64,000 bases of DNA from Lysobacteraceae bacterium (lineage in GTDB: Bacteria; Pseudomonadota; Gammaproteobacteria; Xanthomonadales; Rhodanobacteraceae), in the NCBI GenBank assembly GCA_028871555.1, contig JAGWNA010000005.1, positions 1 through 64,000 of the forward strand, written 5' to 3'. Each line of letters starts with the position of its first letter. Position 1 is the first letter of the stretch. A model generated the notes under the pieces. That model was given only the letters and a program-made list of their open reading frames with translations. It was not told the DNA's origin and made no database searches. The position numbers were made by a program, and so were the translations under genes. Shown in pieces: positions 1 through 64,000 of the stretch.

Positions 1-369
1 GGCACCATCAAGGGCCGTTGGCGCATCGAGCGGGATTACCTGGAACTCAAGCAGGAACTCGGCCTGGGCCACTACGAAGGACGCAACTGGCGCGGCTTTC
101 ATCACCACGCCAGTCTGTGCATCGCCGCCTATGGCTTTTTGACGCTGGAGCGCCTGCGCGGCCGTAAAAAAAACCGTGCTCGATTCAACGCGCCTGCCGT
201 ACCCGAAGGCTTCCGCCCGCGCGGGGCTGGGGCCGATGCAGCGCCATCAGCCGTGCCCGATCGCGACCTTGCGCTTTCGTCTCGCCCGCGTCATCGCGCG
301 ACACCTGGCACGATGCCCGTGCTGCGGCAGGGCGCACCGAAGCATCCGGCATATTTTATAACACAGTAG
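1..369 (+). CDS. IS701-like transposase, 3' part, apparently frameshifted near its end
   Basis: The gene runs in from outside the window. The first ~50 residues read WRIERDYLELKQELGLGHYEG and then WRGFHHH, the C-terminal signature of IS701/IS4-type DDE transposases; the Glu in the IERDY..LKQE segment is the expected third catalytic acid. The frame stays open to the TAG at 367-369, but after the segment GFRPRGAG (about 208-231) it becomes low complexity. From about 232 the next forward frame reads HQPCPIATLRF and then ARCPCCGR, which is how I remember this family ending, and stops at 361. A one-base change in the G-rich stretch near 227-235 would explain this. An A8 run lies just upstream at 166-173. 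The element is therefore probably inactive. The family call is from memory of motifs. Confidence 0.75.
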   Translation, partial: GTIKGRWRIERDYLELKQELGLGHYEGRNWRGFHHHASLCIAAYGFLTLERLRGRKKNRARFNAPAVPEGFRPRGAGADAAPSAVPDRDLALSSRPRHRATPGTMPVLRQGAPKHPAYFITQ

Positions 370-381
370 AATTAGGGCTCT

Positions 382-1044
382 TCACCATTTTGCGACATTC
401 GCCTTTACCGCCTCAACAAAACTGTTTAACGCCCTGGCAAGGCTCAAACGGCCAGCAACTTCTTTGGAGTAATACTCCAACTTTCCCTCGTCAAAACAGG
501 CGCCAACGTAGATTCCCTCGCCGGAAAATGACTGCGCCACTCCAATAGTTAGCTTTGTGATGTGACTGTATTTGTGATAAAAGTCCTGTCCATCTTTAAG
601 CGCCTGAACGCCGCCTCTTTTAAGACCAAGTTTATCGACTAGATTGAGTACATCACGAATCGCTTTATCGGTTGAATATTTGCCATTGTTGAATCTGTCA
701 AGAAAGTCTAATTCTTTTCCGGAGCAGAGCAACGCAAGGGCGATGGTTTCCAGAGTTTGGCGAAATAGATTGCCAGAAGCAACAGTATTACCAGAAAGCA
801 AAAGTTTCATTGATCCGACATGCAGGTGAACTGCCATAAAAACTAGCGCGAATACTTGCAGCCGTTTCTCATCCCGCTGAGCTTCGCTGTGCTCCTTCAG
901 CCAATTCAGCATCACTCGGGCCATTACTTCGGAGAATTCTTTCGTTTCATGTTCAAAACGCTTCAGATACTCCCCTCGCACATCCGGATCATCGGTGGTG
1001 ATTTCCAGAAATATCTTGGATCGTGCTTCTTCGAGCGTTTCCAT
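382..1044 (-). CDS. Uncharacterised protein, AT-rich orphan beside the IS remnant
   Basis: 220 residues from the ATG at 1042-1044 (METLEEARSK). Longer in-frame starts exist upstream but add arginine-rich, GC-rich sequence unlike the rest, so the internal ATG is preferred; no strong ribosome site is visible. I do not recognise the family. The protein is soluble-looking and mostly helical, with a middle segment FRQTLETIALALLCS and a pattern FYHKYSHITK that resembles the Y..(Y/L)S...H pattern of some DUF5677/HEPN-like proteins; that resemblance is weak. Several stretches are below 40% GC (for example 541-720), against about two-thirds GC in the neighbours. Together with the adjacent transposase end this suggests recent transfer. 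Its direction is opposite to the transposase. Confidence 0.65.
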   Translation of the reverse strand: METLEEARSKIFLEITTDDPDVRGEYLKRFEHETKEFSEVMARVMLNWLKEHSEAQRDEKRLQVFALVFMAVHLHVGSMKLLLSGNTVASGNLFRQTLETIALALLCSGKELDFLDRFNNGKYSTDKAIRDVLNLVDKLGLKRGGVQALKDGQDFYHKYSHITKLTIGVAQSFSGEGIYVGACFDEGKLEYYSKEVAGRLSLARALNSFVEAVKANVAKW

Positions 1045-1680
1045 TGTGGAGGCCCTGACGTCTGAGTTGTGCCGCGCCGCGGGGCAGCGTTGACTGGAAG
1101 TTTCTACCTGGGCGAGACGTTCGTCCAATGACCGCTCTCGGCGGACTTGGTTGAGACATCGACTGTCTCCTGCTGGCCGCCTGCAGACATTCACAGCCTT
1201 GGAAGGCCACCCTCCCAGTCGGAGCGCTCGGCTCTTCTGCTTTCGCTACCGCGCAGCGGTGGCGCACCGTGCGGGCCGGGATGGTCCGCTGCTCTACCGG
1301 GGCTCCTGTGCGGCGGTGAGGTGGGGGCGACGGGCCGCGCAGCGGCGCGAAAGCTCTTCGCCGTCGATCGGAAGCGGCGAGCCGGTTTGCGACAGTGCGT
1401 CGGTTTATGCCGAAGGCACTGGATGACTCGCTTCGCCCGCTTCTGCGTGGCCACCCTGGACGTTCTGTGCGCTGCGCGCTTGTCCTGCTTGACCCGCCGC
1501 CCCTCACCCCAGCCCTCTCCCCGCAGGGGAGAGGGCGCAAGGCGCGGGCCGCCCCGCAGGGGGAGGACGCGGGCGGCCCCGCAGGGGAGAGGGCGCAGGG
1601 CCGGGTGCAGGGTGCGGGCGCACTGGCCCGATCGCCGTGCGTCCCGTAATCTGCACGAACCCTCCCGCGGAGTGACCGTC
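1045..1680. other. Gene-poor stretch with palindromic repeats
   Basis: No convincing gene in 636 bp. The sequence is GC-rich, with open frames on both strands that encode only arginine/alanine-rich low-complexity peptides. It contains at least one clear palindromic repeat (1513-1535) and degenerate repeats of its right arm at about 1548-1600. It separates the AT-rich orphan from the hydrolase gene and looks like decayed or repeat-invaded spacer. Confidence 0.6.
1513..1535. repeat. Palindromic repeat, CCCTCTCCCC family
   Basis: Perfect 10-bp arms, CCCTCTCCCC (1513-1522) and GGGGAGAGGG (1526-1535), with loop GCA. The same core recurs at 6178-6200 (identical arms and loop) and 10781-10801, each preceded or followed by similar flanks (CTCACCCCAG before the first two). 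It is an interspersed REP-like element distinct from the GGAGCCC family elsewhere in the window. Confidence 0.85.
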
Positions 1681-2436
1681 ATGTTGACCAAAGCCCCTGG
1701 TTACCTCGTTCGCTGGACGCTCCTGGTGCTGTTGCTGCTGCCCGGCATGGTGCTGGCCGGCGAGCCGCTGACCCTGCACGCCGCCGATGGCGTGTCGGTG
1801 TACGGCACGCTCGAGCGGGCGCAGGCGCACAACCGCAACGTGATCCTGCTGTTCCACCAGGCGCGCGGCAACCGGCACGAATACGATCCGCTGCTGCCGG
1901 TGCTGCACCAGCTCGGCTACGACACCCTGGCGATCGACCAGCGCGCCGGCGGCGACCTGTTCGGCGGGCACAACCAGACCGTGGAGAAGCTGGGCAGGTC
2001 GACCGGCTACCTGGCCGCCATGCCGGATCTGGAGGCCGCGCTGGCCTGGGCCAGGCAGCGGCATTACGGCCGCATCGTCGCGGTCGGCAGCTCGTACACG
2101 TCGGCGCTGGTGATCCTGCTGGCGGCGCGGCATCCGCATGCGCTGGCCGCCGTCGCCAGCTTCTCGCCCGGCGAGTATTTCGACGACCCGAACCTCGTCA
2201 AGAACGCCGCCGCGAAGATCGCCATGCCGTTCTACATCACCACCGACCCGGACGAGGCCGGCAACGTCGACGAGGTGCTGCGCGATGCCCACGGCGGCAA
2301 CATCGTGCATTACCGGCCGGCGGCCGGCGTGCATGGCGCATCGACCCTGGTGCAGGCGCGCGACCCGCGCGGCTACCAGGCCAACCTGGCCAGCTTCACG
2401 GCGTTTCTGCGGCAAGTCGCACACGCGCACCACTGA
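1681..2436 (+). CDS. Secreted alpha/beta hydrolase
   Basis: 251 residues from the ATG at 1681. The N-terminus is a typical signal peptide (positive start, a run of leucines, then PGMVLA before GEPL), so export to the periplasm is likely. The body is an alpha/beta-hydrolase fold: an oxyanion-like segment LFHQARGNRHEY near residue 60, a nucleophile elbow GSSYTS near residue 140 in VAVGSSYTSALVILLAA, and a candidate catalytic His in the C-terminal GVHGAST segment. The overall pattern resembles dienelactone-hydrolase or dipeptidyl-peptidase-like esterases; the substrate cannot be told. It converges on the leftward lyase/ligase operon, with about 50 bp between. Confidence 0.8.
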   Translation: MLTKAPGYLVRWTLLVLLLLPGMVLAGEPLTLHAADGVSVYGTLERAQAHNRNVILLFHQARGNRHEYDPLLPVLHQLGYDTLAIDQRAGGDLFGGHNQTVEKLGRSTGYLAAMPDLEAALAWARQRHYGRIVAVGSSYTSALVILLAARHPHALAAVASFSPGEYFDDPNLVKNAAAKIAMPFYITTDPDEAGNVDEVLRDAHGGNIVHYRPAAGVHGASTLVQARDPRGYQANLASFTAFLRQVAHAHH

Positions 2437-2488
2437 AGAGGCCGGCCCGTGCGGTCGAAACGGACGTCCGCGCACCCGCCGGCCGCGG

Positions 2489-4243
2489 CTACATCGAGAT
2501 CGAACCCTCGCGGAAACCGCTGGGCTCGAGCCAGACGTTGACCAGCACCGGGCGCCCGGAACGGGCCAGCGTCTGCGCCCGCGCCAGCGCGGCGGGCATC
2601 TCGTGCCTGTGGCGCACCAGGATGCCTTCGGCGCCGAGCGCCGCGGCGACCCGGTCGTAGTCGCTGCGCGCCAGCGTGGTGCCCACCGCATCGCCCAGCA
2701 GCTTGACCTGCTCGCGCGCGATCTGGCTCCAGCCGGCATCGTTGCCGATCACCGCGATCACCGGGATGCCGTGGCGCACGAAGCTGTCGAACTCGACCAG
2801 GCCGAAGCCGCACGCGCCATCGCCCCAGATCAGCCAGAGCTCGGCGCCGGGCCGGCTGGCGCTTGCGCCGAGCGCGAAACCGGCGCCCACGCCCAGCGTG
2901 CCGAACACGCCCGGGTCGAGCCAGCGCAGCGGTCCGCGCGGACGCAGGGTATAGGCGGCGGTCGCCACGAAGTCGCCGCCGTCGGCCACGAAGATCGCCT
3001 CGTCGCCGGCGATGCGGTCGATCTCGCGGAACAGCGCCAGCGGGTTCACGTACTCGCCGGCGACCTCGGCGTCGCGCACGATCTCCGCCTCGCGCCCGGC
3101 GTCGCGTCCGTGCAGCACCGCCTGCCAGTCGTCGCGACCGGCGTTCGACGCCAGCCGTGCGGCGAGGGCTTCGAGAAACAGGCCGGCATCGCCGAGCGCG
3201 GTGACGGTCGGCGTGCGGTTGAGGCGCGCCTCGCGCCGGCTGCGGTTGGCGGAAATCAGGCTGGCGCTGCGGCGCACGTGACGCCCGTAGTCGAGACGGA
3301 AGTCGCACGGCACGCCGGCCAGCACCACGCAATCGGCCTCGCGCAGGGCCTGCCGGCGCTGGTGGAAAAGCTGCCGCGGATGCGCCCGCCCGAGCAGCCC
3401 GCGCGCCATGCCGGACAGGTAGAACGGCAGCTGCAGGGCGGAAACGGCGGCGGCGACCCGATCCACGTTCGCCGCCTCGACCACCGCCTGGCTGCCCACC
3501 AGCAGCAGGGGCCGTCTGGCCCGCGCCAGTGCCGCGGCCGCGCGTTCGATGTCGGCCCGGGCGGGTGGCTGCGGGCGCACCTCGCGCACCGGCCGTACCG
3601 TGGCGGACCGGCCCGCGAACATGCGCGCGACGTGCCGCCGCAGGTACCAGCGCTGCAGGCGTTCCGCCAGCGACTTGCCGCGCGCGCCGGCATCGGCGTA
3701 CCAGCCGCGGATCACCGCCTCGTCGTACAGCAGATCCACCGGGCACTCGATGAAGACCGGGCCGGGCACGCCTTCGCGGGCCACGGCGAAAGCTTCCTCG
3801 ACCGCCGGTGCCAGATCCGCCACCCGGCGCACCCGGCGCAGCCACTTGACCTGCCCGGTCACCAGTTGCGCCTGGTCGATATCCTGCAGCGCGCCGCGCT
3901 TGTGCAGCACGGTGGGCGCGGCGCCGCCGATCAGCACCAGCGGCGACTGGGCAAGCTGGGCGTTCTTCAGCGCGGTGAGCGTGTTGCTGACGCCGGGGCC
4001 GGCGGTGACCACGGCCACGCCGGGCACGCCGGTCAGGCGCGCGGCGGCATCGGCGGCGAACACCGCATTCGCCTCGTGGCGGACATCCAGCACGCGGATG
4101 CCAAGGGCCTTGGCGGCCACCAGGATCGGCGAGATGTGGCCGCCGCACAGGGTGTAGAGGCTGCGCACGCCCTGCGCCTGCAGCGCCCGGGCGATGCGTT
4201 CGCCGCCGGACATGGTGCGGGACGTGGAAGTTGACTGGCTCAT
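2489..4243 (-). CDS. ThDP-dependent lyase, acetolactate-synthase-like (ILVBL/HACL2 type)
   Basis: 584 residues from the ATG at 4241-4243; a second possible start lies 10 codons in. It has the three-domain ThDP fold: N-terminal PYR domain with the cofactor-activating Glu in [13 protein letters not shown] (E57), a central domain, and a C-terminal PP domain with the metal/ThDP motif GDG (from residue 474) to ND (501-502). It resembles human ILVBL/HACL2 more than biosynthetic IlvB, through the segment [14 protein letters not shown], then [15 protein letters not shown], and the terminal FREGSI. HACL-type enzymes cleave 2-hydroxyacyl-CoA to formyl-CoA and an aldehyde. The start codon overlaps the stop of the upstream acyl-CoA synthetase (ATGA), so the two are translationally coupled, which fits a CoA-ester substrate. 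A role in branched-chain synthesis is less likely because no small regulatory subunit is present. Confidence 0.8.
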
Positions 4244-5934
4244 TTCGATGCTTGCTCCCGGTCGAGGTATGCCTGCCGCAACGCGCGGTAATCGATCTTG
4301 CCCACCAGGGTTTTCGGCAACCCGGTGCGAAACGCGATCGCGCGCGGGCACGACCATTTGATCAGGTGTTGGCGGCAATGGTCGATGAGGGCCGCCGCGC
4401 TGGCGTCGGCCGACTCCTTCAGGACGACGAACGCGATCACCCGCTCCACCTGATCGGGATCGGGCACGCCGACCACGCAGGCCTCGGCGACCGCGGGGTG
4501 CCGTTCCAGCACCGCCTCCACCTGCGCCGGATAGACGTTGAAGCCGGACGACTTGATCATCCGCTTCAGGCGCACGCTGAAATAGAAGAAACCGTCCGCA
4601 TCCCGGCGCCCGAGGTCGCCGGTGTGCAGCCACACCCGCCCGTCGGCATGGCGGCGCAATGCCTCGCCGGTGGCTGCGGGCTGGTCGAGGTAGCCGCACA
4701 TCAGCGCCGGCCCGCTGATGCAGATCTCGCCTTCCTCGCCGACGGGCAGCTCCTCCTCGCCGCCGGGACGGCAGATGCGCGCATGCATGTCCGGGAACGG
4801 CACGCCGATCGAACCCTCGCGATAGCAGTCCACCGGCATCGCCATGATCGCCGTCACCGCCTCGGTCAGGCCGTAGCCTTCCAGCAGGCGCACCTCGCCG
4901 CCGCCGGCCGCCACCATCGCCTCGAAACGCTCCTTGACCTGCCGCGGCAGCGTGTCGGCGCCGCAGAACGCGGCGCGCAGAAACGACAGCTTGGCGCGGG
5001 CCAGCCGGCGATCGCCGGTCAACGCGGCGTACAGCGTGGGCACGCCGACCAGCACGCTGGGACGCTTGCGCCGCAGCAGCCGGGCCACGCCGGCGGCATC
5101 GAAGCTCGGCACCAGGATCGACTTGCCGCCGGCCATCAACATCGCGTTCACGCACACGCCGAGCCCGAAGCCATGGAAGATCGGCAGGATCGCCAGGATC
5201 GAATCGGCCGCGCCGAGCCCGCCCCAGGCGGCGGTCTGCATGCCTTGCGCAATGAAATTGCGATGCGACAGCACGATGCCCTTGGGCAGCGCGGTGGTGC
5301 CGCCGGAAAACAGGATCGCGGCCGGATCGTGCGTGCTGCACGCCGCCTCCGGTACCGACGGGTGATCCATGCCCAGCAGCTCGCGCCAGCCGCGCACGCG
5401 CGGATCGGGCGGCACCGGCGCGATGTGCCGGCCCTTGCGCCACCAGAACGCCAGCCGCTTCGGCGGCGACAGGCAGTCGCCGATGCGCGCCAGGATCACA
5501 TGACGCAACGGCCTCACCGGATGCGCCGCCATCAGGCGGCCGCAACAGGCGTCCAGGGTCAGCGCGATCTCGGCCCCGCTGGCATCGAGATAGTGTTCGA
5601 TCTCCGGCGTGGCGGACAGCGGATGGATCATCGCCGGCACCGCGCCCAGCTTGCCGGCGGCGTAAAAGGCGACCACGCCCTGCGGCATGGTGGGCAGGGC
5701 GATCAGCAGCCGGTCGCCCTGCCCCAGGCCCAGCGCGTGCAGCGCGTCGGCGCAACGATCGATCGACGCCAGCAACGCGCGGTAGCTCGCCGTGGCGCCG
5801 AAGAAATCCCACGCCGTCGCATCGGGAGTCCGCCGCGCCGTGGCGGCTATCATCCGGTACAGGCTGCATGCGGGGTAGTCGAGGTGGGCCGGCACCTTGC
5901 CGTAGAAGCGCAGCCAGGGCGCCGCCGCACTCAC
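4240..5934 (-). CDS. AMP-forming acyl-CoA synthetase
   Basis: About 564 residues. The start is uncertain: GTG at 5932-5934 ([12 protein letters not shown]) is chosen, GTG at 5941-5943 is an alternative, and the first in-frame ATG lies inside the conserved N-terminus. It has the ANL-superfamily motifs: the phosphate-binding loop [12 protein letters not shown] near residue 180, LEGYGLTEA near 320, the hinge region [13 protein letters not shown] near 430 followed by [17 protein letters not shown], and the C-terminal catalytic Lys in [10 protein letters not shown]. It activates a carboxylic acid, probably a fatty acid, to its CoA thioester via an acyl-adenylate. It is the first gene of the operon and its stop overlaps the ATG of the ThDP lyase by 4 nt. 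The natural chain length is not evident. Confidence 0.85.
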
Positions 5935-6119
5935 GACACGCACCGCCGCGAACGTGCCCCGCGTGGAAGCTCGATCCTCCCCTGCCTTTGCATTGCCGGT
6001 CACCCCTGGATAGCCACGCACAGCATCCCGCAGACCCGGACCGGATGGGTTGATCCGGGTCAAGACCCGAATGGCACTTGCTTGAGCGCCGTCATCCCCC
6101 CAAGAGCGCCCCACCCCAA

Positions 6120-6143
6120 CCCTCCCCTGCTCGCAGGGGAGGG
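6120..6143. repeat. Palindromic repeat, CCCTCCCCTGC variant
   Basis: Perfect 11-bp arms CCCTCCCCTGC (6120-6130) and GCAGGGGAGGG (6133-6143) with loop TC. It is a variant of the CCCTCTCCCC family and lies 35 bp from a canonical copy, so the two may form a doublet (REPIN-like). Confidence 0.8.
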
Positions 6144-6177
6144 AGACCGTTGGGCGAACACAGCTCCTCACCCCAGC

Positions 6178-6200
6178 CCTCTCCCCGCAGGGGAGAGGGA
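6178..6200. repeat. Palindromic repeat, CCCTCTCCCC family
   Basis: Arms CCCTCTCCCC and GGGGAGAGGG with loop GCA, identical to the copy at 1513-1535 and preceded by the same CTCACCCCAG flank. It lies about 105 bp upstream of the chosen valS start and would form a hairpin in a long valS leader. Confidence 0.85.
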
Positions 6201-6306
6201 GCAGAACAGTGCGGCTTTTGGCAGCCCGGCGCCCGCCCCGTACAATCACCCGTCCACTCCCATGACCCAGGCGTGCGCCATGCGCGCGCCAACGAGCCCA
6301 ATCCCG

Positions 6307-9300
6307 ATGGAAAAGAGTTTCGAGCCGGCCCAGATCGAGTCCACGTGGTACGCGCGCTGGGAAGCCAGCGGCGCGTTCCGGCCGTCGGGCCGGGGCGAGC
6401 CGTACTGCGTCCTGCTGCCGCCGCCGAACGTCACCGGCACGCTGCACATGGGCCATGCGTTCCAGCAGACGGTGATGGACATGCTGATCCGCTACCAGCG
6501 CATGCGTGGCATGAACACGCTGTGGCAGGTCGGCACCGACCACGCCGGCATCGCCACCCAGAAGATCGTGGAGAACCAGCTGGCGGTCGAGAACGCGACG
6601 CGGCACGACCTGGGCCGCGAGGCCTTCGTCGAGCGGGTGTGGCAGTGGAAGGAGGAATCCGGCTCCACCATCACCCACCAGATGCGCCGCCTGGGCGTGG
6701 CCGCGGACTGGTCGCGCGAGCGCTTCACCATGGACGAAGGTCTCTCGGCCGCGGTGCGCAAGGTGTTCGTCGACTGGTACCGCGCCGGCCTGATCTACCG
6801 CGGCAACCGGCTGGTGAACTGGGACCCGGTGCTGGGCACGGCCGTCTCCGACCTGGAGGTGAACAACGTCGAGCGGGATGGCCATATGTGGTCGATCCGC
6901 TACCCATTCACCGATCAGACCTTGTGCGGACCAAACGGTGAAAACGGTTTGGTCGTCGCGACCACGCGTCCGGAGACGATGCTGGGCGACGTCGCCGTGG
7001 CCGTGCATCCCGAGGATGAGCGCTACGCGCACCTGGTCGGCAAGACCCTGACCCTGCCGCTCACCGGCCGCCAGATCCCGGTGATCGCCGACGACTACGT
7101 CGATCGCGAATTCGGCACCGGCTGCGTGAAGATCACCCCGGCGCACGACTTCAACGACTATCAAATCGGCCAACGTCACAAGTTGCCGTCAATGACGGTT
7201 CTTACGCTCGATGCCAGGATCATCAGTCCGGATACCGCCATTACGCCTGCCACTGGAGGACCTACCCAAATTGGTTCTCGCGGTTTGGCGGTCACACACG
7301 AACCGACTAAATACATCCCACAAAAGTATTGGGGGATGGATCGTTATGAGGCTCGCAAAGTCATAGTCGCCGACCTCGAAGCCGCCGGCCTGCTGGTCGA
7401 GACCAGACCGCACAAGCTGCAGGTGCCGGTGAGCCAGCGCTCCGACGCGGTGATCGAGCCGATGCTGACCGACCAGTGGTTCGTCGACCTCACCTCCGAG
7501 GTGCAGAAGGATGGCCGGCCGGGCGGCCGCAAGGCGATCACCGAGCCGGCACTGGACGCGGTGCGCTCGGGCGAGATCAGGTTCGTGCCGGAGAACTGGA
7601 CGACGACGTACACGCAGTGGCTGGACAACATCCAGGACTGGTGCATCAGCCGCCAGCTGTGGTGGGGGCACCGCATCCCGGCGTGGTACGACGAGGCGGG
7701 CAACATCTTCGTGGGCGAGGACGAGGCCGACGCGCGCGCGCATGCCGCCGGCACGCCGGTGGGCGCGCTGCGCCAGGACGAGGACGTGCTGGACACCTGG
7801 TTCTCCTCCGCGCTGTGGCCGTTCTCCACCCTGGGCTGGCCGGGTGACGGGCCGGTGACCAACGAGCGCGGCGAAGTCGTGGCGAACTGGCAGCAGGACA
7901 GGATCTTCCTGCCCAGCGCGGTGCTGGTCACCGGCTTCGACATCATCTTCTTCTGGGTCGCGCGGATGGTGATGGCGACCCGGTACTTCACCGGCAAGAT
8001 TCCGTTTCGCGAGGTCTACATCAACGCCATCGTGCGCGATGCGGAAGGCCAGAAGATGTCCAAGTCCAAGGGCAACACGCTGGACCCGCTGGACCTGATC
8101 GACGGCATCGCGCTGGAGCCGCTGGTGGCCAAATCCACCCAGTCGCTGCTGATCCCGCAGGTGCGCGCCAAGGTCGAGAAACGCATCCGCAAGGACTACC
8201 CCGACGGCATCCCCGCGATCGGCACCGACGCGCTGCGCTTCACCTTCGCCGCGCTGGCCAGCTACAGCCGCACGATCAACTTCGACATCAAGCGCGCCGA
8301 GGGCTACAAGGCGTTCTGCAACAAGCTGTGGAACGCCGCGCGCTTCGTGCTGATGAACCTGCAGGACACCGATGAAGGCGGGAGCCGGATCATCGCGCCG
8401 GCCGGCACACCGGCCACCGAGGCCGAACGCTGGATCCTGACCCGCCTCAAGCAGACGCTGGCCGAGGTCGACCAGTACTTCATCACGTACCGCTTCGACC
8501 AGCTGGCCCAGGCGTTGTACGAATTCGTCTGGAACGAATACTGCGACTGGTTCCTCGAGCTGGCCAAGCCCGCCCTGAGCAAGGCCGAAGGATCGGCCCC
8601 GGACGGCGCCGCCGCGTCGACGCGGCGCACGCTGCTGGTGGTGCTCGAGTGCATACTGCGCGCGCTGCACCCGGTGATCCCGTTCATCACCGAGGAGATC
8701 TGGCAGGAGTTGCCCATGCGCTCCTCCCTGAGCGCAAAGAACACGCCGGCATCCCTGCCGGACTCCCCACCGGAGCTGCTCATCCTTTGCGCGTATCCGC
8801 AAGCCAGCGACTTCACGGCCGACGAGGCGGCCAGCGCCGAGATCGAATGGTTCAAGAGCGTGCTCAGCGGCATCCGCCGGATTCGCTCGGAAATGAACAT
8901 CTCCCCCGCCAGGACGATCCCGCTGCTGCTCGCCGACGGCGATGCCGGCGATCGCGCCCGTGTCGCCAAGTTCGCCGCGCAGATCGTCTTCCTCGCCCGT
9001 GTCGAGGCGCCGCGGTGGATCGAGCCGGCGGCCGCCGAGCCGGCGGCCGCGGCCGCGGTGGTCGGTTCGCTGCGCGTGCTGATCCCGCTCGCCGGCCTGA
9101 TCGACGTCGGCGCCGAACAGGCACGCCTGGCCAAGGAAATCGCCCGCATCGAGGTCGAGATCAAAAAGTGCGAAGGCAAGCTCGGCAACGCCAACTTCGT
9201 GGCGAACGCGCCGGCCGACGTGGTCGCCCAGGAACGCCAGCGCATCGCCGACTGGAACACCACCCTGGGCGCCCTGCGCGAGCAGGCGCAGAAGCTGGGC

Positions 9301-9312
9301 GCCACCGCGTAG
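6307..9312 (+). CDS. valS: Valyl-tRNA synthetase
   Basis: 1001 residues from the ATG at 6307 ([12 protein letters not shown]), the usual family start; in-frame ATGs at 6262 and 6280 would add 9-15 non-conserved residues. Class I synthetase that charges tRNA-Val in the cytosol. The HIGH motif is HMGH within [15 protein letters not shown], the CP1 editing domain follows ([10 protein letters not shown], then [16 protein letters not shown]), the signature KMSKS is in [14 protein letters not shown], and a C-terminal coiled arm ends the protein ([19 protein letters not shown]). Between about 7161 and 7370 the coding sequence drops to about 52% GC by my count, and the encoded segment differs from the typical linker before [11 protein letters not shown]. 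The frame is intact. The stop codon lies at the edge of the REP array. Confidence 0.97.
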
Positions 9313-9792
9313 GAGCCCACCCTGTGGGCGAATGCTCTTCGACGGCACCCTGACGAGAGCATTCGCGCACAGGGTGCGCTCCTACGGGCCTCGGGCAACC
9401 CGTCCCGTAGGAGCCCACCCTGTGGGCGAATGCTCTTCGCTGGCACCCCGACAAGAGCATCGCGCACAGGGTGCGCTCCTACCGGCCTCGCGCAACCCGT
9501 CTGTAGGAGCCCACCCTGTGGGCGAATGCTCTCCGCCGGCACCCCGACAAGAGCATCGCGCACAGGGTGCGCTCCTGCCGGCGTCGTGCAACCCGTCTGT
9601 AGGAGCCCACCCTGTGGGCGAATGCTCTTCGCCGGCACCCTGACAAGAGCATCGCGCACAGGGTGCGCTCCTACCGGCCTCGCGCAACCCGTCCGTAGGA
9701 GCCCACCCTGTGGGCGAATGCTCTCCGCCGGCACCCCGACAAGAGCATCGCGCACAGGGTGCGCTCCTACCGGTCTCGTGCAACCCGTCCGT
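9310..9792. repeat. Five tandem ~96-bp palindromic units (REPIN-like array)
   Basis: Units start with TAGGAGCCCACCCTGTGGGC at 9310, 9408, 9504, 9600 and 9696 (spacing 98, 96, 96, 96). Each unit has a left REP (GGAGCCCACCCTGTGGGCGA), a short linker with GAATGCTCT, then an inverted right half GAGCAT(T)CGCGCACAGGGTGCGCTCC, and a tail ending CAACCCGTC. The units differ by only a few bases, so amplification is recent. A sixth, more diverged copy is at 23020-23114. The array begins inside the valS stop and may serve as its transcript end. No REP-associated transposase is in the window. Confidence 0.95.
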
Positions 9793-9917
9793 ACAAGCGG
9801 GCTCCGCGCGTGCCGCCAGCGTGCGATGGTCGAAACAGTCCGTTCCCGGCGGGGCACTTGGACTGCTGGCGCGATGAGGCCATCTTGGCGGCCAGTCACC
9901 TTGAACCGGAGTACGTC

Positions 9918-10751
9918 ATGAGCGATCGTCACATCATCCGCCGCGTCCGCGGCATCGACACCTCCGACGGTGCCGGCGTCAAGCTCAAGCGTGTGATCGG
10001 CCAGCCCGAACTGGACATGCTCGATCCATTCCTGCTGCTGGACGAGTTCCGTTCCGACCAGGCCGGCGACTACATCGCCGGGTTCCCGGAGCACCCGCAC
10101 CGCGGCTTCGAGACCGTCACCTACATGCTGGCTGGCCACATGCAACATCGGGACAACCACGGCAATCACGGCGATCTCGGTCCCGGCAGCGTGCAGTGGA
10201 TGACTGCCGGTCGCGGCATCCTGCATTCGGAAATGCCGCAGCAGGAAAATGGCCTGATGTGGGGCTTCCAGCTGTGGGTGAACCTGCCGGCGAAGGACAA
10301 GATGACCGCACCGCGCTACCAGGACATCGCGCCGCAGCGGATTCCCGTGGTGCGCCCGGCCGCGGGGGTCGAGGTCAAGCTGATCGCAGGTACGCTGGCC
10401 GGGGCGACCGGGCCGGTCGAAGGCATCGCCACCGCACCGCTGTACCTGGACATCGGCCTGCAGCCGGGCGCAGCCCTGACATTGGATCTGCCCGACGGGC
10501 GTAACGGTTTTGCCTACGTGTTCGAGGGCGAGTCGGCGCTGGTCGGCGGAGAAAAGCTCGAGCGCGGCGAGCTCGGCGTGTTGTCCGAAGGGAGCCAGCT
10601 GCAGCTGGCCGGCGGCGAGCAGCCGGTGCGCCTGCTGGTGGTTGCCGGCCGACCGCTGGAGGAGCCGGTGGTCCGCTATGGTCCGTTCGTGATGAACACG
10701 TCCGCAGAGATCCACGACGCAATCGCCGACTTCCGCGCCGGCAGGTTCTGA
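9918..10751 (+). CDS. Pirin family protein
   Basis: 277 residues from the ATG at 9918, with a GGAG ribosome site 8 nt upstream. Bicupin fold with the pirin N-terminal metal motif FPEHPHRGFETVTYMLAG (H59, H61) and the second ligand pair in GRGILHSEMP, so an iron-binding site looks complete. The C-terminal cupin ends with the family-typical GPFVMNT and EIHDAIADFRAGRF. Bacterial pirins include quercetin-2,3-dioxygenase activity and regulators of central metabolism; no specific role can be read here. It stands alone: valS and the REP array are upstream, and the sugar permease genes converge on it across a palindromic repeat. Confidence 0.92.
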   Translation: MSDRHIIRRVRGIDTSDGAGVKLKRVIGQPELDMLDPFLLLDEFRSDQAGDYIAGFPEHPHRGFETVTYMLAGHMQHRDNHGNHGDLGPGSVQWMTAGRGILHSEMPQQENGLMWGFQLWVNLPAKDKMTAPRYQDIAPQRIPVVRPAAGVEVKLIAGTLAGATGPVEGIATAPLYLDIGLQPGAALTLDLPDGRNGFAYVFEGESALVGGEKLERGELGVLSEGSQLQLAGGEQPVRLLVVAGRPLEEPVVRYGPFVMNTSAEIHDAIADFRAGRF

Positions 10752-10780
10752 ATGGGGAAACCCGCTTCTTGCGTTTGCCT

Positions 10781-10801
10781 CCTCTCCCCGCCGGGGAGAG
10801 G
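10781..10801. repeat. Palindromic repeat, CCTCTCCCC family, between convergent genes
   Basis: Arms CCTCTCCCC (10781-10789) and GGGGAGAGG (10793-10801), loop GCC. It sits between the pirin stop (10751) and the end of the leftward permease gene (10821) and could end transcription from both sides, although no T-run follows. Confidence 0.75.
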
Positions 10802-10820
10802 GCGCCATGGCAAGCGTGTC

Positions 10821-11642
10821 TCAGCCCTTCACGCTGCCCAGCAGCAGCCCTTGCAGGTAATACCGCTGCAACGCCAGGAACAGCAGCAGCACCGGCAGCA
10901 CGGTGACCACCGAGCCGGCCATCATCAGTTCGCTGTCCTGCACGTGATCGCGCGCCAGCGAGGCCAGCGCCAGCGGCAGCGTGTAGTGTTCCTGTCCGGT
11001 CAGCACGATCAGCGGCCACATGAAGTCGTTCCATGCGGCGAGAAAGGTGAAGATCGCCAGCGTCGCCATGATCGGTTTCAGCAGCGGCAGCACGATCTGC
11101 CCGAAGATGCGCAGCTCGCCGGCGCCATCGATGCGCGCCGCCTCCAGCAATTCGTCCGGCACACTGCGGGCGTACTGGCGCACCAGATAGATGCCGAAGA
11201 TGGTGGCCATGCACGGCATGATCACGCCGGCATAGCTGTTCACCAGGCCAAAGGTCTTGAGCAGCAGGAACAGCGGCAGCATCGCCACCTGCGCCGGGAT
11301 CACCAGCGCCCCGATCAATGCCTGGAACAGCCGCTCGCGGCCGGTGAAGCGCAGCTTGGCGAACGCATAGCCGGCCAGCAGGTTGCTGGCCAGCGCCAGC
11401 GCGGTGATCGCGCTGGCGATCAGCAGGCTGTTGAGCAGGTAGCGTCCCATGCCGGCATGCGCGAACAGCTCGCGATAGTTGTCCAGCGTGGCATGCACGG
11501 GCAGCAGCGGTGGCGGCAATGAGCTGGCCTCGCCCGGCGCCATGAACGATACCGACAGCATCCACAGCAGCGGCAGCAGCGCGGCGGCCGCAAGGCCGCA
11601 CAGCGAACCATTGACCAGCACCTTGGCCAGCCGCGGATTCAT
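10821..11642 (-). CDS. Sugar ABC transporter permease, MalG/UgpE type
   Basis: 273 residues from the ATG at 11640-11642, which overlaps the stop of the upstream permease (ATGA). Six membrane segments are visible, and the cytoplasmic EAA loop, which contacts the ATPase, reads ELLEAARIDGAGELRIFGQIVLPLLKP. The family is CUT1 (oligosaccharide) permeases; it would be the second transmembrane half of the importer whose other half is the next gene. It is the last gene of the leftward carbohydrate operon. No ATPase gene follows; the UgpC-type ATPase at 24696-25787 is the likely energy subunit. Confidence 0.93.
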   Translation of the reverse strand: MNPRLAKVLVNGSLCGLAAAALLPLLWMLSVSFMAPGEASSLPPPLLPVHATLDNYRELFAHAGMGRYLLNSLLIASAITALALASNLLAGYAFAKLRFTGRERLFQALIGALVIPAQVAMLPLFLLLKTFGLVNSYAGVIMPCMATIFGIYLVRQYARSVPDELLEAARIDGAGELRIFGQIVLPLLKPIMATLAIFTFLAAWNDFMWPLIVLTGQEHYTLPLALASLARDHVQDSELMMAGSVVTVLPVLLLFLALQRYYLQGLLLGSVKG

Positions 11643-12532
11643 GTTCGCTCGCCTGCGGGATGTTCGTCGTGCCGTGCCAGCCGCAGCAGCAGCGTGGTCA
11701 CCGCAAAGATGATCGCGAACAGCATGAATGCCACGGCCGAGGCGGTACCGAGGTTCCACCATTTGAACCCGTCTTCGTACATCAGGTAGAGCACGCTGAC
11801 CGTGCTTTGCAGCGGGCCGCCCTCGGTCATCACGTAGGGCTCGGCAAACAGCTGGAAATAGCCGGCCACGGTCAGGATGGCCACCAGCGCCATGGTCGGC
11901 TTCAGCATCGGCAGCGTGATGTGCCAGAACTGTCGCGGCAGCGAGGCGCCATCGATGCGCGCGGCCTCGTACAGATCGAGCGGGATCGCCTGCAGCCCGG
12001 CCAGGATGATGATCATGTTGTAGCCGAAGTTCTTCCACACCGCGAACGCGATGATGGTCGGCATTGCCCAGCGCGGATCGCCGAGCCAGTCGATCGGATG
12101 GATGCCGATCTCCGCGAGGCCGTAATTGACCAGGCCGTACTTGGTGTTGAACAGGTAGCGCCAGATCACCGCCACGGCCACCACGGTGGTCACCACCGGA
12201 GCAAACAGCACGGTACGGAAAAACGGCCTGATCCGCGCCAGCGGCGAGTTGAGCAGCAGCGCGGCGACCAGCGACGTGGCGATCGACAGCGGCACGCCCA
12301 CCGCCACGAAGTAGAACGTGTTGCCCAGCGCCGACCAGAACAACGGCCGGTGCAGCAGCGCCCAGTAGTTGTGCAGGCCGACGAAGCGCAGGTTGCGGAT
12401 GTCCGCCAGCGCATACAGATCGTAGTCGGTCAGGCTCAGGCCCAGCGCGGCAATCACCGGCAGGATGAAGAACACCCCCAGCACCAGCAGTGCCGGGGCG
12501 AGGAACAGCCATGCCGTCCGCTGTCGGTTCAT
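11639..12532 (-). CDS. Sugar ABC transporter permease, MalF/UgpA type
   Basis: 297 residues from the ATG at 12530-12532, overlapping the stop of the binding-protein gene by 4 nt. Starts with the typical short cytoplasmic tail and first membrane helix (RTAWLFLAPALLVLGVFFILPV), followed by the loop DYDLYALADI and five more helices. The EAA motif is LYEAARIDGASLPRQFWHITLPML. It pairs with the MalG-like permease downstream to form a CUT1 channel. Short family version without the long MalF insertion. Tight 4-nt overlaps on both sides show strict co-translation with its partner subunits. Confidence 0.93.
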   Translation of the reverse strand: MNRQRTAWLFLAPALLVLGVFFILPVIAALGLSLTDYDLYALADIRNLRFVGLHNYWALLHRPLFWSALGNTFYFVAVGVPLSIATSLVAALLLNSPLARIRPFFRTVLFAPVVTTVVAVAVIWRYLFNTKYGLVNYGLAEIGIHPIDWLGDPRWAMPTIIAFAVWKNFGYNMIIILAGLQAIPLDLYEAARIDGASLPRQFWHITLPMLKPTMALVAILTVAGYFQLFAEPYVMTEGGPLQSTVSVLYLMYEDGFKWWNLGTASAVAFMLFAIIFAVTTLLLRLARHDEHPAGERT

Positions 12533-13848
12533 GGCTGCGGGCCGCGGTGGTGGTCGAGCATCCAGCGGCGCTTGGCGAGGATCGCGTCGGCTTGCCGGTC
12601 GATCTCGGCCGCGGCCTGGTCCACCGTCAATTCGCCATGCGCGGCGCGGGCGGCGACCAGTTGCATCGCGGTGACGATGCGTTCCCATTCGGGTACCGCC
12701 GGGGTCGGCCTGACCCGCTCCAGTTGTTCGCGAAACGCCTGCACCTGCGGGTCGCTGCGCAGCGTGCCGTCCTGCCAGGACGAACGGCGTGGCGGCATGT
12801 CGCCGACCAGCTCGTAGAACTTGCGCTGCACGGTCGGCTGCGACAGGTATTCGATCAGCTGCCACGCCTGCGCCTGGTGCCGCGAACGGCGGAAGAGCAC
12901 CAGGCTGGAACCGCTGGCAATGCCGGCGCCGGGACCGTCCGGACCGGGCAAGGGAGCGGTCGACCAGTCGCCCTGCTGCGCGGCCGGCAGACGCCGGCGA
13001 AATTCGCCGATGTTCCAGGGGCCGGACAGGTAGAACGCATACACGCCTCGGCCGACCTCGGCCCACGGATTGGGTACCTCGGTGTTGGCAAGCAACGGGG
13101 CCTCCTGTTGCCGGAATATGCCGACGTAGAAGGCCAGCGCCCGCTTGAAACCGGGGCTCTCGAAATTGCCGTAGCGTCCGCCGTCGCGCAGCAACGGCGC
13201 ATCCTGCTGCAACGCGAGCGAGAGCAACTGCTCGAATTCGTTGGTCGGCAGCAGGATCGGGTAACGACCCGGCGTGTCGCGAGTCTTCAGCGCCGCCATC
13301 TGCCGTGACCACTCGGTCCAGCTGCGCGGCGGCACGTCGAAGCCGGCCGCCTTGAGCAGATCCCTGCGGTAGAACAGCAGGCGGGTATCGACGTACCACG
13401 GTACTCCGTACAGGACACCGTCGATCCTGTTGGTGGCCCAGATGCCCGCGAAGTAGTCGTCCGGCCGTACCACGCTGGAGCGCGCGACATACGGCTGCAG
13501 CGGCTGCAGCGCGTGCAGCGCGGCCAGTTCGGCGATCCAGGTATTGCCCAGCTGGGCGATGTCCGGCGTGGTGTCGCCGGCGTAGGCGGTAAGCAGTTTC
13601 TGGTGGGCTTCCTTCCACGGCAGCTGCTGCAGTGTCACGTGGATGTCCGGATGGGCGTGCTCGAACCCGGGTATCAGCTGCGCCACCGCCTCGCCTTCGT
13701 TGCCCATCGCCCAGAACGTGAGCGTGCGCGTATCCGGGGCCTGCTGGCGGCAGGCGGACAGGCCGCCGCATGTGCCGGCCAGCAGCAACACCAGCCACCA
13801 GCGGTACGGCCGCGATGGCGTACATGCTGGCGGCCGAGGGCGCTTCAT
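12529..13848 (-). CDS. Sugar-binding lipoprotein of the ABC importer
   Basis: 439 residues from the ATG at 13846-13848. The N-terminus ends its hydrophobic stretch with GGLSAC, a lipobox with C33 as lipidation site, so it is probably an inner-membrane-anchored periplasmic protein. The body is a family 1 solute-binding protein: start of the mature domain TLTFWAMGNEGEAV, then TPDIAQLGNTW, GVPWYVDTRLLFYRRDLLK and WTEWSRQMAALK. A stretch of aromatic and charged residues (FYLSGPWNIGEFRRRLP) is typical of oligosaccharide binders. Its ATG overlaps the GH144-like gene stop by 4 nt, tying the importer to the glucanase, so the ligand is probably that enzyme's product; this last step is inference. Confidence 0.9.
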   Translation of the reverse strand: MKRPRPPACTPSRPYRWWLVLLLAGTCGGLSACRQQAPDTRTLTFWAMGNEGEAVAQLIPGFEHAHPDIHVTLQQLPWKEAHQKLLTAYAGDTTPDIAQLGNTWIAELAALHALQPLQPYVARSSVVRPDDYFAGIWATNRIDGVLYGVPWYVDTRLLFYRRDLLKAAGFDVPPRSWTEWSRQMAALKTRDTPGRYPILLPTNEFEQLLSLALQQDAPLLRDGGRYGNFESPGFKRALAFYVGIFRQQEAPLLANTEVPNPWAEVGRGVYAFYLSGPWNIGEFRRRLPAAQQGDWSTAPLPGPDGPGAGIASGSSLVLFRRSRHQAQAWQLIEYLSQPTVQRKFYELVGDMPPRRSSWQDGTLRSDPQVQAFREQLERVRPTPAVPEWERIVTAMQLVAARAAHGELTVDQAAAEIDRQADAILAKRRWMLDHHRGPQP

Positions 13849-15311
13849 GGCACCGGCACGGGCCGGGTCAGCCAGCCACCGGTGAAGCCGGCGCGCTGGA
13901 GTCCCTCGCGGATGTAGGGATTGCGTTTCATCACCTTCCAGACCAAATCGCTGCGCCAGTTTTCGATCATCAGCACGATCGGTCCCTGGTCGATGCCGAG
14001 CTGCTCGGTATCGACCCAGCCCATGCCCGGCACCAGTTTGCCGGTGCGCAGGGCGGTCTTCAGGTGGAAGCTGGGGTTGAACGCATCGACGAAGCCGTAG
14101 CGGTCGTAGATCCACTGGCCGTAACGGCGTTTCATCTGCATCAGCGCAGGCACCACGATCCGCGGTGCGAACGCGATCGAGCCGCCGGCCGCGGTGGGCG
14201 CGATGGTGCCGTCGTCGACGATATGGTCGAGGCCGGCGCCGCGCGCCGCGTAGCCGTCGAACTTGCGCTCGCCGGCGCCGCTGCCCACCACAAAGTTGCC
14301 GGGGCCGTTGCTGGCGGTCAGGCCCCAGATGTCCTTGCCGTAGCCGGTCCAGCGACCGGGATTGGCGATCGCGTAGTCGCGCTGGCTGCAGGTGGCGCGA
14401 CGGCTGTTCTCGAAATAGTCGAGGCCGTGCGCACGGCTCCAGGCATCGCGGATGCCGCGGAAATCGATCCACGCCTGGCTGTACTGGTGACCGAACAGCG
14501 GCGCGAAGTTGAGAAAGGTCCGGCCCTCGAATGTGCCCCAGCTGCGGTCATTGGTGGAGGTCCACGCCTTCCACGCACCGGCACTCACGGGATGGGTCGG
14601 CGAACCGAGCGCCAGCACGTAGATCAGCATGCCCTCGTTGTAGCCCTTCCAGTCGGCCGGGATGAACTTGCCGCCGGGTGTCCAGCCCATGCTGATCAGC
14701 GGTTTGTGCGGCTGCATCCAGGGCCAGTCGACGCGCCGGTAGATCGCATCGGCGAGCTGGCGGATCTCCTTTTCCTGCGGCGTGTCGCGGTCGTAGTAGG
14801 ACTCGGCGAACAGCACGCCGCCGAGCAGCAGCGTGGTGTCCACGCTGGACAGTTCGGTCCAGTGTCCCTCGCGCTTGCCGGTATGCATGTCCAGGAAATG
14901 GTAGAAGAAGCCGTGGAATCCGGCTGCATCGTCCTCGCTGCCGTTCTGCGGTGCGTCGTGGAAAAAGCGCAGGGTGGCCAGGGTGCGCCCGACTGCCTGC
15001 TGGCGGGTGATGTAGCCGCGTTCGACGCCGACGCCATAGGCGGTCAGCCCGAAGCCCACGGCGGCGATGCTGGAGAACGACGGGCCGGGATAGTGATCGG
15101 GCACCAGGCCGGTTTTCGGATCGGCGCTGTCCCAGAACCAGCGGAAGGTACGCCGCTCCAGGTCGTCGAGCATGGCCTGCTGCTGTCTGGGCAGTGCGGC
15201 GTAGCCGCTGGGCAATGGCCTCGCCGCTGCCGGCGAGGGCCAGCTCGCGCCGCCTGTCAGCAGCGCAATGCACAGACAGGCGGTCAGGGTCCGGAAATAG
15301 CGGCTGGTCAT
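13845..15311 (-). CDS. GH144-like glucanase (glycoamylase family, probable beta-1,2-glucanase)
   Basis: 488 residues from the ATG at 15309-15311. Signal peptide of about 30 residues (ending near AAARP), so exported. The mature protein belongs to the Pfam 'glycoamylase' family that defines GH144: LERRTFRWFWDSADPKTGLVPD at the start, then GFGLTAYGVGVERGYI, FYHFLDMHTGKR, ELSSVDTTLLLGG, WGLTASNGPGNF and SFHLKTALR. Characterised GH144 enzymes are endo-beta-1,2-glucanases or related exo-acting enzymes releasing sophoro-oligosaccharides; starch activity is not expected. It is followed by the sugar-binding lipoprotein (4-nt overlap) and preceded by the halogenase gene (97-bp gap). The presence of an NdvB-type synthase in the same window supports the beta-1,2-glucan assignment. 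Confidence 0.85.
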   Translation of the reverse strand: MTSRYFRTLTACLCIALLTGGASWPSPAAARPLPSGYAALPRQQQAMLDDLERRTFRWFWDSADPKTGLVPDHYPGPSFSSIAAVGFGLTAYGVGVERGYITRQQAVGRTLATLRFFHDAPQNGSEDDAAGFHGFFYHFLDMHTGKREGHWTELSSVDTTLLLGGVLFAESYYDRDTPQEKEIRQLADAIYRRVDWPWMQPHKPLISMGWTPGGKFIPADWKGYNEGMLIYVLALGSPTHPVSAGAWKAWTSTNDRSWGTFEGRTFLNFAPLFGHQYSQAWIDFRGIRDAWSRAHGLDYFENSRRATCSQRDYAIANPGRWTGYGKDIWGLTASNGPGNFVVGSGAGERKFDGYAARGAGLDHIVDDGTIAPTAAGGSIAFAPRIVVPALMQMKRRYGQWIYDRYGFVDAFNPSFHLKTALRTGKLVPGMGWVDTEQLGIDQGPIVLMIENWRSDLVWKVMKRNPYIREGLQRAGFTGGWLTRPVPVP

Positions 15312-15408
15312 CGTCGAGGTGTTCGGTCCGTTGTGGTTGAAGGCAATGCGATCGCCGGGTTGCCGGGTGCCGGCGCATGACGGCATGCATCCGGTTCGCG
15401 ACCGGGGA

Positions 15409-16923
15409 TCACGTTCCGGCGACGGCGCAGTGGCGATCGATGAACGCCTGATGCGGCGGCATCGCATCGACACAGCTTGCCACCACCTTGCCGACACCGG
15501 CGACGAATTGGTACAGGTCGCGGTCCGGCATTTGATCGACCAGTGGATGGTACGCACGCGGCATGATGCCTTGACCGATCATTACCTGGACCCAGCTGGT
15601 GGCCGCGAACATCTCCTCGGCATGGCGGAAGAAGCGGCCGCTGTCCCGGAACAGGCGGATGTTGTCCTCAAGCTGCTCCGGGATCGGCATCGTGCGGCAA
15701 TAGTTCCAGAACGGCGTGTCGTCGCGCTGGGTCGCGTGATAATGCAGGATCAGGAAATCGCGAATGCGCTCGAATTCGAAGGTCGACTGCGCGTTGTAGC
15801 GGTCGATCAATACCGGGCTGAAATCGCGTTGCGGAAACAGGTTGAGCAACTTGGCGATGCCCGACTGGATCAGATAGATGCTGGTCGATTCGAGCGGCTC
15901 CATGAAGCCGCTGGCCAGGCCCAGCGCGACCACGTTGCGGTTCCAGAATTTCCTGCGCATGCCGGTGGTGAAACGCAGCAGGCGCGGATCGCCCAGCGCG
16001 CGGCCGTCCAGATTTCCCAGCAGCGTGGCCGCCGCTTCATCGTCGCTGATATGCGCGCTGGAATACACATGGCCATTGCCGGTGCGGTGCTGCAGCGGTA
16101 TGCGCCACTGCCAGCCGGCGGCGCGGGCGGTGGCGCGGGTGTACGGCGTGGGCGGTCCGACCTTTTCGCAGGGCACGGCCAGCGCGCGATCGCACGGCAG
16201 CCAGTGGGTGAAATCGGTGTAGCCGGTATGCAGTGCCTGCTCGATCAGCAGGCCGCGGAAGCCGGAGCAGTCGATGAACAGATCGCCCTCGACCCTTTCG
16301 CCGCTTTCCAGGATCACCGCCTCGACGAAACCGTCGTGTGCGCGCAGCATGGTCTGTACGATCTTGCCTTCGGTGCGGATGACGCCGCGCCTTTCCGCGT
16401 AACTGCGCAGATAACGGGCGTAGAGGCCCGCGTCGAAATGATAGGCATAGGCGATATTCGCCAGTGGCGAGGTGGCCGGGACATCGCTGGCCGATGTCAT
16501 GAACTTGCCCAGCGGTGCGGCCACGGTATTCAGCGAGTAGGCGCCGATATCCGCAGCCTTGCCCGCCTGCGCCGCCTTGATCCAGTACTGGTGAAACGGC
16601 AGCAGCCCGAGGTCGTGGCCGATCGAGCCGAAGCCGTGGATGTAGGAGTCGCCGATCCGGCCCCAGTCGTTGAACTGGATGCCGAGCTTGAACGTGCTCC
16701 GGGTCTGCCGGATGAATTCGATCTCGTCGATTTCAAGCAGGTTGTTGAACAGCTTCAGATGCGGCACCGTGGCCTCGCCCACGCCGACCGTGCCGATCTC
16801 CTCCGATTCCACCAGCCGGATCGCATGGTGCGGATCGAGCACCTTGGCGAATGCGGCGGCGGCCATCCAGCCTGCGGTACCGCCGCCGACGATGACAATT
16901 TTCTTGATGCGTGAATCGGTCAT
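15409..16923 (-). CDS. Flavin-dependent halogenase, 'tryptophan halogenase' family
   Basis: 504 residues from the ATG at 16921-16923. FAD-binding [13 protein letters not shown] at residues 13-25; the catalytic lysine of this family falls at K79 in [12 protein letters not shown], the same position as in PrnA; the signature WxWxIP is present as GWQWRIPLQ; and the Glu segment is [11 protein letters not shown]. All key residues of a working halogenase are therefore there. The family makes hypohalous acid from reduced flavin, oxygen and halide and adds it to a substrate. It sits between the TonB receptor and the GH144-like glucanase, a setting repeatedly seen for this subgroup in Xanthomonadales and Caulobacterales. 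A free-tryptophan role is unproven; no flavin reductase gene is nearby. Confidence 0.88.
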
Positions 16924-17225
16924 GGTTGCCTTGGGTGATCGGCGGCGGGTGAGCGGTGGTCAGAGTGGTACAACATGCCATGCCCGAAAAGCCATGCCGA
17001 AGCCGGTGCGACGGAGCCCTGCTTCACCGCTTCCCGGCCGATCAGCCCGCACCGCTGCGGGGACGTGCCGGGACGGCAATGGCCGTCTTGCGGGCCGGGT
17101 TTCCGCAGGACGATCGCCCGGGACGATCGCCGGCCCGCGATCCTCGGCGCACCAGCGACGGCGAACCGGCCGGGACACCGCGGCGCGGCGCCGTTCGCTC
17201 CGCCGCGGCCCGCCGGCCCACGCTC
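16924..17225. other. Intergenic, no gene seen
   Basis: 302 bp between the TonB receptor stop and the halogenase start, very GC-rich. It contains a short direct repeat GACGATCGCC (17111 and about 17124) and otherwise nothing I can assign. It could hold a separate promoter for the halogenase-GH144-ABC genes. Confidence 0.5.
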
Positions 17226-20200
17226 CTAGAACTTCATGCCCACGGTGAGCCTGAGTTCGCGCGGCACGTAGGTGATATTGCCGTCGGTGTTGTAATGCAC
17301 GAAGTTCGAGTTCAGCACGCCGTTCGAGCCGAAGTTGTAGTTGAGGTCCGTGTAGTTCCTGAAGTTGAACGCGTTCAGGACGTCGAACCTGGCGTACATC
17401 TTGTAGCCGTGGCCGATGTCGAAATCCTTGGTCGCCTGGAAATCGACGTCGCGATAGCCGAAGAACTTGCCGCCGACCAGGAACCTTCCATTGCCCGGCG
17501 GCGTGCCGGCGATCGGGGTGCAGCCGCTGCCGTTGGGGAAGGTGGCGCCGTAACAGGCGATGGCATTGCCCGGAATCGGCGTGGCCAGGGTCACCTTGGC
17601 CGACAGCGTAATGCCCCACGGCACATCGATCACGCCGGTAGCGACCAGGCGGTGCCTGGCGGCGGCGTTCGAGGTGATGAACGGGTAGTTGCCGATCGTG
17701 GCTTCGTCGAACGAGTAATGCTCGTTGATGTCCCGGTTCTGCCTGGCCTTGGTATAGGTATAGGCGATCGTGACGCCCCAGCCGGACTCCTTCGTGTACG
17801 GCTTTTCAGCCGACAGCAGTACCTGGGTAGTGCGCGTTTCGATGCCGTTGTTGCCGACGATCAGTGCGCCGAAGCCCGGTACGCCGTTGCCCCAGGGCTG
17901 GCTGTTGTTCTTGAAGAACGCACCGTCGGGATAACGGTTGCCCAGGGTGAACACGAAGCCGTTGTAGCTGAGGATCCTGGCGATCGTGGCATTGGTGTTC
18001 CAGTCGCCGATCTTGTTGGACATGCCGAAACTGAATTGGTCCGAATACGGCACCTTCAGGTTGTTGTTGAGGATATCCACTTCCTGGCCGGCGTTGCTCG
18101 AGGCGAGCAGCGCCTGCAGGTTGCCCAGGCCGTTGAGGAAGTTCGGATCCCAGTTGACGCAGTTGGCATTGGCGGTGTCGCAGGTACGCGAGGAATTGTT
18201 GAAGAAGATGGTCTGCTCGGGCAGCGACGACTTGGTGATCTCCAGCTGCATGAAGTCGTACAGGTTGCGGTCGTAGGCGCGGCCGGCGCCGCCGTGGAAG
18301 ACGTGCCGCTCGTCGCCGTTCATGTCGTACGAGAAACCCAGCCGGGGTTGCCATTCGTCCTTGTTGGCCTTGCGGTTGTGGCCGTTGCTGATGTAGTCGT
18401 TGATGTTGATGCCGCCCTTGGCCAGCGTCTGGGCATAGGTCTGCCCGGCCGGCGCGTTCGGGTCCTGGCCGTTGAATGCCGCGATCACGTTGGCCGGCGT
18501 GACGTAATCGAGGTAGGCGGGCAATCTCTCGTAATCCCAGCGCACGCCGAGGTTCAGGGTTAGCTTGTCGTTGACCGCCCAATCGTCCTGCAGGTAGGCG
18601 CCGAACTGGTAATCCTTGGTGACCACCTTGGGACTCAAGCCCGCGACCGGATTGGGAAAGAACACCTTGTACGGAATCGCCGAGGTACCGCTGGGGTTCA
18701 CGTCGTAATAGAACTGGGCGTTGGTATCGCCGGCGTCCTGCGCATTGAGGGTGATCTTCTTGTACTTGGCGCCGAGCTTCACCACGTGCTCGCCGTGCCA
18801 GTCCAGATCGTTGAAGGTCAGGTCATCCTGCAGTGCCGGGCCGGTCTGGCCCTTGCGCTGGGTGGCCAGGGGCGAGGCCGCGCCGGTAATCAGCACGGTG
18901 GCGTCGTGGTTGGGCTGGTAGGTATAGACCGCGCCGTTGCCGAACCCCAGCGAGGTCGGGTTGTTGTAGGCCGCCTCGTGGGTAAACAACAGCTCGTTGA
19001 AGTAGATCTCGCCACTATGCTGCCAGCGCAGCGAATAGCGCTCGTCGTTGTTGATCACGTCGATGCCGGCGGCGCGGGCGGTGACGCCCCCGATGTTGTC
19101 GAACTGGCCCTCCTTGCGAACCTGGCCGCTCAACTCGAAGCGGTCGCGATCGGTCGGCTCCCAGTCGATCTTGGCGAAGCCGAGTTTTTCCGTGAAGGGC
19201 AGACCCGCAGGGCCGGCCTGAGCCGCCACGCTGGGCGGCAGCAAGGCGGCGATGCCGGGAACCGGGCTGCCCAGGGTGACCGTGGTCGGGGTGTCGAACA
19301 GTTTCCGCTCGTAGGTGGCGAAGAAGTGCAGCTTGTCCTTGATGATCGGGCCGCCGATCGCGAAGCCGAATTCCTTTTCGTGCGATCCGGTCTTCCGGTG
19401 CGCATTGTCCTCGGCAGGCGTAGCCGCGCGCAGGTGGTCGTTGGTATAGGTGTCGAATACCTCGCCGTGGAATTCGTTGGTGCCCGATTTGGTTTCCGCC
19501 GTGACCGCGGCGCTGGAGATCTGGTCGAACTCGGCCTTGTAGTTCGAGGTGATCACCTTGTACTGGCCGATGGCCAGCTGCGGGAACGGGTTGCCCTGGC
19601 TGGCGAACTGGCCGCTGACCCCGCCTTCCTTGACGTAGCTCTTCTGTCCGACGCCGTCGATGTAAACGTTTACAGAACTGTTGTTCTGAGCCCCGCCCCG
19701 CAGCGAAGTGTGCCCGTTCGCATCGAGGCTGAAGACCACGCCGGGCACGGTGTCGGCGAATTCCAGGAAATTGCGCGAAACCTGGGGAATCGTCTCGATC
19801 TGGTGCTGCGAGATGGTGGTGGCGATTTCGGACGTCTTGACCTCCGTCAGCGTCGTGGCCGTGACGCTGACGCCGGCGAGCGTCGTGGTCGGGCCTGCCG
19901 GCGCCGCGCCGGCGGCGCCAAGGTTGAGGGTGGCGGTGGATGCGACCGTCAGCGTCACCACCTTCTGCGTGCCCGGACCGGCGTCGATGCGGTAGGTGCC
20001 CGGTTGCAGCCCGACCAGGCCGTAGCTGCCGTCCGCCGCCGTGGTGGTGCGGCGGACCACGCCGGTGGCGATATTGGTGGCGGTGATCGTGGTGCTCGGC
20101 GGACCCTTGCCGCGCACGATCGCGGTGGCTGTCTGCGCCCACAGGTTCGCCGGCGTGCCGGCAATGCCGATCACGGAAGTGGCGACAAGGCTCGCAAGCA

Positions 20201-20231
20201 AATTTTTCTTGAAATGCAAAGGCGTTCTCAT
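17226..20231 (-). CDS. TonB-dependent receptor with carboxypeptidase-regulatory-like domain
   Basis: 1001 residues from the ATG at 20229-20231, with a GGGAGAG ribosome site. Signal peptide about 32 residues (to LWAQ). An N-terminal beta-sandwich regulatory domain follows (TTITATNIATGVVRRTTTAADGSYGLVGLQPGTYRI, of the Oar/CarboxypepD_reg type), then a plug with TVPGVVFSLDANGHTSLRGG and SSVNVYIDGVG, and a barrel ending in Phe (VGMKF), the usual outer-membrane assembly signal. It takes up large substrates with energy from TonB; in this locus a glucan or glucan fragment is likely. It follows lacI by 41 bp. A perfect 14-bp LacI-type palindrome lies inside its plug-coding part. Confidence 0.93.
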   Translation of the reverse strand: MRTPLHFKKNLLASLVATSVIGIAGTPANLWAQTATAIVRGKGPPSTTITATNIATGVVRRTTTAADGSYGLVGLQPGTYRIDAGPGTQKVVTLTVASTATLNLGAAGAAPAGPTTTLAGVSVTATTLTEVKTSEIATTISQHQIETIPQVSRNFLEFADTVPGVVFSLDANGHTSLRGGAQNNSSVNVYIDGVGQKSYVKEGGVSGQFASQGNPFPQLAIGQYKVITSNYKAEFDQISSAAVTAETKSGTNEFHGEVFDTYTNDHLRAATPAEDNAHRKTGSHEKEFGFAIGGPIIKDKLHFFATYERKLFDTPTTVTLGSPVPGIAALLPPSVAAQAGPAGLPFTEKLGFAKIDWEPTDRDRFELSGQVRKEGQFDNIGGVTARAAGIDVINNDERYSLRWQHSGEIYFNELLFTHEAAYNNPTSLGFGNGAVYTYQPNHDATVLITGAASPLATQRKGQTGPALQDDLTFNDLDWHGEHVVKLGAKYKKITLNAQDAGDTNAQFYYDVNPSGTSAIPYKVFFPNPVAGLSPKVVTKDYQFGAYLQDDWAVNDKLTLNLGVRWDYERLPAYLDYVTPANVIAAFNGQDPNAPAGQTYAQTLAKGGININDYISNGHNRKANKDEWQPRLGFSYDMNGDERHVFHGGAGRAYDRNLYDFMQLEITKSSLPEQTIFFNNSSRTCDTANANCVNWDPNFLNGLGNLQALLASSNAGQEVDILNNNLKVPYSDQFSFGMSNKIGDWNTNATIARILSYNGFVFTLGNRYPDGAFFKNNSQPWGNGVPGFGALIVGNNGIETRTTQVLLSAEKPYTKESGWGVTIAYTYTKARQNRDINEHYSFDEATIGNYPFITSNAAARHRLVATGVIDVPWGITLSAKVTLATPIPGNAIACYGATFPNGSGCTPIAGTPPGNGRFLVGGKFFGYRDVDFQATKDFDIGHGYKMYARFDVLNAFNFRNYTDLNYNFGSNGVLNSNFVHYNTDGNITYVPRELRLTVGMKF
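19661..19674. promoter_or_regulatory. Perfect 14-bp LacI-type palindrome inside the receptor gene
   Basis: TGTAAACGTTTACA, a full palindrome, about 560 nt downstream of the receptor start codon. It spans the codons for the conserved segment SVNVY, written with TCT, GTA and GTT, which are unusual choices in this GC-rich genome. It matches the site at 24590-24603 except for two central bases. It may be an intragenic operator; binding is not shown. Confidence 0.5.
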
Positions 20232-20272
20232 GGTTACTCTCCCCGGTCAACTTTTTGGATGGTTGAATTGCA

Positions 20273-21298
20273 TCAGCCTTGAGGCGGTCGAGCTTCGTGT
20301 TTCGCGCCGCACGATTCGCGGACGACGACTTCGCAGCCGAGCGTGTGCACGGATGCCGGTGCCGGGTCCGCTTTGTCGAGTTGCGCGACCAGTTGCTCCA
20401 GCGCGAGCCGGCCCAGATCCACGATGCGTACCCGTACCGTGCTCAGCGGCGGGGTGACGTAGCGTGCGACCGGAATGTCATCGAAACCGGCCAGCGCGAT
20501 GTCCTGCGGGACATGCAGTCCCGCCTCCTTGAATGCGGTCAGGCAGCCCACCGCCATCATGTCGTTCGCGGCGAACACGGCACGCGGGCGCGTCTCCTGT
20601 GCCAGCAGTTCGCGCCCGGCGCGGTAACCCGATTCCTCGGTGAAGTCGCCCGCGACGATATGGATCGGTGCGCTCGGTGCGCGGCTCGCCATCGCCGCGC
20701 GGTAACCCTCTTCGCGCTGCTGCGCATCGAAGTTGCTTGCCGGACCTGCAATGAAGGCCACGCTGGAATGGCCGGCAGCGAGCAGGTGCTGCACCATCGC
20801 GCTGGCGCCAGCGAAGTTGTCGACGTTGAGCACGGTATAGGCCTTGCTCTTCACGGCGCTGTTGATCAGCACGACAGGCAGGGCCTTGGGCAAGTTGGCG
20901 CGAAGGAATGCCGCGTCGACCCGCGCCGACAGGATCAGCAGGCCGTCGACGCGACCCTGCATCGAGCGCACGGCCGCCGCCGCTTCCTGGGCGCCGTCGT
21001 GCGAGCTGGATACCAGCAGGTGGAAACCGCGCGCACGCGCGGCCAGATCGATGCCGCGGATCAACTCGGAAAAGAACTCGCCGTACAGATCCGGCAGCAG
21101 TGCGCCGATGGTATTGCTGCGTCGGGTGATCAGCATGCGCGCGGCTGCATGCGGGATGTATTGCAGGCGGCTGGCGGCCGCGTGGATGCGCTCACTGGTT
21201 TCGGCGGTCACCCCGCTGCCGCCATTCATGGCGCGCGATACCGAGGCTACGGAAACCTTGGCCTCGCGAGCTACATCTTTGATCGTTGCTGCCGACAT
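20273..21298 (-). CDS. LacI-family transcriptional regulator
   Basis: 341 residues from the ATG at 21296-21298. N-terminal helix-turn-helix TIKDVAREAKVSVASVSRAM (residues 5-24), hinge region with YIPHAAARMLITRRSNTIG, then a periplasmic-binding-protein-like sensor domain (GALLPDLYGEFFSELIRGID; FAANDMMAVGCL; ALAGFDDIPVARYVTPPLSTV). It lies 41 bp upstream of and in the same direction as the TonB receptor, so it is probably co-transcribed with it. It presumably represses the locus until a glucan-derived sugar binds. Palindromic sites at 21342-21355, 19661-19674 and 24590-24603 are candidate operators, the first just upstream of its own gene (autoregulation). Confidence 0.93.
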   Translation of the reverse strand: MSAATIKDVAREAKVSVASVSRAMNGGSGVTAETSERIHAAASRLQYIPHAAARMLITRRSNTIGALLPDLYGEFFSELIRGIDLAARARGFHLLVSSSHDGAQEAAAAVRSMQGRVDGLLILSARVDAAFLRANLPKALPVVLINSAVKSKAYTVLNVDNFAGASAMVQHLLAAGHSSVAFIAGPASNFDAQQREEGYRAAMASRAPSAPIHIVAGDFTEESGYRAGRELLAQETRPRAVFAANDMMAVGCLTAFKEAGLHVPQDIALAGFDDIPVARYVTPPLSTVRVRIVDLGRLALEQLVAQLDKADPAPASVHTLGCEVVVRESCGAKHEARPPQG

Positions 21299-21695
21299 AG
21301 GAGTAGGGACCGGAGATTCTGAAACCCTGATGTGGCAGCAACGTAATCGTTTTCATGAGGGTTTGTAAAGCACTGGTAAACCAGGGATATGCTGCGTCGC
21401 AAAATGGTTTTGCATGCTCGTCGTGAGATCTGTATGGAATTCGTCGCGGACACGGTGTTACGGCAATCAGGGCAGACCGGACGACGCTGTGGCAGCGCAG
21501 CAACGAACGCAAAGCCAGACCGTGGCGATGGGTGGCCAAGCTGCAGGAATTGCGAACCTTGCCGCATTCTTGCGCATTGCATGGAAGGTCATTTTATCGT
21601 TAAATCGGGGTTAATATTAGCGGACTCAAGCGGCTGTACCCTTTATCTGTCGATGCAGACGAACAAAACATAGGCAAGTCATTGTATTTACGATC
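21299..21695. other. Regulatory intergenic region between lacI and the SPFH gene
   Basis: 397 bp, more AT-rich than its surroundings. Read leftward, a possible lacI promoter (TTTACC or TTTACA near 21366-21380) overlaps the operator-like site 21342-21355. A further small dyad, CTGGTAAACCAG, lies near 21375. The right part must hold the promoter of the SPFH gene; TTAATATTAG at 21611-21620 is a possible -10 region. No convincing small gene: the open frames of 66-94 codons here lack ribosome sites and recognisable products. Confidence 0.5.
21342..21355. promoter_or_regulatory. Operator-like site upstream of lacI
   Basis: CGTAATCGTTTTCA matches the reverse complement of the site at 24590-24603 (TGTAATCGTTTACA) at 12 of 14 positions. 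It lies about 45-60 nt upstream of the lacI start codon, as expected for autoregulation. Confidence 0.5.
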
Positions 21696-22154
21696 ATGTT
21701 GATCCTCCTGACATTACCCTTGGTCTTTTCCGCCGTTTTGATGGCCAGTGCGATCAGGCGCGTGCCGGTCGGTCAGGTGTACAGTCTTTACCGGCACGGC
21801 AAAATGGCAAGGTTGCTGCAGCCGGGCATTCACCTGGTGCTGCCGCTGCGCGACCGGGTGGTGCACAAGATCGACTTGGCTGGCCAGACGCTGCGCTTTG
21901 AGGAGCCTTGTGCCGACGCCGGCGACATGCGCGGTACGGTGTACTGGCAGGTACTGGAGCCGGAGCGTGCCGATGCGGTGTTCGAGCAGGTGGATCAGCT
22001 GATCCGGCGCGGTGCCCAGGAGGCATTGCAGGTCGAGTCCGGCGCCGACCCCGGCAATCGTCGCGATCTGGGCAGGCGCCTCAAACTATCCTTGAACAAC
22101 GCGCTGCGTGAGCGCGGGATGATGGTGACCCGGGTCGAGCTCGACAACGTCTGA
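21696..22154 (+). CDS. Short SPFH/band-7-like membrane protein
   Basis: 152 residues from the ATG at 21696. One N-terminal membrane segment (MLILLTLPLVFSAVLMASAI), then the start of an SPFH/prohibitin domain: RRVPVGQVYSLYRHGKMARLLQPGIHLVLPLRDRVVHKIDLAGQTL. The end (LKLSLNNALRERGMMVTRVELDNV) matches the place where slipins and stomatins continue into their coiled coil, so this is about 100 residues shorter than a usual slipin and lacks the oligomerisation part. There is no frameshifted continuation downstream: a terminator hairpin follows at 22232. Such proteins sit in membrane microdomains; the role here is unknown. It lies just upstream of rsmG. Confidence 0.7.
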   Translation: MLILLTLPLVFSAVLMASAIRRVPVGQVYSLYRHGKMARLLQPGIHLVLPLRDRVVHKIDLAGQTLRFEEPCADAGDMRGTVYWQVLEPERADAVFEQVDQLIRRGAQEALQVESGADPGNRRDLGRRLKLSLNNALRERGMMVTRVELDNV

Positions 22155-22231
22155 ATCAGGGATCGAACCATCACGAATCGCGCCAGGGCGACCCAGAGCG
22201 CCCGCGCCACAGGGGATTTGAGAGTCTTGCG

Positions 22232-22254
22232 ACCCGCTTCGGCGGGTTTTCTTT
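22232..22254 (+). terminator. Rho-independent terminator after the SPFH gene
   Basis: Stem ACCCGC (22232-22237) and GCGGGT (22242-22247) with a TTCG loop, followed by TTTCTTT. It lies 78 bp past the SPFH stop and about 100 bp before rsmG, so rsmG needs its own promoter. Confidence 0.8.
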
Positions 22255-22352
22255 ATGGTGCGCCCGGCAGGGCGCATCCACTCGGATGCCGCTGGCATCG
22301 TGATCGTCCGTCCCGGATACTGCCGCATCCCGATCACCACACCGGAAACGTC

Positions 22353-22982
22353 ATGACCGCGCGTGCCGCCTTGCAGGCCCGACTGGAACGAGGCATCGCC
22401 GGACTGGGCCTGACCTTGCCGGCCGAAGCGGTGCCAAGGTTGCTCGACTACCAGGCATTGCTGGAGCGCTGGAACGCCGCCTACAACCTCACCGCGGTCC
22501 GCGATGCCGCGGAAATGATCACTCGGCACCTGCTCGATTCGCTGGCGATCCTGCCTCACGTGCAGGGCGCCACGCTGGCCGATCTGGGCACCGGCCCGGG
22601 CTTGCCGGGCATTCCATTGGCGATCGCGGTGCCCGGGCGGGAAATCCTGCTGGTCGATTCCAACGGCAAGAAGGTGCGTTTCCTGCGCGAGGCGATCCGT
22701 GCCCTCAAGCTCGACGGCGTGCGTGCCGTGCAGTCGCGTGTCGAGGACGTGCAGGGCCAGTTCGACTGCATCACCGCGCGCGCGTTCGCCAGCCTCGCCG
22801 ACATGCTCGCTTGGGGTGGCCATCTGCTGGCACCGGGCGGCGTCTGGCTGGCGATGAAAGGCAAGCTGCCGGACGACGAATTGCCGGGCATCCCGCCCGG
22901 CTTCGAAGTGCGCGCCGTGCATGCGCTGACGGTGCCGGAGTTGCCGGCCGAGCGCCATCTGCTGGTGCTGGCGCGCGCCTGA
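22353..22982 (+). CDS. rsmG: 16S rRNA (guanine(527)-N(7))-methyltransferase
   Basis: 209 residues from the ATG at 22353, normal family length. Family signature in order: YQALLERWNAAYNLTAVRD near residues 30-50, the SAM-binding loop LADLGTGPGLPGIPLAI near 75-90, VDSNGKKVRFLREAIRALKL near 105-124, and TARAFASLADML. It methylates G527 in the 530 loop of 16S rRNA; loss gives low-level streptomycin resistance in other bacteria. In many bacteria rsmG is followed directly by parA-parB near the origin. Here REP elements, a beta-glucosidase and an ABC ATPase lie between rsmG and parA. Confidence 0.97.
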   Translation: MTARAALQARLERGIAGLGLTLPAEAVPRLLDYQALLERWNAAYNLTAVRDAAEMITRHLLDSLAILPHVQGATLADLGTGPGLPGIPLAIAVPGREILLVDSNGKKVRFLREAIRALKLDGVRAVQSRVEDVQGQFDCITARAFASLADMLAWGGHLLAPGGVWLAMKGKLPDDELPGIPPGFEVRAVHALTVPELPAERHLLVLARA

Positions 22983-23019
22983 GGCCCGTCGCTGCCATGT
23001 GTGTGCGCGTGTGTGTGCG

Positions 23020-23114
23020 TAGGAGCCCACCGTGTGGGCGAATGCTCTTCGCCGGCACCCCGACAAGGGCATCGCGCACAGGGTGTGCTCCTACCGGCGT
23101 CGTGCAATCCGTCC
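23020..23114. repeat. Single copy of the valS-array palindromic unit
   Basis: One ~95-bp unit closely similar to those at 9310-9792 (TAGGAGCCCACCGTGTGGGC... GCGCACAGGGTGTGCTCC... CGTGCAATCCGTC), with a few point differences. Its substitutions in both arms weaken pairing slightly. It abuts a REP doublet of a second subfamily at 23116. Confidence 0.92.
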
Positions 23115-23115
23115 G

Positions 23116-23193
23116 GAACCCGCTCGCGGGCGATGCTCTTGGTTTTCGAAGCAGCTGGATTCAGAGCAGGAGCATCGCCCGCGAGCGGGCTCC
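23116..23193. repeat. REP doublet, GAACCCGCTCGCGGGCGATGC subfamily
   Basis: Left half GAACCCGCTCGCGGGCGATGC and inverted right half GCATCGCCCGCGAGCGGGCTC, separated by about 35 bp. Related doublets occur at 27691-27773 and 39908-39985. It lies between the convergent rsmG and GH1 genes and ends 8 bp from the GH1 stop. Confidence 0.9.
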
Positions 23194-23201
23194 ACACACA
23201 C

Positions 23202-24560
23202 CTATAGCGTGTCCAGCGCGCTGCCGTTGCTGGCGATCACCTGCGCATACAGCTTCGCGCTGGCCTTGGGCGTGCGCTGCTGGGTGGTGAAGTCGACGTG
23301 GTACAGCCCGAAACGCTTGGAGAAACCCAGCGACCATTCCAGGTTGTCCATCAGCGACCAGGCATAGTAACCCTTCAGGTTCACCCCCGCCGCGATCGCG
23401 TGGTGCAGTGCCTGCAGGTGCTTGCGCAGATAGTCCGTGCGCAACGGATCGCTGAGCACGGCCTCTTCGGACACCGGCGGATCATAGAAGGCCGAACCGT
23501 TTTCGGTGACGTACAGTGGAATGTCCCCGTAGCGCGCCCTGAACCAGAGCAGCGTTTCGGTCAGGCCCTGTTCGAAGACTTCCCAGCCGGTCTCGGTATG
23601 GGTCCGGTTGGCTTGGTGCACCGGCACGGCCTTCAGCGGATACGCGTCCGGGTCGTGCCTGACCACTGCGCGGGTGTAGTAGTTGATGCCGACGAAATCG
23701 ACCTCCTGCCGGGTCAGCGCGAAGTCGTCGGCGGGGAAATCCGGCCACGCATCGCCGAAGATTTCCCTCAGTTCCGGCGGATAGCTGCCGAGCAGCGCCG
23801 GGTCGGCGAACTGCAGATTCATGTAGGCATGCGCGCGGCCGGTGGCGGCGAGATCCTCGGCGCTGTCCGAGGCCGGGTACTTGGGCTCGATGTTGAACAC
23901 CACGCCGATCTCGTGCTTGCCGTGCGCGCGATAGGCCTGGATGCCGGCGCCGCTGGCACGCATCAGGTTGTGCGCGGCGATCGGCGCTTCGAACTTGTTG
24001 CGATGTCCTGGCGCCAGGACCCCGTGCAGATAGCCGCCATCGGTGACCACCCACGGCTCGTTGAGGGTGGACCAGCGCGGCACCCGGTCGTCCAGTGCCT
24101 TGAACATCACCTCGGCGTACTCGGCGAACCAGTACGCGCTGTCGCGGTTGAGCCAGCCGCCGCGGTCGTCGAGTGCGGCCGGCAGATCCCAATGGAACAG
24201 CGTCGCGTTCGGCACGATGCCGTTTTCAAGCAGCTCGTCGACCAGCCGCGAATAGAAATCCAGTCCCTTCGGGTTGACCGGCCCGATGCCCTCGGGCAGC
24301 ACGCGCGCCCAGTTGATGCTGAAGCGGTATCCCTGCAAGCCCAGCGCGCGCATCAATTGCACGTCATCCTTGTAGCGCCGGTAGTGATCGCAGGCGACAT
24401 CACCGGTATCGCCGTTGGCCATCATGCCCGGCGTATGCGCGAAGCGTTGCCAGATGCTCGGGCCGGCCCCGTCGGCGAGCGGGGAGCCTTCGATCTGATA
24501 GGCCGAGGTGGCGGCGCCCCAGTGGAAGCCATCGGGAAAGCGGTAACTGCTGCCGGTCAT
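23202..24560 (-). CDS. Family GH1 beta-glucosidase
   Basis: 452 residues from the ATG at 24558-24560, with a strong AAGGAG ribosome site. No signal peptide, so cytosolic. GH1 N-terminal signature FHWGAATSAYQIEG (residues 12-25); acid/base Glu E168 in STLNEPWVV; nucleophile Glu E353 in LYVTENGSAFYDPP; C-terminal substrate loop NLEWSLGFSKRFGLYHVDF. Retaining beta-glycosidase, most likely splitting short beta-glucosides to glucose. The operator-like palindrome at 24590-24603 lies 30 bp upstream, so it is probably under the same LacI regulator as the leftward locus and would finish breakdown of imported oligosaccharides. It is divergent from the UgpC-type ATPase gene. Confidence 0.95.
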   Translation of the reverse strand: MTGSSYRFPDGFHWGAATSAYQIEGSPLADGAGPSIWQRFAHTPGMMANGDTGDVACDHYRRYKDDVQLMRALGLQGYRFSINWARVLPEGIGPVNPKGLDFYSRLVDELLENGIVPNATLFHWDLPAALDDRGGWLNRDSAYWFAEYAEVMFKALDDRVPRWSTLNEPWVVTDGGYLHGVLAPGHRNKFEAPIAAHNLMRASGAGIQAYRAHGKHEIGVVFNIEPKYPASDSAEDLAATGRAHAYMNLQFADPALLGSYPPELREIFGDAWPDFPADDFALTRQEVDFVGINYYTRAVVRHDPDAYPLKAVPVHQANRTHTETGWEVFEQGLTETLLWFRARYGDIPLYVTENGSAFYDPPVSEEAVLSDPLRTDYLRKHLQALHHAIAAGVNLKGYYAWSLMDNLEWSLGFSKRFGLYHVDFTTQQRTPKASAKLYAQVIASNGSALDTL

Positions 24561-24589
24561 GGGGCTCCTTGGCGATTCAACGGGCTTGC

Positions 24590-24603
24590 TGTAAACGATT
24601 ACA
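24590..24603. promoter_or_regulatory. LacI-type operator between GH1 and the ABC ATPase gene
   Basis: TGTAAACGATTACA, palindromic except for the two central base pairs. It sits in the 135-bp divergent spacer, 30 bp from the GH1 start and about 92 bp from the ATPase start, so one repressor could control both. Similar 14-bp sites are at 19661 and 21342. Confidence 0.7.
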
Positions 24604-24695
24604 CAGGCAGAATAACCGAACCCTCCGCCGATGTGCACACAGGCGCATGCTTGAAGGGAGTCCGGCCGCCCTGGCCAAACGTACCGGAGATGCCG

Positions 24696-25787
24696 ATGGC
24701 AACCGTCAGTCTGGACCAGCTGCGCAAGGTCTATCCGAATGGCAATGTGGGCGTGGCCGGAGCCAGCTTCGATATCGCCGACGGCGAGTTGCTGGTGCTG
24801 GTTGGCCCTTCCGGTTGCGGCAAGACCACCTTGCTGCGGATGATCGCAGGGCTGGAAACGATCAGCGGCGGCACGCTGAGCATCGACGGCCGCGTGGTCA
24901 ACGAAGTTGCGCCGAAAGATCGCGACATCGCGATGGTGTTCCAGAACTACGCGCTGTATCCGCACATGACGGTGGCCGAGAACCTGGGCTTCGGCCTGCG
25001 CCTGCGCGGGCACAAGCCGGCGGACATCAAGCAACGCGTCGCCCGTGCGGCCAGAACGCTGGAGCTGGAACAGCGGCTGACCTCGCGTCCGGCCGCCCTG
25101 TCCGGCGGCCAGCGCCAGCGCGTGGCGCTGGGGCGTGCGCTGGTACGCGATCCGAAGGTGTTCCTGCTGGATGAGCCGCTGTCCAATCTGGACGCCAAGC
25201 TGCGGCTGTCGATGCGGGTGGAAATCGCGCGCCTGCACCGCCAACTCAAGGCCACCATGATCTATGTCACGCACGACCAGATCGAGGCGATGACGCTGGG
25301 CCAGCGCATCGTGGTGCTCGATGGCGGAGTGATCCAGCAGATCGACTCGCCGATGAACCTGTACGACCGCCCGGCCAACCTGTTCGTCGCCGGCTTCATC
25401 GGCAGTCCGGCGATGAATCTGCTGCATGGGAAGCTGCGGATCGAGCATGGCTGGAAATTCGCCACGGCGCACGGTGACATCGAATTGGGCGAGCCGCCGC
25501 AAGCCGCGACGTGGCAGGCGTGGTGCGGGCGTGACGTGGTGCTGGGTATCCGCCCGGAAGACCTGCAGCCGCAGGATGCCGGGCCGGCGGCCCTCAGCGC
25601 CCGGCTGGAAGTGCCCGAACCGGTCGGCAACGAGATCTTTCTGAACCTGCGCCTTGGAGGGCAGGCGCTGGTGGCGCGGGTTTCACCACGCGCCCTGCCG
25701 GAGCCGGGCAGTACCGTGGCATTGGGGCTGGCGCTGGGGCGGCTGCATCTGTTCGACGCGCAAAACGGCATGCGCATCGACGCCTGA
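24696..25787 (+). CDS. Sugar ABC transporter ATPase, UgpC/MalK type
   Basis: 363 residues from the ATG at 24696 (MATVSLDQL); an ATG six bases earlier is an alternative. Walker A GPSGCGKTT near residue 37, Q-loop VFQNYALYPHMTV, signature LSGGQRQRVALGRALVRDP near 135, Walker B VFLLDEPLSNLD, switch THDQIEAMTL, then the OB-fold regulatory domain of MalK/UgpC proteins (VVLGIRPEDLQP). It powers CUT1 sugar importers. No permease gene is next to it; the permeases at 10821-12532 lack an ATPase and probably use this one. In related bacteria one such ATPase can serve several importers. Divergent from GH1, with a shared operator-like site. Confidence 0.93.
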   Translation: MATVSLDQLRKVYPNGNVGVAGASFDIADGELLVLVGPSGCGKTTLLRMIAGLETISGGTLSIDGRVVNEVAPKDRDIAMVFQNYALYPHMTVAENLGFGLRLRGHKPADIKQRVARAARTLELEQRLTSRPAALSGGQRQRVALGRALVRDPKVFLLDEPLSNLDAKLRLSMRVEIARLHRQLKATMIYVTHDQIEAMTLGQRIVVLDGGVIQQIDSPMNLYDRPANLFVAGFIGSPAMNLLHGKLRIEHGWKFATAHGDIELGEPPQAATWQAWCGRDVVLGIRPEDLQPQDAGPAALSARLEVPEPVGNEIFLNLRLGGQALVARVSPRALPEPGSTVALGLALGRLHLFDAQNGMRIDA

Positions 25788-25891
25788 GCGCAGCCGGGGC
25801 GGGCCTTGCCGGTCGGGGAGCGCAGGCCCGGGCGAGGCATTACACTAGGAGCCCGCTCCAGAACCCTCATGCGTACGGTAGTTATCCATTC

Positions 25892-26758
25892 ATGGCCCGT
25901 ATCATCGCTGTCGCCAACCAGAAGGGCGGCGTCGGCAAGACCACCACTGCCGTCAATCTTGCTGCCGCGCTGGCTGCCGCAAAGCGCAGGGTATTGCTGG
26001 TCGACCTGGATCCGCAGGGCAATGCGACGATGGCCTCGGGCGTCAACAAGCGCGAGGCCCGGCCCAGCGGCTGCGAAGTGCTGCTGGAAGAAGCGGACAT
26101 CGCCAAAGCGGTCGTACCGACGGCTGGTCATTACGACCTGCTTCCGGGCAATGGCGACCTTACCGCCGCCGAGCTGAAGCTGATGGACGCGCTGGCGCGC
26201 GAACACCGCCTGAAGGAGCAACTGGCGAAGATCGCAGCCGGTTACCAGACCATCCTGATCGACTGTCCGCCATCGCTGAACCTGCTGACCCTGAATGCGT
26301 TGACGGCCGCCCACGGCGTGCTGATCCCGGTGCAGTGCGAATACTTCGCACTGGAAGGCCTGTCCAGCCTGCTCGACACGATCAATGCGGTGCGCCAGCG
26401 GCTGAATCCCGCGCTGGAAATCGAGGGCCTGCTGCGCACCATGTACGACGTGCGCAACAATCTCGGCAACGAGGTCTCCGCACAGCTCACCCAGCACTTC
26501 GGCGACAAGGTGTTGCGCTCGATCATCCAGCGCAACGTGCGTCTGGCCGAGGCCCCCAGCCACGGCCAGCCGATCCACCTGTACGACCGCAGTTCGCGCG
26601 GCGCGATTGCCTACGTCGGACTGGCCGGTGAAATGATCCGGCGCGAGCGCGGGTTGCCGCGCAGCGAACCGATCGAGACAATCGAAGACATCGAAGAACC
26701 GTCGGCACACGGCAGCGGCACGACGCTCGGGGCGTCGGCCGCCAACCATCAGGAATAG
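25892..26758 (+). CDS. parA: Chromosome-partitioning ATPase ParA
   Basis: 288 residues from the ATG at 25892. Deviant Walker A motif NQKGGVGKTTTAVNLAAAL at the extreme N-terminus (no DNA-binding extension, so chromosomal/Soj type), Walker A' LLVDLDPQGNATMASG, Walker B LIDCPPSLNLLTLNAL, and the typical VLIPVQCEYFALEGL. Dimerises with ATP on DNA and moves ParB-parS complexes, positioning the origin region. parB follows after 3 bp. It ends with an extra, glycine/serine-rich tail of about 25 residues. I saw no 16-bp parS site (GTTTCACGTGAAAC core) in the window by eye. Confidence 0.97.
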   Translation: MARIIAVANQKGGVGKTTTAVNLAAALAAAKRRVLLVDLDPQGNATMASGVNKREARPSGCEVLLEEADIAKAVVPTAGHYDLLPGNGDLTAAELKLMDALAREHRLKEQLAKIAAGYQTILIDCPPSLNLLTLNALTAAHGVLIPVQCEYFALEGLSSLLDTINAVRQRLNPALEIEGLLRTMYDVRNNLGNEVSAQLTQHFGDKVLRSIIQRNVRLAEAPSHGQPIHLYDRSSRGAIAYVGLAGEMIRRERGLPRSEPIETIEDIEEPSAHGSGTTLGASAANHQE

Positions 26759-26761
26759 AGC

Positions 26762-27631
26762 ATGGCCGCTGCGAAGAAACGTGGATTGGGACGCGGGCTC
26801 GATGCCCTGCTTGGCGGTGCGGGCGAGGCTTCGCCATCGGTGATCGGGCAGGAAGGAGAGCTGCGCATGCTGCCGATCCAGCAGATCCTGCCGGGCAAGT
26901 ATCAGCCAAGGCGGCACTGGAACGACGAGGCGCTTGACGAGCTGGCCGCCTCGATCAGGGCGCAGGGCCTGATCCAGCCGGTCGTGGTGCGCGCACTGGG
27001 CCGGAACAGTTACGAGCTGATCGCCGGCGAACGTCGCTGGCGCGCGGCGCAACGGGCGCAGCTGGCCGAACTGCCCGTCCTGGTCAAGCAGGTGCCGGAG
27101 GCGTCGGTGCCGGCGATGGCGCTGATCGAGAACATCCAGCGCGAAGATCTCACGCCGCTGGAAGAAGCCGACGCGCTGAAGCGCCTGATCGACGATTTCG
27201 ACCTCACCCATCAGCAGGCCGCCGATGCGGTGGGTCGCTCGCGCGCGAGCGTGTCCAACCTGCTGCGGCTGACCGAGCTGCCCACCTCGATCAAGAAATT
27301 GCTGGACGAAGGCAGACTGGAAATGGGGCATGCGCGTTGCCTGCTGACCCTGCCCGAGCACGACGCCGAGCGGCTGGCGCTGGAGGCGACGCGCCGCGGC
27401 CTGAGCGTGCGCGAGCTGGAGGAAGCCGTCCGCCGTGCGCAGCAGGCACCGAATGGCAAGGCTAAAAGCGCACCACCGCGTGATCCGAACATTGCCGATC
27501 TGGAGCGTGAACTGGGCGAGCGTTTCGCCACCCGGGTCGAACTGGCGCAGGGTCGCGGCGGTCGCGGCAAGCTGGTGATCCACTATCACAGCAATGACGA
27601 ACTGGACGGCATTCTCGGCAAGCTCCGCTGA
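26762..27631 (+). CDS. parB: Chromosome-partitioning protein ParB
   Basis: 289 residues from the ATG at 26762. N-terminal ParA-contacting segment KKRGLGRGLDALLGG, ParB/Srx domain with QILPGKYQPRRHWNDEALDELAASI and the CTP-binding box GERRWRAAQRA, the conserved ENIQREDLTPLEEA, a helix-turn-helix THQQAADAVGRSRASVSNLLRL, and a C-terminal dimerisation domain (GRGGRGKLVIHYHSNDELDGILGKL). It is a parS-binding CTPase clamp. It is 3 bp after parA, one operon. A REP doublet follows about 60 bp after its stop. Confidence 0.97.
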   Translation: MAAAKKRGLGRGLDALLGGAGEASPSVIGQEGELRMLPIQQILPGKYQPRRHWNDEALDELAASIRAQGLIQPVVVRALGRNSYELIAGERRWRAAQRAQLAELPVLVKQVPEASVPAMALIENIQREDLTPLEEADALKRLIDDFDLTHQQAADAVGRSRASVSNLLRLTELPTSIKKLLDEGRLEMGHARCLLTLPEHDAERLALEATRRGLSVRELEEAVRRAQQAPNGKAKSAPPRDPNIADLERELGERFATRVELAQGRGGRGKLVIHYHSNDELDGILGKLR

Positions 27632-27690
27632 GTCGCTTCCGATGCCGGAGCGCATCGAAGTGCGCGATGGCTTTGTGGGAGATTCCGTAC

Positions 27691-27773
27691 AAGGAGCCCG
27701 CTTGCGGGCGATGCCGTTGCTTTGATCTCTCCGACTGCATTCAGAGCAGAAGCATCGCCCGCGAGCGGGCTCC
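27691..27773. repeat. REP doublet, GGAGCCCGCTTGCGGGCGATGC subfamily
   Basis: Left half AAGGAGCCCGCTTGCGGGCG and right half GCATCGCCCGCGAGCGGGCTCC in inverted order, about 35 bp apart; related to 23116-23193 and 39908-39985. It lies between parB and the GT2 gene. Confidence 0.9.
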
Positions 27774-27869
27774 ACAACACTGAAAATCGCTTGACAGCGA
27801 ACAGAGTGCCTACAGGGCGGCGGCATCGGCGATAATTGCCCGCTCATCGCATCCCTCGGACTGGCCCCC

Positions 27870-28598
27870 ATGCCGCAACTTTCCGTCGTCGTTCCCGTGT
27901 TCAACGAGCGCGACAACATTCCGCCGCTGCTGGCCGAAATTGCCGCCGCGCTGCGCGGCCGTCTCGAGTTCGAGATCATCTACGTCGACGACCAGTCCAG
28001 CGACGACAGCTGTGCGGTGCTGGCCGCCGAGCAAGCCGCCCGTTACCCGGAGCTGCGTGTGCTGCATCACGTTACGCGCAGCGGGCAGAGCACCGCCGTG
28101 TGGAACGGTGTGCGTGCGGCCCGGTCGCCGTGGATCGCCACGCTGGACGGCGATGGCCAGAACGATCCGGCCGACATCCTCAAGCTGCTTGCCGCACGGG
28201 AGGGGGCGGCGGCGGACATTCGCCTGTTCGCCGGCTGGCGCACCACCCGCCGCGACAGCTTCAACAAGCGCATCTCCTCGAAAGTCGCCAATGCGGTGCG
28301 TTCGCGCATGCTGCGGGACGCAACCCCGGATACCGGTTGCGGGCTGAAACTGTTCGAGCGCGAAGTGTTTCTGCGTCTGCCCTACTTCGACCACATGCAC
28401 CGTTATCTGCCGGCGCTGGTCAAGCGTGCCGGCTTTGCCTGCCGGAGCGTGCCGGTCGGCCACCGCCCGCGCACCGCCGGGGTCTCCAAGTACGGCATGC
28501 TGGATCGCCTGTGGGTCGGCCTGGCCGACCTGCGCGGAGTGGCGTGGCTGATGCGCCGGGGCAAGGTCACGGAAGTCGAGGAGCTGCAAGGGTCCTGA
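27870..28598 (+). CDS. Family 2 glycosyltransferase, dolichol-phosphate-mannose-synthase-like
   Basis: 242 residues from the ATG at 27870. GT-A fold: LSVVVPVFNERDNIPPLL at the start, nucleotide-binding VDDQSSDDS near residue 45, metal-binding DGDGQNDP near residue 95, and KYGMLDRLWVGLADL near the end. It has no C-terminal membrane helices, so it resembles the soluble catalytic part of polyprenyl-phosphate sugar transferases (DPM1/ArnC type) and probably works at the membrane surface, moving a sugar from a nucleotide donor to a lipid carrier. Donor and acceptor are unknown. It is next to a DUF488 gene, with no cell-wall cluster visible around it. Confidence 0.85.
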   Translation: MPQLSVVVPVFNERDNIPPLLAEIAAALRGRLEFEIIYVDDQSSDDSCAVLAAEQAARYPELRVLHHVTRSGQSTAVWNGVRAARSPWIATLDGDGQNDPADILKLLAAREGAAADIRLFAGWRTTRRDSFNKRISSKVANAVRSRMLRDATPDTGCGLKLFEREVFLRLPYFDHMHRYLPALVKRAGFACRSVPVGHRPRTAGVSKYGMLDRLWVGLADLRGVAWLMRRGKVTEVEELQGS

Positions 28599-28688
28599 CC
28601 GGTGGCGACGGCATCGCCACCGATGCAGGCTTCTGCAGGAAATCCGCGGGTTGTCGTATGCTTGGCGTCTACCGCTGGGACAACGCGC

Positions 28689-29057
28689 ATGGGTATTGCC
28701 ATCAAGCGTGTCTATGTACCAGCCGCGAAAGCCGATGGCTATCGCGTGCTGGTCGATCGGGTGTGGCCACGCGGGCTGAGCAAGGAGACGGTCCCGCTGG
28801 ATCTGTGGGCGAAGGAACTGGCGCCCTCGACGGCGTTGCGGCAATGGTTCGGCCACGAACCGGCACGCTGGGACGGCTTTCGCCATCGCTATGCCGCCGA
28901 GCTGGATGCCGGTGTCGAACATTGGCGCCCGCTGGCCGAGCGGGCGGCAAGGAGCACCGTCACCCTGCTCTACGGCGCGCGCGACGAGGAGCACAACAAC
29001 GCGGTGGCGTTGAAGGCGTACCTGGAAAACTGGCTGCATACGCACGGCCCGCGCTGA
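28689..29057 (+). CDS. DUF488 family protein
   Basis: 122 residues from the ATG at 28689. Matches the short DUF488 (YeaO-like) family: IKRVYVPAAKADGYRVLVDRVWPRGLSKE at the N-terminus, LDLWAKELAPSTALRQWFGH in the middle, and VTLLYGARDEEHNNAVALKAYLE at the end. The DRVWPRG motif is the family hallmark. The function of this family is not established. The gene is small and stands alone; it converges on the patatin gene with 15 bp between stops. Confidence 0.88.
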   Translation: MGIAIKRVYVPAAKADGYRVLVDRVWPRGLSKETVPLDLWAKELAPSTALRQWFGHEPARWDGFRHRYAAELDAGVEHWRPLAERAARSTVTLLYGARDEEHNNAVALKAYLENWLHTHGPR

Positions 29058-29072
29058 TGCGCGGTGTGGTTT

Positions 29073-30017
29073 TCAGGGTCCGGGCTCCTGGCGCTGCGCC
29101 GCGCCGGCCCGCGGCCAGCCCGCCATGGCCTCGCGCGCCTGCATGCGGCCCAGCTCGATCAGTTCACGCGCACGATAGAACTCGTAGGCGAGCGCCATGT
29201 TGTGCGGCAACTGGATCAGCAGGTCCGGTTCGTAGGCGGCCAGACGCAGCCGCGACAGGTTCGCCTGCATCAGGTCCATCGACTGCAGCAGCAGCTCGAA
29301 CGTGCCCGGCTCGCGCGGGCGGCTTTCGCCATGCGGAATCAGCCGGCCGATGAATTCGCCGATACGATGCCGATAACCGTTTTCGGCTGTCTCCGGGTGG
29401 AGCGGCGGCTCCGGCTGCGCGATCGCCGCCGCCGGGCCGTCCACGCTGACCGCAACCAGGTAGTCGGCGCCGTCGCGGATCAGCGGCGTCACCGGCACCG
29501 GGTTCAGCAGCGCCCCGTCGACCAGGTGGCGACCGTCGATGATGTGCGGACGGAACACCGTGGGGATCGCGATCGAGGCACGGATTGCGTCGAACAGGCA
29601 GCCGCTGCTCAGCCATACCTCGCGGCCGCGCTCGATGTCGGTGGCCACCGCGGTGAAGGCCAGCGGCAGGTCTTCGATCCGCACGTCGCCGATCAGCGCG
29701 CGCATGGTCTCGATGATCTTCTCGCCCTTGATCAGGCCGCCGCCGGTAAACGTCCAGTCGACCAGTCTGAGCACGTCGAGTCTGGCCAGCGCACAGACCC
29801 AATTGCGGTACACGTCGAGCTTGCCGGCTGCATGGATGCCGCCGATCAGCGCGCCCATCGAGCTGCCGGCGATGGCCACGATCTCGAAACCCTGGCGCTC
29901 GATTTCCTCGATCACGCCGATATGCGCCAGACCCTTCGCGCCGCCGGCACCGAGCGCCAGCGCCACGCTGGGCTTGCGCGGCACTGGCGCGGCACTGGCG
30001 ATATCGGCGTCCTGCAC
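29073..30017 (-). CDS. Patatin-like phospholipase, RssA type
   Basis: 314 residues from a GTG at 30015-30017; no in-frame ATG lies nearby upstream. Patatin domain with the oxyanion loop ALGAGGAKGLAHIGVIE, the nucleophile Ser in GSSMGALIGG near residue 53 and the partner Asp in HLVDGALLNPVPV (DGA), so the Ser-Asp dyad is complete. Serine lipase/phospholipase on membrane lipids; homologues are often called RssA, without firm substrate. Its start lies 3 nt after the stop of the WYL regulator gene, so the two are probably one transcript and the regulator may control it. Confidence 0.9.
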   Translation of the reverse strand: MQDADIASAAPVPRKPSVALALGAGGAKGLAHIGVIEEIERQGFEIVAIAGSSMGALIGGIHAAGKLDVYRNWVCALARLDVLRLVDWTFTGGGLIKGEKIIETMRALIGDVRIEDLPLAFTAVATDIERGREVWLSSGCLFDAIRASIAIPTVFRPHIIDGRHLVDGALLNPVPVTPLIRDGADYLVAVSVDGPAAAIAQPEPPLHPETAENGYRHRIGEFIGRLIPHGESRPREPGTFELLLQSMDLMQANLSRLRLAAYEPDLLIQLPHNMALAYEFYRARELIELGRMQAREAMAGWPRAGAAQRQEPGP

Positions 30018-30020
30018 CGC

Positions 30021-31004
30021 TCAACCCGCCGGCTGCTGGTAGCCGCCGAGTGCCAGCTGCAGCAGGATCTTCATTTCCTCGCGCAGCGACAGCGGTGCGA
30101 CGATTTCCGCATCAGGGCCGTACTTGAGCACGTCCATCAGCAACTCCTTCGAATTGGAGTACGGCAGTTTCAGCTCGTATCGGCCATCGGGCAGCCATTC
30201 GCCCTTCTGTTGCGAATGCCAGTGCTCGTCGGCGACCCAGCGCGCCGCGTGCGGCGAAAAGCGGATGGTGGCCCATGCCCTGGGCTTGCCGGCGAAGATG
30301 CCGTAACTGGAGGCCAGCAGTTCGTTCAGGTCGCTCTCGGCCACGTCGGTGGCAGCCGGCTCCAGTGCCTGCGCCTCGACGATGCGGTCGACCGCGAAGC
30401 TGCGCAGCGCCTGGCGATCGTGATCCCACGCGTCCAGGTACCAGTTGTCGCGGTAATGGGTCAGCCGTTGCGGCGAAACCTGGCGGCGGCTGTCGGCATT
30501 GGTGGTGCGCGCGCGGTAGCGAAAGCGCAGCTGGCGCCGTTCCAGTACCGCGCCGGCGACGATCCGGAAGGTCTGCTGGTCGAGTTTGCGTTCGCCCCAG
30601 GGGATTACCCGGATCCGCTCGACAGGCAGCGCCTTGCCGCTGCCGTGGTCGGACAGCAGACCCTCGATGCGCGCCCTGAACGGCGCCAGCGCCCCGGCCA
30701 GCACGCCCGGACCAGAGCGGCTGATCAGCTCGTTCAATGCCAGCAGCGCGGCCAGTTCGTCGGAGGTCAGCCACAGGCCCGGCAGCTCGAAGCGCTCGCC
30801 TTCGCCGGCTTCGTAGCGAAACGCGGCCTGTTCGCTGCCGGCGCTTTCGATCGGCGCGCCCAGCGCATCGCGCAGAAAGGCGACGTCGCGGTACAGCGTC
30901 GCGCGCGAGCACTCCAGTTCGCCGAGCAGACGCGACAGGGGAATCGGGTAGTGCGCCGATTTCAGCAGGCGGTGCAGGGTCAGTATGCGTTCGTAGCGAT
31001 CCAT
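30021..31004 (-). CDS. WYL-domain transcriptional regulator
   Basis: 327 residues from the ATG at 31002-31004; a GTG three codons earlier is possible. N-terminal winged helix of the HTH_11 type (RYERILTLHRLLKSAHYPIP... SRATLYRDVAFLRDALG, residues 3-50), then a WYL domain with the literal motif in DNWYLDAWDHDRQALRSFAVDRI near residue 190, and the C-terminal WCX extension (PLSLREEMKILLQLAL). WYL proteins sense nucleic acids or nucleotides and often control DNA-damage or defence genes, but stand-alone YafY-like members such as this are common. It is followed by the patatin gene. Confidence 0.92.
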   Translation of the reverse strand: MDRYERILTLHRLLKSAHYPIPLSRLLGELECSRATLYRDVAFLRDALGAPIESAGSEQAAFRYEAGEGERFELPGLWLTSDELAALLALNELISRSGPGVLAGALAPFRARIEGLLSDHGSGKALPVERIRVIPWGERKLDQQTFRIVAGAVLERRQLRFRYRARTTNADSRRQVSPQRLTHYRDNWYLDAWDHDRQALRSFAVDRIVEAQALEPAATDVAESDLNELLASSYGIFAGKPRAWATIRFSPHAARWVADEHWHSQQKGEWLPDGRYELKLPYSNSKELLMDVLKYGPDAEIVAPLSLREEMKILLQLALGGYQQPAG

Positions 31005-31161
31005 GGGGCTCACGAGGACATGAAGCGGCGGATTCCTAGCATGGTCGCGGCCTGCCGCGGCCGCAAGTCATGGCGTGTCTGCCGCGGTCGTTCATTGCAA
31101 GTTCAAACCATCCCGCTAGGGTAGTCAGCCAGTTCGATCAGACAAATGGATTGCCCCTCCG

Positions 31162-31989
31162 ATGAAAAAGATCCTGCTTGCAGGCCTCGCGCTGGCAACT
31201 TTCGCGAGTTTTGCGGCACAGTCCCAGGACGCCGCACCCGCCAATGCCGACGCCGATACGGCAGCCAGCCATGGCGGCTGGAGCGGTTCGGGCGAGTTCG
31301 GCTTCGCCTCGACCACCGGCAACTCGCGGTCGCAGAACATCAATACCAAGCTGGGGCTGAACCAGGAAAACGATCAGTGGAAGAACAATTTCTTCCTTGA
31401 TGCCCTGCGCTCCAAGAGCCAGCAGAAAGTGGTCGATGCATCGGGCAATACCCTGACCCGGTTCAATACCACCGCCAACCGCTATGACGGCGGCGCGTCG
31501 GTGGGTCTCAAGCTCGATCCACGCAGCTACATCGTGGGCGCCGCCCGTTACGAGCATGACGATTTCGGCGCAAACATCTGGCAGGGCGTGGTATCGCTGG
31601 GCTACGGCTACATCGCCCTGAAGGACTCCCGCAAAGAGCTGTCTTTCGAGATCGGTCCCGGCTACAAGAAATACCGTCCGGCCGATCAGGCCGTGGCGGT
31701 CAATGGCGCCAGCGTGCAGCAGCCGCAGTCGACCCGCAGCGAAATGGTCGCCCGCGGCCAGGCCAACTACAAGTTCAGGCTGACCGAGAACACATCGTTC
31801 GAGGACACGTTCCTGATGGAAGCGGGCTCCAAGAACACTTACCTGCAGAACGATGCCGGTCTGGCAGTCAGCATGACCCGGAAGCTGGCGCTGAAGGTGG
31901 GGTTCCAGGTGCGTCGCAACAGCGACGTGCTTGCCGGCATCAAGAAAACCGACACCCTGGCCACTACCAATCTGGTGTACAGCTTCTGA
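31162..31989 (+). CDS. DUF481 (YdiY-like) outer-membrane protein
   Basis: 275 residues from the ATG at 31162. Signal peptide MKKILLAGLALATFASFAAQSQ. The mature part has a short acidic linker and the DUF481 barrel: GWSGSGEFGFASTTGNSRSQNINTKLGL, alternating strands throughout, and a C-terminal Phe (NLVYSF) typical of outer-membrane barrels. Members are salt- or acid-induced porin-like proteins of unknown cargo. It is divergent from the WYL regulator, with about 157 bp between. A terminator-like hairpin follows. Confidence 0.9.
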   Translation: MKKILLAGLALATFASFAAQSQDAAPANADADTAASHGGWSGSGEFGFASTTGNSRSQNINTKLGLNQENDQWKNNFFLDALRSKSQQKVVDASGNTLTRFNTTANRYDGGASVGLKLDPRSYIVGAARYEHDDFGANIWQGVVSLGYGYIALKDSRKELSFEIGPGYKKYRPADQAVAVNGASVQQPQSTRSEMVARGQANYKFRLTENTSFEDTFLMEAGSKNTYLQNDAGLAVSMTRKLALKVGFQVRRNSDVLAGIKKTDTLATTNLVYSF

Positions 31990-32011
31990 GCCGCCCGTCC
32001 GTGCATGACCG

Positions 32012-32037
32012 ACCCGCGAGCGGGCTCCGCGGGTTTT
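32012..32037 (+). terminator. Terminator hairpin after the DUF481 gene
   Basis: Stem ACCCGCG (32012-32018) and CGCGGGT (32028-32034), loop of 9, followed by TTT. The loop sequence AGCGGGCTC is the core of the GGAGCCCGC repeat family, so this may be half a REP element acting as terminator. It is 15 bp from the end of convergent hemC. Confidence 0.7.
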
Positions 32038-32051
32038 CCCGGCGGACTTCG

Positions 32052-32969
32052 TCAGCGGGCGAGCAGTTCGTCCGCGCCTTGCGCCAGCAACGCCGCCGCC
32101 ACCTGCTGGCCCAGTGCGACGGCCTGGTCCGTGGTGCCGCCGGCTTCGGCCAGCAGCAACCTGCCGCTGGCCGCATCGCCCACCAGCCCGCACAGATGCA
32201 GGCCGTGTTCGGTGAGCATGCACCAGGCGCCGACCGGCACCGTGCAGCTGCCGCCCAGCGCCTGGTTCATCGCCCGCTCGGCAGTGACGGTCAGTCGCGT
32301 GTCGGCGTCGTCCAGTGCGGCCAGCAGCGCCAGCACGGCGGGCTGGTCGCTGCGAGCCTCGATCGCGATCGCCGCCTGGCCCGGCGCCGGCAGCCAGTCG
32401 GGAGCGGCCAGCCGGGCGCGGACGCGCGAGGCCAGGCCAAGCCGTTCCAGCCCGGCGCAGGCGAGCACGATGGCGTCGTAATCGCCGTTGTCGAGCTTGC
32501 CCAGCCGGGTGCCGACATTGCCACGCAGGTCCAGTAGCGCCAAGTCCGGCCGCAGCGCGCGCAGTTGCGCCTGCCGGCGCAACGACGAGGTGCCGACCCG
32601 GGCACCGGGCGGCAGCGCGGCGAGGTTGGCGTAGCGGTTGCTGACGAACGCGTCGGCCGCATTCGCCCGCGGCAGGATCGCCGGCAGCGTGAAGCCCGCT
32701 TCGAGCTGGGCCGGCACGTCCTTCAGCGAGTGCACGGCCAGATCGGCGCGGCCCTCCAGCATCGCCACTTCGAGTTCTTTCAGGAACAGTCCCTTGCCGC
32801 CGACCGTCGCCAGCGGCCGATCCAGGATCTCGTCGCCGCGGGTAGTCATCGGCACCAGTGTCACCGCCAGTCCGGGATGTGCCGCGCGCAGCAGCCCGGC
32901 CACATGTTCGGCCTGCCACAGCGCGAGCATGCTCTTGCGGGTGGCGATACGCAGGGTGGAAGGGTTCAT
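32052..32969 (-). CDS. hemC: Hydroxymethylbilane synthase (porphobilinogen deaminase)
   Basis: 305 residues from the ATG at 32967-32969; normal length. Family motifs: [18 protein letters not shown] at the N-terminus, [53 protein letters not shown], and the dipyrromethane-cofactor Cys at C242 in [12 protein letters not shown], the same number as in E. coli. Joins four porphobilinogens into hydroxymethylbilane in tetrapyrrole synthesis. hemD does not follow: the gene ends next to the DUF481 terminator. In an upstream direction it is divergent from the Bax-inhibitor-1 gene. Confidence 0.97.
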
Positions 32970-33149
32970 CGGAACTCCGCGACATTCGGCATTGTCGTAT
33001 TGTCGCGTAGTTTGTGCGTGGCGGCATGCCGGTTCGCGCCCGGCCGGGCGCGACCTATCGGCGCAGGCCGCCGAGCCGGCGGGACCATCCACGGGTACCA
33101 GACCTGCGGCAGGCCGGCTACGATGGTCGGCAGATCACAGGAGCTCATC

Positions 33150-33905
33150 ATGCAAAGCGGCAACCCGGCACTCAACAAGAACACCTTTCTCGACGCCGCC
33201 AGCGGCGCGCTGGTGGCGCATGGCGACGACGTCATGACGATCAACGGCACGGTCAACAAGACCGGTCTGCTGCTGGTGCTGGCCCTGATCGGGGCGATGG
33301 TCAGCTGGGGCCAGTTCCATGGCCCGGCCAGCCTGCCGACGATGATGCCCTTGATGCTGGGCGGTGCGCTCGGCGGCCTGGTGCTGGCGATGGTCACCAT
33401 CTTCAAGAAGACCTGGGCGGGCTATACCGCGCCGCTGTACGCACTGGCGGAAGGGCTCTTCATCGGCGGGTTGTCGGCCATCTTCGAGATGCGCTATCCC
33501 GGCATCGTGATGCAGGCGGTCGGCCTCACCTTCGGCGTGATGGCCGCGCTGCTGATGGCCTATCGCAGCGGACTGATCCGCGCCACCGAGAAATTCAAGC
33601 TCGGCGTGGTTGCCGCCACCGGCGGCGTATTCCTGCTGTACCTGGCCGACATGGTGATGGGCTTCTTCGGCCATTCGATGGGTTTCATCAACGGCCACAG
33701 CGGCCTCGGCATCGGCTTCAGCGCGGTCGTGGTGGTGATCGCCGCGCTCAACCTGATCCTCGACTTCGACATGATCGAGCAGGGCGTCAACGCCCGGGCG
33801 CCGAAGTACATGGAGTGGTACGGCGCGTTCGCGCTGATCGTCACCCTGGTCTGGCTGTACCTGGAGTTGTTGCGCCTGCTGTCGAAGCTGCAGTCGCGCA
33901 ACTGA
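33150..33905 (+). CDS. Bax inhibitor-1 (BI-1/YccA-YbhL) family membrane protein
   Basis: 251 residues from the ATG at 33150, with an AGGAG ribosome site 7 nt upstream. Seven hydrophobic segments, the first KTGLLLVLALIGAMVSWGQF after a polar start (NPALNKNTFLDAA). Family-typical segments are YALAEGLFIGGLSAIFEMRYPGIVMQA and LILDFDMIEQGVNARAPKYMEWYGAFALIVTLVWLYLELLRLL, with the acidic pair thought to sense pH in the calcium-leak members. Inner-membrane protein of unclear role in bacteria. The subgroup starting NPAL is common in gamma-proteobacteria. It is convergent with the phosphoketolase gene across a long hairpin. Confidence 0.93.
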   Translation: MQSGNPALNKNTFLDAASGALVAHGDDVMTINGTVNKTGLLLVLALIGAMVSWGQFHGPASLPTMMPLMLGGALGGLVLAMVTIFKKTWAGYTAPLYALAEGLFIGGLSAIFEMRYPGIVMQAVGLTFGVMAALLMAYRSGLIRATEKFKLGVVAATGGVFLLYLADMVMGFFGHSMGFINGHSGLGIGFSAVVVVIAALNLILDFDMIEQGVNARAPKYMEWYGAFALIVTLVWLYLELLRLLSKLQSRN

Positions 33906-33943
33906 GCCGCCGTCCCGGCGCTCCCGGCACGGGCATGCACAAG

Positions 33944-33973
33944 GCGCAAGGCGCGGTTATCCGCGCCTTGCGC
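33944..33973. terminator. 13-bp hairpin between convergent genes
   Basis: Perfect stem GCGCAAGGCGCGG (33944-33956) and CCGCGCCTTGCGC (33961-33973) with loop TTAT. It lies between the Bax-inhibitor-1 stop (33905) and the phosphoketolase stop (34081). No T-run follows on either side, so a bidirectional terminator or transcript stabiliser is likely but not certain. Confidence 0.65.
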
Positions 33974-34080
33974 ATGTCCTGCGGGCTATCGATGCCGTGT
34001 GTGCGCTGTCGCGGATGGCGGCGCAGGATCGGCCCGGGGTTTCATGGCCGGACCCTTGCGGCATCCGTGCGCGGGCGCGG

Positions 34081-36456
34081 TCATGACGCAGGACGCCACG
34101 TCCAGTCGCGGATTTCCGGCAGATCCCGGCCGTGTCGGTCGATGTACTCCTTGTGCTCGACCAGCTTGTCCTCGAGCAGCTGCTTCAGGTAGATGCCGCG
34201 GTCGCCGGTCTGCGGCAGGCGGTCGACGGCGTCCATCACCAGATGGAAGCGGTCCAGCTCGTTCAGCACGGTCATGTCGAACGGCGTGGTCACGGTGCCT
34301 TCCTCCTTGTAGCCGCGCACGTGGATGTTGTGGTGATTGCTGCGGCGGTAGGTCAGCCGGTGGATCAGCCACGGATAGCCGTGGAAGGCGAAGATCACCG
34401 GCTTGTCGCGGGTGAACAGCGCGTCGAAGTCGGTGTCGTCCAGGCCGTGCGGGTGCTCGCTTTGCGGCTGCAGGCGCATCAGGTCGACCACGTTGACCAC
34501 GCGCACGCGCAGCGCGGGCAGATGCTCGCGCAGGATCGACACCGCAGCCAGTGTCTCCAGCGTGGGCACGTCGCCGCAGCACGCCATCACCACGTCCGGT
34601 GCCGCCGCATCCTGGTCGTTGCCGGCCCACGGCCAGATGCCGATGCCGGCACTGCAGTGCCTGACCGCGGCGTCCATGTCCAGCCACTGCGGCGCCGGGT
34701 GCTTGCCGGCGATCACCACGTTGACGTAGTGGCGGCTGCGCAGGCAGTGGTCCATCACCGACAGCAGGCAGTTCGCATCCGGCGGCAAATAGACCCGCAC
34801 CACCGAGGCCTTCTTGTTCACCACGTGATCGATGAAGCCGGGATCCTGGTGGGAGAAGCCGTTGTGGTCCTGCCGCCATACGTGCGAGGCCAGCAGGTAG
34901 TTGAGCGAGGCGATCGGGCGGCGCCACGGCAGGCCGGCGCTGACCTTGAGCCACTTGGCGTGCTGGTTGAACATCGAGTCGACGATGTGGATGAATGCCT
35001 CGTAGCAGTTGAACAGGCCATGGCGCCCGGTCAGCAGGTAGCCCTCCAGCCAGCCTTCGCACTGGTGTTCGCTGAGCATTTCCATCACCCGGCCGCTGGG
35101 CGCGAGGAACTCGTCGTTCGGCGCGATGGCGGCGTCCCACTGCCGCGCGCTGGCTTCGAACAGCGACGCCAGTCCGTTGGAGAGCGTCTCGTCGGGGCCG
35201 AATACGCGGAAATTCCGCTGGGCGTCGTTGAGCCTTGCCACGTCGCGAAGAAACGGACCCAGCACATGCGTATCGCCGATGCCGCGCGTGCCGGGTGCGG
35301 GCACCGCGCAGGCGTAGTCGCGAAAGTCCGGCATGCGCAGCTCGCGCAGCACGATGCCGCCGTTGGCGTGCGGATTGGCGCCCATGCGGCGTGTGCCGGC
35401 CGGCGCCAGGGCGGCCAGTTCCGGACGCAGCCGGCCGCGTGCGTCGAACAGCTCCGCGGGCCGGTAACTGCGCAGCCAGTCCTCGAGCTGGCGCAGGTGT
35501 TCCGGTGGCGTGGCGGCCGACACCGCGATCGGCACCTGGTGTGCGCGGAAGGTGCCTTCGACCGGCAGGCCATCGACCATCTTCGGCCCGGTCCAGCCCT
35601 TGGGCGAGATCAGCACGATCATCGGCCAGCGCGCACGGGCGGGATTGCCCTGCTCGCGGGCGTCGCGCTGGATCGCCTGGATCTGCCCGATCGCCGCATC
35701 CAGGGCGGTCGCCATCGCCTCGTGCATCGGTGCGGGCTCGTGACCCTCGACGAAGATCGGCGTCCAGCCGCAGCCGCGCAGCAGCTGTTCGAGCTCTTCC
35801 CGGCTGATGCGTGCGAGCACGGTGGGGTTGGCGATCTTGTAGCCGTTCAGGTGCAGGATCGGCAGCACCGCGCCATCGGTTGCCGCATCGAGAAACTTGC
35901 TGGAATGCCACGCCGTGGCCAGTGGCCCGGTTTCCGCCTCGCCGTCGCCGACGACGCAGGCGACGATCAGCTGCGGGTTGTCGAACACCGCGCCGAACGC
36001 ATGGCTGAGCGAGTAGCCCAGCTCGCCGCCCTCGTGGATCGAGCCCGGACATTCGGGCGAGGCGTGGCTGGGAATGCCGCCTGGAAAGGAGAACTGCTTG
36101 AAGAGCTTCTGCAGGCCGGCTTCGTCCCGGCTGATGTCGGGGTAGACCTCGCTGTAGGTACCCTCCAGGTACGTGTTGCCGACGACGGCCGGACCGCCGT
36201 GGCCGGGGCCGGAGATGTAGATCATGTCCAGGTCGTATTTCCGGATGACCCGGTTCAGATGCACGTAGATGAAGTTCTGCCCGGGCGTGGTGCCCCAGTG
36301 CCCCAGCAGCATGTGCTTGACGTCGCCCAGTGCCAGCGGTCGTTTCAGCAGCGGATTGTCGCGAAGGTAGATCTGTCCCACCGCCAGATAGTTGGCGGCG
36401 CGCCAGTAGGCGTCCATCCTGTGCAGCAGGTCCGGGTCGAGTGTTTTCTCGTTCAT
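34081..36456 (-). CDS. Phosphoketolase (xylulose-5-P/fructose-6-P)
   Basis: 791 residues from the ATG at 36454-36456. Full-length XFP family enzyme: [55 protein letters not shown], the ThDP motif [19 protein letters not shown] near residue 170, then [14 protein letters not shown], and C-terminal [16 protein letters not shown]. It splits xylulose-5-phosphate and/or fructose-6-phosphate with phosphate to acetyl phosphate plus a C3 or C4 sugar phosphate. No acetate kinase gene is adjacent. It is read in the same direction as the zwf-tal-pgi-pgm group a few kb away, and would draw on the same sugar phosphates. Confidence 0.96.
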
Positions 36457-36721
36457 GGCGTGGGGACTCCGTGTTCCAGCTTGACGGCGCGAGAGACGGA
36501 CGGCGCGATCATGGGTTCCGCGCCGGCATCGATGCCCCGCACCTTGACGCAGCCGGCGCCAGGACGTTCTGCGGCAAACCCGGGCACAGAGGTGGCGTGC
36601 GGATGGAGCGGTGACGCGGACATGGAGATGGCCGACCCGTTGAACGGGGTTCAACATCGCGTTCCAGAGTGATCGCGTGCGAGTGGTTCTGCCGTGAAGT
36701 CGTGCGATGCGCGATGGCCGT

Positions 36722-37417
36722 TCAGCCGGCCACGCCGAACAGCATGCCGACGCCTGCCGTGACCGTCATCGCCAGCGCGCCCCAGAACGTGATGCGCATG
36801 ATGCCCGTGCCGACGCTGGAACCGCCGGTGCGTGCCGCCAGCCCGCCAAGCAGCGCCAGGAACAGCAACGAGGTGATGAAGACTGATGCCAGCAAGCCCG
36901 CCGCGGGGGCCAGCAGGACCACCAGCAGCGGCAACGCGGCGCCCACCGCGAAACTCAGCGCCGAGGCGGCGGCGGCCTGCAGCGGGCGTGCCCGCAGCGC
37001 TTCGGTGATGCCCAACTCGTCGCGGGCATGCGCATCCAGCGCGTCGTGGAGCATCAGTTGCTCGGCGACCTTTTTCGCCAGCGCGGGATCGAGTCCGCGC
37101 CCCACGTAGATCGCCGCCAGTTCCTTGTGTTCGCCCTCGACGTCGTTCTGCAGCTCGGCCCGTTCGCGTTGCAGATCGGCCTGCTCGCTGTCGGCCTGCG
37201 AATGCACCGACACGTATTCGCCGGCGGCCATCGACATCGCGCCGGCAACCAGTCCGGCGATGCCGGCGATCAGGATGTTCTGTCGATCGGCATGTGCGGC
37301 GGCCACGCCCAGCACCAGACTGGCGGTGGAGACGATGCCGTCGTTGGCGCCTAGCACGGACGCGCGCAGCCAGCCCATGCGGCTGGTGCGGTGGCGTTCG
37401 GAGTGGCGTGGGTGCAT
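36722..37417 (-). CDS. VIT1/CCC1-type metal ion transporter
   Basis: 231 residues from the ATG at 37415-37417, with GGGAG 9 nt upstream; a TTG 15 codons earlier would give 246. Five membrane segments with the VIT-family start [27 protein letters not shown], a cytoplasmic metal-binding helical domain ([48 protein letters not shown]), and the paired C-terminal helices. It is expected to move iron or manganese out of the cytosol. The stretch of Glu-rich sequence in the middle agrees with the metal-binding domain of plant VIT1. The gene follows the cytochrome b561 gene in the same direction with a 60-bp gap. Confidence 0.9.
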
Positions 37418-37477
37418 GCGGGCGATCTCCCGGGTCAGTGCGGCAAGTGAGGCGTCGGCCAACGTCCGCGCGGCAGC

Positions 37478-38020
37478 TCAGAGCATCCGCTTCAAGGTGT
37501 CGTCATGCCTGCGGTAGTGGTGCCAGAGCGCAGCCAGGATATGCAGTCCGATCACGTAGTAGAAGACGGTGCCGATCCAGCCGTGGATATTCTCCAGCTG
37601 GTGCGACAGCGCACGATCGGCCACTCCCTGCAGCACCGGCAGCACCGTCACGCCGAACAGCGTCACCGCCTTGCCGCCGGCCTGCAGGGTGATCACGCCG
37701 AGGATCGGCTGCACCAGCAGGAACAGATACAGCGCGGCATGGGTGAGCTTGCTCAGCAACTCTTCCCAGTGTCCGGGCGGCGGGGTGATCGCCGGTCGCG
37801 GATGCCGGCTGCGCAGCCACAGGCGAGGCAGCACCAGCAGCAGCACGGCCAGGCCGGCCACGAAGTGCGAGGCCAGGATGTTTGCGCGCGTGGCGCTGCC
37901 CTTGGGAAACAGCTCGAACAGGTTGATGAAAAGGTAAGCCAGCAGCACCAGGGCAAACATGATCCAGTGCATCCGGCGCAGCGGTGCGGCAAAACGCGGT
38001 TGCCTATCGATCGACGGCAT
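37478..38020 (-). CDS. Cytochrome b561 family protein
   Basis: 180 residues from the ATG at 38018-38020. Four membrane helices with the histidines expected for two b haems: RRMHWIMFALVLLAYLF, ASHFVAGLAVLLLVLPRLWLRSRHP, ENIHGWIGTVFYYVIGLHILAALWHHY. Small di-haem quinol oxidase/superoxide-oxidase type (CybB-like), passing electrons from superoxide to quinone in characterised members. There is no YceI gene directly beside it, although such pairing is common; a YceI protein is at 62677. It is upstream of the VIT transporter. Confidence 0.92.
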   Translation of the reverse strand: MPSIDRQPRFAAPLRRMHWIMFALVLLAYLFINLFELFPKGSATRANILASHFVAGLAVLLLVLPRLWLRSRHPRPAITPPPGHWEELLSKLTHAALYLFLLVQPILGVITLQAGGKAVTLFGVTVLPVLQGVADRALSHQLENIHGWIGTVFYYVIGLHILAALWHHYRRHDDTLKRML

Positions 38021-38192
38021 GAACTATCTCCAGTGGGGTGGTGGTTCGCGGCTGTACGGCAGTCCGGATTATTGCCCAATTGCCATCATCGCAGTGTGGT
38101 CCCTGGCAAACGCCTGGCCTTGCCGCGGGTTCGTCCGCGCATGCGTGCCTGACCGGATGCGGATATGGGATGCACAGGGAAGCCGCCGGCTG

Positions 38193-39845
38193 TCATGCCT
38201 CGGCCACGGCCGTATCGACGATCGTCTGCGCCTCGCGCAGGATCGATTGCAGATGTGCCTTGTCCCGGAAGCTCTCGGCGTAGATCTTGTAGATCGCCTC
38301 GGTGCCGGAAGGGCGTGCGGCGAACCAGCCGCTGGCGGCGATCGCCTTGATGCCGCCGATCGCCGCGTGGTTGCCCGGTGCCTTGTCCAGCACCTGCGTG
38401 ATCGTCTCGCCGGCCAGCCGTTTGCCGTGCAGCTGGTCGGGCGAGAGTTTGCCCAGGCGGGCCTTCTGCGCCGGTGTGGCGGCGGCTTCGACGCGATCGG
38501 CAAACGGCGTGCCGAGTTCGCGCGTGAGTTGCGCATACAGCTGGCCCGGATCCTTGCCCTGGCGCGCGGTGATCTCGGCCGACAGCAGCGCGGGCACCAG
38601 GCCGTCCTTGTCGGTGGCCCATACCGAGCCGTCGCGGCGCAGCAGCGAGGCGCCCGCGCTTTCCTCGCAGCCGAAGCCGAGCGAGCCGTCGAACAGGCCT
38701 TCGGAAAACCACTTGAAACCGACCGGCACTTCGTACAGCTTGCGCCCGAGCCGCTGCACCACACGGTCGATCAGCGCGGTGCTGACCACGGTCTTGCCCA
38801 CCGCCGCACGCGCGCTCCACTGCGGCCGGTGGGTGAACAGGTAGTCGATCAGCACCGACAGGTAATGGTTCGGTTCCAGCAGGCCGCTGCTGCGGGTGAC
38901 GATGCCGTGGCGGTCGTGGTCGGTGTCGCAGGCGAACGCCACGTCGTACCGGTTCTTCAGGGCGATCAGCCGCTGCATCGCATACTTCGACGACGGGTCC
39001 ATGCGGATCCTGCCGTCCCAGTCCACGCTCATGAAGGCGAACTGCGGATCGACCACGGTGCTGACCACGCCGAGGTCGATCTTGTAGCGCTCGGCGATCG
39101 GCGCCCAGTAATGCACGCCGGCGCCGCCCAGCGGGTCCACGCCCATGCGCACGCCGGCGCTGCGAATGATGTCGAAGTCGATGACGCTGGCCAGGTCGGC
39201 GACGTAGTGGTTGAGGTAGTCGTGCTCATGCGTCGTGGCGGCCGCGCGCGCCTGCGCCAGCGGCAGGCGCTTGACGCCCTTCAGGCCGGCTTCGAGCAGC
39301 GCGTTGGCGCGCTGCTGCACCCAGCCGGTGATGTCGGCGTCGGCCGGGCCGCCGTTGGGCGGGTTGTACTTGAAGCCGCCGTTGTCCGGCGGATTGTGCG
39401 ACGGTGTGATCACGATGCCGTCGGCCAGGCCGCTCGTGCGGCCACGGTTGTGGACCAGGATCGCGTGCGAGATCGCCGGGGTCGGGGTGAACTCGCCGCC
39501 GGCCGCGATCATCGTCTCGACGCCGTTGGCGGCCAGCACCTCCAGCGCGTTCTCGAACGCCGGCAGCGACAGCGCATGGGTATCGAAACCCATGAACAGC
39601 GGGCCGTCGATGCCCTTGACCTTGCGGTACTCGCAGATCGCCTGGCTGATCGCCAGGATGTGCGCTTCGTTGAAGCTGCGCTCGAACGCGCTGCCGCGAT
39701 GGCCCGAAGTGCCGAACGCCACGCGCTGCGCCGGCACGCCGGGGTCGGGTCTCAGGTCGACGTAGGCGGCCAGCAGCTGCGGGATGTCGACGAGGATCGA
39801 CTCCGGTGCCGGCTTGCCGGCGAGTGGACTGATCTGCTGGCTCAT
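38193..39845 (-). CDS. pgm: Phosphoglucomutase (alpha-D-glucose-phosphate-specific)
   Basis: 550 residues from the ATG at 39843-39845; same length as E. coli Pgm. Start [20 protein letters not shown], then [20 protein letters not shown], the phosphoserine loop in [17 protein letters not shown], metal loop [14 protein letters not shown], sugar-binding GCEESAGAS, and the C-terminal phosphate-binding [17 protein letters not shown]. It interconverts glucose-1- and glucose-6-phosphate and so links storage and UDP-glucose supply (needed by the NdvB-type synthase) to the oxidative pathway. It is downstream of pgi, with a 150-bp gap holding a REP doublet. Confidence 0.97.
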
Positions 39846-39907
39846 ATGCTTTCGGTGGACCTTTGCTGGAAATTTGTCGGCCCCGCAGGCTCGACTGTCT
39901 TGTCCGG

Positions 39908-39985
39908 CAGGAGCCCGCTGACGGGCGATGCTCTTTTTCTCCGACCAAGGCCAGAAGCAGAAGCATCGCCCGCCAGCGGGCTCCT
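39908..39985. repeat. REP doublet between pgi and pgm
   Basis: Left half CAGGAGCCCGCTGACGGGCG with ATGCTC, and right half GAAGCATCGCCCGCCAGCGGGCTCC, inverted. Within each half, changes in one arm are matched by changes in the other (GCTGACGGGC, GCCAGCGGGC), keeping the hairpin. It lies in the run of same-direction genes pgi-pgm and could reduce read-through or stabilise the upstream mRNA. Confidence 0.9.
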
Positions 39986-39996
39986 TGGCGGCAGCA

Positions 39997-41691
39997 TCAC
40001 GAAACGGCCGGCGGCTTGCCGTCGCGCAGCTGGCGGTAACGGCGGATCAGCATGTTGGTCGAGCTGTCGTGGTGCAGCGACGGTTCGGTCGCGGCGGTCA
40101 GCTCGGCGATGGTGGTCTGCGCCAGCTGCTTGCCCAGCTCCACGCCCCACTGGTCGAACGAGTCGACGCCCCAGATCACGCCCTGCACGAACACGCTGTG
40201 TTCGTACAGCGCGATCAGGGCACCGAGCACATGCGGCGTCAGGCGCGCGGCCAGGATCGTCGTGCTGGGCCGGTTGCCGGCGAATGTGCGGTGCGCCACC
40301 AGTGCCTCGGGCGTGCCTTCGTCGCGCACCTCCTGGGCCGTCTTGCCGAACGCCAGCGCCTCGCCCTGGGCGATCAGGTTGGCGATCAGCAGATCGTGCT
40401 GGTCGCCGCCCGGCCGTCGATCGGCCGGCTGTCCATGGGCATGCTGCGCGGCCAGCGGATGCAGCGGCTGGCCGAAACCGATGAAATCGCACGGCACGAT
40501 GCGCGTGCCCTGGTGGATCAGCTGATAGAACGAATGCTGCCCGTTGGTGCCCGGCTCGCCCCAGTAGATCGGTCCGGTGGCGTAATCCACTTCGGCGCCG
40601 CCGAGCGTCACCTGCTTGCCGTTGCTCTCCATCGTCAGCTGCTGCAGGTACGCCGGGAAGCGTTTGAGGTACTGCTCGTACGGCAGCACGGCGACCGTGG
40701 CGGCATCGATGAAGTTGCTGTTCCAGATGCCCAGCAGGCCCATCAGCACCGGCAGGTTGCGTTCCAGCGGGGTGCGCCGGAAGTGTTCGTCCATCGCGTG
40801 GAAGCCGGCCAGCATCTCGCGGAAACGATCGGCGCCGACCGCCAGCATGGTCGACAGGCCGATCGCCGATTCCATCGAGTAGCGCCCGCCGACCCAGTCC
40901 CAGAAGCCGAACATGTGCGCGGTGTCGATGCCGAACTTCGCCACTTCGGCGGCGTTGGTGGAGACGGCGACGAAGTGTTTCGCGATGGCCTTGTCGTCGC
41001 CGAGCGCGCGCAGGCACCAGGCGCGCGCGGCGTGCGCGTTGCTCAGCGTCTCCAGCGTCGTGAACGTCTTGGAGCAGACGATGAACAGCGTTTCGGCCGC
41101 GTCCAGGCCGTACGTGGCTTCGACGAAATCGCTGCCGTCGACGTTCGACACGAAGCGGAACGTCATCTCGCGCCGGCTGTATTCGCGCAACGCCTCGTAG
41201 GCCATCACCGGCCCCAGGTCCGAGCCGCCGATGCCGATGCTGATCACGTTGCGGATCGGCTTGCCGGTATGCCCGCGCCACGCGCCGCTGCGCACCTGTC
41301 CGGCGAACGCGGCCATGCGCTCGAGCACGGCATGCACGTCGGGCACCACGTCATGGCCGTCGACCAGGATCGACTCGCCGGCCGGCGCGCGCAGCGCCAC
41401 GTGCAGCACCGCGCGGTTCTCGGTGGTGTTGATCTTTTCGCCGCGGAACATCGCCTCGATGCGCCGCGGCAGGTCACAGGCTTCGGCCAGCTCGCACAGC
41501 AGGCGCAGGGTTTGGGCATTCACGCGCTGCTTGGAGTAATCCAGATACAGGCCGGCGCCTTCGGCGGTCAGCTGCTCGCCGCGGTGCGGGTCGGCCGCGA
41601 ACAGCTCGCGCAGGTGCTGCGTGCCGATCTGTGCGAAATGCTGATGCAGCGCCTGCCACTGCGGGCGCAGGGTGAGGTCGGGTTGATTCAT
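39997..41691 (-). CDS. pgi: Glucose-6-phosphate isomerase
   Basis: 564 residues from the ATG at 41689-41691. Signature segments: [64 protein letters not shown], the catalytic region [38 protein letters not shown] with the active His, and [19 protein letters not shown]-like end (here [19 protein letters not shown]). Interconverts glucose-6-phosphate and fructose-6-phosphate. Its ATG overlaps the tal stop by 4 nt, so the two are co-translated. A proline/glycine-rich loop ([16 protein letters not shown]) near residue 400 looks specific to this group. Confidence 0.97.
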
Positions 41692-42791
41692 GGGGCGATC
41701 GATTCCCGTGATTTCCGGTTGAGCGTACCGGCCTTGTCGGCGATCCGCTGCAGCAGTTGCTGCCATGACTTGACGAATGCCCGGGCGCCGTCCTGCTGCA
41801 GATTGGCTGCCAGCGCATCGACATCCACGCCGTGCCGGCCGAGCTGCGCCAGCACCGCCTCGGCATCGCCGCCGTCGACCGCCATCACGCCATCGAGCTG
41901 GCCGTGGCCGGCGAATGCGAGCAGGGTCTTTTCCGGCATGGTGTTGATGGTGTCCGGTGCGGCCAGCGTGCCGACGTACAAGGTATCGGATGCGGACGGG
42001 TCCTTGGTGCCGGTACTGGCCCACAGCAGGCGTTGCGGTTGCGCGCCGGCGGCGGCGAGCTTTTGCCAGCGCGCCGAGGCCAGCAGTTCGCGATAGGCGC
42101 GATAGGTCTGCCGTGCCACCGCGATGCCGAGCCGGTTGTGCAATGGCCCGGGCAGCTTGCCGTTGCTGGCCACGTCCCAGCGGCTGATGAACAGCGAGGC
42201 GACCGAGCCCACGCGCGGATCGAGTCCGGCGTCCAGACGCCGCTCGATGCCGCGCATCCAGGCTTCGGCGGCCGCCAGATAATGCGCGCGGGAGAACAGC
42301 AGGGTCACGTTGATCGGGATGCCGAGAAAGATCGCCTCCTCGATCGCCGGGATGCCTTCGGGTGTGCCGGGAATCTTCACGAACAGGTTGTCGCGCCCGG
42401 CCTGGGCGTGGATCTGCCGGGCGGCGGCGATCGAGCCGGCGCTGTCCGCGGCCAGCAGCGGCGAGACTTCCATCGAGACCCAGCCATCGGCGTGGCCGCT
42501 GGCGTCGAACACCGGCCGGAACAGGTCGGCGGCGCGGCGCAGGTCCTCCAGCGCCAGCTCGATGAACAGCTCTTCGCCGGCCAGACCGGCCAGCGTCTTG
42601 GCATGGATCGCCGCGTCGTAGGCGTCGCCGCCGCCGATCGCGGCATCGAAGATGCTCGGGTTGGAGGTCAGCCCGGTGATCGAATCCTCGGCGATGTAAC
42701 GCGCCAGCGTGCCGTCGTCGAGCATGCTGCGGGTGATGTTGTCCAGCCACAGGCTCTGGCCGAGATCGTGCAATTGTCGGGTCGCTTTCAT
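41688..42791 (-). CDS. tal: Transaldolase
   Basis: 367 residues from the ATG at 42789-42791. It belongs to the longer bacterial transaldolase type (as in mycobacteria and cyanobacteria), not the short TalB of E. coli: [46 protein letters not shown], the Schiff-base lysine K139 in [18 protein letters not shown], and [12 protein letters not shown]. It moves a dihydroxyacetone unit between sedoheptulose-7-phosphate and glyceraldehyde-3-phosphate. It overlaps pgi by 4 nt and follows zwf after 163 bp, so zwf-tal-pgi forms a pentose-phosphate-pathway operon. No gnd or pgl gene is in the window. Confidence 0.96.
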
Positions 42792-42954
42792 GCTTGCTCC
42801 GTCACGGGTTCCGATACGGGTTTTGCCACGGGGTCAGATCGGCAGCGGGCCCGGTCCAATGTGCCGGCGCGTCGATGGCGTGCGACGCCGGCGGGAAATC
42901 CCCAAGCTTACGCTGGCGCAGGTCGCCGATGCACGCGATGGCGAGATCCGCCCG

Positions 42955-44367
42955 TCAGCATGGCCGGTTCCGACCCAGCACCGGGTTGTGCCAGCCGCCG
43001 TCCGCGGCGATCAGCGCGTCGGCCTGTTTCGGCCCCCAGCTGCCCGGCTCGTAGGGCAGCGCCCGGTGGTGGTTCTCCAGTACCGGGCCGACCACCACCC
43101 ACGCCGCCTCGACCGCGGCTTCACGGGTGAACAGCGCGCCGTCGCCCGCCATCGCGTCGCCCAGCAGCCGCTCGTAGGGCGAGCTTTCGCCCAGCTGTTC
43201 TTCCATCAGGTACAGCTCGCGCTGGTCGCCGACGAACTGCTTGCCGGCGCGCTTGACCCGCGCAGCGAGCGCCACGGCGGTATCGGGGGACAGCCGGAAG
43301 CGCAGGTAGTTGGCGCGCCCGTTCCTGACCGCCGCATCGTCGAACAGCTTTTGCGGCGGCGGCTTCAGTTCGACCAGAATCTCCGCCGCGGTTTCCGGCA
43401 GGCATTTGCCCGAACGCAGGTACCACGGCACGCCGGCCCAGCGCCAGGAGTCGATGAACAGCTTGAGCGCGCAGAACGTCTCCACGTCGGAGCCCTTGGC
43501 CACACCCGGCTCCCTGCGGTAGCCGGCGTACTGGCCGCGCACCACGTCGTCCGGCTGCAGCGGGCGCATCGCCTGGAACACCTTGGCCTTTTCGCTGTGC
43601 ACGGCGCCGAAGCCCTGGTAGGCCGGCGGCTCCATCGCCAGCAGGGCCACGATCTGCAGCAGGTGGTTCTGGATCACGTCGCGCAGGCAGCCGGCGGTTT
43701 CGTAAAACGCGCCACGGCCGTTCACGCCGAATTGCTCGGACAGCGTGATCTGCACGCTGGCCACGCAGTTGCGGTTCCAGATCGGCTCCAGGAACGCGTT
43801 GGCAAAGCGGAAGTAGAGGATGTTCATGATCGCCTCCTTGCCCAGGAAGTGATCGATGCGGAAAATCGCGTCCTCCTCGAACACCGAGCGCAGGATGCGG
43901 TTGAGCTGTTGCGCCGAGGCCAGGTCGCGGCCGAACGGCTTCTCCACCACCACCCGCGCGCCGTCGGCGCAACCGGCCTGCTGCAGGCCCTTGACCACGG
44001 TGCCGAACAGGCTGGGCGGAATCGCCAGGTAATGCAGCGGCCGTTTCGCCTTGCCCAGCGCCTGCTTCAGCGCGGCGAACGTGGCCGGATCGTTGTAGTC
44101 GCCCTCGACATACTGCAGCCGCGCCGCCAGCTTCGCGAACGCGGCCTTGTCGAACTTGCCGCCCTGCTCCTTCGCCGCCTGCAGCAGGCTGTCCCGCGCC
44201 CGCCGGCGCAGCTGCTTCAGCGTCCAGCCGGAGTGCGCCACGCCGATGACCGGCAGATCCAGCCCCTCGCGCAGCACCATCGCCTGCAGCGCGGGAAAGA
44301 TCTTCTTGAAAGCCAGGTCGCCGGTGGCGCCGAAAAAGACCAGTGCGTCCGAGCGGGGTATCGCCAT
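42955..44367 (-). CDS. zwf: Glucose-6-phosphate 1-dehydrogenase
   Basis: 470 residues from the ATG at 44365-44367. N-terminal nucleotide-binding loop [17 protein letters not shown], then [15 protein letters not shown], the active-site segment [44 protein letters not shown] and [13 protein letters not shown]. It oxidises glucose-6-phosphate to 6-phosphogluconolactone with NAD(P). First gene of the leftward zwf-tal-pgi group. The ~270 bp upstream carries no other gene and should hold the promoter. No HexR-type regulator gene or edd/eda is close by, so how it is controlled is not evident. Confidence 0.97.
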
Positions 44368-44636
44368 GGGGTCGTTCTCTGATGGGAAGGGCGCAATGTC
44401 GACGATGCAGCGGCCGCGCCGCAACGCTGCCGCGCAGCGAAGCCCAGGTCAGCGGGGCGCCATCGCCTTTGCGTGCCTTCCAGCTTGCATGCCACGAGGT
44501 TAAGCCGATGCATAAGACAAGCTCGACCGGCACGATTCCCGGCGCTTCGGCGCGCATCCTGTGCGCGAATCTCTTTGCCGGGAATTGCGTCGTGTACAAA
44601 GCGTATCGCCGGATCGTTCCGATGTTCTTCGCGTTT

Positions 44637-45425
44637 CTATACCGGCCGGACCACGGCATCGGTTGAAAACAGATAGGGGAAACCCGTCTTTTCCATCAAC
44701 GCATCGCGGACCCGTGCCAGCCATGCCCTTGCCTGCGGGTCCTGCTCGAACAGGATGTGCATCGCCGGGTTTTCCAGCCCGACCACGTAGGGCGTCATGA
44801 TGGTGGGATACAGGGCAAGGTCTGCCAGGTTGACCCTGGCTTGGCCGCCCAGGAACGGGCCATCCCCCAGCTGCTGCAGAAACTCGCCAAGCAGTCGATG
44901 CCGCATCGCCGGCAGGCTTTCATCCCAACGGGTGCCTCGGGCATGGGCGCGGATGAAACCCACATGTTTCAGTATCCATGGGTAGAACAGGCGCAGATAC
45001 CAGGGGATGGGTTTGCAGGCATGCAGCACTTCGCCGTAACGCCATCGATCCTTCAGCCAGGTCAGGTAGCTGCCGTGATGGTGCAGCAATTCGCGAAAGA
45101 AGGCCGGCATGAAGTTGTCGCTGACCCATCGGTCCGCTTTCAGGATGGCCGCCCTCGAGTGCGCATCGGCGCCCAGAATGGAAGGCTGGGGATAGCGCTG
45201 ATCCAGCCAGATGCAGATGTCGGTCGAGTTCTGCCGTGTTTCGCCGTCGACCGTGATGGTCGGCACGATTTTTCTCAGGTTGAGCTTGTCGACGAACGCA
45301 AGTTCCGCCTTGGTCACCGGATCGAGATGGACCGTCTCGAACGGGACGCTTTTGAAATGCAGTACGGCGGCAACCTTGGCGGCGTACGGACTGGTGCAGT
45401 AGACATAGAGCGTCGGTGCGGTCAT
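44637..45425 (-). CDS. Glutathione S-transferase-like protein
   Basis: 262 residues from the ATG at 45423-45425. Thioredoxin-like N-terminal domain LYVYCTSPYAAKVAAVLHFKSVPFETVHLD, followed by the cis-Pro region KIVPTITVDGETRQNSTDICIWLDQRYP, and a helical C-terminal domain (FFRELLHHHGSYLTWLKDRWRYGEVL... LGGQARVNLADLALYPTI). The first Cys (C10) near the helix start suggests Cys-type GST chemistry. The arrangement CTSPY plus a long C-terminal part resembles metaxin- or mPGES2-like GSTs; the substrate is unknown. It lies between zwf and the large glucan synthase gene, in the same direction, with its own spacers. Confidence 0.85.
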   Translation of the reverse strand: MTAPTLYVYCTSPYAAKVAAVLHFKSVPFETVHLDPVTKAELAFVDKLNLRKIVPTITVDGETRQNSTDICIWLDQRYPQPSILGADAHSRAAILKADRWVSDNFMPAFFRELLHHHGSYLTWLKDRWRYGEVLHACKPIPWYLRLFYPWILKHVGFIRAHARGTRWDESLPAMRHRLLGEFLQQLGDGPFLGGQARVNLADLALYPTIMTPYVVGLENPAMHILFEQDPQARAWLARVRDALMEKTGFPYLFSTDAVVRPV

Positions 45426-45526
45426 GGCCGGTCCTGATCACGGAACAAGGGTGGCAAGGGCCGGGTTGATTAAACCTGTTCTGATGGCGAATTCAAGCCT
45501 GCCATGATGCGCTGGCCAGAGTGGAG

Positions 45527-48500
45527 TCACTCGGTCCGCGGATGATCGATTTCCACGCGGTGCTCCACGTTGTCGTCGACCAGCGCGATGCGGCCATCTG
45601 CCTGCGCAACGCCATCGAGCCGCGTGGCGCCGGTGGTGCCGGCGGCACGTTGGCGCAGGATGATCCGGTACCACGTGTCGCGATGGCGATAGCTCATCGT
45701 GAAGCCTTCCCATTCGGCCGGCAGCACCGGGGCGAAGCGCAGGTGTCCGGCTTCCAGTCGCAGGCCGAGCAGGGATTCGACGACCAGGCGGTACATCCAG
45801 CCGGCCGAGCCGGTGTACCAGCTCCAGCCGCCGCGACCGACGTGCGGCTCGACCGCGTAGACGTCGGCGCTGACCACGTAGGGCTCGACCTTGTAGGTCT
45901 CGATCTTCGTCGCATCGCTGCCGCGGTTGACCGGGTTGATCATGTCCAGCAGCTCCCATGCGCGTGCGCTGTCGCCCAGTTCGGCAAAGGCCATCGCGGC
46001 CCAGATCGCGGCGTGGGTGTACTGGCCGCCGTTCTCGCGCACGCCGGGCACGTAGCCCTTGATGTAGCCGGGCTCCAGCGCGCCCAGGTCGAACGGCGGT
46101 GCGAGCAGTTGCACCAGGCCGGCGTCGCGGCGTACCAGGTGCCGGTCGAGCGAGGCCATCGCCTGGCGCTGGCGCTCGGGCGATCCCATGCCGGACAGCA
46201 CCGACCAGCTCTGCGCGATCGAGTCGATGCGGCATTCGTCGTTGCCGGCCGAACCCAGCGGCGTGCCGTCGTCGAAGTACGCGCGGCGGTACCATGCGCC
46301 ATCCCAGCCGTGCTGTTCCAGCGCCGCGCGCAGCTTGCCGACCTCGTCCATGCAGCGCTGCGCGAAGCCATTGTCGTCGTGCAGGCGGGCCACTTCGGCG
46401 AAGCGCGTCAGCACCTCGCAGGAGAAGAAGCCCAGCCACACGCTTTCGCCGCGGCCGGCTTCGCCGACCTTGTTCATGCCGTCGTTCCAGTCGCCGCTGC
46501 CGATCAGCGGCAGTCCGTGCGCGCCGCGCGGCAGGCTGTGCTCGATCGCCCGCACGCAATGCCGATACAGCGTTTCACCCAGGCGCGAGTGCTGCGGCAG
46601 GTCGTAATAGGATTCCTCGCCTTCGCGCAGCCGACGGCCATCCAGGTAGCCCACCGGTTCATCCAGCACGCCGGTGTCGGCGGTGGCGAGCACATAGCGG
46701 CTGGCGGCCAGCGGCAACCACAGGTAATCGTCGGAACATTGCGTGCGCACGCCGCGATCCAGCGGAGGGTGCCACCAGTGCTGCACGTCGCCCTCGGGGA
46801 ACTGGTGCGCCGCGCACAGCAGCAGTTGCCGGCGGGCGAGCTCCGGTGCGGCGTGCAGCAGCGCCATCGAATCCTGCAACTGGTCGCGAAAGCCGAAGGC
46901 GCCGCCGGACTGGTAGTAGCCGCTGCGCGCCCAGAAGCGGCAGGCGATGGTCTGGTACAGCAGCCAGCCGTTGGTCAGCACGTTGAGCGCCGGCTCCGGC
47001 GTGCCGATCTGGATCGTGCCCAGGGTGCGCGTCCAGTATGCGCGCACCCTGGCCAGCGCCTCGGTCGCCGCACCGCTGCCGCGGAACCGGCGCACCAGCG
47101 CGCTGGCGTCGGTGTCGTCGCGGCCCAGGCCCAGCCGGAAGATCACCTCGCGTTCGCCGCCGTCGGCCAACTCCATGTTCAACTGCAGGGCCGCGCAGGG
47201 GTCCAGCGCCGCGCCGACCCGGCCGGACAGGTGCGTCCGTTCCAGCGCCGCCGGCGCGCGGGTGCTGCCGTTGCGGCCAAGGAATTCGCTGCGGTCGCCG
47301 TCGATGCCGTGGCCGCGGTCGGCCACGTCGAAAAATGCCACCCGGTCCGGGAACTCGGTGTTGTACGCATTGCGGGCGAACAGCGCGCCGCTGGCCGGGT
47401 CGGACTCGGTCACCACGTGCATCGCGGTTTTTTCGCGCAGGTCGCCGAGCAGCCACTCGACGTAGCCGGTGACCGACAGCCGGCGCGTCTGGCCCGACGT
47501 GTTGCGCAACTTCAGCACCGAGAATTTCACCGGGGCGTCCAGCGCCACGTACACCCACAGCTCGGAATGAATGCCGTCCTCGTAATGCTCGAACACGCTG
47601 TAGCCGAAGCCGTGGCGGGTCACGTAGCTGCCGCTGCCGCGACTGGGCAGCGGCGTCGGCGACCAGACCTGGCCGGTCTCCTCGTCGCGCAGATACAGCG
47701 CCTCGCCGCTGGCATCGCCGACCGGGTCGTTGTACCACGGCGTCAGGCGGAACTCGTGCGCATTCTCGCCCCAGGTGTAGGCGCTGCCGCTTTCGGAAAT
47801 TACGGTGCCGAAATATGGATTGGCCAGCACGTTCACCCACGGTGCCGGCGTGGTTTGCCCGGCGGCCAGGGTGATCACGTATTCGCGGCCATCCGCGCTG
47901 AAGCCGCCGTGCGGATTGCCCAGCTGCAGCGGGTCCGGCGCCGCGGTCGGCGCCGCCGGCGACGGCATGGGCCGCCGTGCGCGGCTCGGCTCGAAGCGCG
48001 GCGCATGCGTTTCCGGTCGGCGCTGGCCGATCTGCTCGGCCAGGCTGCCGCGGCTGCCGGACACGATGATCCGCGCGCTTGCCTGCACCACGATCCGATC
48101 CTCGCTGGACAGCTGCTGCGCCGGGCGCACGAAGATGCCGCCGGGGCGATCGAGCAGGCCCGCTTCGCTGCCGGAGGCGATCAGCCCCATGATCTGATCC
48201 TGCAGCTCCTGCCGGTAGCCGAAGCGGTCCTCGTTCCAGATCAGCAGATCCACCGCCAGCCCCTTCTGGCGCCAGTACGCGTGGGCCTGCACCAGCTGGC
48301 GCACCAGTTCGATCCGCGACGGCTCGGCGATCTGCAGCAGCACGATCGGCAGGTCGCCGGAGATCGACTGCCCCCACAGCCCGGACTGGCCGCGCCGGTT
48401 GCCCAGCAGGATGCCGGGCCTGGCGCGCAGGCTCGCGTTGGGGTAGATGATCGAGGTGGCCATGTGCTCGTACAGCTGGGCGTCGGCCAGCGTGGCGTTG

Positions 48501-51500
48501 AGCTGGCGCAGCAGCACCTGGCTGTGCGTCCAGGCCATGTCGAACACGCGGTCGGCGAGCAGGCGGTCGCGGTATTTGTTGATCAGCTGCAGGCATTCGG
48601 CGCGGCTTTCGCCCAAGCCGGTGACCAGGTCGACCGTGGCCGACTGCTCCGGTTCCAGCGTGATCCGGCAACGGATCGCCACGATCGGGTCGAGCACCGG
48701 GCCGGCGCTGTCGGAGAGCCGCGTCTGCTCCAGATCCAGCACCTGCGGCTGCGCCAGTTCTCGGCCGCGGCCGATGAAGCGGGCGCGATCGGTCTCGTAG
48801 GAAATTTCGTCGATGTCGGCGTTGTGCACGGCCAGCAGATGGCACATCCACGGCACCGCTTCGCCATGCGCGCGCGGCCGCCGGCTGCACACGATCGCCT
48901 GCAGTGCCGGCACCAGTTCGGTCTGTACGAACAGTTTGCTGAAGGCCGGGTGCAGCGCATCGGCCAGCGCCGGCGCCAGCACCACTTCGGCATAGCTGGT
49001 CAACTCGATCGTGCGCCGCGTGCGGTCGCGGTTGGTGATGCGGGTACGGCGCAGTTCGATGTTGTCTTCCGGCGACACCACGATCTCGGTGTGCGCGTCG
49101 AAATCGCGCTCGCGCACGCGGAACTCGGCGCGAGCTTCGGAGAAGATCGCCTCGAACAGTTCGGTTTTCTTCAACGTCGGCTGATAGGTGGTGGACCAGT
49201 ACTCGCCGCTGGCGACGTCGCGCAGGTAGCAGAACATGCCCCAGTGGTCGCGCGTGATGTCCTCGCGCCAGCGCGTCACCGCCAGTTCGCGGCAACGGCT
49301 GTAGCCGCCGCCGGCGCTGCTCACCATGACGTGGTAGCGGCCGTTCGACAGCAGCTGCACGGCCGGCCGCGGCCGATCCGGGTCGGTGAATACGCGCAGC
49401 CGGGCCTCGGTCACCGGCGGATGGTCGCCCGGCTCGGGGAAACCGGCGGCATGCAGGTACTCGGCCGCGGTCCGCGGGATGCGCTCCTGCAGCAGCAGGC
49501 TGGTGGCACGGAACTGCGGATCGGATTCGAAACGCCGCTGCATCGGACGACCCTGCAGTGCGTAATCCAGCGCCAGCAGGCTCATGCCCTGGTGATGCGC
49601 CATGAACGAATGCACCACGGCGCGGTGCTGCCCCAGCGGCAACCGCACTGGCGTGTAGTCGACCGCCTCGTACAGGCCGAAGCGGCCTTGCATGCCGGTC
49701 TCGGCCAGCCGTTGCAGATTCCTGCAGGCGGCCGCCGGTGCGACCATCAGTGCCAGGGCGCTGGCATACGGGGCGACCACCACATCGTCGCCGAGGCCGC
49801 GCATGAGGCCGAGCCCGGGCACCCCGAACGCCCGGTATTGGTAGGTGAAATGGGCGTCGCGCATGTTGTAGGCGGACTCGGACACGCCCCAGGGCAGGTC
49901 GAGCTGGTTGCCGTATTCGATCTGCCGCGCCACCGCGGCGTGGCAGCTCTGGTCGAGCAGGGTGTGCCGGTAGGTGGGCATCACCAGCAGCGGCATCAGG
50001 TATTCGAACATCGAGCCGGTCCACGACAGCAGCACCGGTTCGCCGCCGCTGGTGGTCAGCAGGCGGCCCAGCGCGAACCAGTTGTCCTGCGGCAGCTGGC
50101 CCTGGGCGATGGCCACGAAACTGGTCAGCCGCGCTTCCGACGCGAGCAGGTCGTAACAGCTCGTGTCGAGCCGGCGCTCGCCGACGTTGTAGCCGATCGC
50201 CAGCAGGTCGCGCGTGCGGTCGTAGAGGAAGCGGTAATCCATCAGCGCCATGCTGCCCGCCTGCTGCGCCAGTAGCGTGAGCAGCGCTTCGCGTTCGCGT
50301 GCGCGCTCGCGCAACGCGTCGGCTCCGGCTTCGGCCGGCCAGCACAGTGGCTCGATCCGCGCCAGCTGGCGCAGCGTGGGGATGCCGCGGAAGCCGCCAT
50401 CGTCGTCGCTCGGCGGGTCGAGGTTGAAGCGGGTCACATCGTCCAGCAGCTCGCTGCACTGGTCGCGCAGCGCGGCGAGCCAGAATGCGGCTTCGCTGCC
50501 GGGTTCGACGGCCAGTTGCTGCGGCAAGGCGCGGATGCTTTCCAGTTGTCGTTGCAGCACGGCAACGGCGGCGCCGGTGGTGGCCGGCGGCGCGGCCAGG
50601 GCGCCGGCCAGTTCCTGCTGCAGCGGTTTCAGCGCGCCGGCATCGGTGCCGGCGAGCGCATCGTGCAGGACGCACACGGTGTCGAGCAGGCCCTGCAGCA
50701 TGCGCGGCCGGAACACCGCCTCGTCGAGCAGACCCAGCAGGCCCGGCCGCAGGGTCAGCAGGTGGCCGGCAAGATTGCCGCTGTCCACCGACGACACGTA
50801 GTACGGCGTCAGTGGCTGCAGGGTCAGCGTGTCGTACCAGTTGTAGAAATGGCCGCGATGGCGTGCCAGCTTCTGCAGCGTGGCGAGCGTCTGGCCGGCG
50901 CGCTCGAGCAGGCGGCCGGCACTCAGGAAGCCGAAGTCGTAGCCGGCCAGATGGGCCAGCAGCGCCAGCCCGATGTTGGTGGGGGAGGTCCGGTGGGCGA
51001 TCACCGGCTCCGGCTGCTCTTGCAGGTTGTCCGGCGGCAGCCAGTGGTCGTCGGGTCCGACGTGGGTGTCGAAGAAGGCCCAGATCCTGCGCGCCAGCAC
51101 GCGCAGGAACCGCTGCTGCGCCGGCGTCGGCGCAAATACGGCCAGCCGATGCGGCTTGTTGACCCACCATGCGATCCACGGCGATAGCAGCCACAGCAGC
51201 AGGAGCGGTGCCGCCACCGGCAGCGCCGACGGACGCTGCACCGCCAATGTCGCGGCCAGCAGCACGGCCAGCAGCGGACCGATCCACAGCAGGCGCCATA
51301 GTGCGCCGGGGGTGTTGCTGCCGGAGCGCTCGACCTCGCTGGAGCTTCGCCACTGCAACAGATGCTGCCCGCTGATCGCCATGCGCCACAGCGTGCGCAC
51401 GATCGCATCGAGGCTGTACAACACCTCATGCGGCAGCCACGTCAGCATCAGCAGCATGCGGGCCAGGTGCTGGCCGGTGTCGTGCAGGTTGGCGCGCAGA

Positions 51501-54163
51501 TGCTGGTCCAGCTGCACATCGTGCGGTTTGCGCATCAGATCCAGCAGTGCCGACAGCAGCGGCGGGATCAGCGCCATCGCCAGCACCGCCAGCGTCCATG
51601 ACGGCACCGGCGACAGCAGCAGCCAGCCGCACACCAGCAGCGTCAGCAGCGATGCCGGCACCAGGCTGCGGCGCAGGTTGTCCAGGATCTTCCAGCGCGA
51701 CAGTGCGGTCAGTGCGTTCCTGCGCCAGCCGTCGTGTGCGGTCGGCGCCCACGGCAGCAGCCACGGCAGCAGCTGCCAGTCGCCGCGTATCCAGCGATGG
51801 CGCCGCTTCACGTCGGCGCCGTAGTGCGTCGGATATTCCTCGTACAACTCCACGTCGCTGAGCAGGCCGGCGCGAGCGTGGCAGCCTTCGACCAGATCGT
51901 GGCTGAGGATGCGGTTTTCCGGAAAGCGGCCGTCCAGGGTGCGCTCGAACGCATCGACGTCGTAGATGCCCTTGCCGATGAACGAGCCTTCGCGGAACAC
52001 GTCCTGATAGACGTCCGACACCATCTGCGTATACGGGTCGATGCCTGCATCGCTGCCGTACAGTTGCGCGTAGCGCGAGCGGGCGGTGCTGGGCAGGCTG
52101 ATGCCCACGCGCGGCTGCACGATCGCATAGCCCGCCACCACGCGCCGCCTTTCGGGGTCGTACACCGCACGATTGAGCGGGTGGTCGATGGTGGCGATGA
52201 TCTGCCGCGCCGAGTCGCGGGGCAACTGGGTGTCGGTGTCGAGCGTGATGACGTATTGCACCGCAGACAGGTCGGCGATGTCGCCGACGATCAGCATGAA
52301 ACGCTCGTGGCCGTTGCCGCGCAGCAGCGCGTTGAGGTCGGCCAGCTTGCCGCGCTTGCGCTCGTGCCCCATCCAGCATCGCTCGGTGACGTTCCAGCGT
52401 CGTGGCCGGTGGAACATGAAAAAGCGGTCCACATCGGCCTTGGCGTAGCGCACGTTGAGCGCATCGATGCGCCGGCGCGCCAGTTGCAGCAGAGCCGCAT
52501 CGCCGGGCAGGACTTCACTGGCGGCATCGGCGAAATCGGTAAGCAGCGCAAAATGCAGGTTGGGGTCGCGATTGCCGAGGAAGCGCACTTCGAGGGCTTC
52601 CATCAGCGCATCGATGTCCTGCGCGCTGGCGAACAGGCTGGGTATCGCCACCAGCGTGCGTGCGCGGGGCGGGATGCCGCCCGAATAATCCATGCGCGGC
52701 AACCGCTGCGGCACGACCGACAGTGTCGCCAGCCGGTTGAGCAGGCTCAGCGCCAGCTGGCTGGCGAGAATCGTGGCGGGAACGGCGAGCGCCAGCAGCG
52801 CCCAGGGTGGCAGCTGATCATGCGCGGCCTCGAGCACCAGCGGCCGTGCGAACGCCAGCGTGAGCAGCGCCAACAGGCCCAGGTAAAGCGGCAGCGGCCT
52901 TTTCTCGACCAGGCGCCACAGGGCCGGGCCCGATCCCGGACGTACGCCCAGACGTCGTTCCAGCGCGGGGCGGCCGTGGTCGATCAGATAGAAGCCGACG
53001 TGCTGCTGCAGCGAAAATGCGGCATTCGGCCCGGCATGCTCGCGGCACAGCCCGATCGCGGATTCGGCGACCTGCTGCTCGGTCAGCCGATGCCGGCGCG
53101 CCATCGCCTCCACCACATGCCGATAGCGGTCGCGGGTCGCGAAGTCCATCGCCGCATAGATCGCCGCCGGATCCTCGCGCAGGTGCTGTTCGACGACGCT
53201 GGTGCGCTCGACGAAATCGCGCCAGTCGATCGCCGACAGGGCGCGCAGGCTGCCGATGCTGTTGCTGACGGTCACCTGATTGGCCGCCTGTTGCTGTGCC
53301 TCCAGTTGCACCAGATGCTCGATGCTCTGGCCGGACTCCGACAGGCGCTGCTCGATCCAGCTCAGCGGCATCGCCAGTCCCGGCCCCTGCCCTTGCAGCC
53401 GACGCGCCATTTCGGCCACGAACGGGCTGGTCATCGGCGCGTCCGAGCGGGCCATGTCGGCGACCACCAGCACCACGCTCTTCGGATCGCGCTCGGCGGT
53501 GGCGGTCATGTTGTCGGCCCAGCGCGCCGCCTCGCAGCAGCAGCGCCAGTCCGCCATCACCCGGGCGGCCACCCGGCGCAGGTTCTCGATCAGCGCCAGT
53601 CGCAGCATGATCGGGATCGCCCACAACTCGCCCAGTCGCAATGGGCTGACGCTCTGGTAGGCGTTGATGAAACGGCCGAGGCTGACCGTGTCGACCCGCC
53701 CGTCGCCGTGCGCAATGATTTCCAGTGCGATGTCGTACACGCGCGGCAGGCTGGTCGAGGGCGTCGATGCCAGCTGCGGCAGTTCGCGGCTGTAGCCTTG
53801 CGGCAGATGCCGGCGGGCGATGCGGATCTGTTCCTCGATCAGGTAGAGGTTGTCCAGCAGCCACTCGCCGGCCGGGCTGATCTGCCGGTGCTGCCGGGTA
53901 GATGTGGTGAGCTGCTCGCAGGTATGGATCAACACCGATTCGTTGTCGGCCAGCCGGGCCAGCAGCAGATTCCTGCCGTGGCGCGTTCTGAGGCGGTGCT
54001 GGCGGGCCAATATCCCGCCGTGGCGCTCCATCTGGTCGGCACTGAACAGTTCATCGCGCAGCGCCGGCTCCTGCTCCGGCCGGGTGCGCGCCGCCGCGCG
54101 GCGGCGGCGAAATGCGCGCAGGCGCCGCAGCTTGAGCTGATCCAGAATGCCGCCGATGTTCAA
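45527..54163 (-). CDS. Cyclic beta-1,2-glucan synthase (NdvB/ChvB-like)
   Basis: 2878 residues from a TTG at 54161-54163, chosen because AAGGAAGG lies 6-11 nt upstream; the frame is open about 100 codons further but that part is not protein-like. Order of domains: N-terminal region (1-420); membrane pair at about 425-470; a GT84 glycosyltransferase domain with the DxD in ITLDTDTQLPRD (about 640) and RHRWIRGDWQ (about 786); membrane segments at about 833-872 and 954-997; then a large C-terminal part with a GH94-type phosphorylase domain, including SGDWNDGMNKVG near residue 2554 with the expected acid. Such proteins initiate, elongate, cyclise and phosphorolytically trim beta-1,2-glucan in the inner membrane, using UDP-glucose. 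Length matches rhizobial NdvB. The GH144-like enzyme at 13845 would act on the same polymer. Confidence 0.94.
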   Translation of the reverse strand: MNIGGILDQLKLRRLRAFRRRRAAARTRPEQEPALRDELFSADQMERHGGILARQHRLRTRHGRNLLLARLADNESVLIHTCEQLTTSTRQHRQISPAGEWLLDNLYLIEEQIRIARRHLPQGYSRELPQLASTPSTSLPRVYDIALEIIAHGDGRVDTVSLGRFINAYQSVSPLRLGELWAIPIMLRLALIENLRRVAARVMADWRCCCEAARWADNMTATAERDPKSVVLVVADMARSDAPMTSPFVAEMARRLQGQGPGLAMPLSWIEQRLSESGQSIEHLVQLEAQQQAANQVTVSNSIGSLRALSAIDWRDFVERTSVVEQHLREDPAAIYAAMDFATRDRYRHVVEAMARRHRLTEQQVAESAIGLCREHAGPNAAFSLQQHVGFYLIDHGRPALERRLGVRPGSGPALWRLVEKRPLPLYLGLLALLTLAFARPLVLEAAHDQLPPWALLALAVPATILASQLALSLLNRLATLSVVPQRLPRMDYSGGIPPRARTLVAIPSLFASAQDIDALMEALEVRFLGNRDPNLHFALLTDFADAASEVLPGDAALLQLARRRIDALNVRYAKADVDRFFMFHRPRRWNVTERCWMGHERKRGKLADLNALLRGNGHERFMLIVGDIADLSAVQYVITLDTDTQLPRDSARQIIATIDHPLNRAVYDPERRRVVAGYAIVQPRVGISLPSTARSRYAQLYGSDAGIDPYTQMVSDVYQDVFREGSFIGKGIYDVDAFERTLDGRFPENRILSHDLVEGCHARAGLLSDVELYEEYPTHYGADVKRRHRWIRGDWQLLPWLLPWAPTAHDGWRRNALTALSRWKILDNLRRSLVPASLLTLLVCGWLLLSPVPSWTLAVLAMALIPPLLSALLDLMRKPHDVQLDQHLRANLHDTGQHLARMLLMLTWLPHEVLYSLDAIVRTLWRMAISGQHLLQWRSSSEVERSGSNTPGALWRLLWIGPLLAVLLAATLAVQRPSALPVAAPLLLLWLLSPWIAWWVNKPHRLAVFAPTPAQQRFLRVLARRIWAFFDTHVGPDDHWLPPDNLQEQPEPVIAHRTSPTNIGLALLAHLAGYDFGFLSAGRLLERAGQTLATLQKLARHRGHFYNWYDTLTLQPLTPYYVSSVDSGNLAGHLLTLRPGLLGLLDEAVFRPRMLQGLLDTVCVLHDALAGTDAGALKPLQQELAGALAAPPATTGAAVAVLQRQLESIRALPQQLAVEPGSEAAFWLAALRDQCSELLDDVTRFNLDPPSDDDGGFRGIPTLRQLARIEPLCWPAEAGADALRERAREREALLTLLAQQAGSMALMDYRFLYDRTRDLLAIGYNVGERRLDTSCYDLLASEARLTSFVAIAQGQLPQDNWFALGRLLTTSGGEPVLLSWTGSMFEYLMPLLVMPTYRHTLLDQSCHAAVARQIEYGNQLDLPWGVSESAYNMRDAHFTYQYRAFGVPGLGLMRGLGDDVVVAPYASALALMVAPAAACRNLQRLAETGMQGRFGLYEAVDYTPVRLPLGQHRAVVHSFMAHHQGMSLLALDYALQGRPMQRRFESDPQFRATSLLLQERIPRTAAEYLHAAGFPEPGDHPPVTEARLRVFTDPDRPRPAVQLLSNGRYHVMVSSAGGGYSRCRELAVTRWREDITRDHWGMFCYLRDVASGEYWSTTYQPTLKKTELFEAIFSEARAEFRVRERDFDAHTEIVVSPEDNIELRRTRITNRDRTRRTIELTSYAEVVLAPALADALHPAFSKLFVQTELVPALQAIVCSRRPRAHGEAVPWMCHLLAVHNADIDEISYETDRARFIGRGRELAQPQVLDLEQTRLSDSAGPVLDPIVAIRCRITLEPEQSATVDLVTGLGESRAECLQLINKYRDRLLADRVFDMAWTHSQVLLRQLNATLADAQLYEHMATSIIYPNASLRARPGILLGNRRGQSGLWGQSISGDLPIVLLQIAEPSRIELVRQLVQAHAYWRQKGLAVDLLIWNEDRFGYRQELQDQIMGLIASGSEAGLLDRPGGIFVRPAQQLSSEDRIVVQASARIIVSGSRGSLAEQIGQRRPETHAPRFEPSRARRPMPSPAAPTAAPDPLQLGNPHGGFSADGREYVITLAAGQTTPAPWVNVLANPYFGTVISESGSAYTWGENAHEFRLTPWYNDPVGDASGEALYLRDEETGQVWSPTPLPSRGSGSYVTRHGFGYSVFEHYEDGIHSELWVYVALDAPVKFSVLKLRNTSGQTRRLSVTGYVEWLLGDLREKTAMHVVTESDPASGALFARNAYNTEFPDRVAFFDVADRGHGIDGDRSEFLGRNGSTRAPAALERTHLSGRVGAALDPCAALQLNMELADGGEREVIFRLGLGRDDTDASALVRRFRGSGAATEALARVRAYWTRTLGTIQIGTPEPALNVLTNGWLLYQTIACRFWARSGYYQSGGAFGFRDQLQDSMALLHAAPELARRQLLLCAAHQFPEGDVQHWWHPPLDRGVRTQCSDDYLWLPLAASRYVLATADTGVLDEPVGYLDGRRLREGEESYYDLPQHSRLGETLYRHCVRAIEHSLPRGAHGLPLIGSGDWNDGMNKVGEAGRGESVWLGFFSCEVLTRFAEVARLHDDNGFAQRCMDEVGKLRAALEQHGWDGAWYRRAYFDDGTPLGSAGNDECRIDSIAQSWSVLSGMGSPERQRQAMASLDRHLVRRDAGLVQLLAPPFDLGALEPGYIKGYVPGVRENGGQYTHAAIWAAMAFAELGDSARAWELLDMINPVNRGSDATKIETYKVEPYVVSADVYAVEPHVGRGGWSWYTGSAGWMYRLVVESLLGLRLEAGHLRFAPVLPAEWEGFTMSYRHRDTWYRIILRQRAAGTTGATRLDGVAQADGRIALVDDNVEHRVEIDHPRTE

Positions 54164-54350
54164 ATCCAGCCTTCCTTTACGGGTCGATCGCGATCCGGCC
54201 GCATGCGGGTCCATGCACGGCCATCGGCCCGGAGTGGCGGCCGTGGCGATTGGCAAAGCCCGCTGGCACTGCTTTGACGTTACGCGATACCGTGTGAAGA
54301 CAACGCAGGGTACGATGCTTGCCCATCGACTTTCCTGCCGGAGTTGCCCT

Positions 54351-54803
54351 GTGCCATCGCCGCTGATTCGCCCCGCCACCCTGCGCGACCTGCCTGAGCT
54401 GTGTGCCTGGAATGCGGCCATGGCGTGGGAAACCGAACGCAAGCAACTGGACCCGGCGCTGCTGGAGCGCGGCATTTCCAGTGTGTTCGAGCAGCCGCGC
54501 CGGGGGTTTTACCTGGTCGCCGAGCGCGCCGGCGTGGCCGTCGGCAGCCTGCTGCTGACCTACGAATGGAGCGACTGGCGCTGCGGCGATTTCTGGTGGA
54601 TTCAGAGCGTGTACGTGACCCCCGAGGCGCGTCGCAGCGGCGTGTTCCGCGCCCTGCATGCCGATGTCCGGCAGCGTGCCGTGGCCGCCGGCGCGGTCGG
54701 GCTCCGGCTCTACGTGGAAACCGGAAACCAGCGGGCGCAGGCGACCTATGCCGAGCTCGGCATGCAGCGTTGCCACTACTTGATGTACGAGATGGCGCTC
54801 TAG
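54351..54803 (+). CDS. GNAT-family N-acetyltransferase
   Basis: 150 residues from the GTG at 54351, with GGAG 7 nt upstream; an ATG at 54315 is an alternative that adds 12 non-conserved residues. GNAT domain begins at LIRPATLRDLPELCAWN, with the acetyl-CoA strand/loop WWIQSVYVTPEARRSGVFRALHADV (motif A, Q/RxxGx/A replaced by RRSGVF) and the final strand YAELGMQRCHYLMYEM. Acyltransferase on an amine or protein N-terminus, substrate unknown. It starts about 190 bp from the glucan synthase in a divergent arrangement and converges on the GGDEF-EAL gene. Confidence 0.88.
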   Translation: MPSPLIRPATLRDLPELCAWNAAMAWETERKQLDPALLERGISSVFEQPRRGFYLVAERAGVAVGSLLLTYEWSDWRCGDFWWIQSVYVTPEARRSGVFRALHADVRQRAVAAGAVGLRLYVETGNQRAQATYAELGMQRCHYLMYEMAL

Positions 54804-54816
54804 GGATGCTCTGATT

Positions 54817-54854
54817 TTGCTCGTCATCCCTGCTTTCGCAGGAATGACGAGCAA
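54817..54854. repeat. Inverted repeat between convergent genes
   Basis: TTGCTCGTCATCCCTGC (54817-54833) and GCAGGAATGACGAGCAA (54838-54854) with loop TTTC, one mismatch (C opposite A) in 17 pairs. The core CGTCATCCCTGC...GCAGGAATGACG is the widespread 'CGTCATTCC/CATCCC' dispersed repeat of proteobacteria. It lies between the GNAT and GGDEF-EAL stops and probably ends both transcripts. Confidence 0.85.
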
Positions 54855-54905
54855 GAAGCCGATTGATCAGACCTTCCCTAGGGCGGTGGAAGCCAGGCGG
54901 GCGCG

Positions 54906-57386
54906 TCAACCGGCCGTGAGCAGTCGCTGTTCGAATTCGTCGGCGGTCATCGGCATGCCGTACAGGAAACCCTGCAGCTGCGAACAGCCGGCGAGACGCA
55001 GGAATTCGCCCTGTTCGCGGGTTTCCACGCCTTCGGCAACCACCTCCTTGTTGAGGCTTCGGGCCATGGCGATGATCGCGCTGGTGATCGTGGCGGTATC
55101 CGGGTCGGTCGTCAGGTCGCTCACGAACGCGCGGTCGATTTTCAGCGTGTCGATCGGGAAATGCTTCAGATAGGACAGGCTGCAGTAGCCGGTGCCGAAA
55201 TCGTCCAGCGACAGGCGCACGCCGCGCCGCTTGATCTGTTGCAGCAGGGCGGTGGTGGCGCTGCCGCCGGCCATCACCATGCGTTCGGTCAATTCCAGCT
55301 CGAGCAGGCCGGGATCGAGGCCGCAGGTATCCAGCACGCCGTCGAGCCAGGCGTAGAAATCGACGTGCTGGAACTGCAGCGGCGAGACATTCACCGAGAT
55401 CGGCACGACATGTCCGCCTTGCTGCCATCGCCGCGCCTGCCGGCAAGCCTGCTGCAGCACCCAGGCGCCGATCGGCAGGATCAGCCCGCTGTCCTCGGCG
55501 ATCGGAATGAACTGGTTCGGTGCATGCAGCTCACGCCCGTGCGCATGCCAGCGCAACAGCGCCTCGGCACCGGTGATGCGGCCGCTGCGCGCATCCACCT
55601 TGGGCTGGTAATACAGGCTCAGTTCGTTGCGCGACAAGGCCAGCCTCAGTGTCGTCTCGATCTGGTGCCGCGCGAACGTGCGCTCGTTCATCGATGCGGT
55701 GAAGAAACGGTAGCTGTGCTGGCCCTGGACCTTGGCCGCGCACATCGCGGTTTCCGCCTGCTGCAGCAAGGCATCCGGCTCGCTGGCGTTGTCCGGAAAC
55801 ACACTGATGCCGATGGTCACGCGCAGCCCCAGGTCGGGGAGGTCGGCGACGCTGGTCTGTTCGCACGAGGCGATCAGTCGCTGGCACAGGCTGGCGGCTT
55901 CGCCGACGCTTTCGAGATGCGGCAGCACCACCACGAACTCATCGCCACCGTAGCGGCTGAGCAGCTCGTCGCCTGGCAGGCAGGACAGGATCTGCGCGGC
56001 GAACGCACGCAGCACGCGGTCGCCGCTGGCGTGGCCGTGGATCTCGTTGACCTGCTTGAAATGGTCGATGTCGATATACAGCAGCGCGCCACGCTGCTGG
56101 CGCCGCGCGGCGGCGGCCAGCGCCTGCTCGATCTGTCCATGCAGCTGGCCGCGGTTGGGCAGCCCGGTCAGGGTGTCGTGCTGGGTCAGATGGATCATCC
56201 GCAGCGCCAGCGTGCGGGTTTCGCTGACATCGTGAAACACCAGCACGCCGCCGATCACATTGCCGGCGTGGTCGTGGATCGGCGCGGAGGAGTCCTCCAC
56301 CGGCGTGTCGAAGCCGTGGCGGTGTCGCAGCAGGGTCTTGCTGGCAAGGTCGACGATGGTGTCGTGCTCGATCGACGTGCGCAACGGGTTGGCCACGGGT
56401 TGCCCGCTCAGTGCGTCGTACAACTGGAAGATTTCGCCGATCGGGCGGTCGCGCGCCTCGCTGCCGACCCAGCCGGTCATCGCCTCGGCGATCGGGTTGA
56501 GCGAGGTGATGCGCAGCTGCAGGTCGGTGGTGATGACGCCGTCGCCGATCGAACGCAGGGTCACCTCGGCCAGCTCGCGTTCGTGATGCAGGGCTTCCTC
56601 GAAGGCCTTGCGCTCACTGATGTCCTGCGTCTGCGAGACGAAGTAGCGGGGCAGGCCCTGCTCGTCGCGAACCAGCGACACGCTGAGCTGGACATGCACG
56701 ATGCGGCCGTCCCGGTGAAAGTTGCGTTGCTCCCGCTGATAGGACTCCAGCTCGCCGCTGAGCAGTTGTGCCCGCAGTTCCAGATCCTCGGCCAGGTCGT
56801 CCGGGTGGGTGATGTCGGCAAGTCGCAGAGCCGGCAACTCGTTCTCGGAATAACCCAGCATCTGGCAGGCGGCGGTGTTGACGCGCAGGAAGCGACCGTC
56901 CGGGTGGACCAGCGCCATACCGATCGCGGCATGCTGGAATGCCCCGAAGAAGCGCTGCTCGCTTTCGTGCAGCTGCAGCTCCATGGTGCGTCGCTCGGTG
57001 ATGTCGACCAGGGTGGTGAAGACGCCTCGCACGTGACCGTCGGCGTCGAAATCCGGCTGGAAATTGCCGTGCGCGTAGCGCCGCTCCCTATGGTTGAACA
57101 GCTCGCCTTCGTAACTGGCCATCTGCCCGGCGTAGGCCTGTTCCAGAGCGGGGCTGGCACGCCGGTAGTTCTTGCTGCCGATGACGTCGATCAGGCATCG
57201 GCCGATCAGCTTCAGCGGATCGACGCCGAGCCAGGTGCGGTGGGTTTCGTTGGCATAGAGAAAACGCTGCTCGCTGTCGAGATACGCGAGCAAGACAGGT
57301 GCGCCATTCAATATCCTGAAGGGCCAGTCAGGCCCATCGAGCATCGAAGACGATATCTCGGCAGACTCGTGCGTCCGCATGATCAT
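54906..57386 (-). CDS. PAS-PAS-PAS-GGDEF-EAL cyclic-di-GMP protein
   Basis: 826 residues from the ATG at 57384-57386; a second ATG two codons on has better spacing from the GGA. No signal peptide or membrane helix, so cytosolic. Three PAS-like domains (about 20-130, 145-260, 270-390), the last with DHAGNVIGGVLVFHDVSETR; then a diguanylate cyclase domain with intact YGGDEF near residue 479; then an EAL domain with AEALLRWHAHG near residue 605, the ELTERM helix segment and DDFGTGYCSLSYLKHFPIDTLKID, i.e. the key Glu, Asp and Asn-type metal residues are present. Both making and breaking of cyclic di-GMP are possible. No obvious inhibitory I-site RxxD directly before GGDEF was noticed. Confidence 0.95.
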   Translation of the reverse strand: MIMRTHESAEISSSMLDGPDWPFRILNGAPVLLAYLDSEQRFLYANETHRTWLGVDPLKLIGRCLIDVIGSKNYRRASPALEQAYAGQMASYEGELFNHRERRYAHGNFQPDFDADGHVRGVFTTLVDITERRTMELQLHESEQRFFGAFQHAAIGMALVHPDGRFLRVNTAACQMLGYSENELPALRLADITHPDDLAEDLELRAQLLSGELESYQREQRNFHRDGRIVHVQLSVSLVRDEQGLPRYFVSQTQDISERKAFEEALHHERELAEVTLRSIGDGVITTDLQLRITSLNPIAEAMTGWVGSEARDRPIGEIFQLYDALSGQPVANPLRTSIEHDTIVDLASKTLLRHRHGFDTPVEDSSAPIHDHAGNVIGGVLVFHDVSETRTLALRMIHLTQHDTLTGLPNRGQLHGQIEQALAAAARRQQRGALLYIDIDHFKQVNEIHGHASGDRVLRAFAAQILSCLPGDELLSRYGGDEFVVVLPHLESVGEAASLCQRLIASCEQTSVADLPDLGLRVTIGISVFPDNASEPDALLQQAETAMCAAKVQGQHSYRFFTASMNERTFARHQIETTLRLALSRNELSLYYQPKVDARSGRITGAEALLRWHAHGRELHAPNQFIPIAEDSGLILPIGAWVLQQACRQARRWQQGGHVVPISVNVSPLQFQHVDFYAWLDGVLDTCGLDPGLLELELTERMVMAGGSATTALLQQIKRRGVRLSLDDFGTGYCSLSYLKHFPIDTLKIDRAFVSDLTTDPDTATITSAIIAMARSLNKEVVAEGVETREQGEFLRLAGCSQLQGFLYGMPMTADEFEQRLLTAG

Positions 57387-57464
57387 TCCGTCAGCGGGAT
57401 CCCCTGTGCTGGGGATTCATCATGCGCCAAGAATCTGCTGCTGCAAAGCGGCGTGTGAAATGAC

Positions 57465-58658
57465 TCAGTGCGAGACGGCCGCCGGCGCTCCCAGTCGGCC
57501 GCGGTCGTCCAGCATGATCCGGCCCAGCGCGTGAAGTTCGGCGGCGATGCCGTAGCGCGCCGCCAGCAAACGCATCAACGGCTCCAGCGCCGACGGCTGC
57601 AGCGGGTAGCCGTGCGCCAGCACACGGGCACGGCCGGCTTCGCCGCGCTGGGCCGCGGTGACCGCGACCACGCCCAGGCCGGCCGCCTCGTGCGCGAACA
57701 GAACCGGCGCCGCCGCGGCCGCCGCGGCCGTGGCGAGGGTCTCCAGCAGATAGCCCGCGCCCGCTTCGGCGGCATCGCCGGACGCCGACCGCAGCCGCAG
57801 CGGCAGCTGGTGGGCGTCGAGCAGCGCGGCGTACTGGCGCAATTCGAACACGATGCCGGCGAACCCGTGCGCACGTTCCACGGCGTCGCCGGTTTGCGCG
57901 GCCAGCCATTGCGCCGGCGATTGCGTCAGCACCCTGCCCTGTGCGTAATGCAGCGCCAGTCCGCGCGCGCTCACCGACACCTGTTCACGCTCCGGCGTCA
58001 GCAGCGCGGTTTCCAGCAGGCTCCACAGCGCGGACAGATTGACGTGTTCGTACTGCACGCAGGTCAACGCAAGCAGATCGTTGCGGCTGAGGTATCGCAC
58101 ATGCTCGAGGCGGATGCCGAGCGTGCGCATCAGCCAGTCGGCGGTCAGCGGACCGGCTTCGCCGCGTCCGACCAGCTGGGTCTCCAGTTGCGCGGAGAGT
58201 TCTTCGCCCAGTGCCGCGGGGGCCAGCAGGCTCAACGGCAGCAGGCGCATCGGACCGTCGGCGAAGAGCGGCGACGGCTCCAGCGGCTGCGCCGGCATGC
58301 GACCGTCGTGGCTGCCGAACGCGACCACGCTGTCCAGCTGGACGCGTGGCACGCGCCGGGCCAGTTCCTCCAGCGTGGCCCACACCGGGAACCCCGGTCG
58401 CAGCAGCTCGGTCTGGTCGAACAGGGCGCCTGCCAGCGCCAGGCGGGTTTCGCCCACCTGCGGGATCAGTGCCTGCAGATCGCTGGCGATCAAGGGCGCC
58501 AGCGCGGCCGCTTCATCGCGGCTCAGGCACAGGCGCGGCGCCTGGCCGGCGGCGGGTTCCAGTGCCAGCACGACAGGCAGGGCGAGCAGCGTTTGTGCTT
58601 CCACGATCGGCAAATCCGCGTGATCAAAGACATACGATTCTACCAGCCGGCCGGCCAC
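57465..58658 (-). CDS. Conserved protein of unknown function
   Basis: 397 residues from a GTG at 58656-58658, with a G-rich ribosome site (AGCGGGGA) just upstream; no in-frame ATG is nearby. I do not recognise the family. The protein is leucine- and alanine-rich and mostly helical, without membrane segments or signal peptide. There are two halves: the first has VESYVFDHADLPIVEAQTLLALPVVLALEPAAG, and the second has alternating hydrophobic strands and an alanine run (TAAAAAAAP) near residue 315. It lies between the GGDEF-EAL gene and a thiolase gene, the latter divergent. High alanine content gives long open frames on the other strand, which are not genes. Confidence 0.65.
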   Translation of the reverse strand: MAGRLVESYVFDHADLPIVEAQTLLALPVVLALEPAAGQAPRLCLSRDEAAALAPLIASDLQALIPQVGETRLALAGALFDQTELLRPGFPVWATLEELARRVPRVQLDSVVAFGSHDGRMPAQPLEPSPLFADGPMRLLPLSLLAPAALGEELSAQLETQLVGRGEAGPLTADWLMRTLGIRLEHVRYLSRNDLLALTCVQYEHVNLSALWSLLETALLTPEREQVSVSARGLALHYAQGRVLTQSPAQWLAAQTGDAVERAHGFAGIVFELRQYAALLDAHQLPLRLRSASGDAAEAGAGYLLETLATAAAAAAAPVLFAHEAAGLGVVAVTAAQRGEAGRARVLAHGYPLQPSALEPLMRLLAARYGIAAELHALGRIMLDDRGRLGAPAAVSH

Positions 58659-58808
58659 GATCCCCGCTCACGGGGGGCACGTCCGGTGCCGTCGGCGGCG
58701 GCATGCGGCGGGTGCTGAATGGATCGGTACATTTTCCGCATCGTGGTCTTTCGCCGCGCGGCATGGCGGGTTAGCCTTGCGGAACTCGAGTGCCGGACAG
58801 TTCTGACC

Positions 58809-60095
58809 ATGGAAAACACGCACAGGCGCGTTGGGGTGATCGGCGGGGTGCGCATCCCGTTCTGCCGCAACAACACCGCGTATGCCGACGTCGGCAACTT
58901 CGGCATGTCGGTGAAGGTGCTCGGTGCGTTGGTCGAGCGCTGCGGGCTGCACGGCGTGGAGCTGGGCGAAGTGGCGATGGGCGCGGTGATCAAGCACGCT
59001 GCGGACTGGAACCTGGCGCGCGAGGCGCTGCTCAGTTCGGGACTGGCGCCGACCACGCCGGGCATCACCACCGCGCGTGCCTGCGGCACGTCGCTGGACA
59101 ACGCGATCATCATCGCCAACAAGATCGCCGCAGGGCAGATCGAGGCCGGCATCGCCGGCGGCTCGGACACCACCAGCGACGTGCCGATCGTCTACGGCAG
59201 GCGCCTGCGCAAGCGCTTGCTGGCGATCAACCGCGCCAAGGCACCGCTCGACAAATTGAAAACCGCACTGCGCGGATTCTCGCTGGGCGAACTGAAACCC
59301 TCGTTCCCCGGCGTGGCCGAACCGCGCACCGGCATGTCGATGGGCGACCACTGCGAGAAGATGGCGAAGGAATGGCAGATCCCCCGCGAGGCGCAGGATC
59401 AGCTCGCGCTGGACAGCCATCGCAAGCTGGCCGCCGCGTATGACGCGGGATTCTTCGACGATCTGCTGGTGCCGTTTCGTGGACTCAAGCGCGATGGGTT
59501 CCTGCGCCCGGATACCAGCATCGAGAAACTGGCCGCATTGAAGCCTGCGTTCGACAGGACGTCCGGCCATGGCACGCTGACGGCCGGCAATTCCACCGGT
59601 CTGTCCGATGGTGCCGCCGCCGTGCTGCTGGCCAGCGACGAGTGGGCGGCCGGACGCGACCTGAAAATCCAGGCATACCTGCGCGATGCCGAGGTCGCCG
59701 CGGTGGATTTCGTCCACGGCGAAGGCCTGCTGATGGCGCCGACCATCGCCGTGCCGCGCATGCTCGCGCGGCAGGGGCTCACCCTGCAGGATTTCGACTA
59801 TTACGAAATCCACGAGGCGTTCGCCGCGCAGGTGCTGTGCACCCTGCGCGCCTGGGAGAGTGCCGACTACTGCAAACGGCGGCTTGGCCTCGATGCGCCG
59901 CTGGGCGCGATCGATCCGGCCCGGCTCAACGTGCATGGTTCCAGCCTGGCGGTCGGTCATCCCTTTGCGGCCACCGGCGCGCGGGTCATTGCCACGCTGG
60001 CCAAGCTGCTCGAACAGAAGGGCTCCGGCCGCGGGCTGATCTCGATCTGCACGGCCGGCGGCATGGGCGTGACCGCGATCCTGGAGCGGCCATGA
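58809..60095 (+). CDS. Acetyl-CoA C-acyltransferase (thiolase), FadI-like
   Basis: 428 residues from the ATG at 58809. Thiolase fold with the nucleophile Cys at C92 in TARACGTSLDNAIII, a FadI-like insertion (RRLRKRLLAINRAKAPLDKLK), the second-half catalytic segment YEIHEAFAAQVL, NVHGSSLAVGHPFAATGARV and the final Cys loop CTAGGMGVTAIL. Length and motifs match FadI/trifunctional-type 3-ketoacyl-CoA thiolases rather than biosynthetic PhaA. It removes acetyl-CoA from 3-ketoacyl-CoA. No FadJ-type partner is next to it. Start codon choice: the first Met of the conserved frame; ribosome site weak. A TonB-like gene follows 31 bp later. Confidence 0.93.
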   Translation: MENTHRRVGVIGGVRIPFCRNNTAYADVGNFGMSVKVLGALVERCGLHGVELGEVAMGAVIKHAADWNLAREALLSSGLAPTTPGITTARACGTSLDNAIIIANKIAAGQIEAGIAGGSDTTSDVPIVYGRRLRKRLLAINRAKAPLDKLKTALRGFSLGELKPSFPGVAEPRTGMSMGDHCEKMAKEWQIPREAQDQLALDSHRKLAAAYDAGFFDDLLVPFRGLKRDGFLRPDTSIEKLAALKPAFDRTSGHGTLTAGNSTGLSDGAAAVLLASDEWAAGRDLKIQAYLRDAEVAAVDFVHGEGLLMAPTIAVPRMLARQGLTLQDFDYYEIHEAFAAQVLCTLRAWESADYCKRRLGLDAPLGAIDPARLNVHGSSLAVGHPFAATGARVIATLAKLLEQKGSGRGLISICTAGGMGVTAILERP

Positions 60096-60126
60096 GATCT
60101 TCCGCCACGGCCATTGCCAGCCCGCC

Positions 60127-60675
60127 ATGTTGCGCCTGCGCACCACCACAGGCCTGAGCGCGCTCGCGCTGGCCATCGGTATCGCCGGCACCGCCTGGCT
60201 CAGCAGCTTGACCGACCAGTGGCGCGGGCCGGGTTCGGCGGTGGTGGCGCAGCGCACAGCGCAGCCGCGACGCGTCCGGTTCGCGGCGCGGCAGCGGCCC
60301 GGCCCGGCCGGCACGGAGCGCCGGTTGCGTCCGGTGGTCACCGCGGATCCTGCCGGTGCGGCCCGGGCTGCCGCCGTCACGCCGCCACCGGAGCTGGTGC
60401 CCCTGGCGACGCCCAGCGACGACTCGCTGTCCTGGGATCAGCTGCGCGGCCATCTGGATGGCCGCGTGGTGCTGCACATCGAGACCGACGGCGAGGGCCG
60501 CGTAAGTGCCGCCAGCGTGGTCGAATCCAGCGGCGATGCGGTTCTCGACGACCATGCCTTGCGCACTGTGCGCGGTTGGCGCTTCCGTGTGCCGGCCGAC
60601 CATGCCGACGGGATCGCAGGCGAGCTGCCGATGCTGTTTTCTTCCCGGGGCGACGGGATTGCGCGCGTACCTTGA
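60127..60675 (+). CDS. TonB C-terminal-domain protein
   Basis: 182 residues from the ATG at 60127. One N-terminal membrane anchor (ALALAIGIAGTAWLSSL), an arginine/proline/alanine-rich linker of about 70 residues, and a C-terminal TonB-like domain: GRVVLHIETDGEGRVSAASVVESSGDAVLDDHALRTVRGWRFRVP. It may couple proton-driven ExbB/ExbD energy to a receptor, but no exbB or exbD is in the window and the Glu/Lys-Pro repeats of classical TonB are missing, so other functions of the fold are possible. It follows the thiolase by 31 bp and converges on the phospholipase gene. Confidence 0.85.
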   Translation: MLRLRTTTGLSALALAIGIAGTAWLSSLTDQWRGPGSAVVAQRTAQPRRVRFAARQRPGPAGTERRLRPVVTADPAGAARAAAVTPPPELVPLATPSDDSLSWDQLRGHLDGRVVLHIETDGEGRVSAASVVESSGDAVLDDHALRTVRGWRFRVPADHADGIAGELPMLFSSRGDGIARVP

Positions 60676-60781
60676 GGCCGTTTCGCTCCCGTCCGCAACC
60701 ATCGAAACAGGCCCGCATCGGGACTGACGCCGCGCGCGTCGGCTCGCGCGATGAAGCCAAGCCGCCGCAGTCGCGCATCGA

Positions 60782-62662
60782 TCAGAGGATGCCCTTCGCG
60801 CCGACCCCGAAGGCGGTGATCAGGCGGGTGATGATCAGCTTCGATGACAGCGCCACGTCGGGAAAATCGCCGACCGGTTCGTAGCAGGAAGTGAACGCCG
60901 GGTCGTCGATGCGCAATGGCTGGCAGCCAGGCTTGAGTTGATAGCTGGTGGCATAGCGGAACGGCCAGATGTCGAACAGCGGCAGGTGTTCGGAGATGTC
61001 GCCGATCACGTCGTTGATCTCGGTGAGGACCGGCACGGCCGGTTGCCGCGGGGCGATCACCCAGGCGTTTTCCGGCTCGGTGTCGCGGATGATGCTCTGG
61101 CGTACCTCGTTGGCGAAGCGCGGGTCGTAGACGATCACGCCGGCTTCGGTGTTGTAATGATCCGAGCGCGGGTCGAAGTTGTGCGAACCGACCATCGCGA
61201 AACTGTCGTCGATCACGATCGACTTGGCGTGCAGGCCGAAGCGCAGGCCCTTGCTCAGCAGCGGTGCCGGCCGGTTGTTGCCGCGGCTGCCAAGCAGGTG
61301 ATAGCGGATGTGGCGGGTGCCGGAGACGCCGGCCGTCGCGGGCGGCGCCGACGAAGCGGCGTTGGCGGAGTTGGCCAGCGCGTAGTCGGCGGCCGCACCC
61401 GGGGCATGCGGCTTGATTTCGTGGATCTCGAAACCGAATTTCTTCAGGTAGCGCTTGCGGTGCTTGTACGACATCGCATACACCGCGAAGGCATCGGTCG
61501 AGGCCAGCGAATTGGTGGAGACGACGATGCGGGGCGGTCGGGCGCGCCGGTGCAGATGCTTGAAGATGTGCTGGGCGCGCCGGCTCATCACCAGATAGGG
61601 CGTCTGCAGTACGACCTCGTGCCTGGCCGAACTCACCATTTCCATCACTTGATGGGTGAACTGGAGCGCATGTTGCTTGTCCGGCTTGTCGGTCTTCGCC
61701 GGCAGGTCGCTGAAGTAATCCACCTTGCCGGTATGCAGGGTGGCTGCGACCAGCCACTTCTGCAGCCATTGCGGATCTTCCGCGTCACGCTCGACCTGGG
61801 CGACACGCAACGGGCGGCGGTAGTGTGGCGGCGTCCAGGCCGGCGGCGAGGCATCGTCCATGATGCGCTGGTTGACGTCGCGCAGGTGGGTCAGCGGCAC
61901 GGAGCGCTTGTGGTGCCAGAACAGCTTGAAGCTGGCCGCCATCTGGCGGGCCGCCGGGCCGCCGACCATCACATCGCGATCGATGTAGTCGAAGTCGTCG
62001 TCCCAGTTGAAGTAGCGGTCCTGGTAATTGCGCCCGCCGGTGATGCCGATGCTGCCGTCCACCAGCAGCAGCTTGTTGTGCATGCGCTGGTTGAACTGCA
62101 TGAAGCAGCACAGCAGGCCCGCGGCGAAATCCAGCGGTGGCGTGTGCGCCTTGTGGAAGGTCGGGTTGTACAGCCGTACCTGCAGGTTGCTGCTTGCCAG
62201 TGCAAGCCGGTCCAGCAGGTTGGGATCGTCGAACGAGAACAACTGGTCGGCGAGGATGCGCACCTTTACCCCGCGCCGGGCCGCCTGCACCAGCTCGTTC
62301 AACACCAGCTGGCCGACGTCGTCCTGGTCCCAGATGTAGGTCTGCACGTCGATCGTGTGTCGTGCCGCGCGAATCAGGTTGATCCGTGCGGCCAGCGCCG
62401 GTTCGCTGTCGTTGAGCAGGGTCACCACGTGCACCGGATGCTGCGGCGTGGATTCGGCGAGGGCCCGGATTGCGGCCTCCAGCAACGGCGACGGTGTGGC
62501 ACAGTGATCGGGACGAGCACAGGTGGTGACGCGATCGGCGGTCGCCGCGACCACCGCGTCGGCTCGGCGGATCTGCGCCCGCGACAGCGTGCAACCCTGC
62601 AACAGCAGGGCGGCGGCGAGCAGGCTGAACAGGACGAACGGGCGCATGGACATGCGCGACAT
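60782..62662 (-). CDS. Phospholipase D-family lipoprotein
   Basis: 626 residues from the ATG at 62660-62662 (ATGs 3 and 5 codons further on are alternatives). Signal ends in LLLQGC, a lipobox, so it is a lipoprotein. Two HKD motifs, HNKLLLVDGSIGITGGRNY near residue 190 and HAKSIVIDDSFAMVGSHNFDPRS near residue 480, each with the partner Asn, so the active site is complete. Best fit is the cardiolipin-synthase-like/PLD group working outside the inner membrane (ClsC-like in length, but the lipid anchor differs). No cardiolipin role can be proven. It is the last gene of a leftward group after yceI (14-bp gap). Confidence 0.92.
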   Translation of the reverse strand: MSRMSMRPFVLFSLLAAALLLQGCTLSRAQIRRADAVVAATADRVTTCARPDHCATPSPLLEAAIRALAESTPQHPVHVVTLLNDSEPALAARINLIRAARHTIDVQTYIWDQDDVGQLVLNELVQAARRGVKVRILADQLFSFDDPNLLDRLALASSNLQVRLYNPTFHKAHTPPLDFAAGLLCCFMQFNQRMHNKLLLVDGSIGITGGRNYQDRYFNWDDDFDYIDRDVMVGGPAARQMAASFKLFWHHKRSVPLTHLRDVNQRIMDDASPPAWTPPHYRRPLRVAQVERDAEDPQWLQKWLVAATLHTGKVDYFSDLPAKTDKPDKQHALQFTHQVMEMVSSARHEVVLQTPYLVMSRRAQHIFKHLHRRARPPRIVVSTNSLASTDAFAVYAMSYKHRKRYLKKFGFEIHEIKPHAPGAAADYALANSANAASSAPPATAGVSGTRHIRYHLLGSRGNNRPAPLLSKGLRFGLHAKSIVIDDSFAMVGSHNFDPRSDHYNTEAGVIVYDPRFANEVRQSIIRDTEPENAWVIAPRQPAVPVLTEINDVIGDISEHLPLFDIWPFRYATSYQLKPGCQPLRIDDPAFTSCYEPVGDFPDVALSSKLIITRLITAFGVGAKGIL

Positions 62663-62676
62663 GATACGGGCAGCAC

Positions 62677-63243
62677 TCAGTCGAGGGTTGGGTCGAGCGC
62701 GATCAGCAGCCCCAGCTGGACCCGGTCGGACAACGTGGCGCGATGGCTGCGCATGCCGAACGCACTGCGTGAAATGTGGCCGCGCGCTTCAATCAGGCAG
62801 CTGGCCGCGGCCAGTGTCGGGCACCTTGCGGGAAGCAGCTCGAAGCGCACCGGGCGGACGATGCCGCGCAGACGGAGCCGGCCGTTCAGCGTGCCTCCTG
62901 CGGTCAACGTGGCAAGCGTCACCGGCGCGGAGCGGAAATGGAGTGCCGGGTAACGCGCGGCATCGAAGAACTCCGGTGCCAGGATCCAGCGGCGAACCCA
63001 TCGGGAGTCCGTCACGATGCTGTCTGTCGCGATGCTCGCATCGACGGTTGCCAGCCCGTGCGGGTCCAGTTTCACGTCGCCGGTGATCTGCGTGAAGCGC
63101 CCCTTGATCGTGTGCAGCCACAGCAGCCGGATCGCGAACTCGGCGTGCGAGCGGCGGGTATCGATGCGGTAATCGCTGGACCGTGCCGTTGGCGCGGCCA
63201 GCGCCAGCCCGGCGAGGAGCAGGCTGGCGAGGGGCCGCCTCAC
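62677..63243 (-). CDS. YceI-like periplasmic protein
   Basis: 188 residues from a GTG at 63241-63243, which overlaps the sixA stop by 4 nt (GTGA). Signal peptide PLASLLLAGLALAAPTARSS. Lipocalin-like YceI fold: YRIDTRRSHAEFAIRLLWLHTIKGRFTQITGDV, VDASIATDSIVTDSRWV, FFDAARYPALHFRS, GTLNGRLRLRGIVRPV and FGMRSHRATLSDRVQLGL. Such proteins bind isoprenoid-like lipids (polyisoprenoid-binding). The ligand here is unknown. It is tied to sixA by translational overlap and to the PLD lipoprotein by a 14-bp gap, suggesting one envelope-related transcript. Confidence 0.9.
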   Translation of the reverse strand: MRRPLASLLLAGLALAAPTARSSDYRIDTRRSHAEFAIRLLWLHTIKGRFTQITGDVKLDPHGLATVDASIATDSIVTDSRWVRRWILAPEFFDAARYPALHFRSAPVTLATLTAGGTLNGRLRLRGIVRPVRFELLPARCPTLAAASCLIEARGHISRSAFGMRSHRATLSDRVQLGLLIALDPTLD

Positions 63244-63713
63244 GGCGACCAGAAGGCATCCAGCCGGGCATGCCCCGGTTCCAGCGCACCGTCCAGATGC
63301 AGTACCGCCAACGCGCCGGGCGGCATGCCGCGGCATTCATCGGAGCGCCCTTCGACCAGCAGTGCGACCAGCCGTTCGATGCCCGGATTGTGGCCGACCA
63401 GCATCACGCTGCCGGCGTCGTCGTGTTGGTCGAGCAGGGCCAGCAGTTCGCCGGGAGAGGCGGCGTAGATTTCGTCCGCCAGCTGCGGGACCAGCGCACT
63501 GTCGAACGCCGACAGCGCCAGCCGGGCGGTGTCGTCGGTGCGCCGGGTGGGCGAACACAGCACGCGATCGAGCCGGGCGCCGTGTGCGGCCAGCCACAGT
63601 CCTGCCGCTTGCGCCTCCTGTTCGCCGCGCGCGCTCAGCGGCCGCTGCTGGTCGTTGCCGGTGTCGTCTGTCGGCACGGCTTCGGCATGTCGCAAGAGGA
63701 TCAGTTCGTGCAT
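63240..63713 (-). CDS. sixA: Phosphohistidine phosphatase SixA-like
   Basis: 157 residues from the ATG at 63711-63713. Short histidine-phosphatase fold: the RHG-type motif LILLRHAEAVP at residues 4-14 (phosphoacceptor His, here RHA as in SixA), SARGEQEAQAAG, VLCSPTRRTDDTARLAL with the second Arg, and the second His in VMLVGHNPGIERLVALL. SixA removes phosphate from phosphohistidine in phosphorelay or PTS proteins. The partner here is unknown. It overlaps yceI by 4 nt. The ParA-like gene lies 60 bp upstream in the same direction. Confidence 0.9.
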   Translation of the reverse strand: MHELILLRHAEAVPTDDTGNDQQRPLSARGEQEAQAAGLWLAAHGARLDRVLCSPTRRTDDTARLALSAFDSALVPQLADEIYAASPGELLALLDQHDDAGSVMLVGHNPGIERLVALLVEGRSDECRGMPPGALAVLHLDGALEPGHARLDAFWSP

Positions 63714-63772
63714 GGGAAAACTCCGCTGGGGTGGTGCCGCACTGCCGGTGCGGTTGCTGCAATGGGGCGCAT

Positions 63773-64000
63773 TCAATGCTGACGCTTGATCCAGCGCAGC
63801 AGTGCCTTCCAGTCCTGCTGGTGGCTGCGCACCTGCTCGGACTGGTAATCGAAGATGCCCTTGCCCAGTGCGCTGAGCAGGACATAGGCCTGGCTGTCGC
63901 GCAGTTGCGCGGCGATCGGAAACGGCGATTGTTCGGCGAGTTGCGCGACCGCATCCTGGCTGGCATGGGTCCACGGCTTGAGCCGGTTGGCGACCAGCGC
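63773..64000 (-). CDS. ParA-like ATPase, C-terminal end (gene runs off the window)
   Basis: 75 residues ending at a TGA (63773-63775); the start is beyond the right edge. The fragment reads ALVANRLKPWTHASQDAV, then SPFPIAAQLRDSQAYVLLSALGKGIFDY and QQDWKALLRWIKRQH. This matches the C-terminal part of stand-alone ParA/MinD-family ATPases, in which RD.Q.Y......G..IFD is the usual end pattern. It would be a second ParA besides the one at 25892, not accompanied by a ParB here. Identification rests on this pattern only; the Walker motifs lie outside the window. Confidence 0.65.
   Translation of the reverse strand, partial: ALVANRLKPWTHASQDAVAQLAEQSPFPIAAQLRDSQAYVLLSALGKGIFDYQSEQVRSHQQDWKALLRWIKRQH

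What the first reader, a model, noticed from the sequence alone, without database searches (positions are those of the whole stretch)
10821..25787. A split LacI/TonB/GH144/ABC/GH1 locus for beta-1,2-glucan use
Seen: lacI, TonB receptor, halogenase, GH144-like enzyme, lipoprotein and two permeases run leftward, with 4-nt overlaps from the GH144 gene through the last permease. A cytosolic GH1 enzyme and the missing ABC ATPase lie 2-4 kb upstream of lacI, with a shared 14-bp motif. Known: GH144 enzymes act on beta-1,2-glucan. Inferred: the locus takes up and breaks down beta-1,2-glucan or sophoro-oligosaccharides, combining outer-membrane TonB and inner-membrane ABC steps.
Basis: partly seen in the sequence, partly recalled or inferred. 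Interest (0 to 1): 0.75.

Follow-up and report, generated by a model that had tools for sequence, protein, structure and literature searches.

The report
Beta-1,2-glucan uptake and breakdown locus
A bacterium carries a co-regulated gene set that very probably cuts beta-1,2-glucan (a bacterial sugar polymer) outside the inner membrane, imports the pieces and turns them into glucose; the set recurs in related bacteria, and it suggests that a solved protein structure is named after the wrong sugar.

Summary
lacI, TonB receptor, halogenase, GH144, lipoprotein and two permeases run leftward, with exact 4-nt overlaps from GH144 through the last permease; GH1 and the ABC ATPase form a divergent pair upstream of lacI. 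The best solved relative of the GH144 protein is XcSGL (XCC2207, 8XUL), a measured beta-1,2-glucanase, and the catalytic residues are kept. New evidence ties the split locus together: among 80 related loci the GH1/ATPase pair sits upstream of lacI in some and behind the permeases in others, and one LacI-type operator (TGTAAACGNTTACA) lies before lacI (62 of 64) and GH1 (38 of 43), against at most 2 and 1 for shuffled motifs. The lipoprotein is closest to 3UOR ("MalE" of X. citri), then to Lin1841, a beta-1,2-gluco-oligosaccharide binder; 3UOR and Lin1841 are reciprocal best hits, and in Xanthomonas-like genomes the 3UOR-like gene follows the XcSGL-like gene, so "MalE" is probably misnamed. A full-length cyclic beta-1,2-glucan synthase lies 30 kb away, so salvage of the cell's own glucan rivals scavenging. 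No protein here is assayed. The parts are known; I did not find the assembled regulon described in the papers searched.

The parts
10821..11642 (-). ABC transporter permease 2 (BPD_transp_1)
11639..12532 (-). ABC transporter permease 1 (BPD_transp_1); 4-nt overlap with permease 2
12529..13848 (-). Solute-binding protein with an LSAC lipobox-like N-terminus; nearest solved relatives 3UOR and Lin1841; 4-nt overlap with permease 1
13845..15311 (-). GH144 beta-1,2-glucanase-like enzyme (488 aa, signal-peptide-like N-terminus by inspection); 4-nt overlap with SBP
15409..16923 (-). Tryptophan-halogenase-family protein; accessory (35 of 80 related loci)
17226..20231 (-). TonB-dependent receptor; CarboxypepD_reg-like N-terminus (30.9 bits, just under the Pfam cut-off of 32.3)
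19661..19674 (.). Exact operator-like palindrome TGTAAACGTTTACA inside the TBDR gene
20273..21298 (-). LacI-family regulator
21342..21355 (-). Operator-like site TGAAAACGATTACG in front of lacI
   Evidence: conserved position in relatives
23202..24560 (-). GH1 beta-glucosidase without signal peptide by inspection (TIGR03356 above cut-off)
24590..24603 (.). Operator-like site TGTAAACGATTACA between the divergent GH1 and ATPase genes
   Evidence: conserved position in relatives
24690..25787 (+). UgpC/MalK-type ABC ATPase (NF008653 above cut-off; start could also be 24696)
45527..54475 (-). Full-length cyclic beta-1,2-glucan synthase (NdvB/Cgs type; GH94 and PF10091 domains), possible source of the substrate

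Best explanation
This is a LacI-controlled beta-1,2-glucan / sophoro-oligosaccharide utilisation regulon. Proposed order of events: the TonB receptor takes beta-1,2-glucan or larger fragments through the outer membrane; the exported GH144 enzyme cuts them to sophoro-oligosaccharides; the lipoprotein SBP captures these; two permeases and the UgpC/MalK-type ATPase import them; the cytosolic GH1 beta-glucosidase releases glucose. LacI represses two transcription units from a shared operator: lacI-TBDR-halogenase-GH144-SBP-permeases, and the divergent GH1/ATPase pair. Shown here: gene order, family membership, catalytic residues, conserved neighbourhood, conserved operator. Inferred: activity of this GH144 and GH1, ligand of this SBP, receptor cargo, LacI binding and inducer, place of cutting (periplasm or outside).
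For: GH144: best solved match XcSGL/XCC2207 (E 2e-178), which hydrolyses beta-1,2-glucan (PMC12102758, abstract and passages); E226 (= XcSGL E239), F273 (F286), Y354 (Y367) and D158 kept in 80 of 80 loci. SBP: 3UOR 520 bits, Lin1841 208, next 122; Lin1841 is a Sop3-5-binding subunit (PMC12369401). Of 80 loci: TBDR 71, SBP 70, permeases 67 and 66, lacI 65, GH1 44, ATPase 40 (contig-end truncation not corrected). Operator before lacI in 62 of 64 and before GH1 in 38 of 43 usable windows, versus SBP 0 of 70, permeases 0 of 67 and 0 of 66, halogenase 0 of 34, TBDR 3 of 66, GH144 6 of 80; 60 column-shuffled motifs reached at most 2 (lacI) and 1 (GH1). A pathway of Lin1841-like SBP, ABC permeases and a sophoro-oligosaccharide GH1 is proposed for S. 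griseus, with the GH1 assayed (PMC12369401). A cyclic beta-1,2-glucan synthase lies in the same window; across 398 genomes both genes 109, GH144 only 93, synthase only 21, neither 175.
Against: No assay of any protein here. The GH1 was not shown to prefer beta-1,2 links: SGR_2426 (8KAP/9U98) is not among the 60 best of 174 solved GH1 hits and its subsite residues were not compared, so a broad beta-glucosidase is possible. 5 of 43 GH1 windows lack the operator (all 4 loci with unpaired GH1 and L067) and 2 of 64 lacI windows lack it. 10 of 80 loci have no SBP match; some are cut contigs, but the Spirosoma loci, L056 and L075 have GH144 with none of the other eight genes in view. After Lin1841 the next relatives of 3UOR are acarbose/maltose-binding GacH chains (127 bits), and for the window SBP 4QRZ, listed with maltooligosaccharides. 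Receptor and halogenase roles rest on neighbourhood alone. Co-occurrence with the synthase is not corrected for phylogeny.
Confidence: 0.88

Rival explanations
1. Self-glucan salvage: the locus chiefly recovers the organism's own cyclic beta-1,2-glucan made by the synthase at 45527-54475 (same chemistry as the best explanation, different source of the substrate).
For: Full-length NdvB/Cgs-type synthase in the same window; the 22 sampled genomes of the own genus all have both GH144 and synthase; in 6 same-genus genomes that I read off the two listings a GH144 copy and the synthase share a contig 26-67 kb apart, as here. No OpgG/MdoG match in the own assembly, so that other route to beta-1,2-glucan was not seen.
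Against: 93 of 202 GH144 genomes have no synthase match at E 1e-60, so the enzyme often exists without own cyclic glucan. Other genomes have the genes on different contigs (G105, G169, G259, G303) or megabases apart (G095, another genus). A TonB receptor suits an external substrate.
Confidence: 0.3
2. General beta-glucoside locus: GH144-like enzyme and GH1 act on mixed beta-glucans or glucosides, with beta-1,2 only one of several linkages.
For: Family GH1 is broad (established knowledge); the nearest solved GH1 relatives are named only beta-glucosidases.
Against: GH144 is nearest to a beta-1,2-glucanase and the SBP groups with a beta-1,2-gluco-oligosaccharide binder.
Confidence: 0.08
3. Starch/maltose locus, as the Pfam name 'Putative glucoamylase' for PF10091 and the name MalE for the SBP relative would suggest.
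For: Pfam name; [quoted passage not shown] the ATPase is of the UgpC/MalK type; GacH and other maltose binders come next after Lin1841 in the 3UOR search.
Against: Nearest characterised enzyme is a beta-1,2-glucanase; with Lin1841 as query 3UOR scores 223 bits, other maltose-type binders up to about 112 and maltose/maltodextrin-binding periplasmic proteins about 63; 3UOR's ligand is given as 'Unknown' or apo in the two papers seen.
Confidence: 0.02

Closest known systems
XcSGL (XCC2207) of Xanthomonas campestris and its neighbourhood
   Same: Same GH144 subgroup. In 5 unnamed Xanthomonas-like stretches (SBP 92-96% identical to 3UOR) the order lacI-TBDR-GH144-SBP-permease-permease recurs, the TBDR found in 4 of 5.
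   Different: No match to the GH1, ATPase or halogenase of the window within the 19.5 kb read in those 5; the enzyme is characterised, the locus was not found described.
Listeria innocua lin1839-1841 cluster (GH94 phosphorylase, GH3, Lin1841 SBP)
   Same: Related SBP; import of sophoro-oligosaccharides by ABC transport.
   Different: Gram-positive; phosphorylase and GH3 instead of GH144 and GH1; no outer-membrane receptor (PMC12369401, introduction; lack of receptor is inference from the Gram-positive envelope).
Streptomyces griseus SGR_2422-2427
   Same: Lin1841-like SBP, ABC permeases and a GH1 enzyme active on sophoro-oligosaccharides.
   Different: GH193 glucanase instead of GH144; no outer-membrane step (PMC12369401, introduction and first part of the discussion).
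Xanthomonas TonB-receptor carbohydrate loci (sux type)
   Same: LacI/GalR-type repressor, TonB receptor, inner-membrane transporter and enzyme.
   Different: sux uses a major-facilitator transporter and sucrose; here ABC import and probably beta-1,2-glucan (PMC1790865, passages).

Membership tests
GH144 | Sequence similarity to characterised GH144 enzymes (XcSGL, CpSGL, BDI_3064) | tested here: met
   phmmer E 2e-178 to 8XUL, 8e-48 to 5GZK, 3e-49 to 5Z06
GH144 | General acid Glu and clan-defining Phe and Tyr (XcSGL E239, F286, Y367), plus an acidic residue at the proposed base position | tested here: met
   E226, F273, Y354, D158; 80 of 80 loci agree. XcSGL numbers were placed by hand on the alignment (offset 14); D158 by alignment position
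GH144 | Hydrolysis of beta-1,2-glucan | not testable with these tools
   needs an enzyme assay
Lin1841-type sophoro-oligosaccharide-binding protein | Closer to Lin1841 than to maltose-binding proteins | tested here: met
   window SBP: 3UOR 520 bits, Lin1841 208, next 122; 3UOR and Lin1841 are each other's best non-self hit among solved chains, 227/223 bits, next 127/143
Lin1841-type sophoro-oligosaccharide-binding protein | Ligand-contact residues of the Lin1841 complex kept | not tested
   the paper with the contacts is not held
LacI-family regulon | LacI HTH and sugar-binding domain, and a shared palindromic operator at the controlled promoters | tested here: met
   binding itself not shown
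TonB-dependent carbohydrate-utilisation locus | TonB receptor next to degradative enzyme, inner-membrane transporter and regulator | tested here: met
SGR_2426-type sophoro-oligosaccharide-specific GH1 | Gln229/Trp291/Met171 subsite +1 residues | not tested
   SGR_2426 sequence was not obtained; only general GH1 beta-glucosidase membership shown
Cyclic beta-1,2-glucan synthase (NdvB/Cgs) | Near full-length match to solved Cgs/NdvB, including cyclising and GH94 parts | tested here: met
   8RF0 2048 bits over residues 175-2949 of 2982; 8WY1 410 bits

The most novel reading that the evidence does not exclude
A beta-1,2-glucan import regulon widespread in the order Xanthomonadales salvages and removes the bacteria's own cyclic beta-1,2-glucans; the crystallised 'MalE' (3UOR) is its binding protein and not a maltose binder; and an operator inside the receptor gene gives a looped repression complex in some members.
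Probability: 0.2. Interest if true: 0.62.

Novelty: new variant of a known kind. Interest (0 to 1): 0.45.

Why it matters
It turns an isolated characterised enzyme (XcSGL) into a complete, regulated uptake pathway whose GH144 gene is found in 202 of 398 sampled genomes of the order, gives a testable ligand for a solved structure filed as maltose-binding, and places synthesis and breakdown of beta-1,2-glucan, a polymer tied to plant interaction, in one genomic neighbourhood.

Tried and rejected
Maltose/starch reading: rejected on the SBP and GH144 relatives, though maltose-type binders come next after Lin1841. OpgG-made glucan as own substrate: no MdoG match in the own assembly of 91% completeness. 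Ten frames in gaps or flanks of related loci as substrate clues: four had no Pfam match; the rest were a Na/H exchanger, a peptidase S9/esterase-like protein, an F5/8-type domain protein with a sub-threshold rhamnosidase match, a MacB/FtsX permease, a group II intron reverse transcriptase and an alcohol dehydrogenase; no common clue. Of the four operator-like places outside the locus, two were looked at: one lies about 70 bp before a GH39 gene; around the other, four of five frames had no Pfam match and one is kynureninase-like; the two on C23 were not looked at. None was taken as a regulon member. Structure prediction was not used, since solved relatives are close.
Full report
What is there. 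Searches place nine genes: permease 2 (10821-11642), permease 1 (11639-12532), SBP (12529-13848), GH144 (13845-15311), halogenase (15409-16923), TBDR (17226-20231), lacI (20273-21298) and GH1 (23202-24560) on the minus strand, and the ATPase (24690-25787) on the plus strand. The three 4-nt overlaps are exact. Pfam and NCBIfam assign the families: GH1 passes the TIGR03356 cut-off and the ATPase the UgpC-subfamily cut-off. GH144 and SBP have signal-peptide-like N-termini, the SBP with an LSAC lipobox-like stretch; GH1 has none (by inspection and a hydropathy window, not by a signal-peptide predictor).

GH144. The best solved match is 8XUL, XCC2207 = XcSGL (E 2e-178), far ahead of 4GL3 (E 4e-59) and of the characterised 5Z06 and 5GZK (E 3e-49 and 8e-48). 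In PMC12102758 (outline, abstract and passages seen) XcSGL hydrolyses beta-1,2-glucan, and E239, F286 and Y367 define the clan. The window protein has E226, F273 and Y354 there, and D158 at the position that I align with the proposed base; all four are kept in 80 of 80 loci, which were chosen by similarity to this protein. The second PF10091 match in the genome lies in the synthase described below.

SBP. phmmer gives 3UOR (520 bits), Lin1841 (208) and then 4QRZ (122). With the 3UOR segment as query the best non-self chain is Lin1841 (227 bits), followed by acarbose/maltose-binding GacH chains (127); with Lin1841 it is 3UOR (223 bits; next 143; other maltose-type binders up to about 112; maltose/maltodextrin-binding periplasmic proteins about 63). 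Lin1841 is called a binding subunit for Sop3-5 in PMC12369401 (introduction and first part of the discussion read). [quoted passage not shown] its own paper is not held. I infer that 3UOR is a sophoro-oligosaccharide-binding protein. Contact residues were not compared.

The split locus is one system. A search of named genomes gave 80 loci with the GH144 gene (546 places encoded a relative, the best 80 were kept). Of these 80, at 40% identity or more except for the TBDR (any match): TBDR 71, SBP 70, permease 1 67, permease 2 66, lacI 65, GH1 44, ATPase 40, halogenase 35. Loci cut by contig ends were not dropped, and the 10-kb flank barely reaches the GH1/ATPase pair in the arrangement seen here, so these counts are low estimates. 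The Spirosoma loci, L056 and L075 have GH144 with none of the other eight genes in view. My reading of the listing: of the 44 loci with GH1, 9 have it upstream of lacI as here (8 with the ATPase in view), 20 have ATPase (-) then GH1 (+) behind permease 2, 11 have GH1 (-) then ATPase (+) behind permease 2, and 4 have GH1 unpaired (L061, L073, L076, L077). In all 39 loci with a neighbouring pair the two genes are divergent. The pair moves as a cassette and stays near the operon. In the 18 further stretches that I chose from 202 positive genomes, lacI, GH144, SBP and both permeases are present in 18 of 18 and the TBDR in 16 of 18; a match to the window's GH1 and ATPase appears in 1 of 18 (L120).

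The operator. TGTAAACGNTTACA with at most 2 mismatches lies within -260/+20 of lacI in 62 of 65 loci, of GH1 in 39 of 44 and of TBDR in 3 of 71; the 80 loci plus nothing else hold 147 such places in 1.57 Mb, or 0.026 per 280 bases, true sites included. After dropping windows that run off the contig: lacI 62 of 64, GH1 38 of 43, TBDR 3 of 66, halogenase 0 of 34, GH144 6 of 80, SBP 0 of 70, permease 1 0 of 67, permease 2 0 of 66. Sixty column-shuffled motifs gave a mean of 0.13 and a maximum of 2 for lacI, and a mean of 0.05 and a maximum of 1 for GH1. The five GH1 windows without it are the four unpaired ones and L067. In the own assembly 7 places match, 3 of them here, including the only two exact ones; the 13 strand matches in all are not above the 11 of the control pattern, so weak matches elsewhere may be chance. 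The GH1 operator occurs in all three arrangements of the pair, so it travels with the cassette. Of the 18 extra stretches, 17 hold at least one site within 1 mismatch; L112 holds none; several Xanthomonas-like ones also have one before GH144. The natural reading is that LacI controls two transcription units through this operator.

A third, exact palindrome lies inside the TBDR gene (19661-19674), over a conserved VNVYI stretch. Of 66 receptors alignable there, 6 carry it exactly (4) or with one mismatch (2); those two receptors are only 36-37% identical to the window's, and the others mostly use different codons. This could be an auxiliary operator; it is sporadic and untested, and codon chance was not modelled.

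A source of substrate in the same window. The 2982-aa frame at 45527-54475 matches cyclic beta-1,2-glucan synthase NdvB/Cgs over residues 175-2949 (2048 bits) and the cyclising domain of TiCGS, with GH94 domains. Across 398 genomes of the order, GH144 occurs in 202 and the synthase, at E 1e-60, in 130; both in 109, GH144 only 93, synthase only 21, neither 175 (odds ratio 9.8, not corrected for phylogeny). The 22 sampled genomes of the own genus have both. In six of them a listed GH144 copy and the synthase share a contig at 26-67 kb (G348, G340, G164, G115, G242, G388); in others they are on different contigs (G105, G169, G259, G303), and in another genus megabases apart (G095). The one search list is cut and many of these genomes have two or three GH144 matches, so this is not a full count. 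Own-glucan salvage and scavenging are both open.

Weak points. No protein here has been assayed. The GH1 was not shown to prefer beta-1,2 links. The halogenase has no explained role; 45 of 80 loci gave no match to it, among them 14 of the 15 loci titled Dyella. Receptor cargo is inferred from position. [quoted passage not shown] the window's receptor likewise has no separate plug match in Pfam at E 0.001.

Novelty. Searches for XCC2207, GH144 with Xanthomonas, GH144 with TonB-dependent or Rhodanobacter, neighbouring locus tags, and sophorose with Xanthomonas and TonB-dependent listed the enzyme and related clusters; I saw no description of this regulon in those listings and in the passages read. 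Searches around MalE/3UOR listed no paper that I saw reassigning its ligand. The library is open-licence PMC only, and the supplement of PMC12102758, which has a note on XcSGL, was not read, so earlier description is possible. I rate it a new variant of a known kind: known parts in a Gram-negative version of the Listeria and Streptomyces sophoro-oligosaccharide pathways.

Noticed in passing
45527-54475 (-): Full-length cyclic beta-1,2-glucan synthase (NdvB/Cgs type) about 30 kb from the GH144 locus.
   Followed up: yes
19661-19674: Exact copy of the operator palindrome inside the TonB-receptor gene; seen with at most one mismatch at the same place in 6 of 66 related receptors.
   Followed up: partly
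15409-16923 (-): Tryptophan-halogenase-family gene between receptor and GH144, matched in 35 of 80 related loci and in 1 of 15 loci titled Dyella; role unexplained.
   Followed up: partly
9308-9793: Five tandem copies of a 96-bp hairpin-forming, REP-like unit (valS-like and pirin-like genes on either side by inspection only), with related sequence near 23023-23087.
   Followed up: partly
23115-23193: 27-nt inverted repeat, 93% complementary, just downstream of the GH1 gene; terminator or repeat element not decided.
   Followed up: no
L104:5534 (G000:C44:79533): One-mismatch operator-like site about 70 bp before a GH39 gene elsewhere in the genome.
   Followed up: partly
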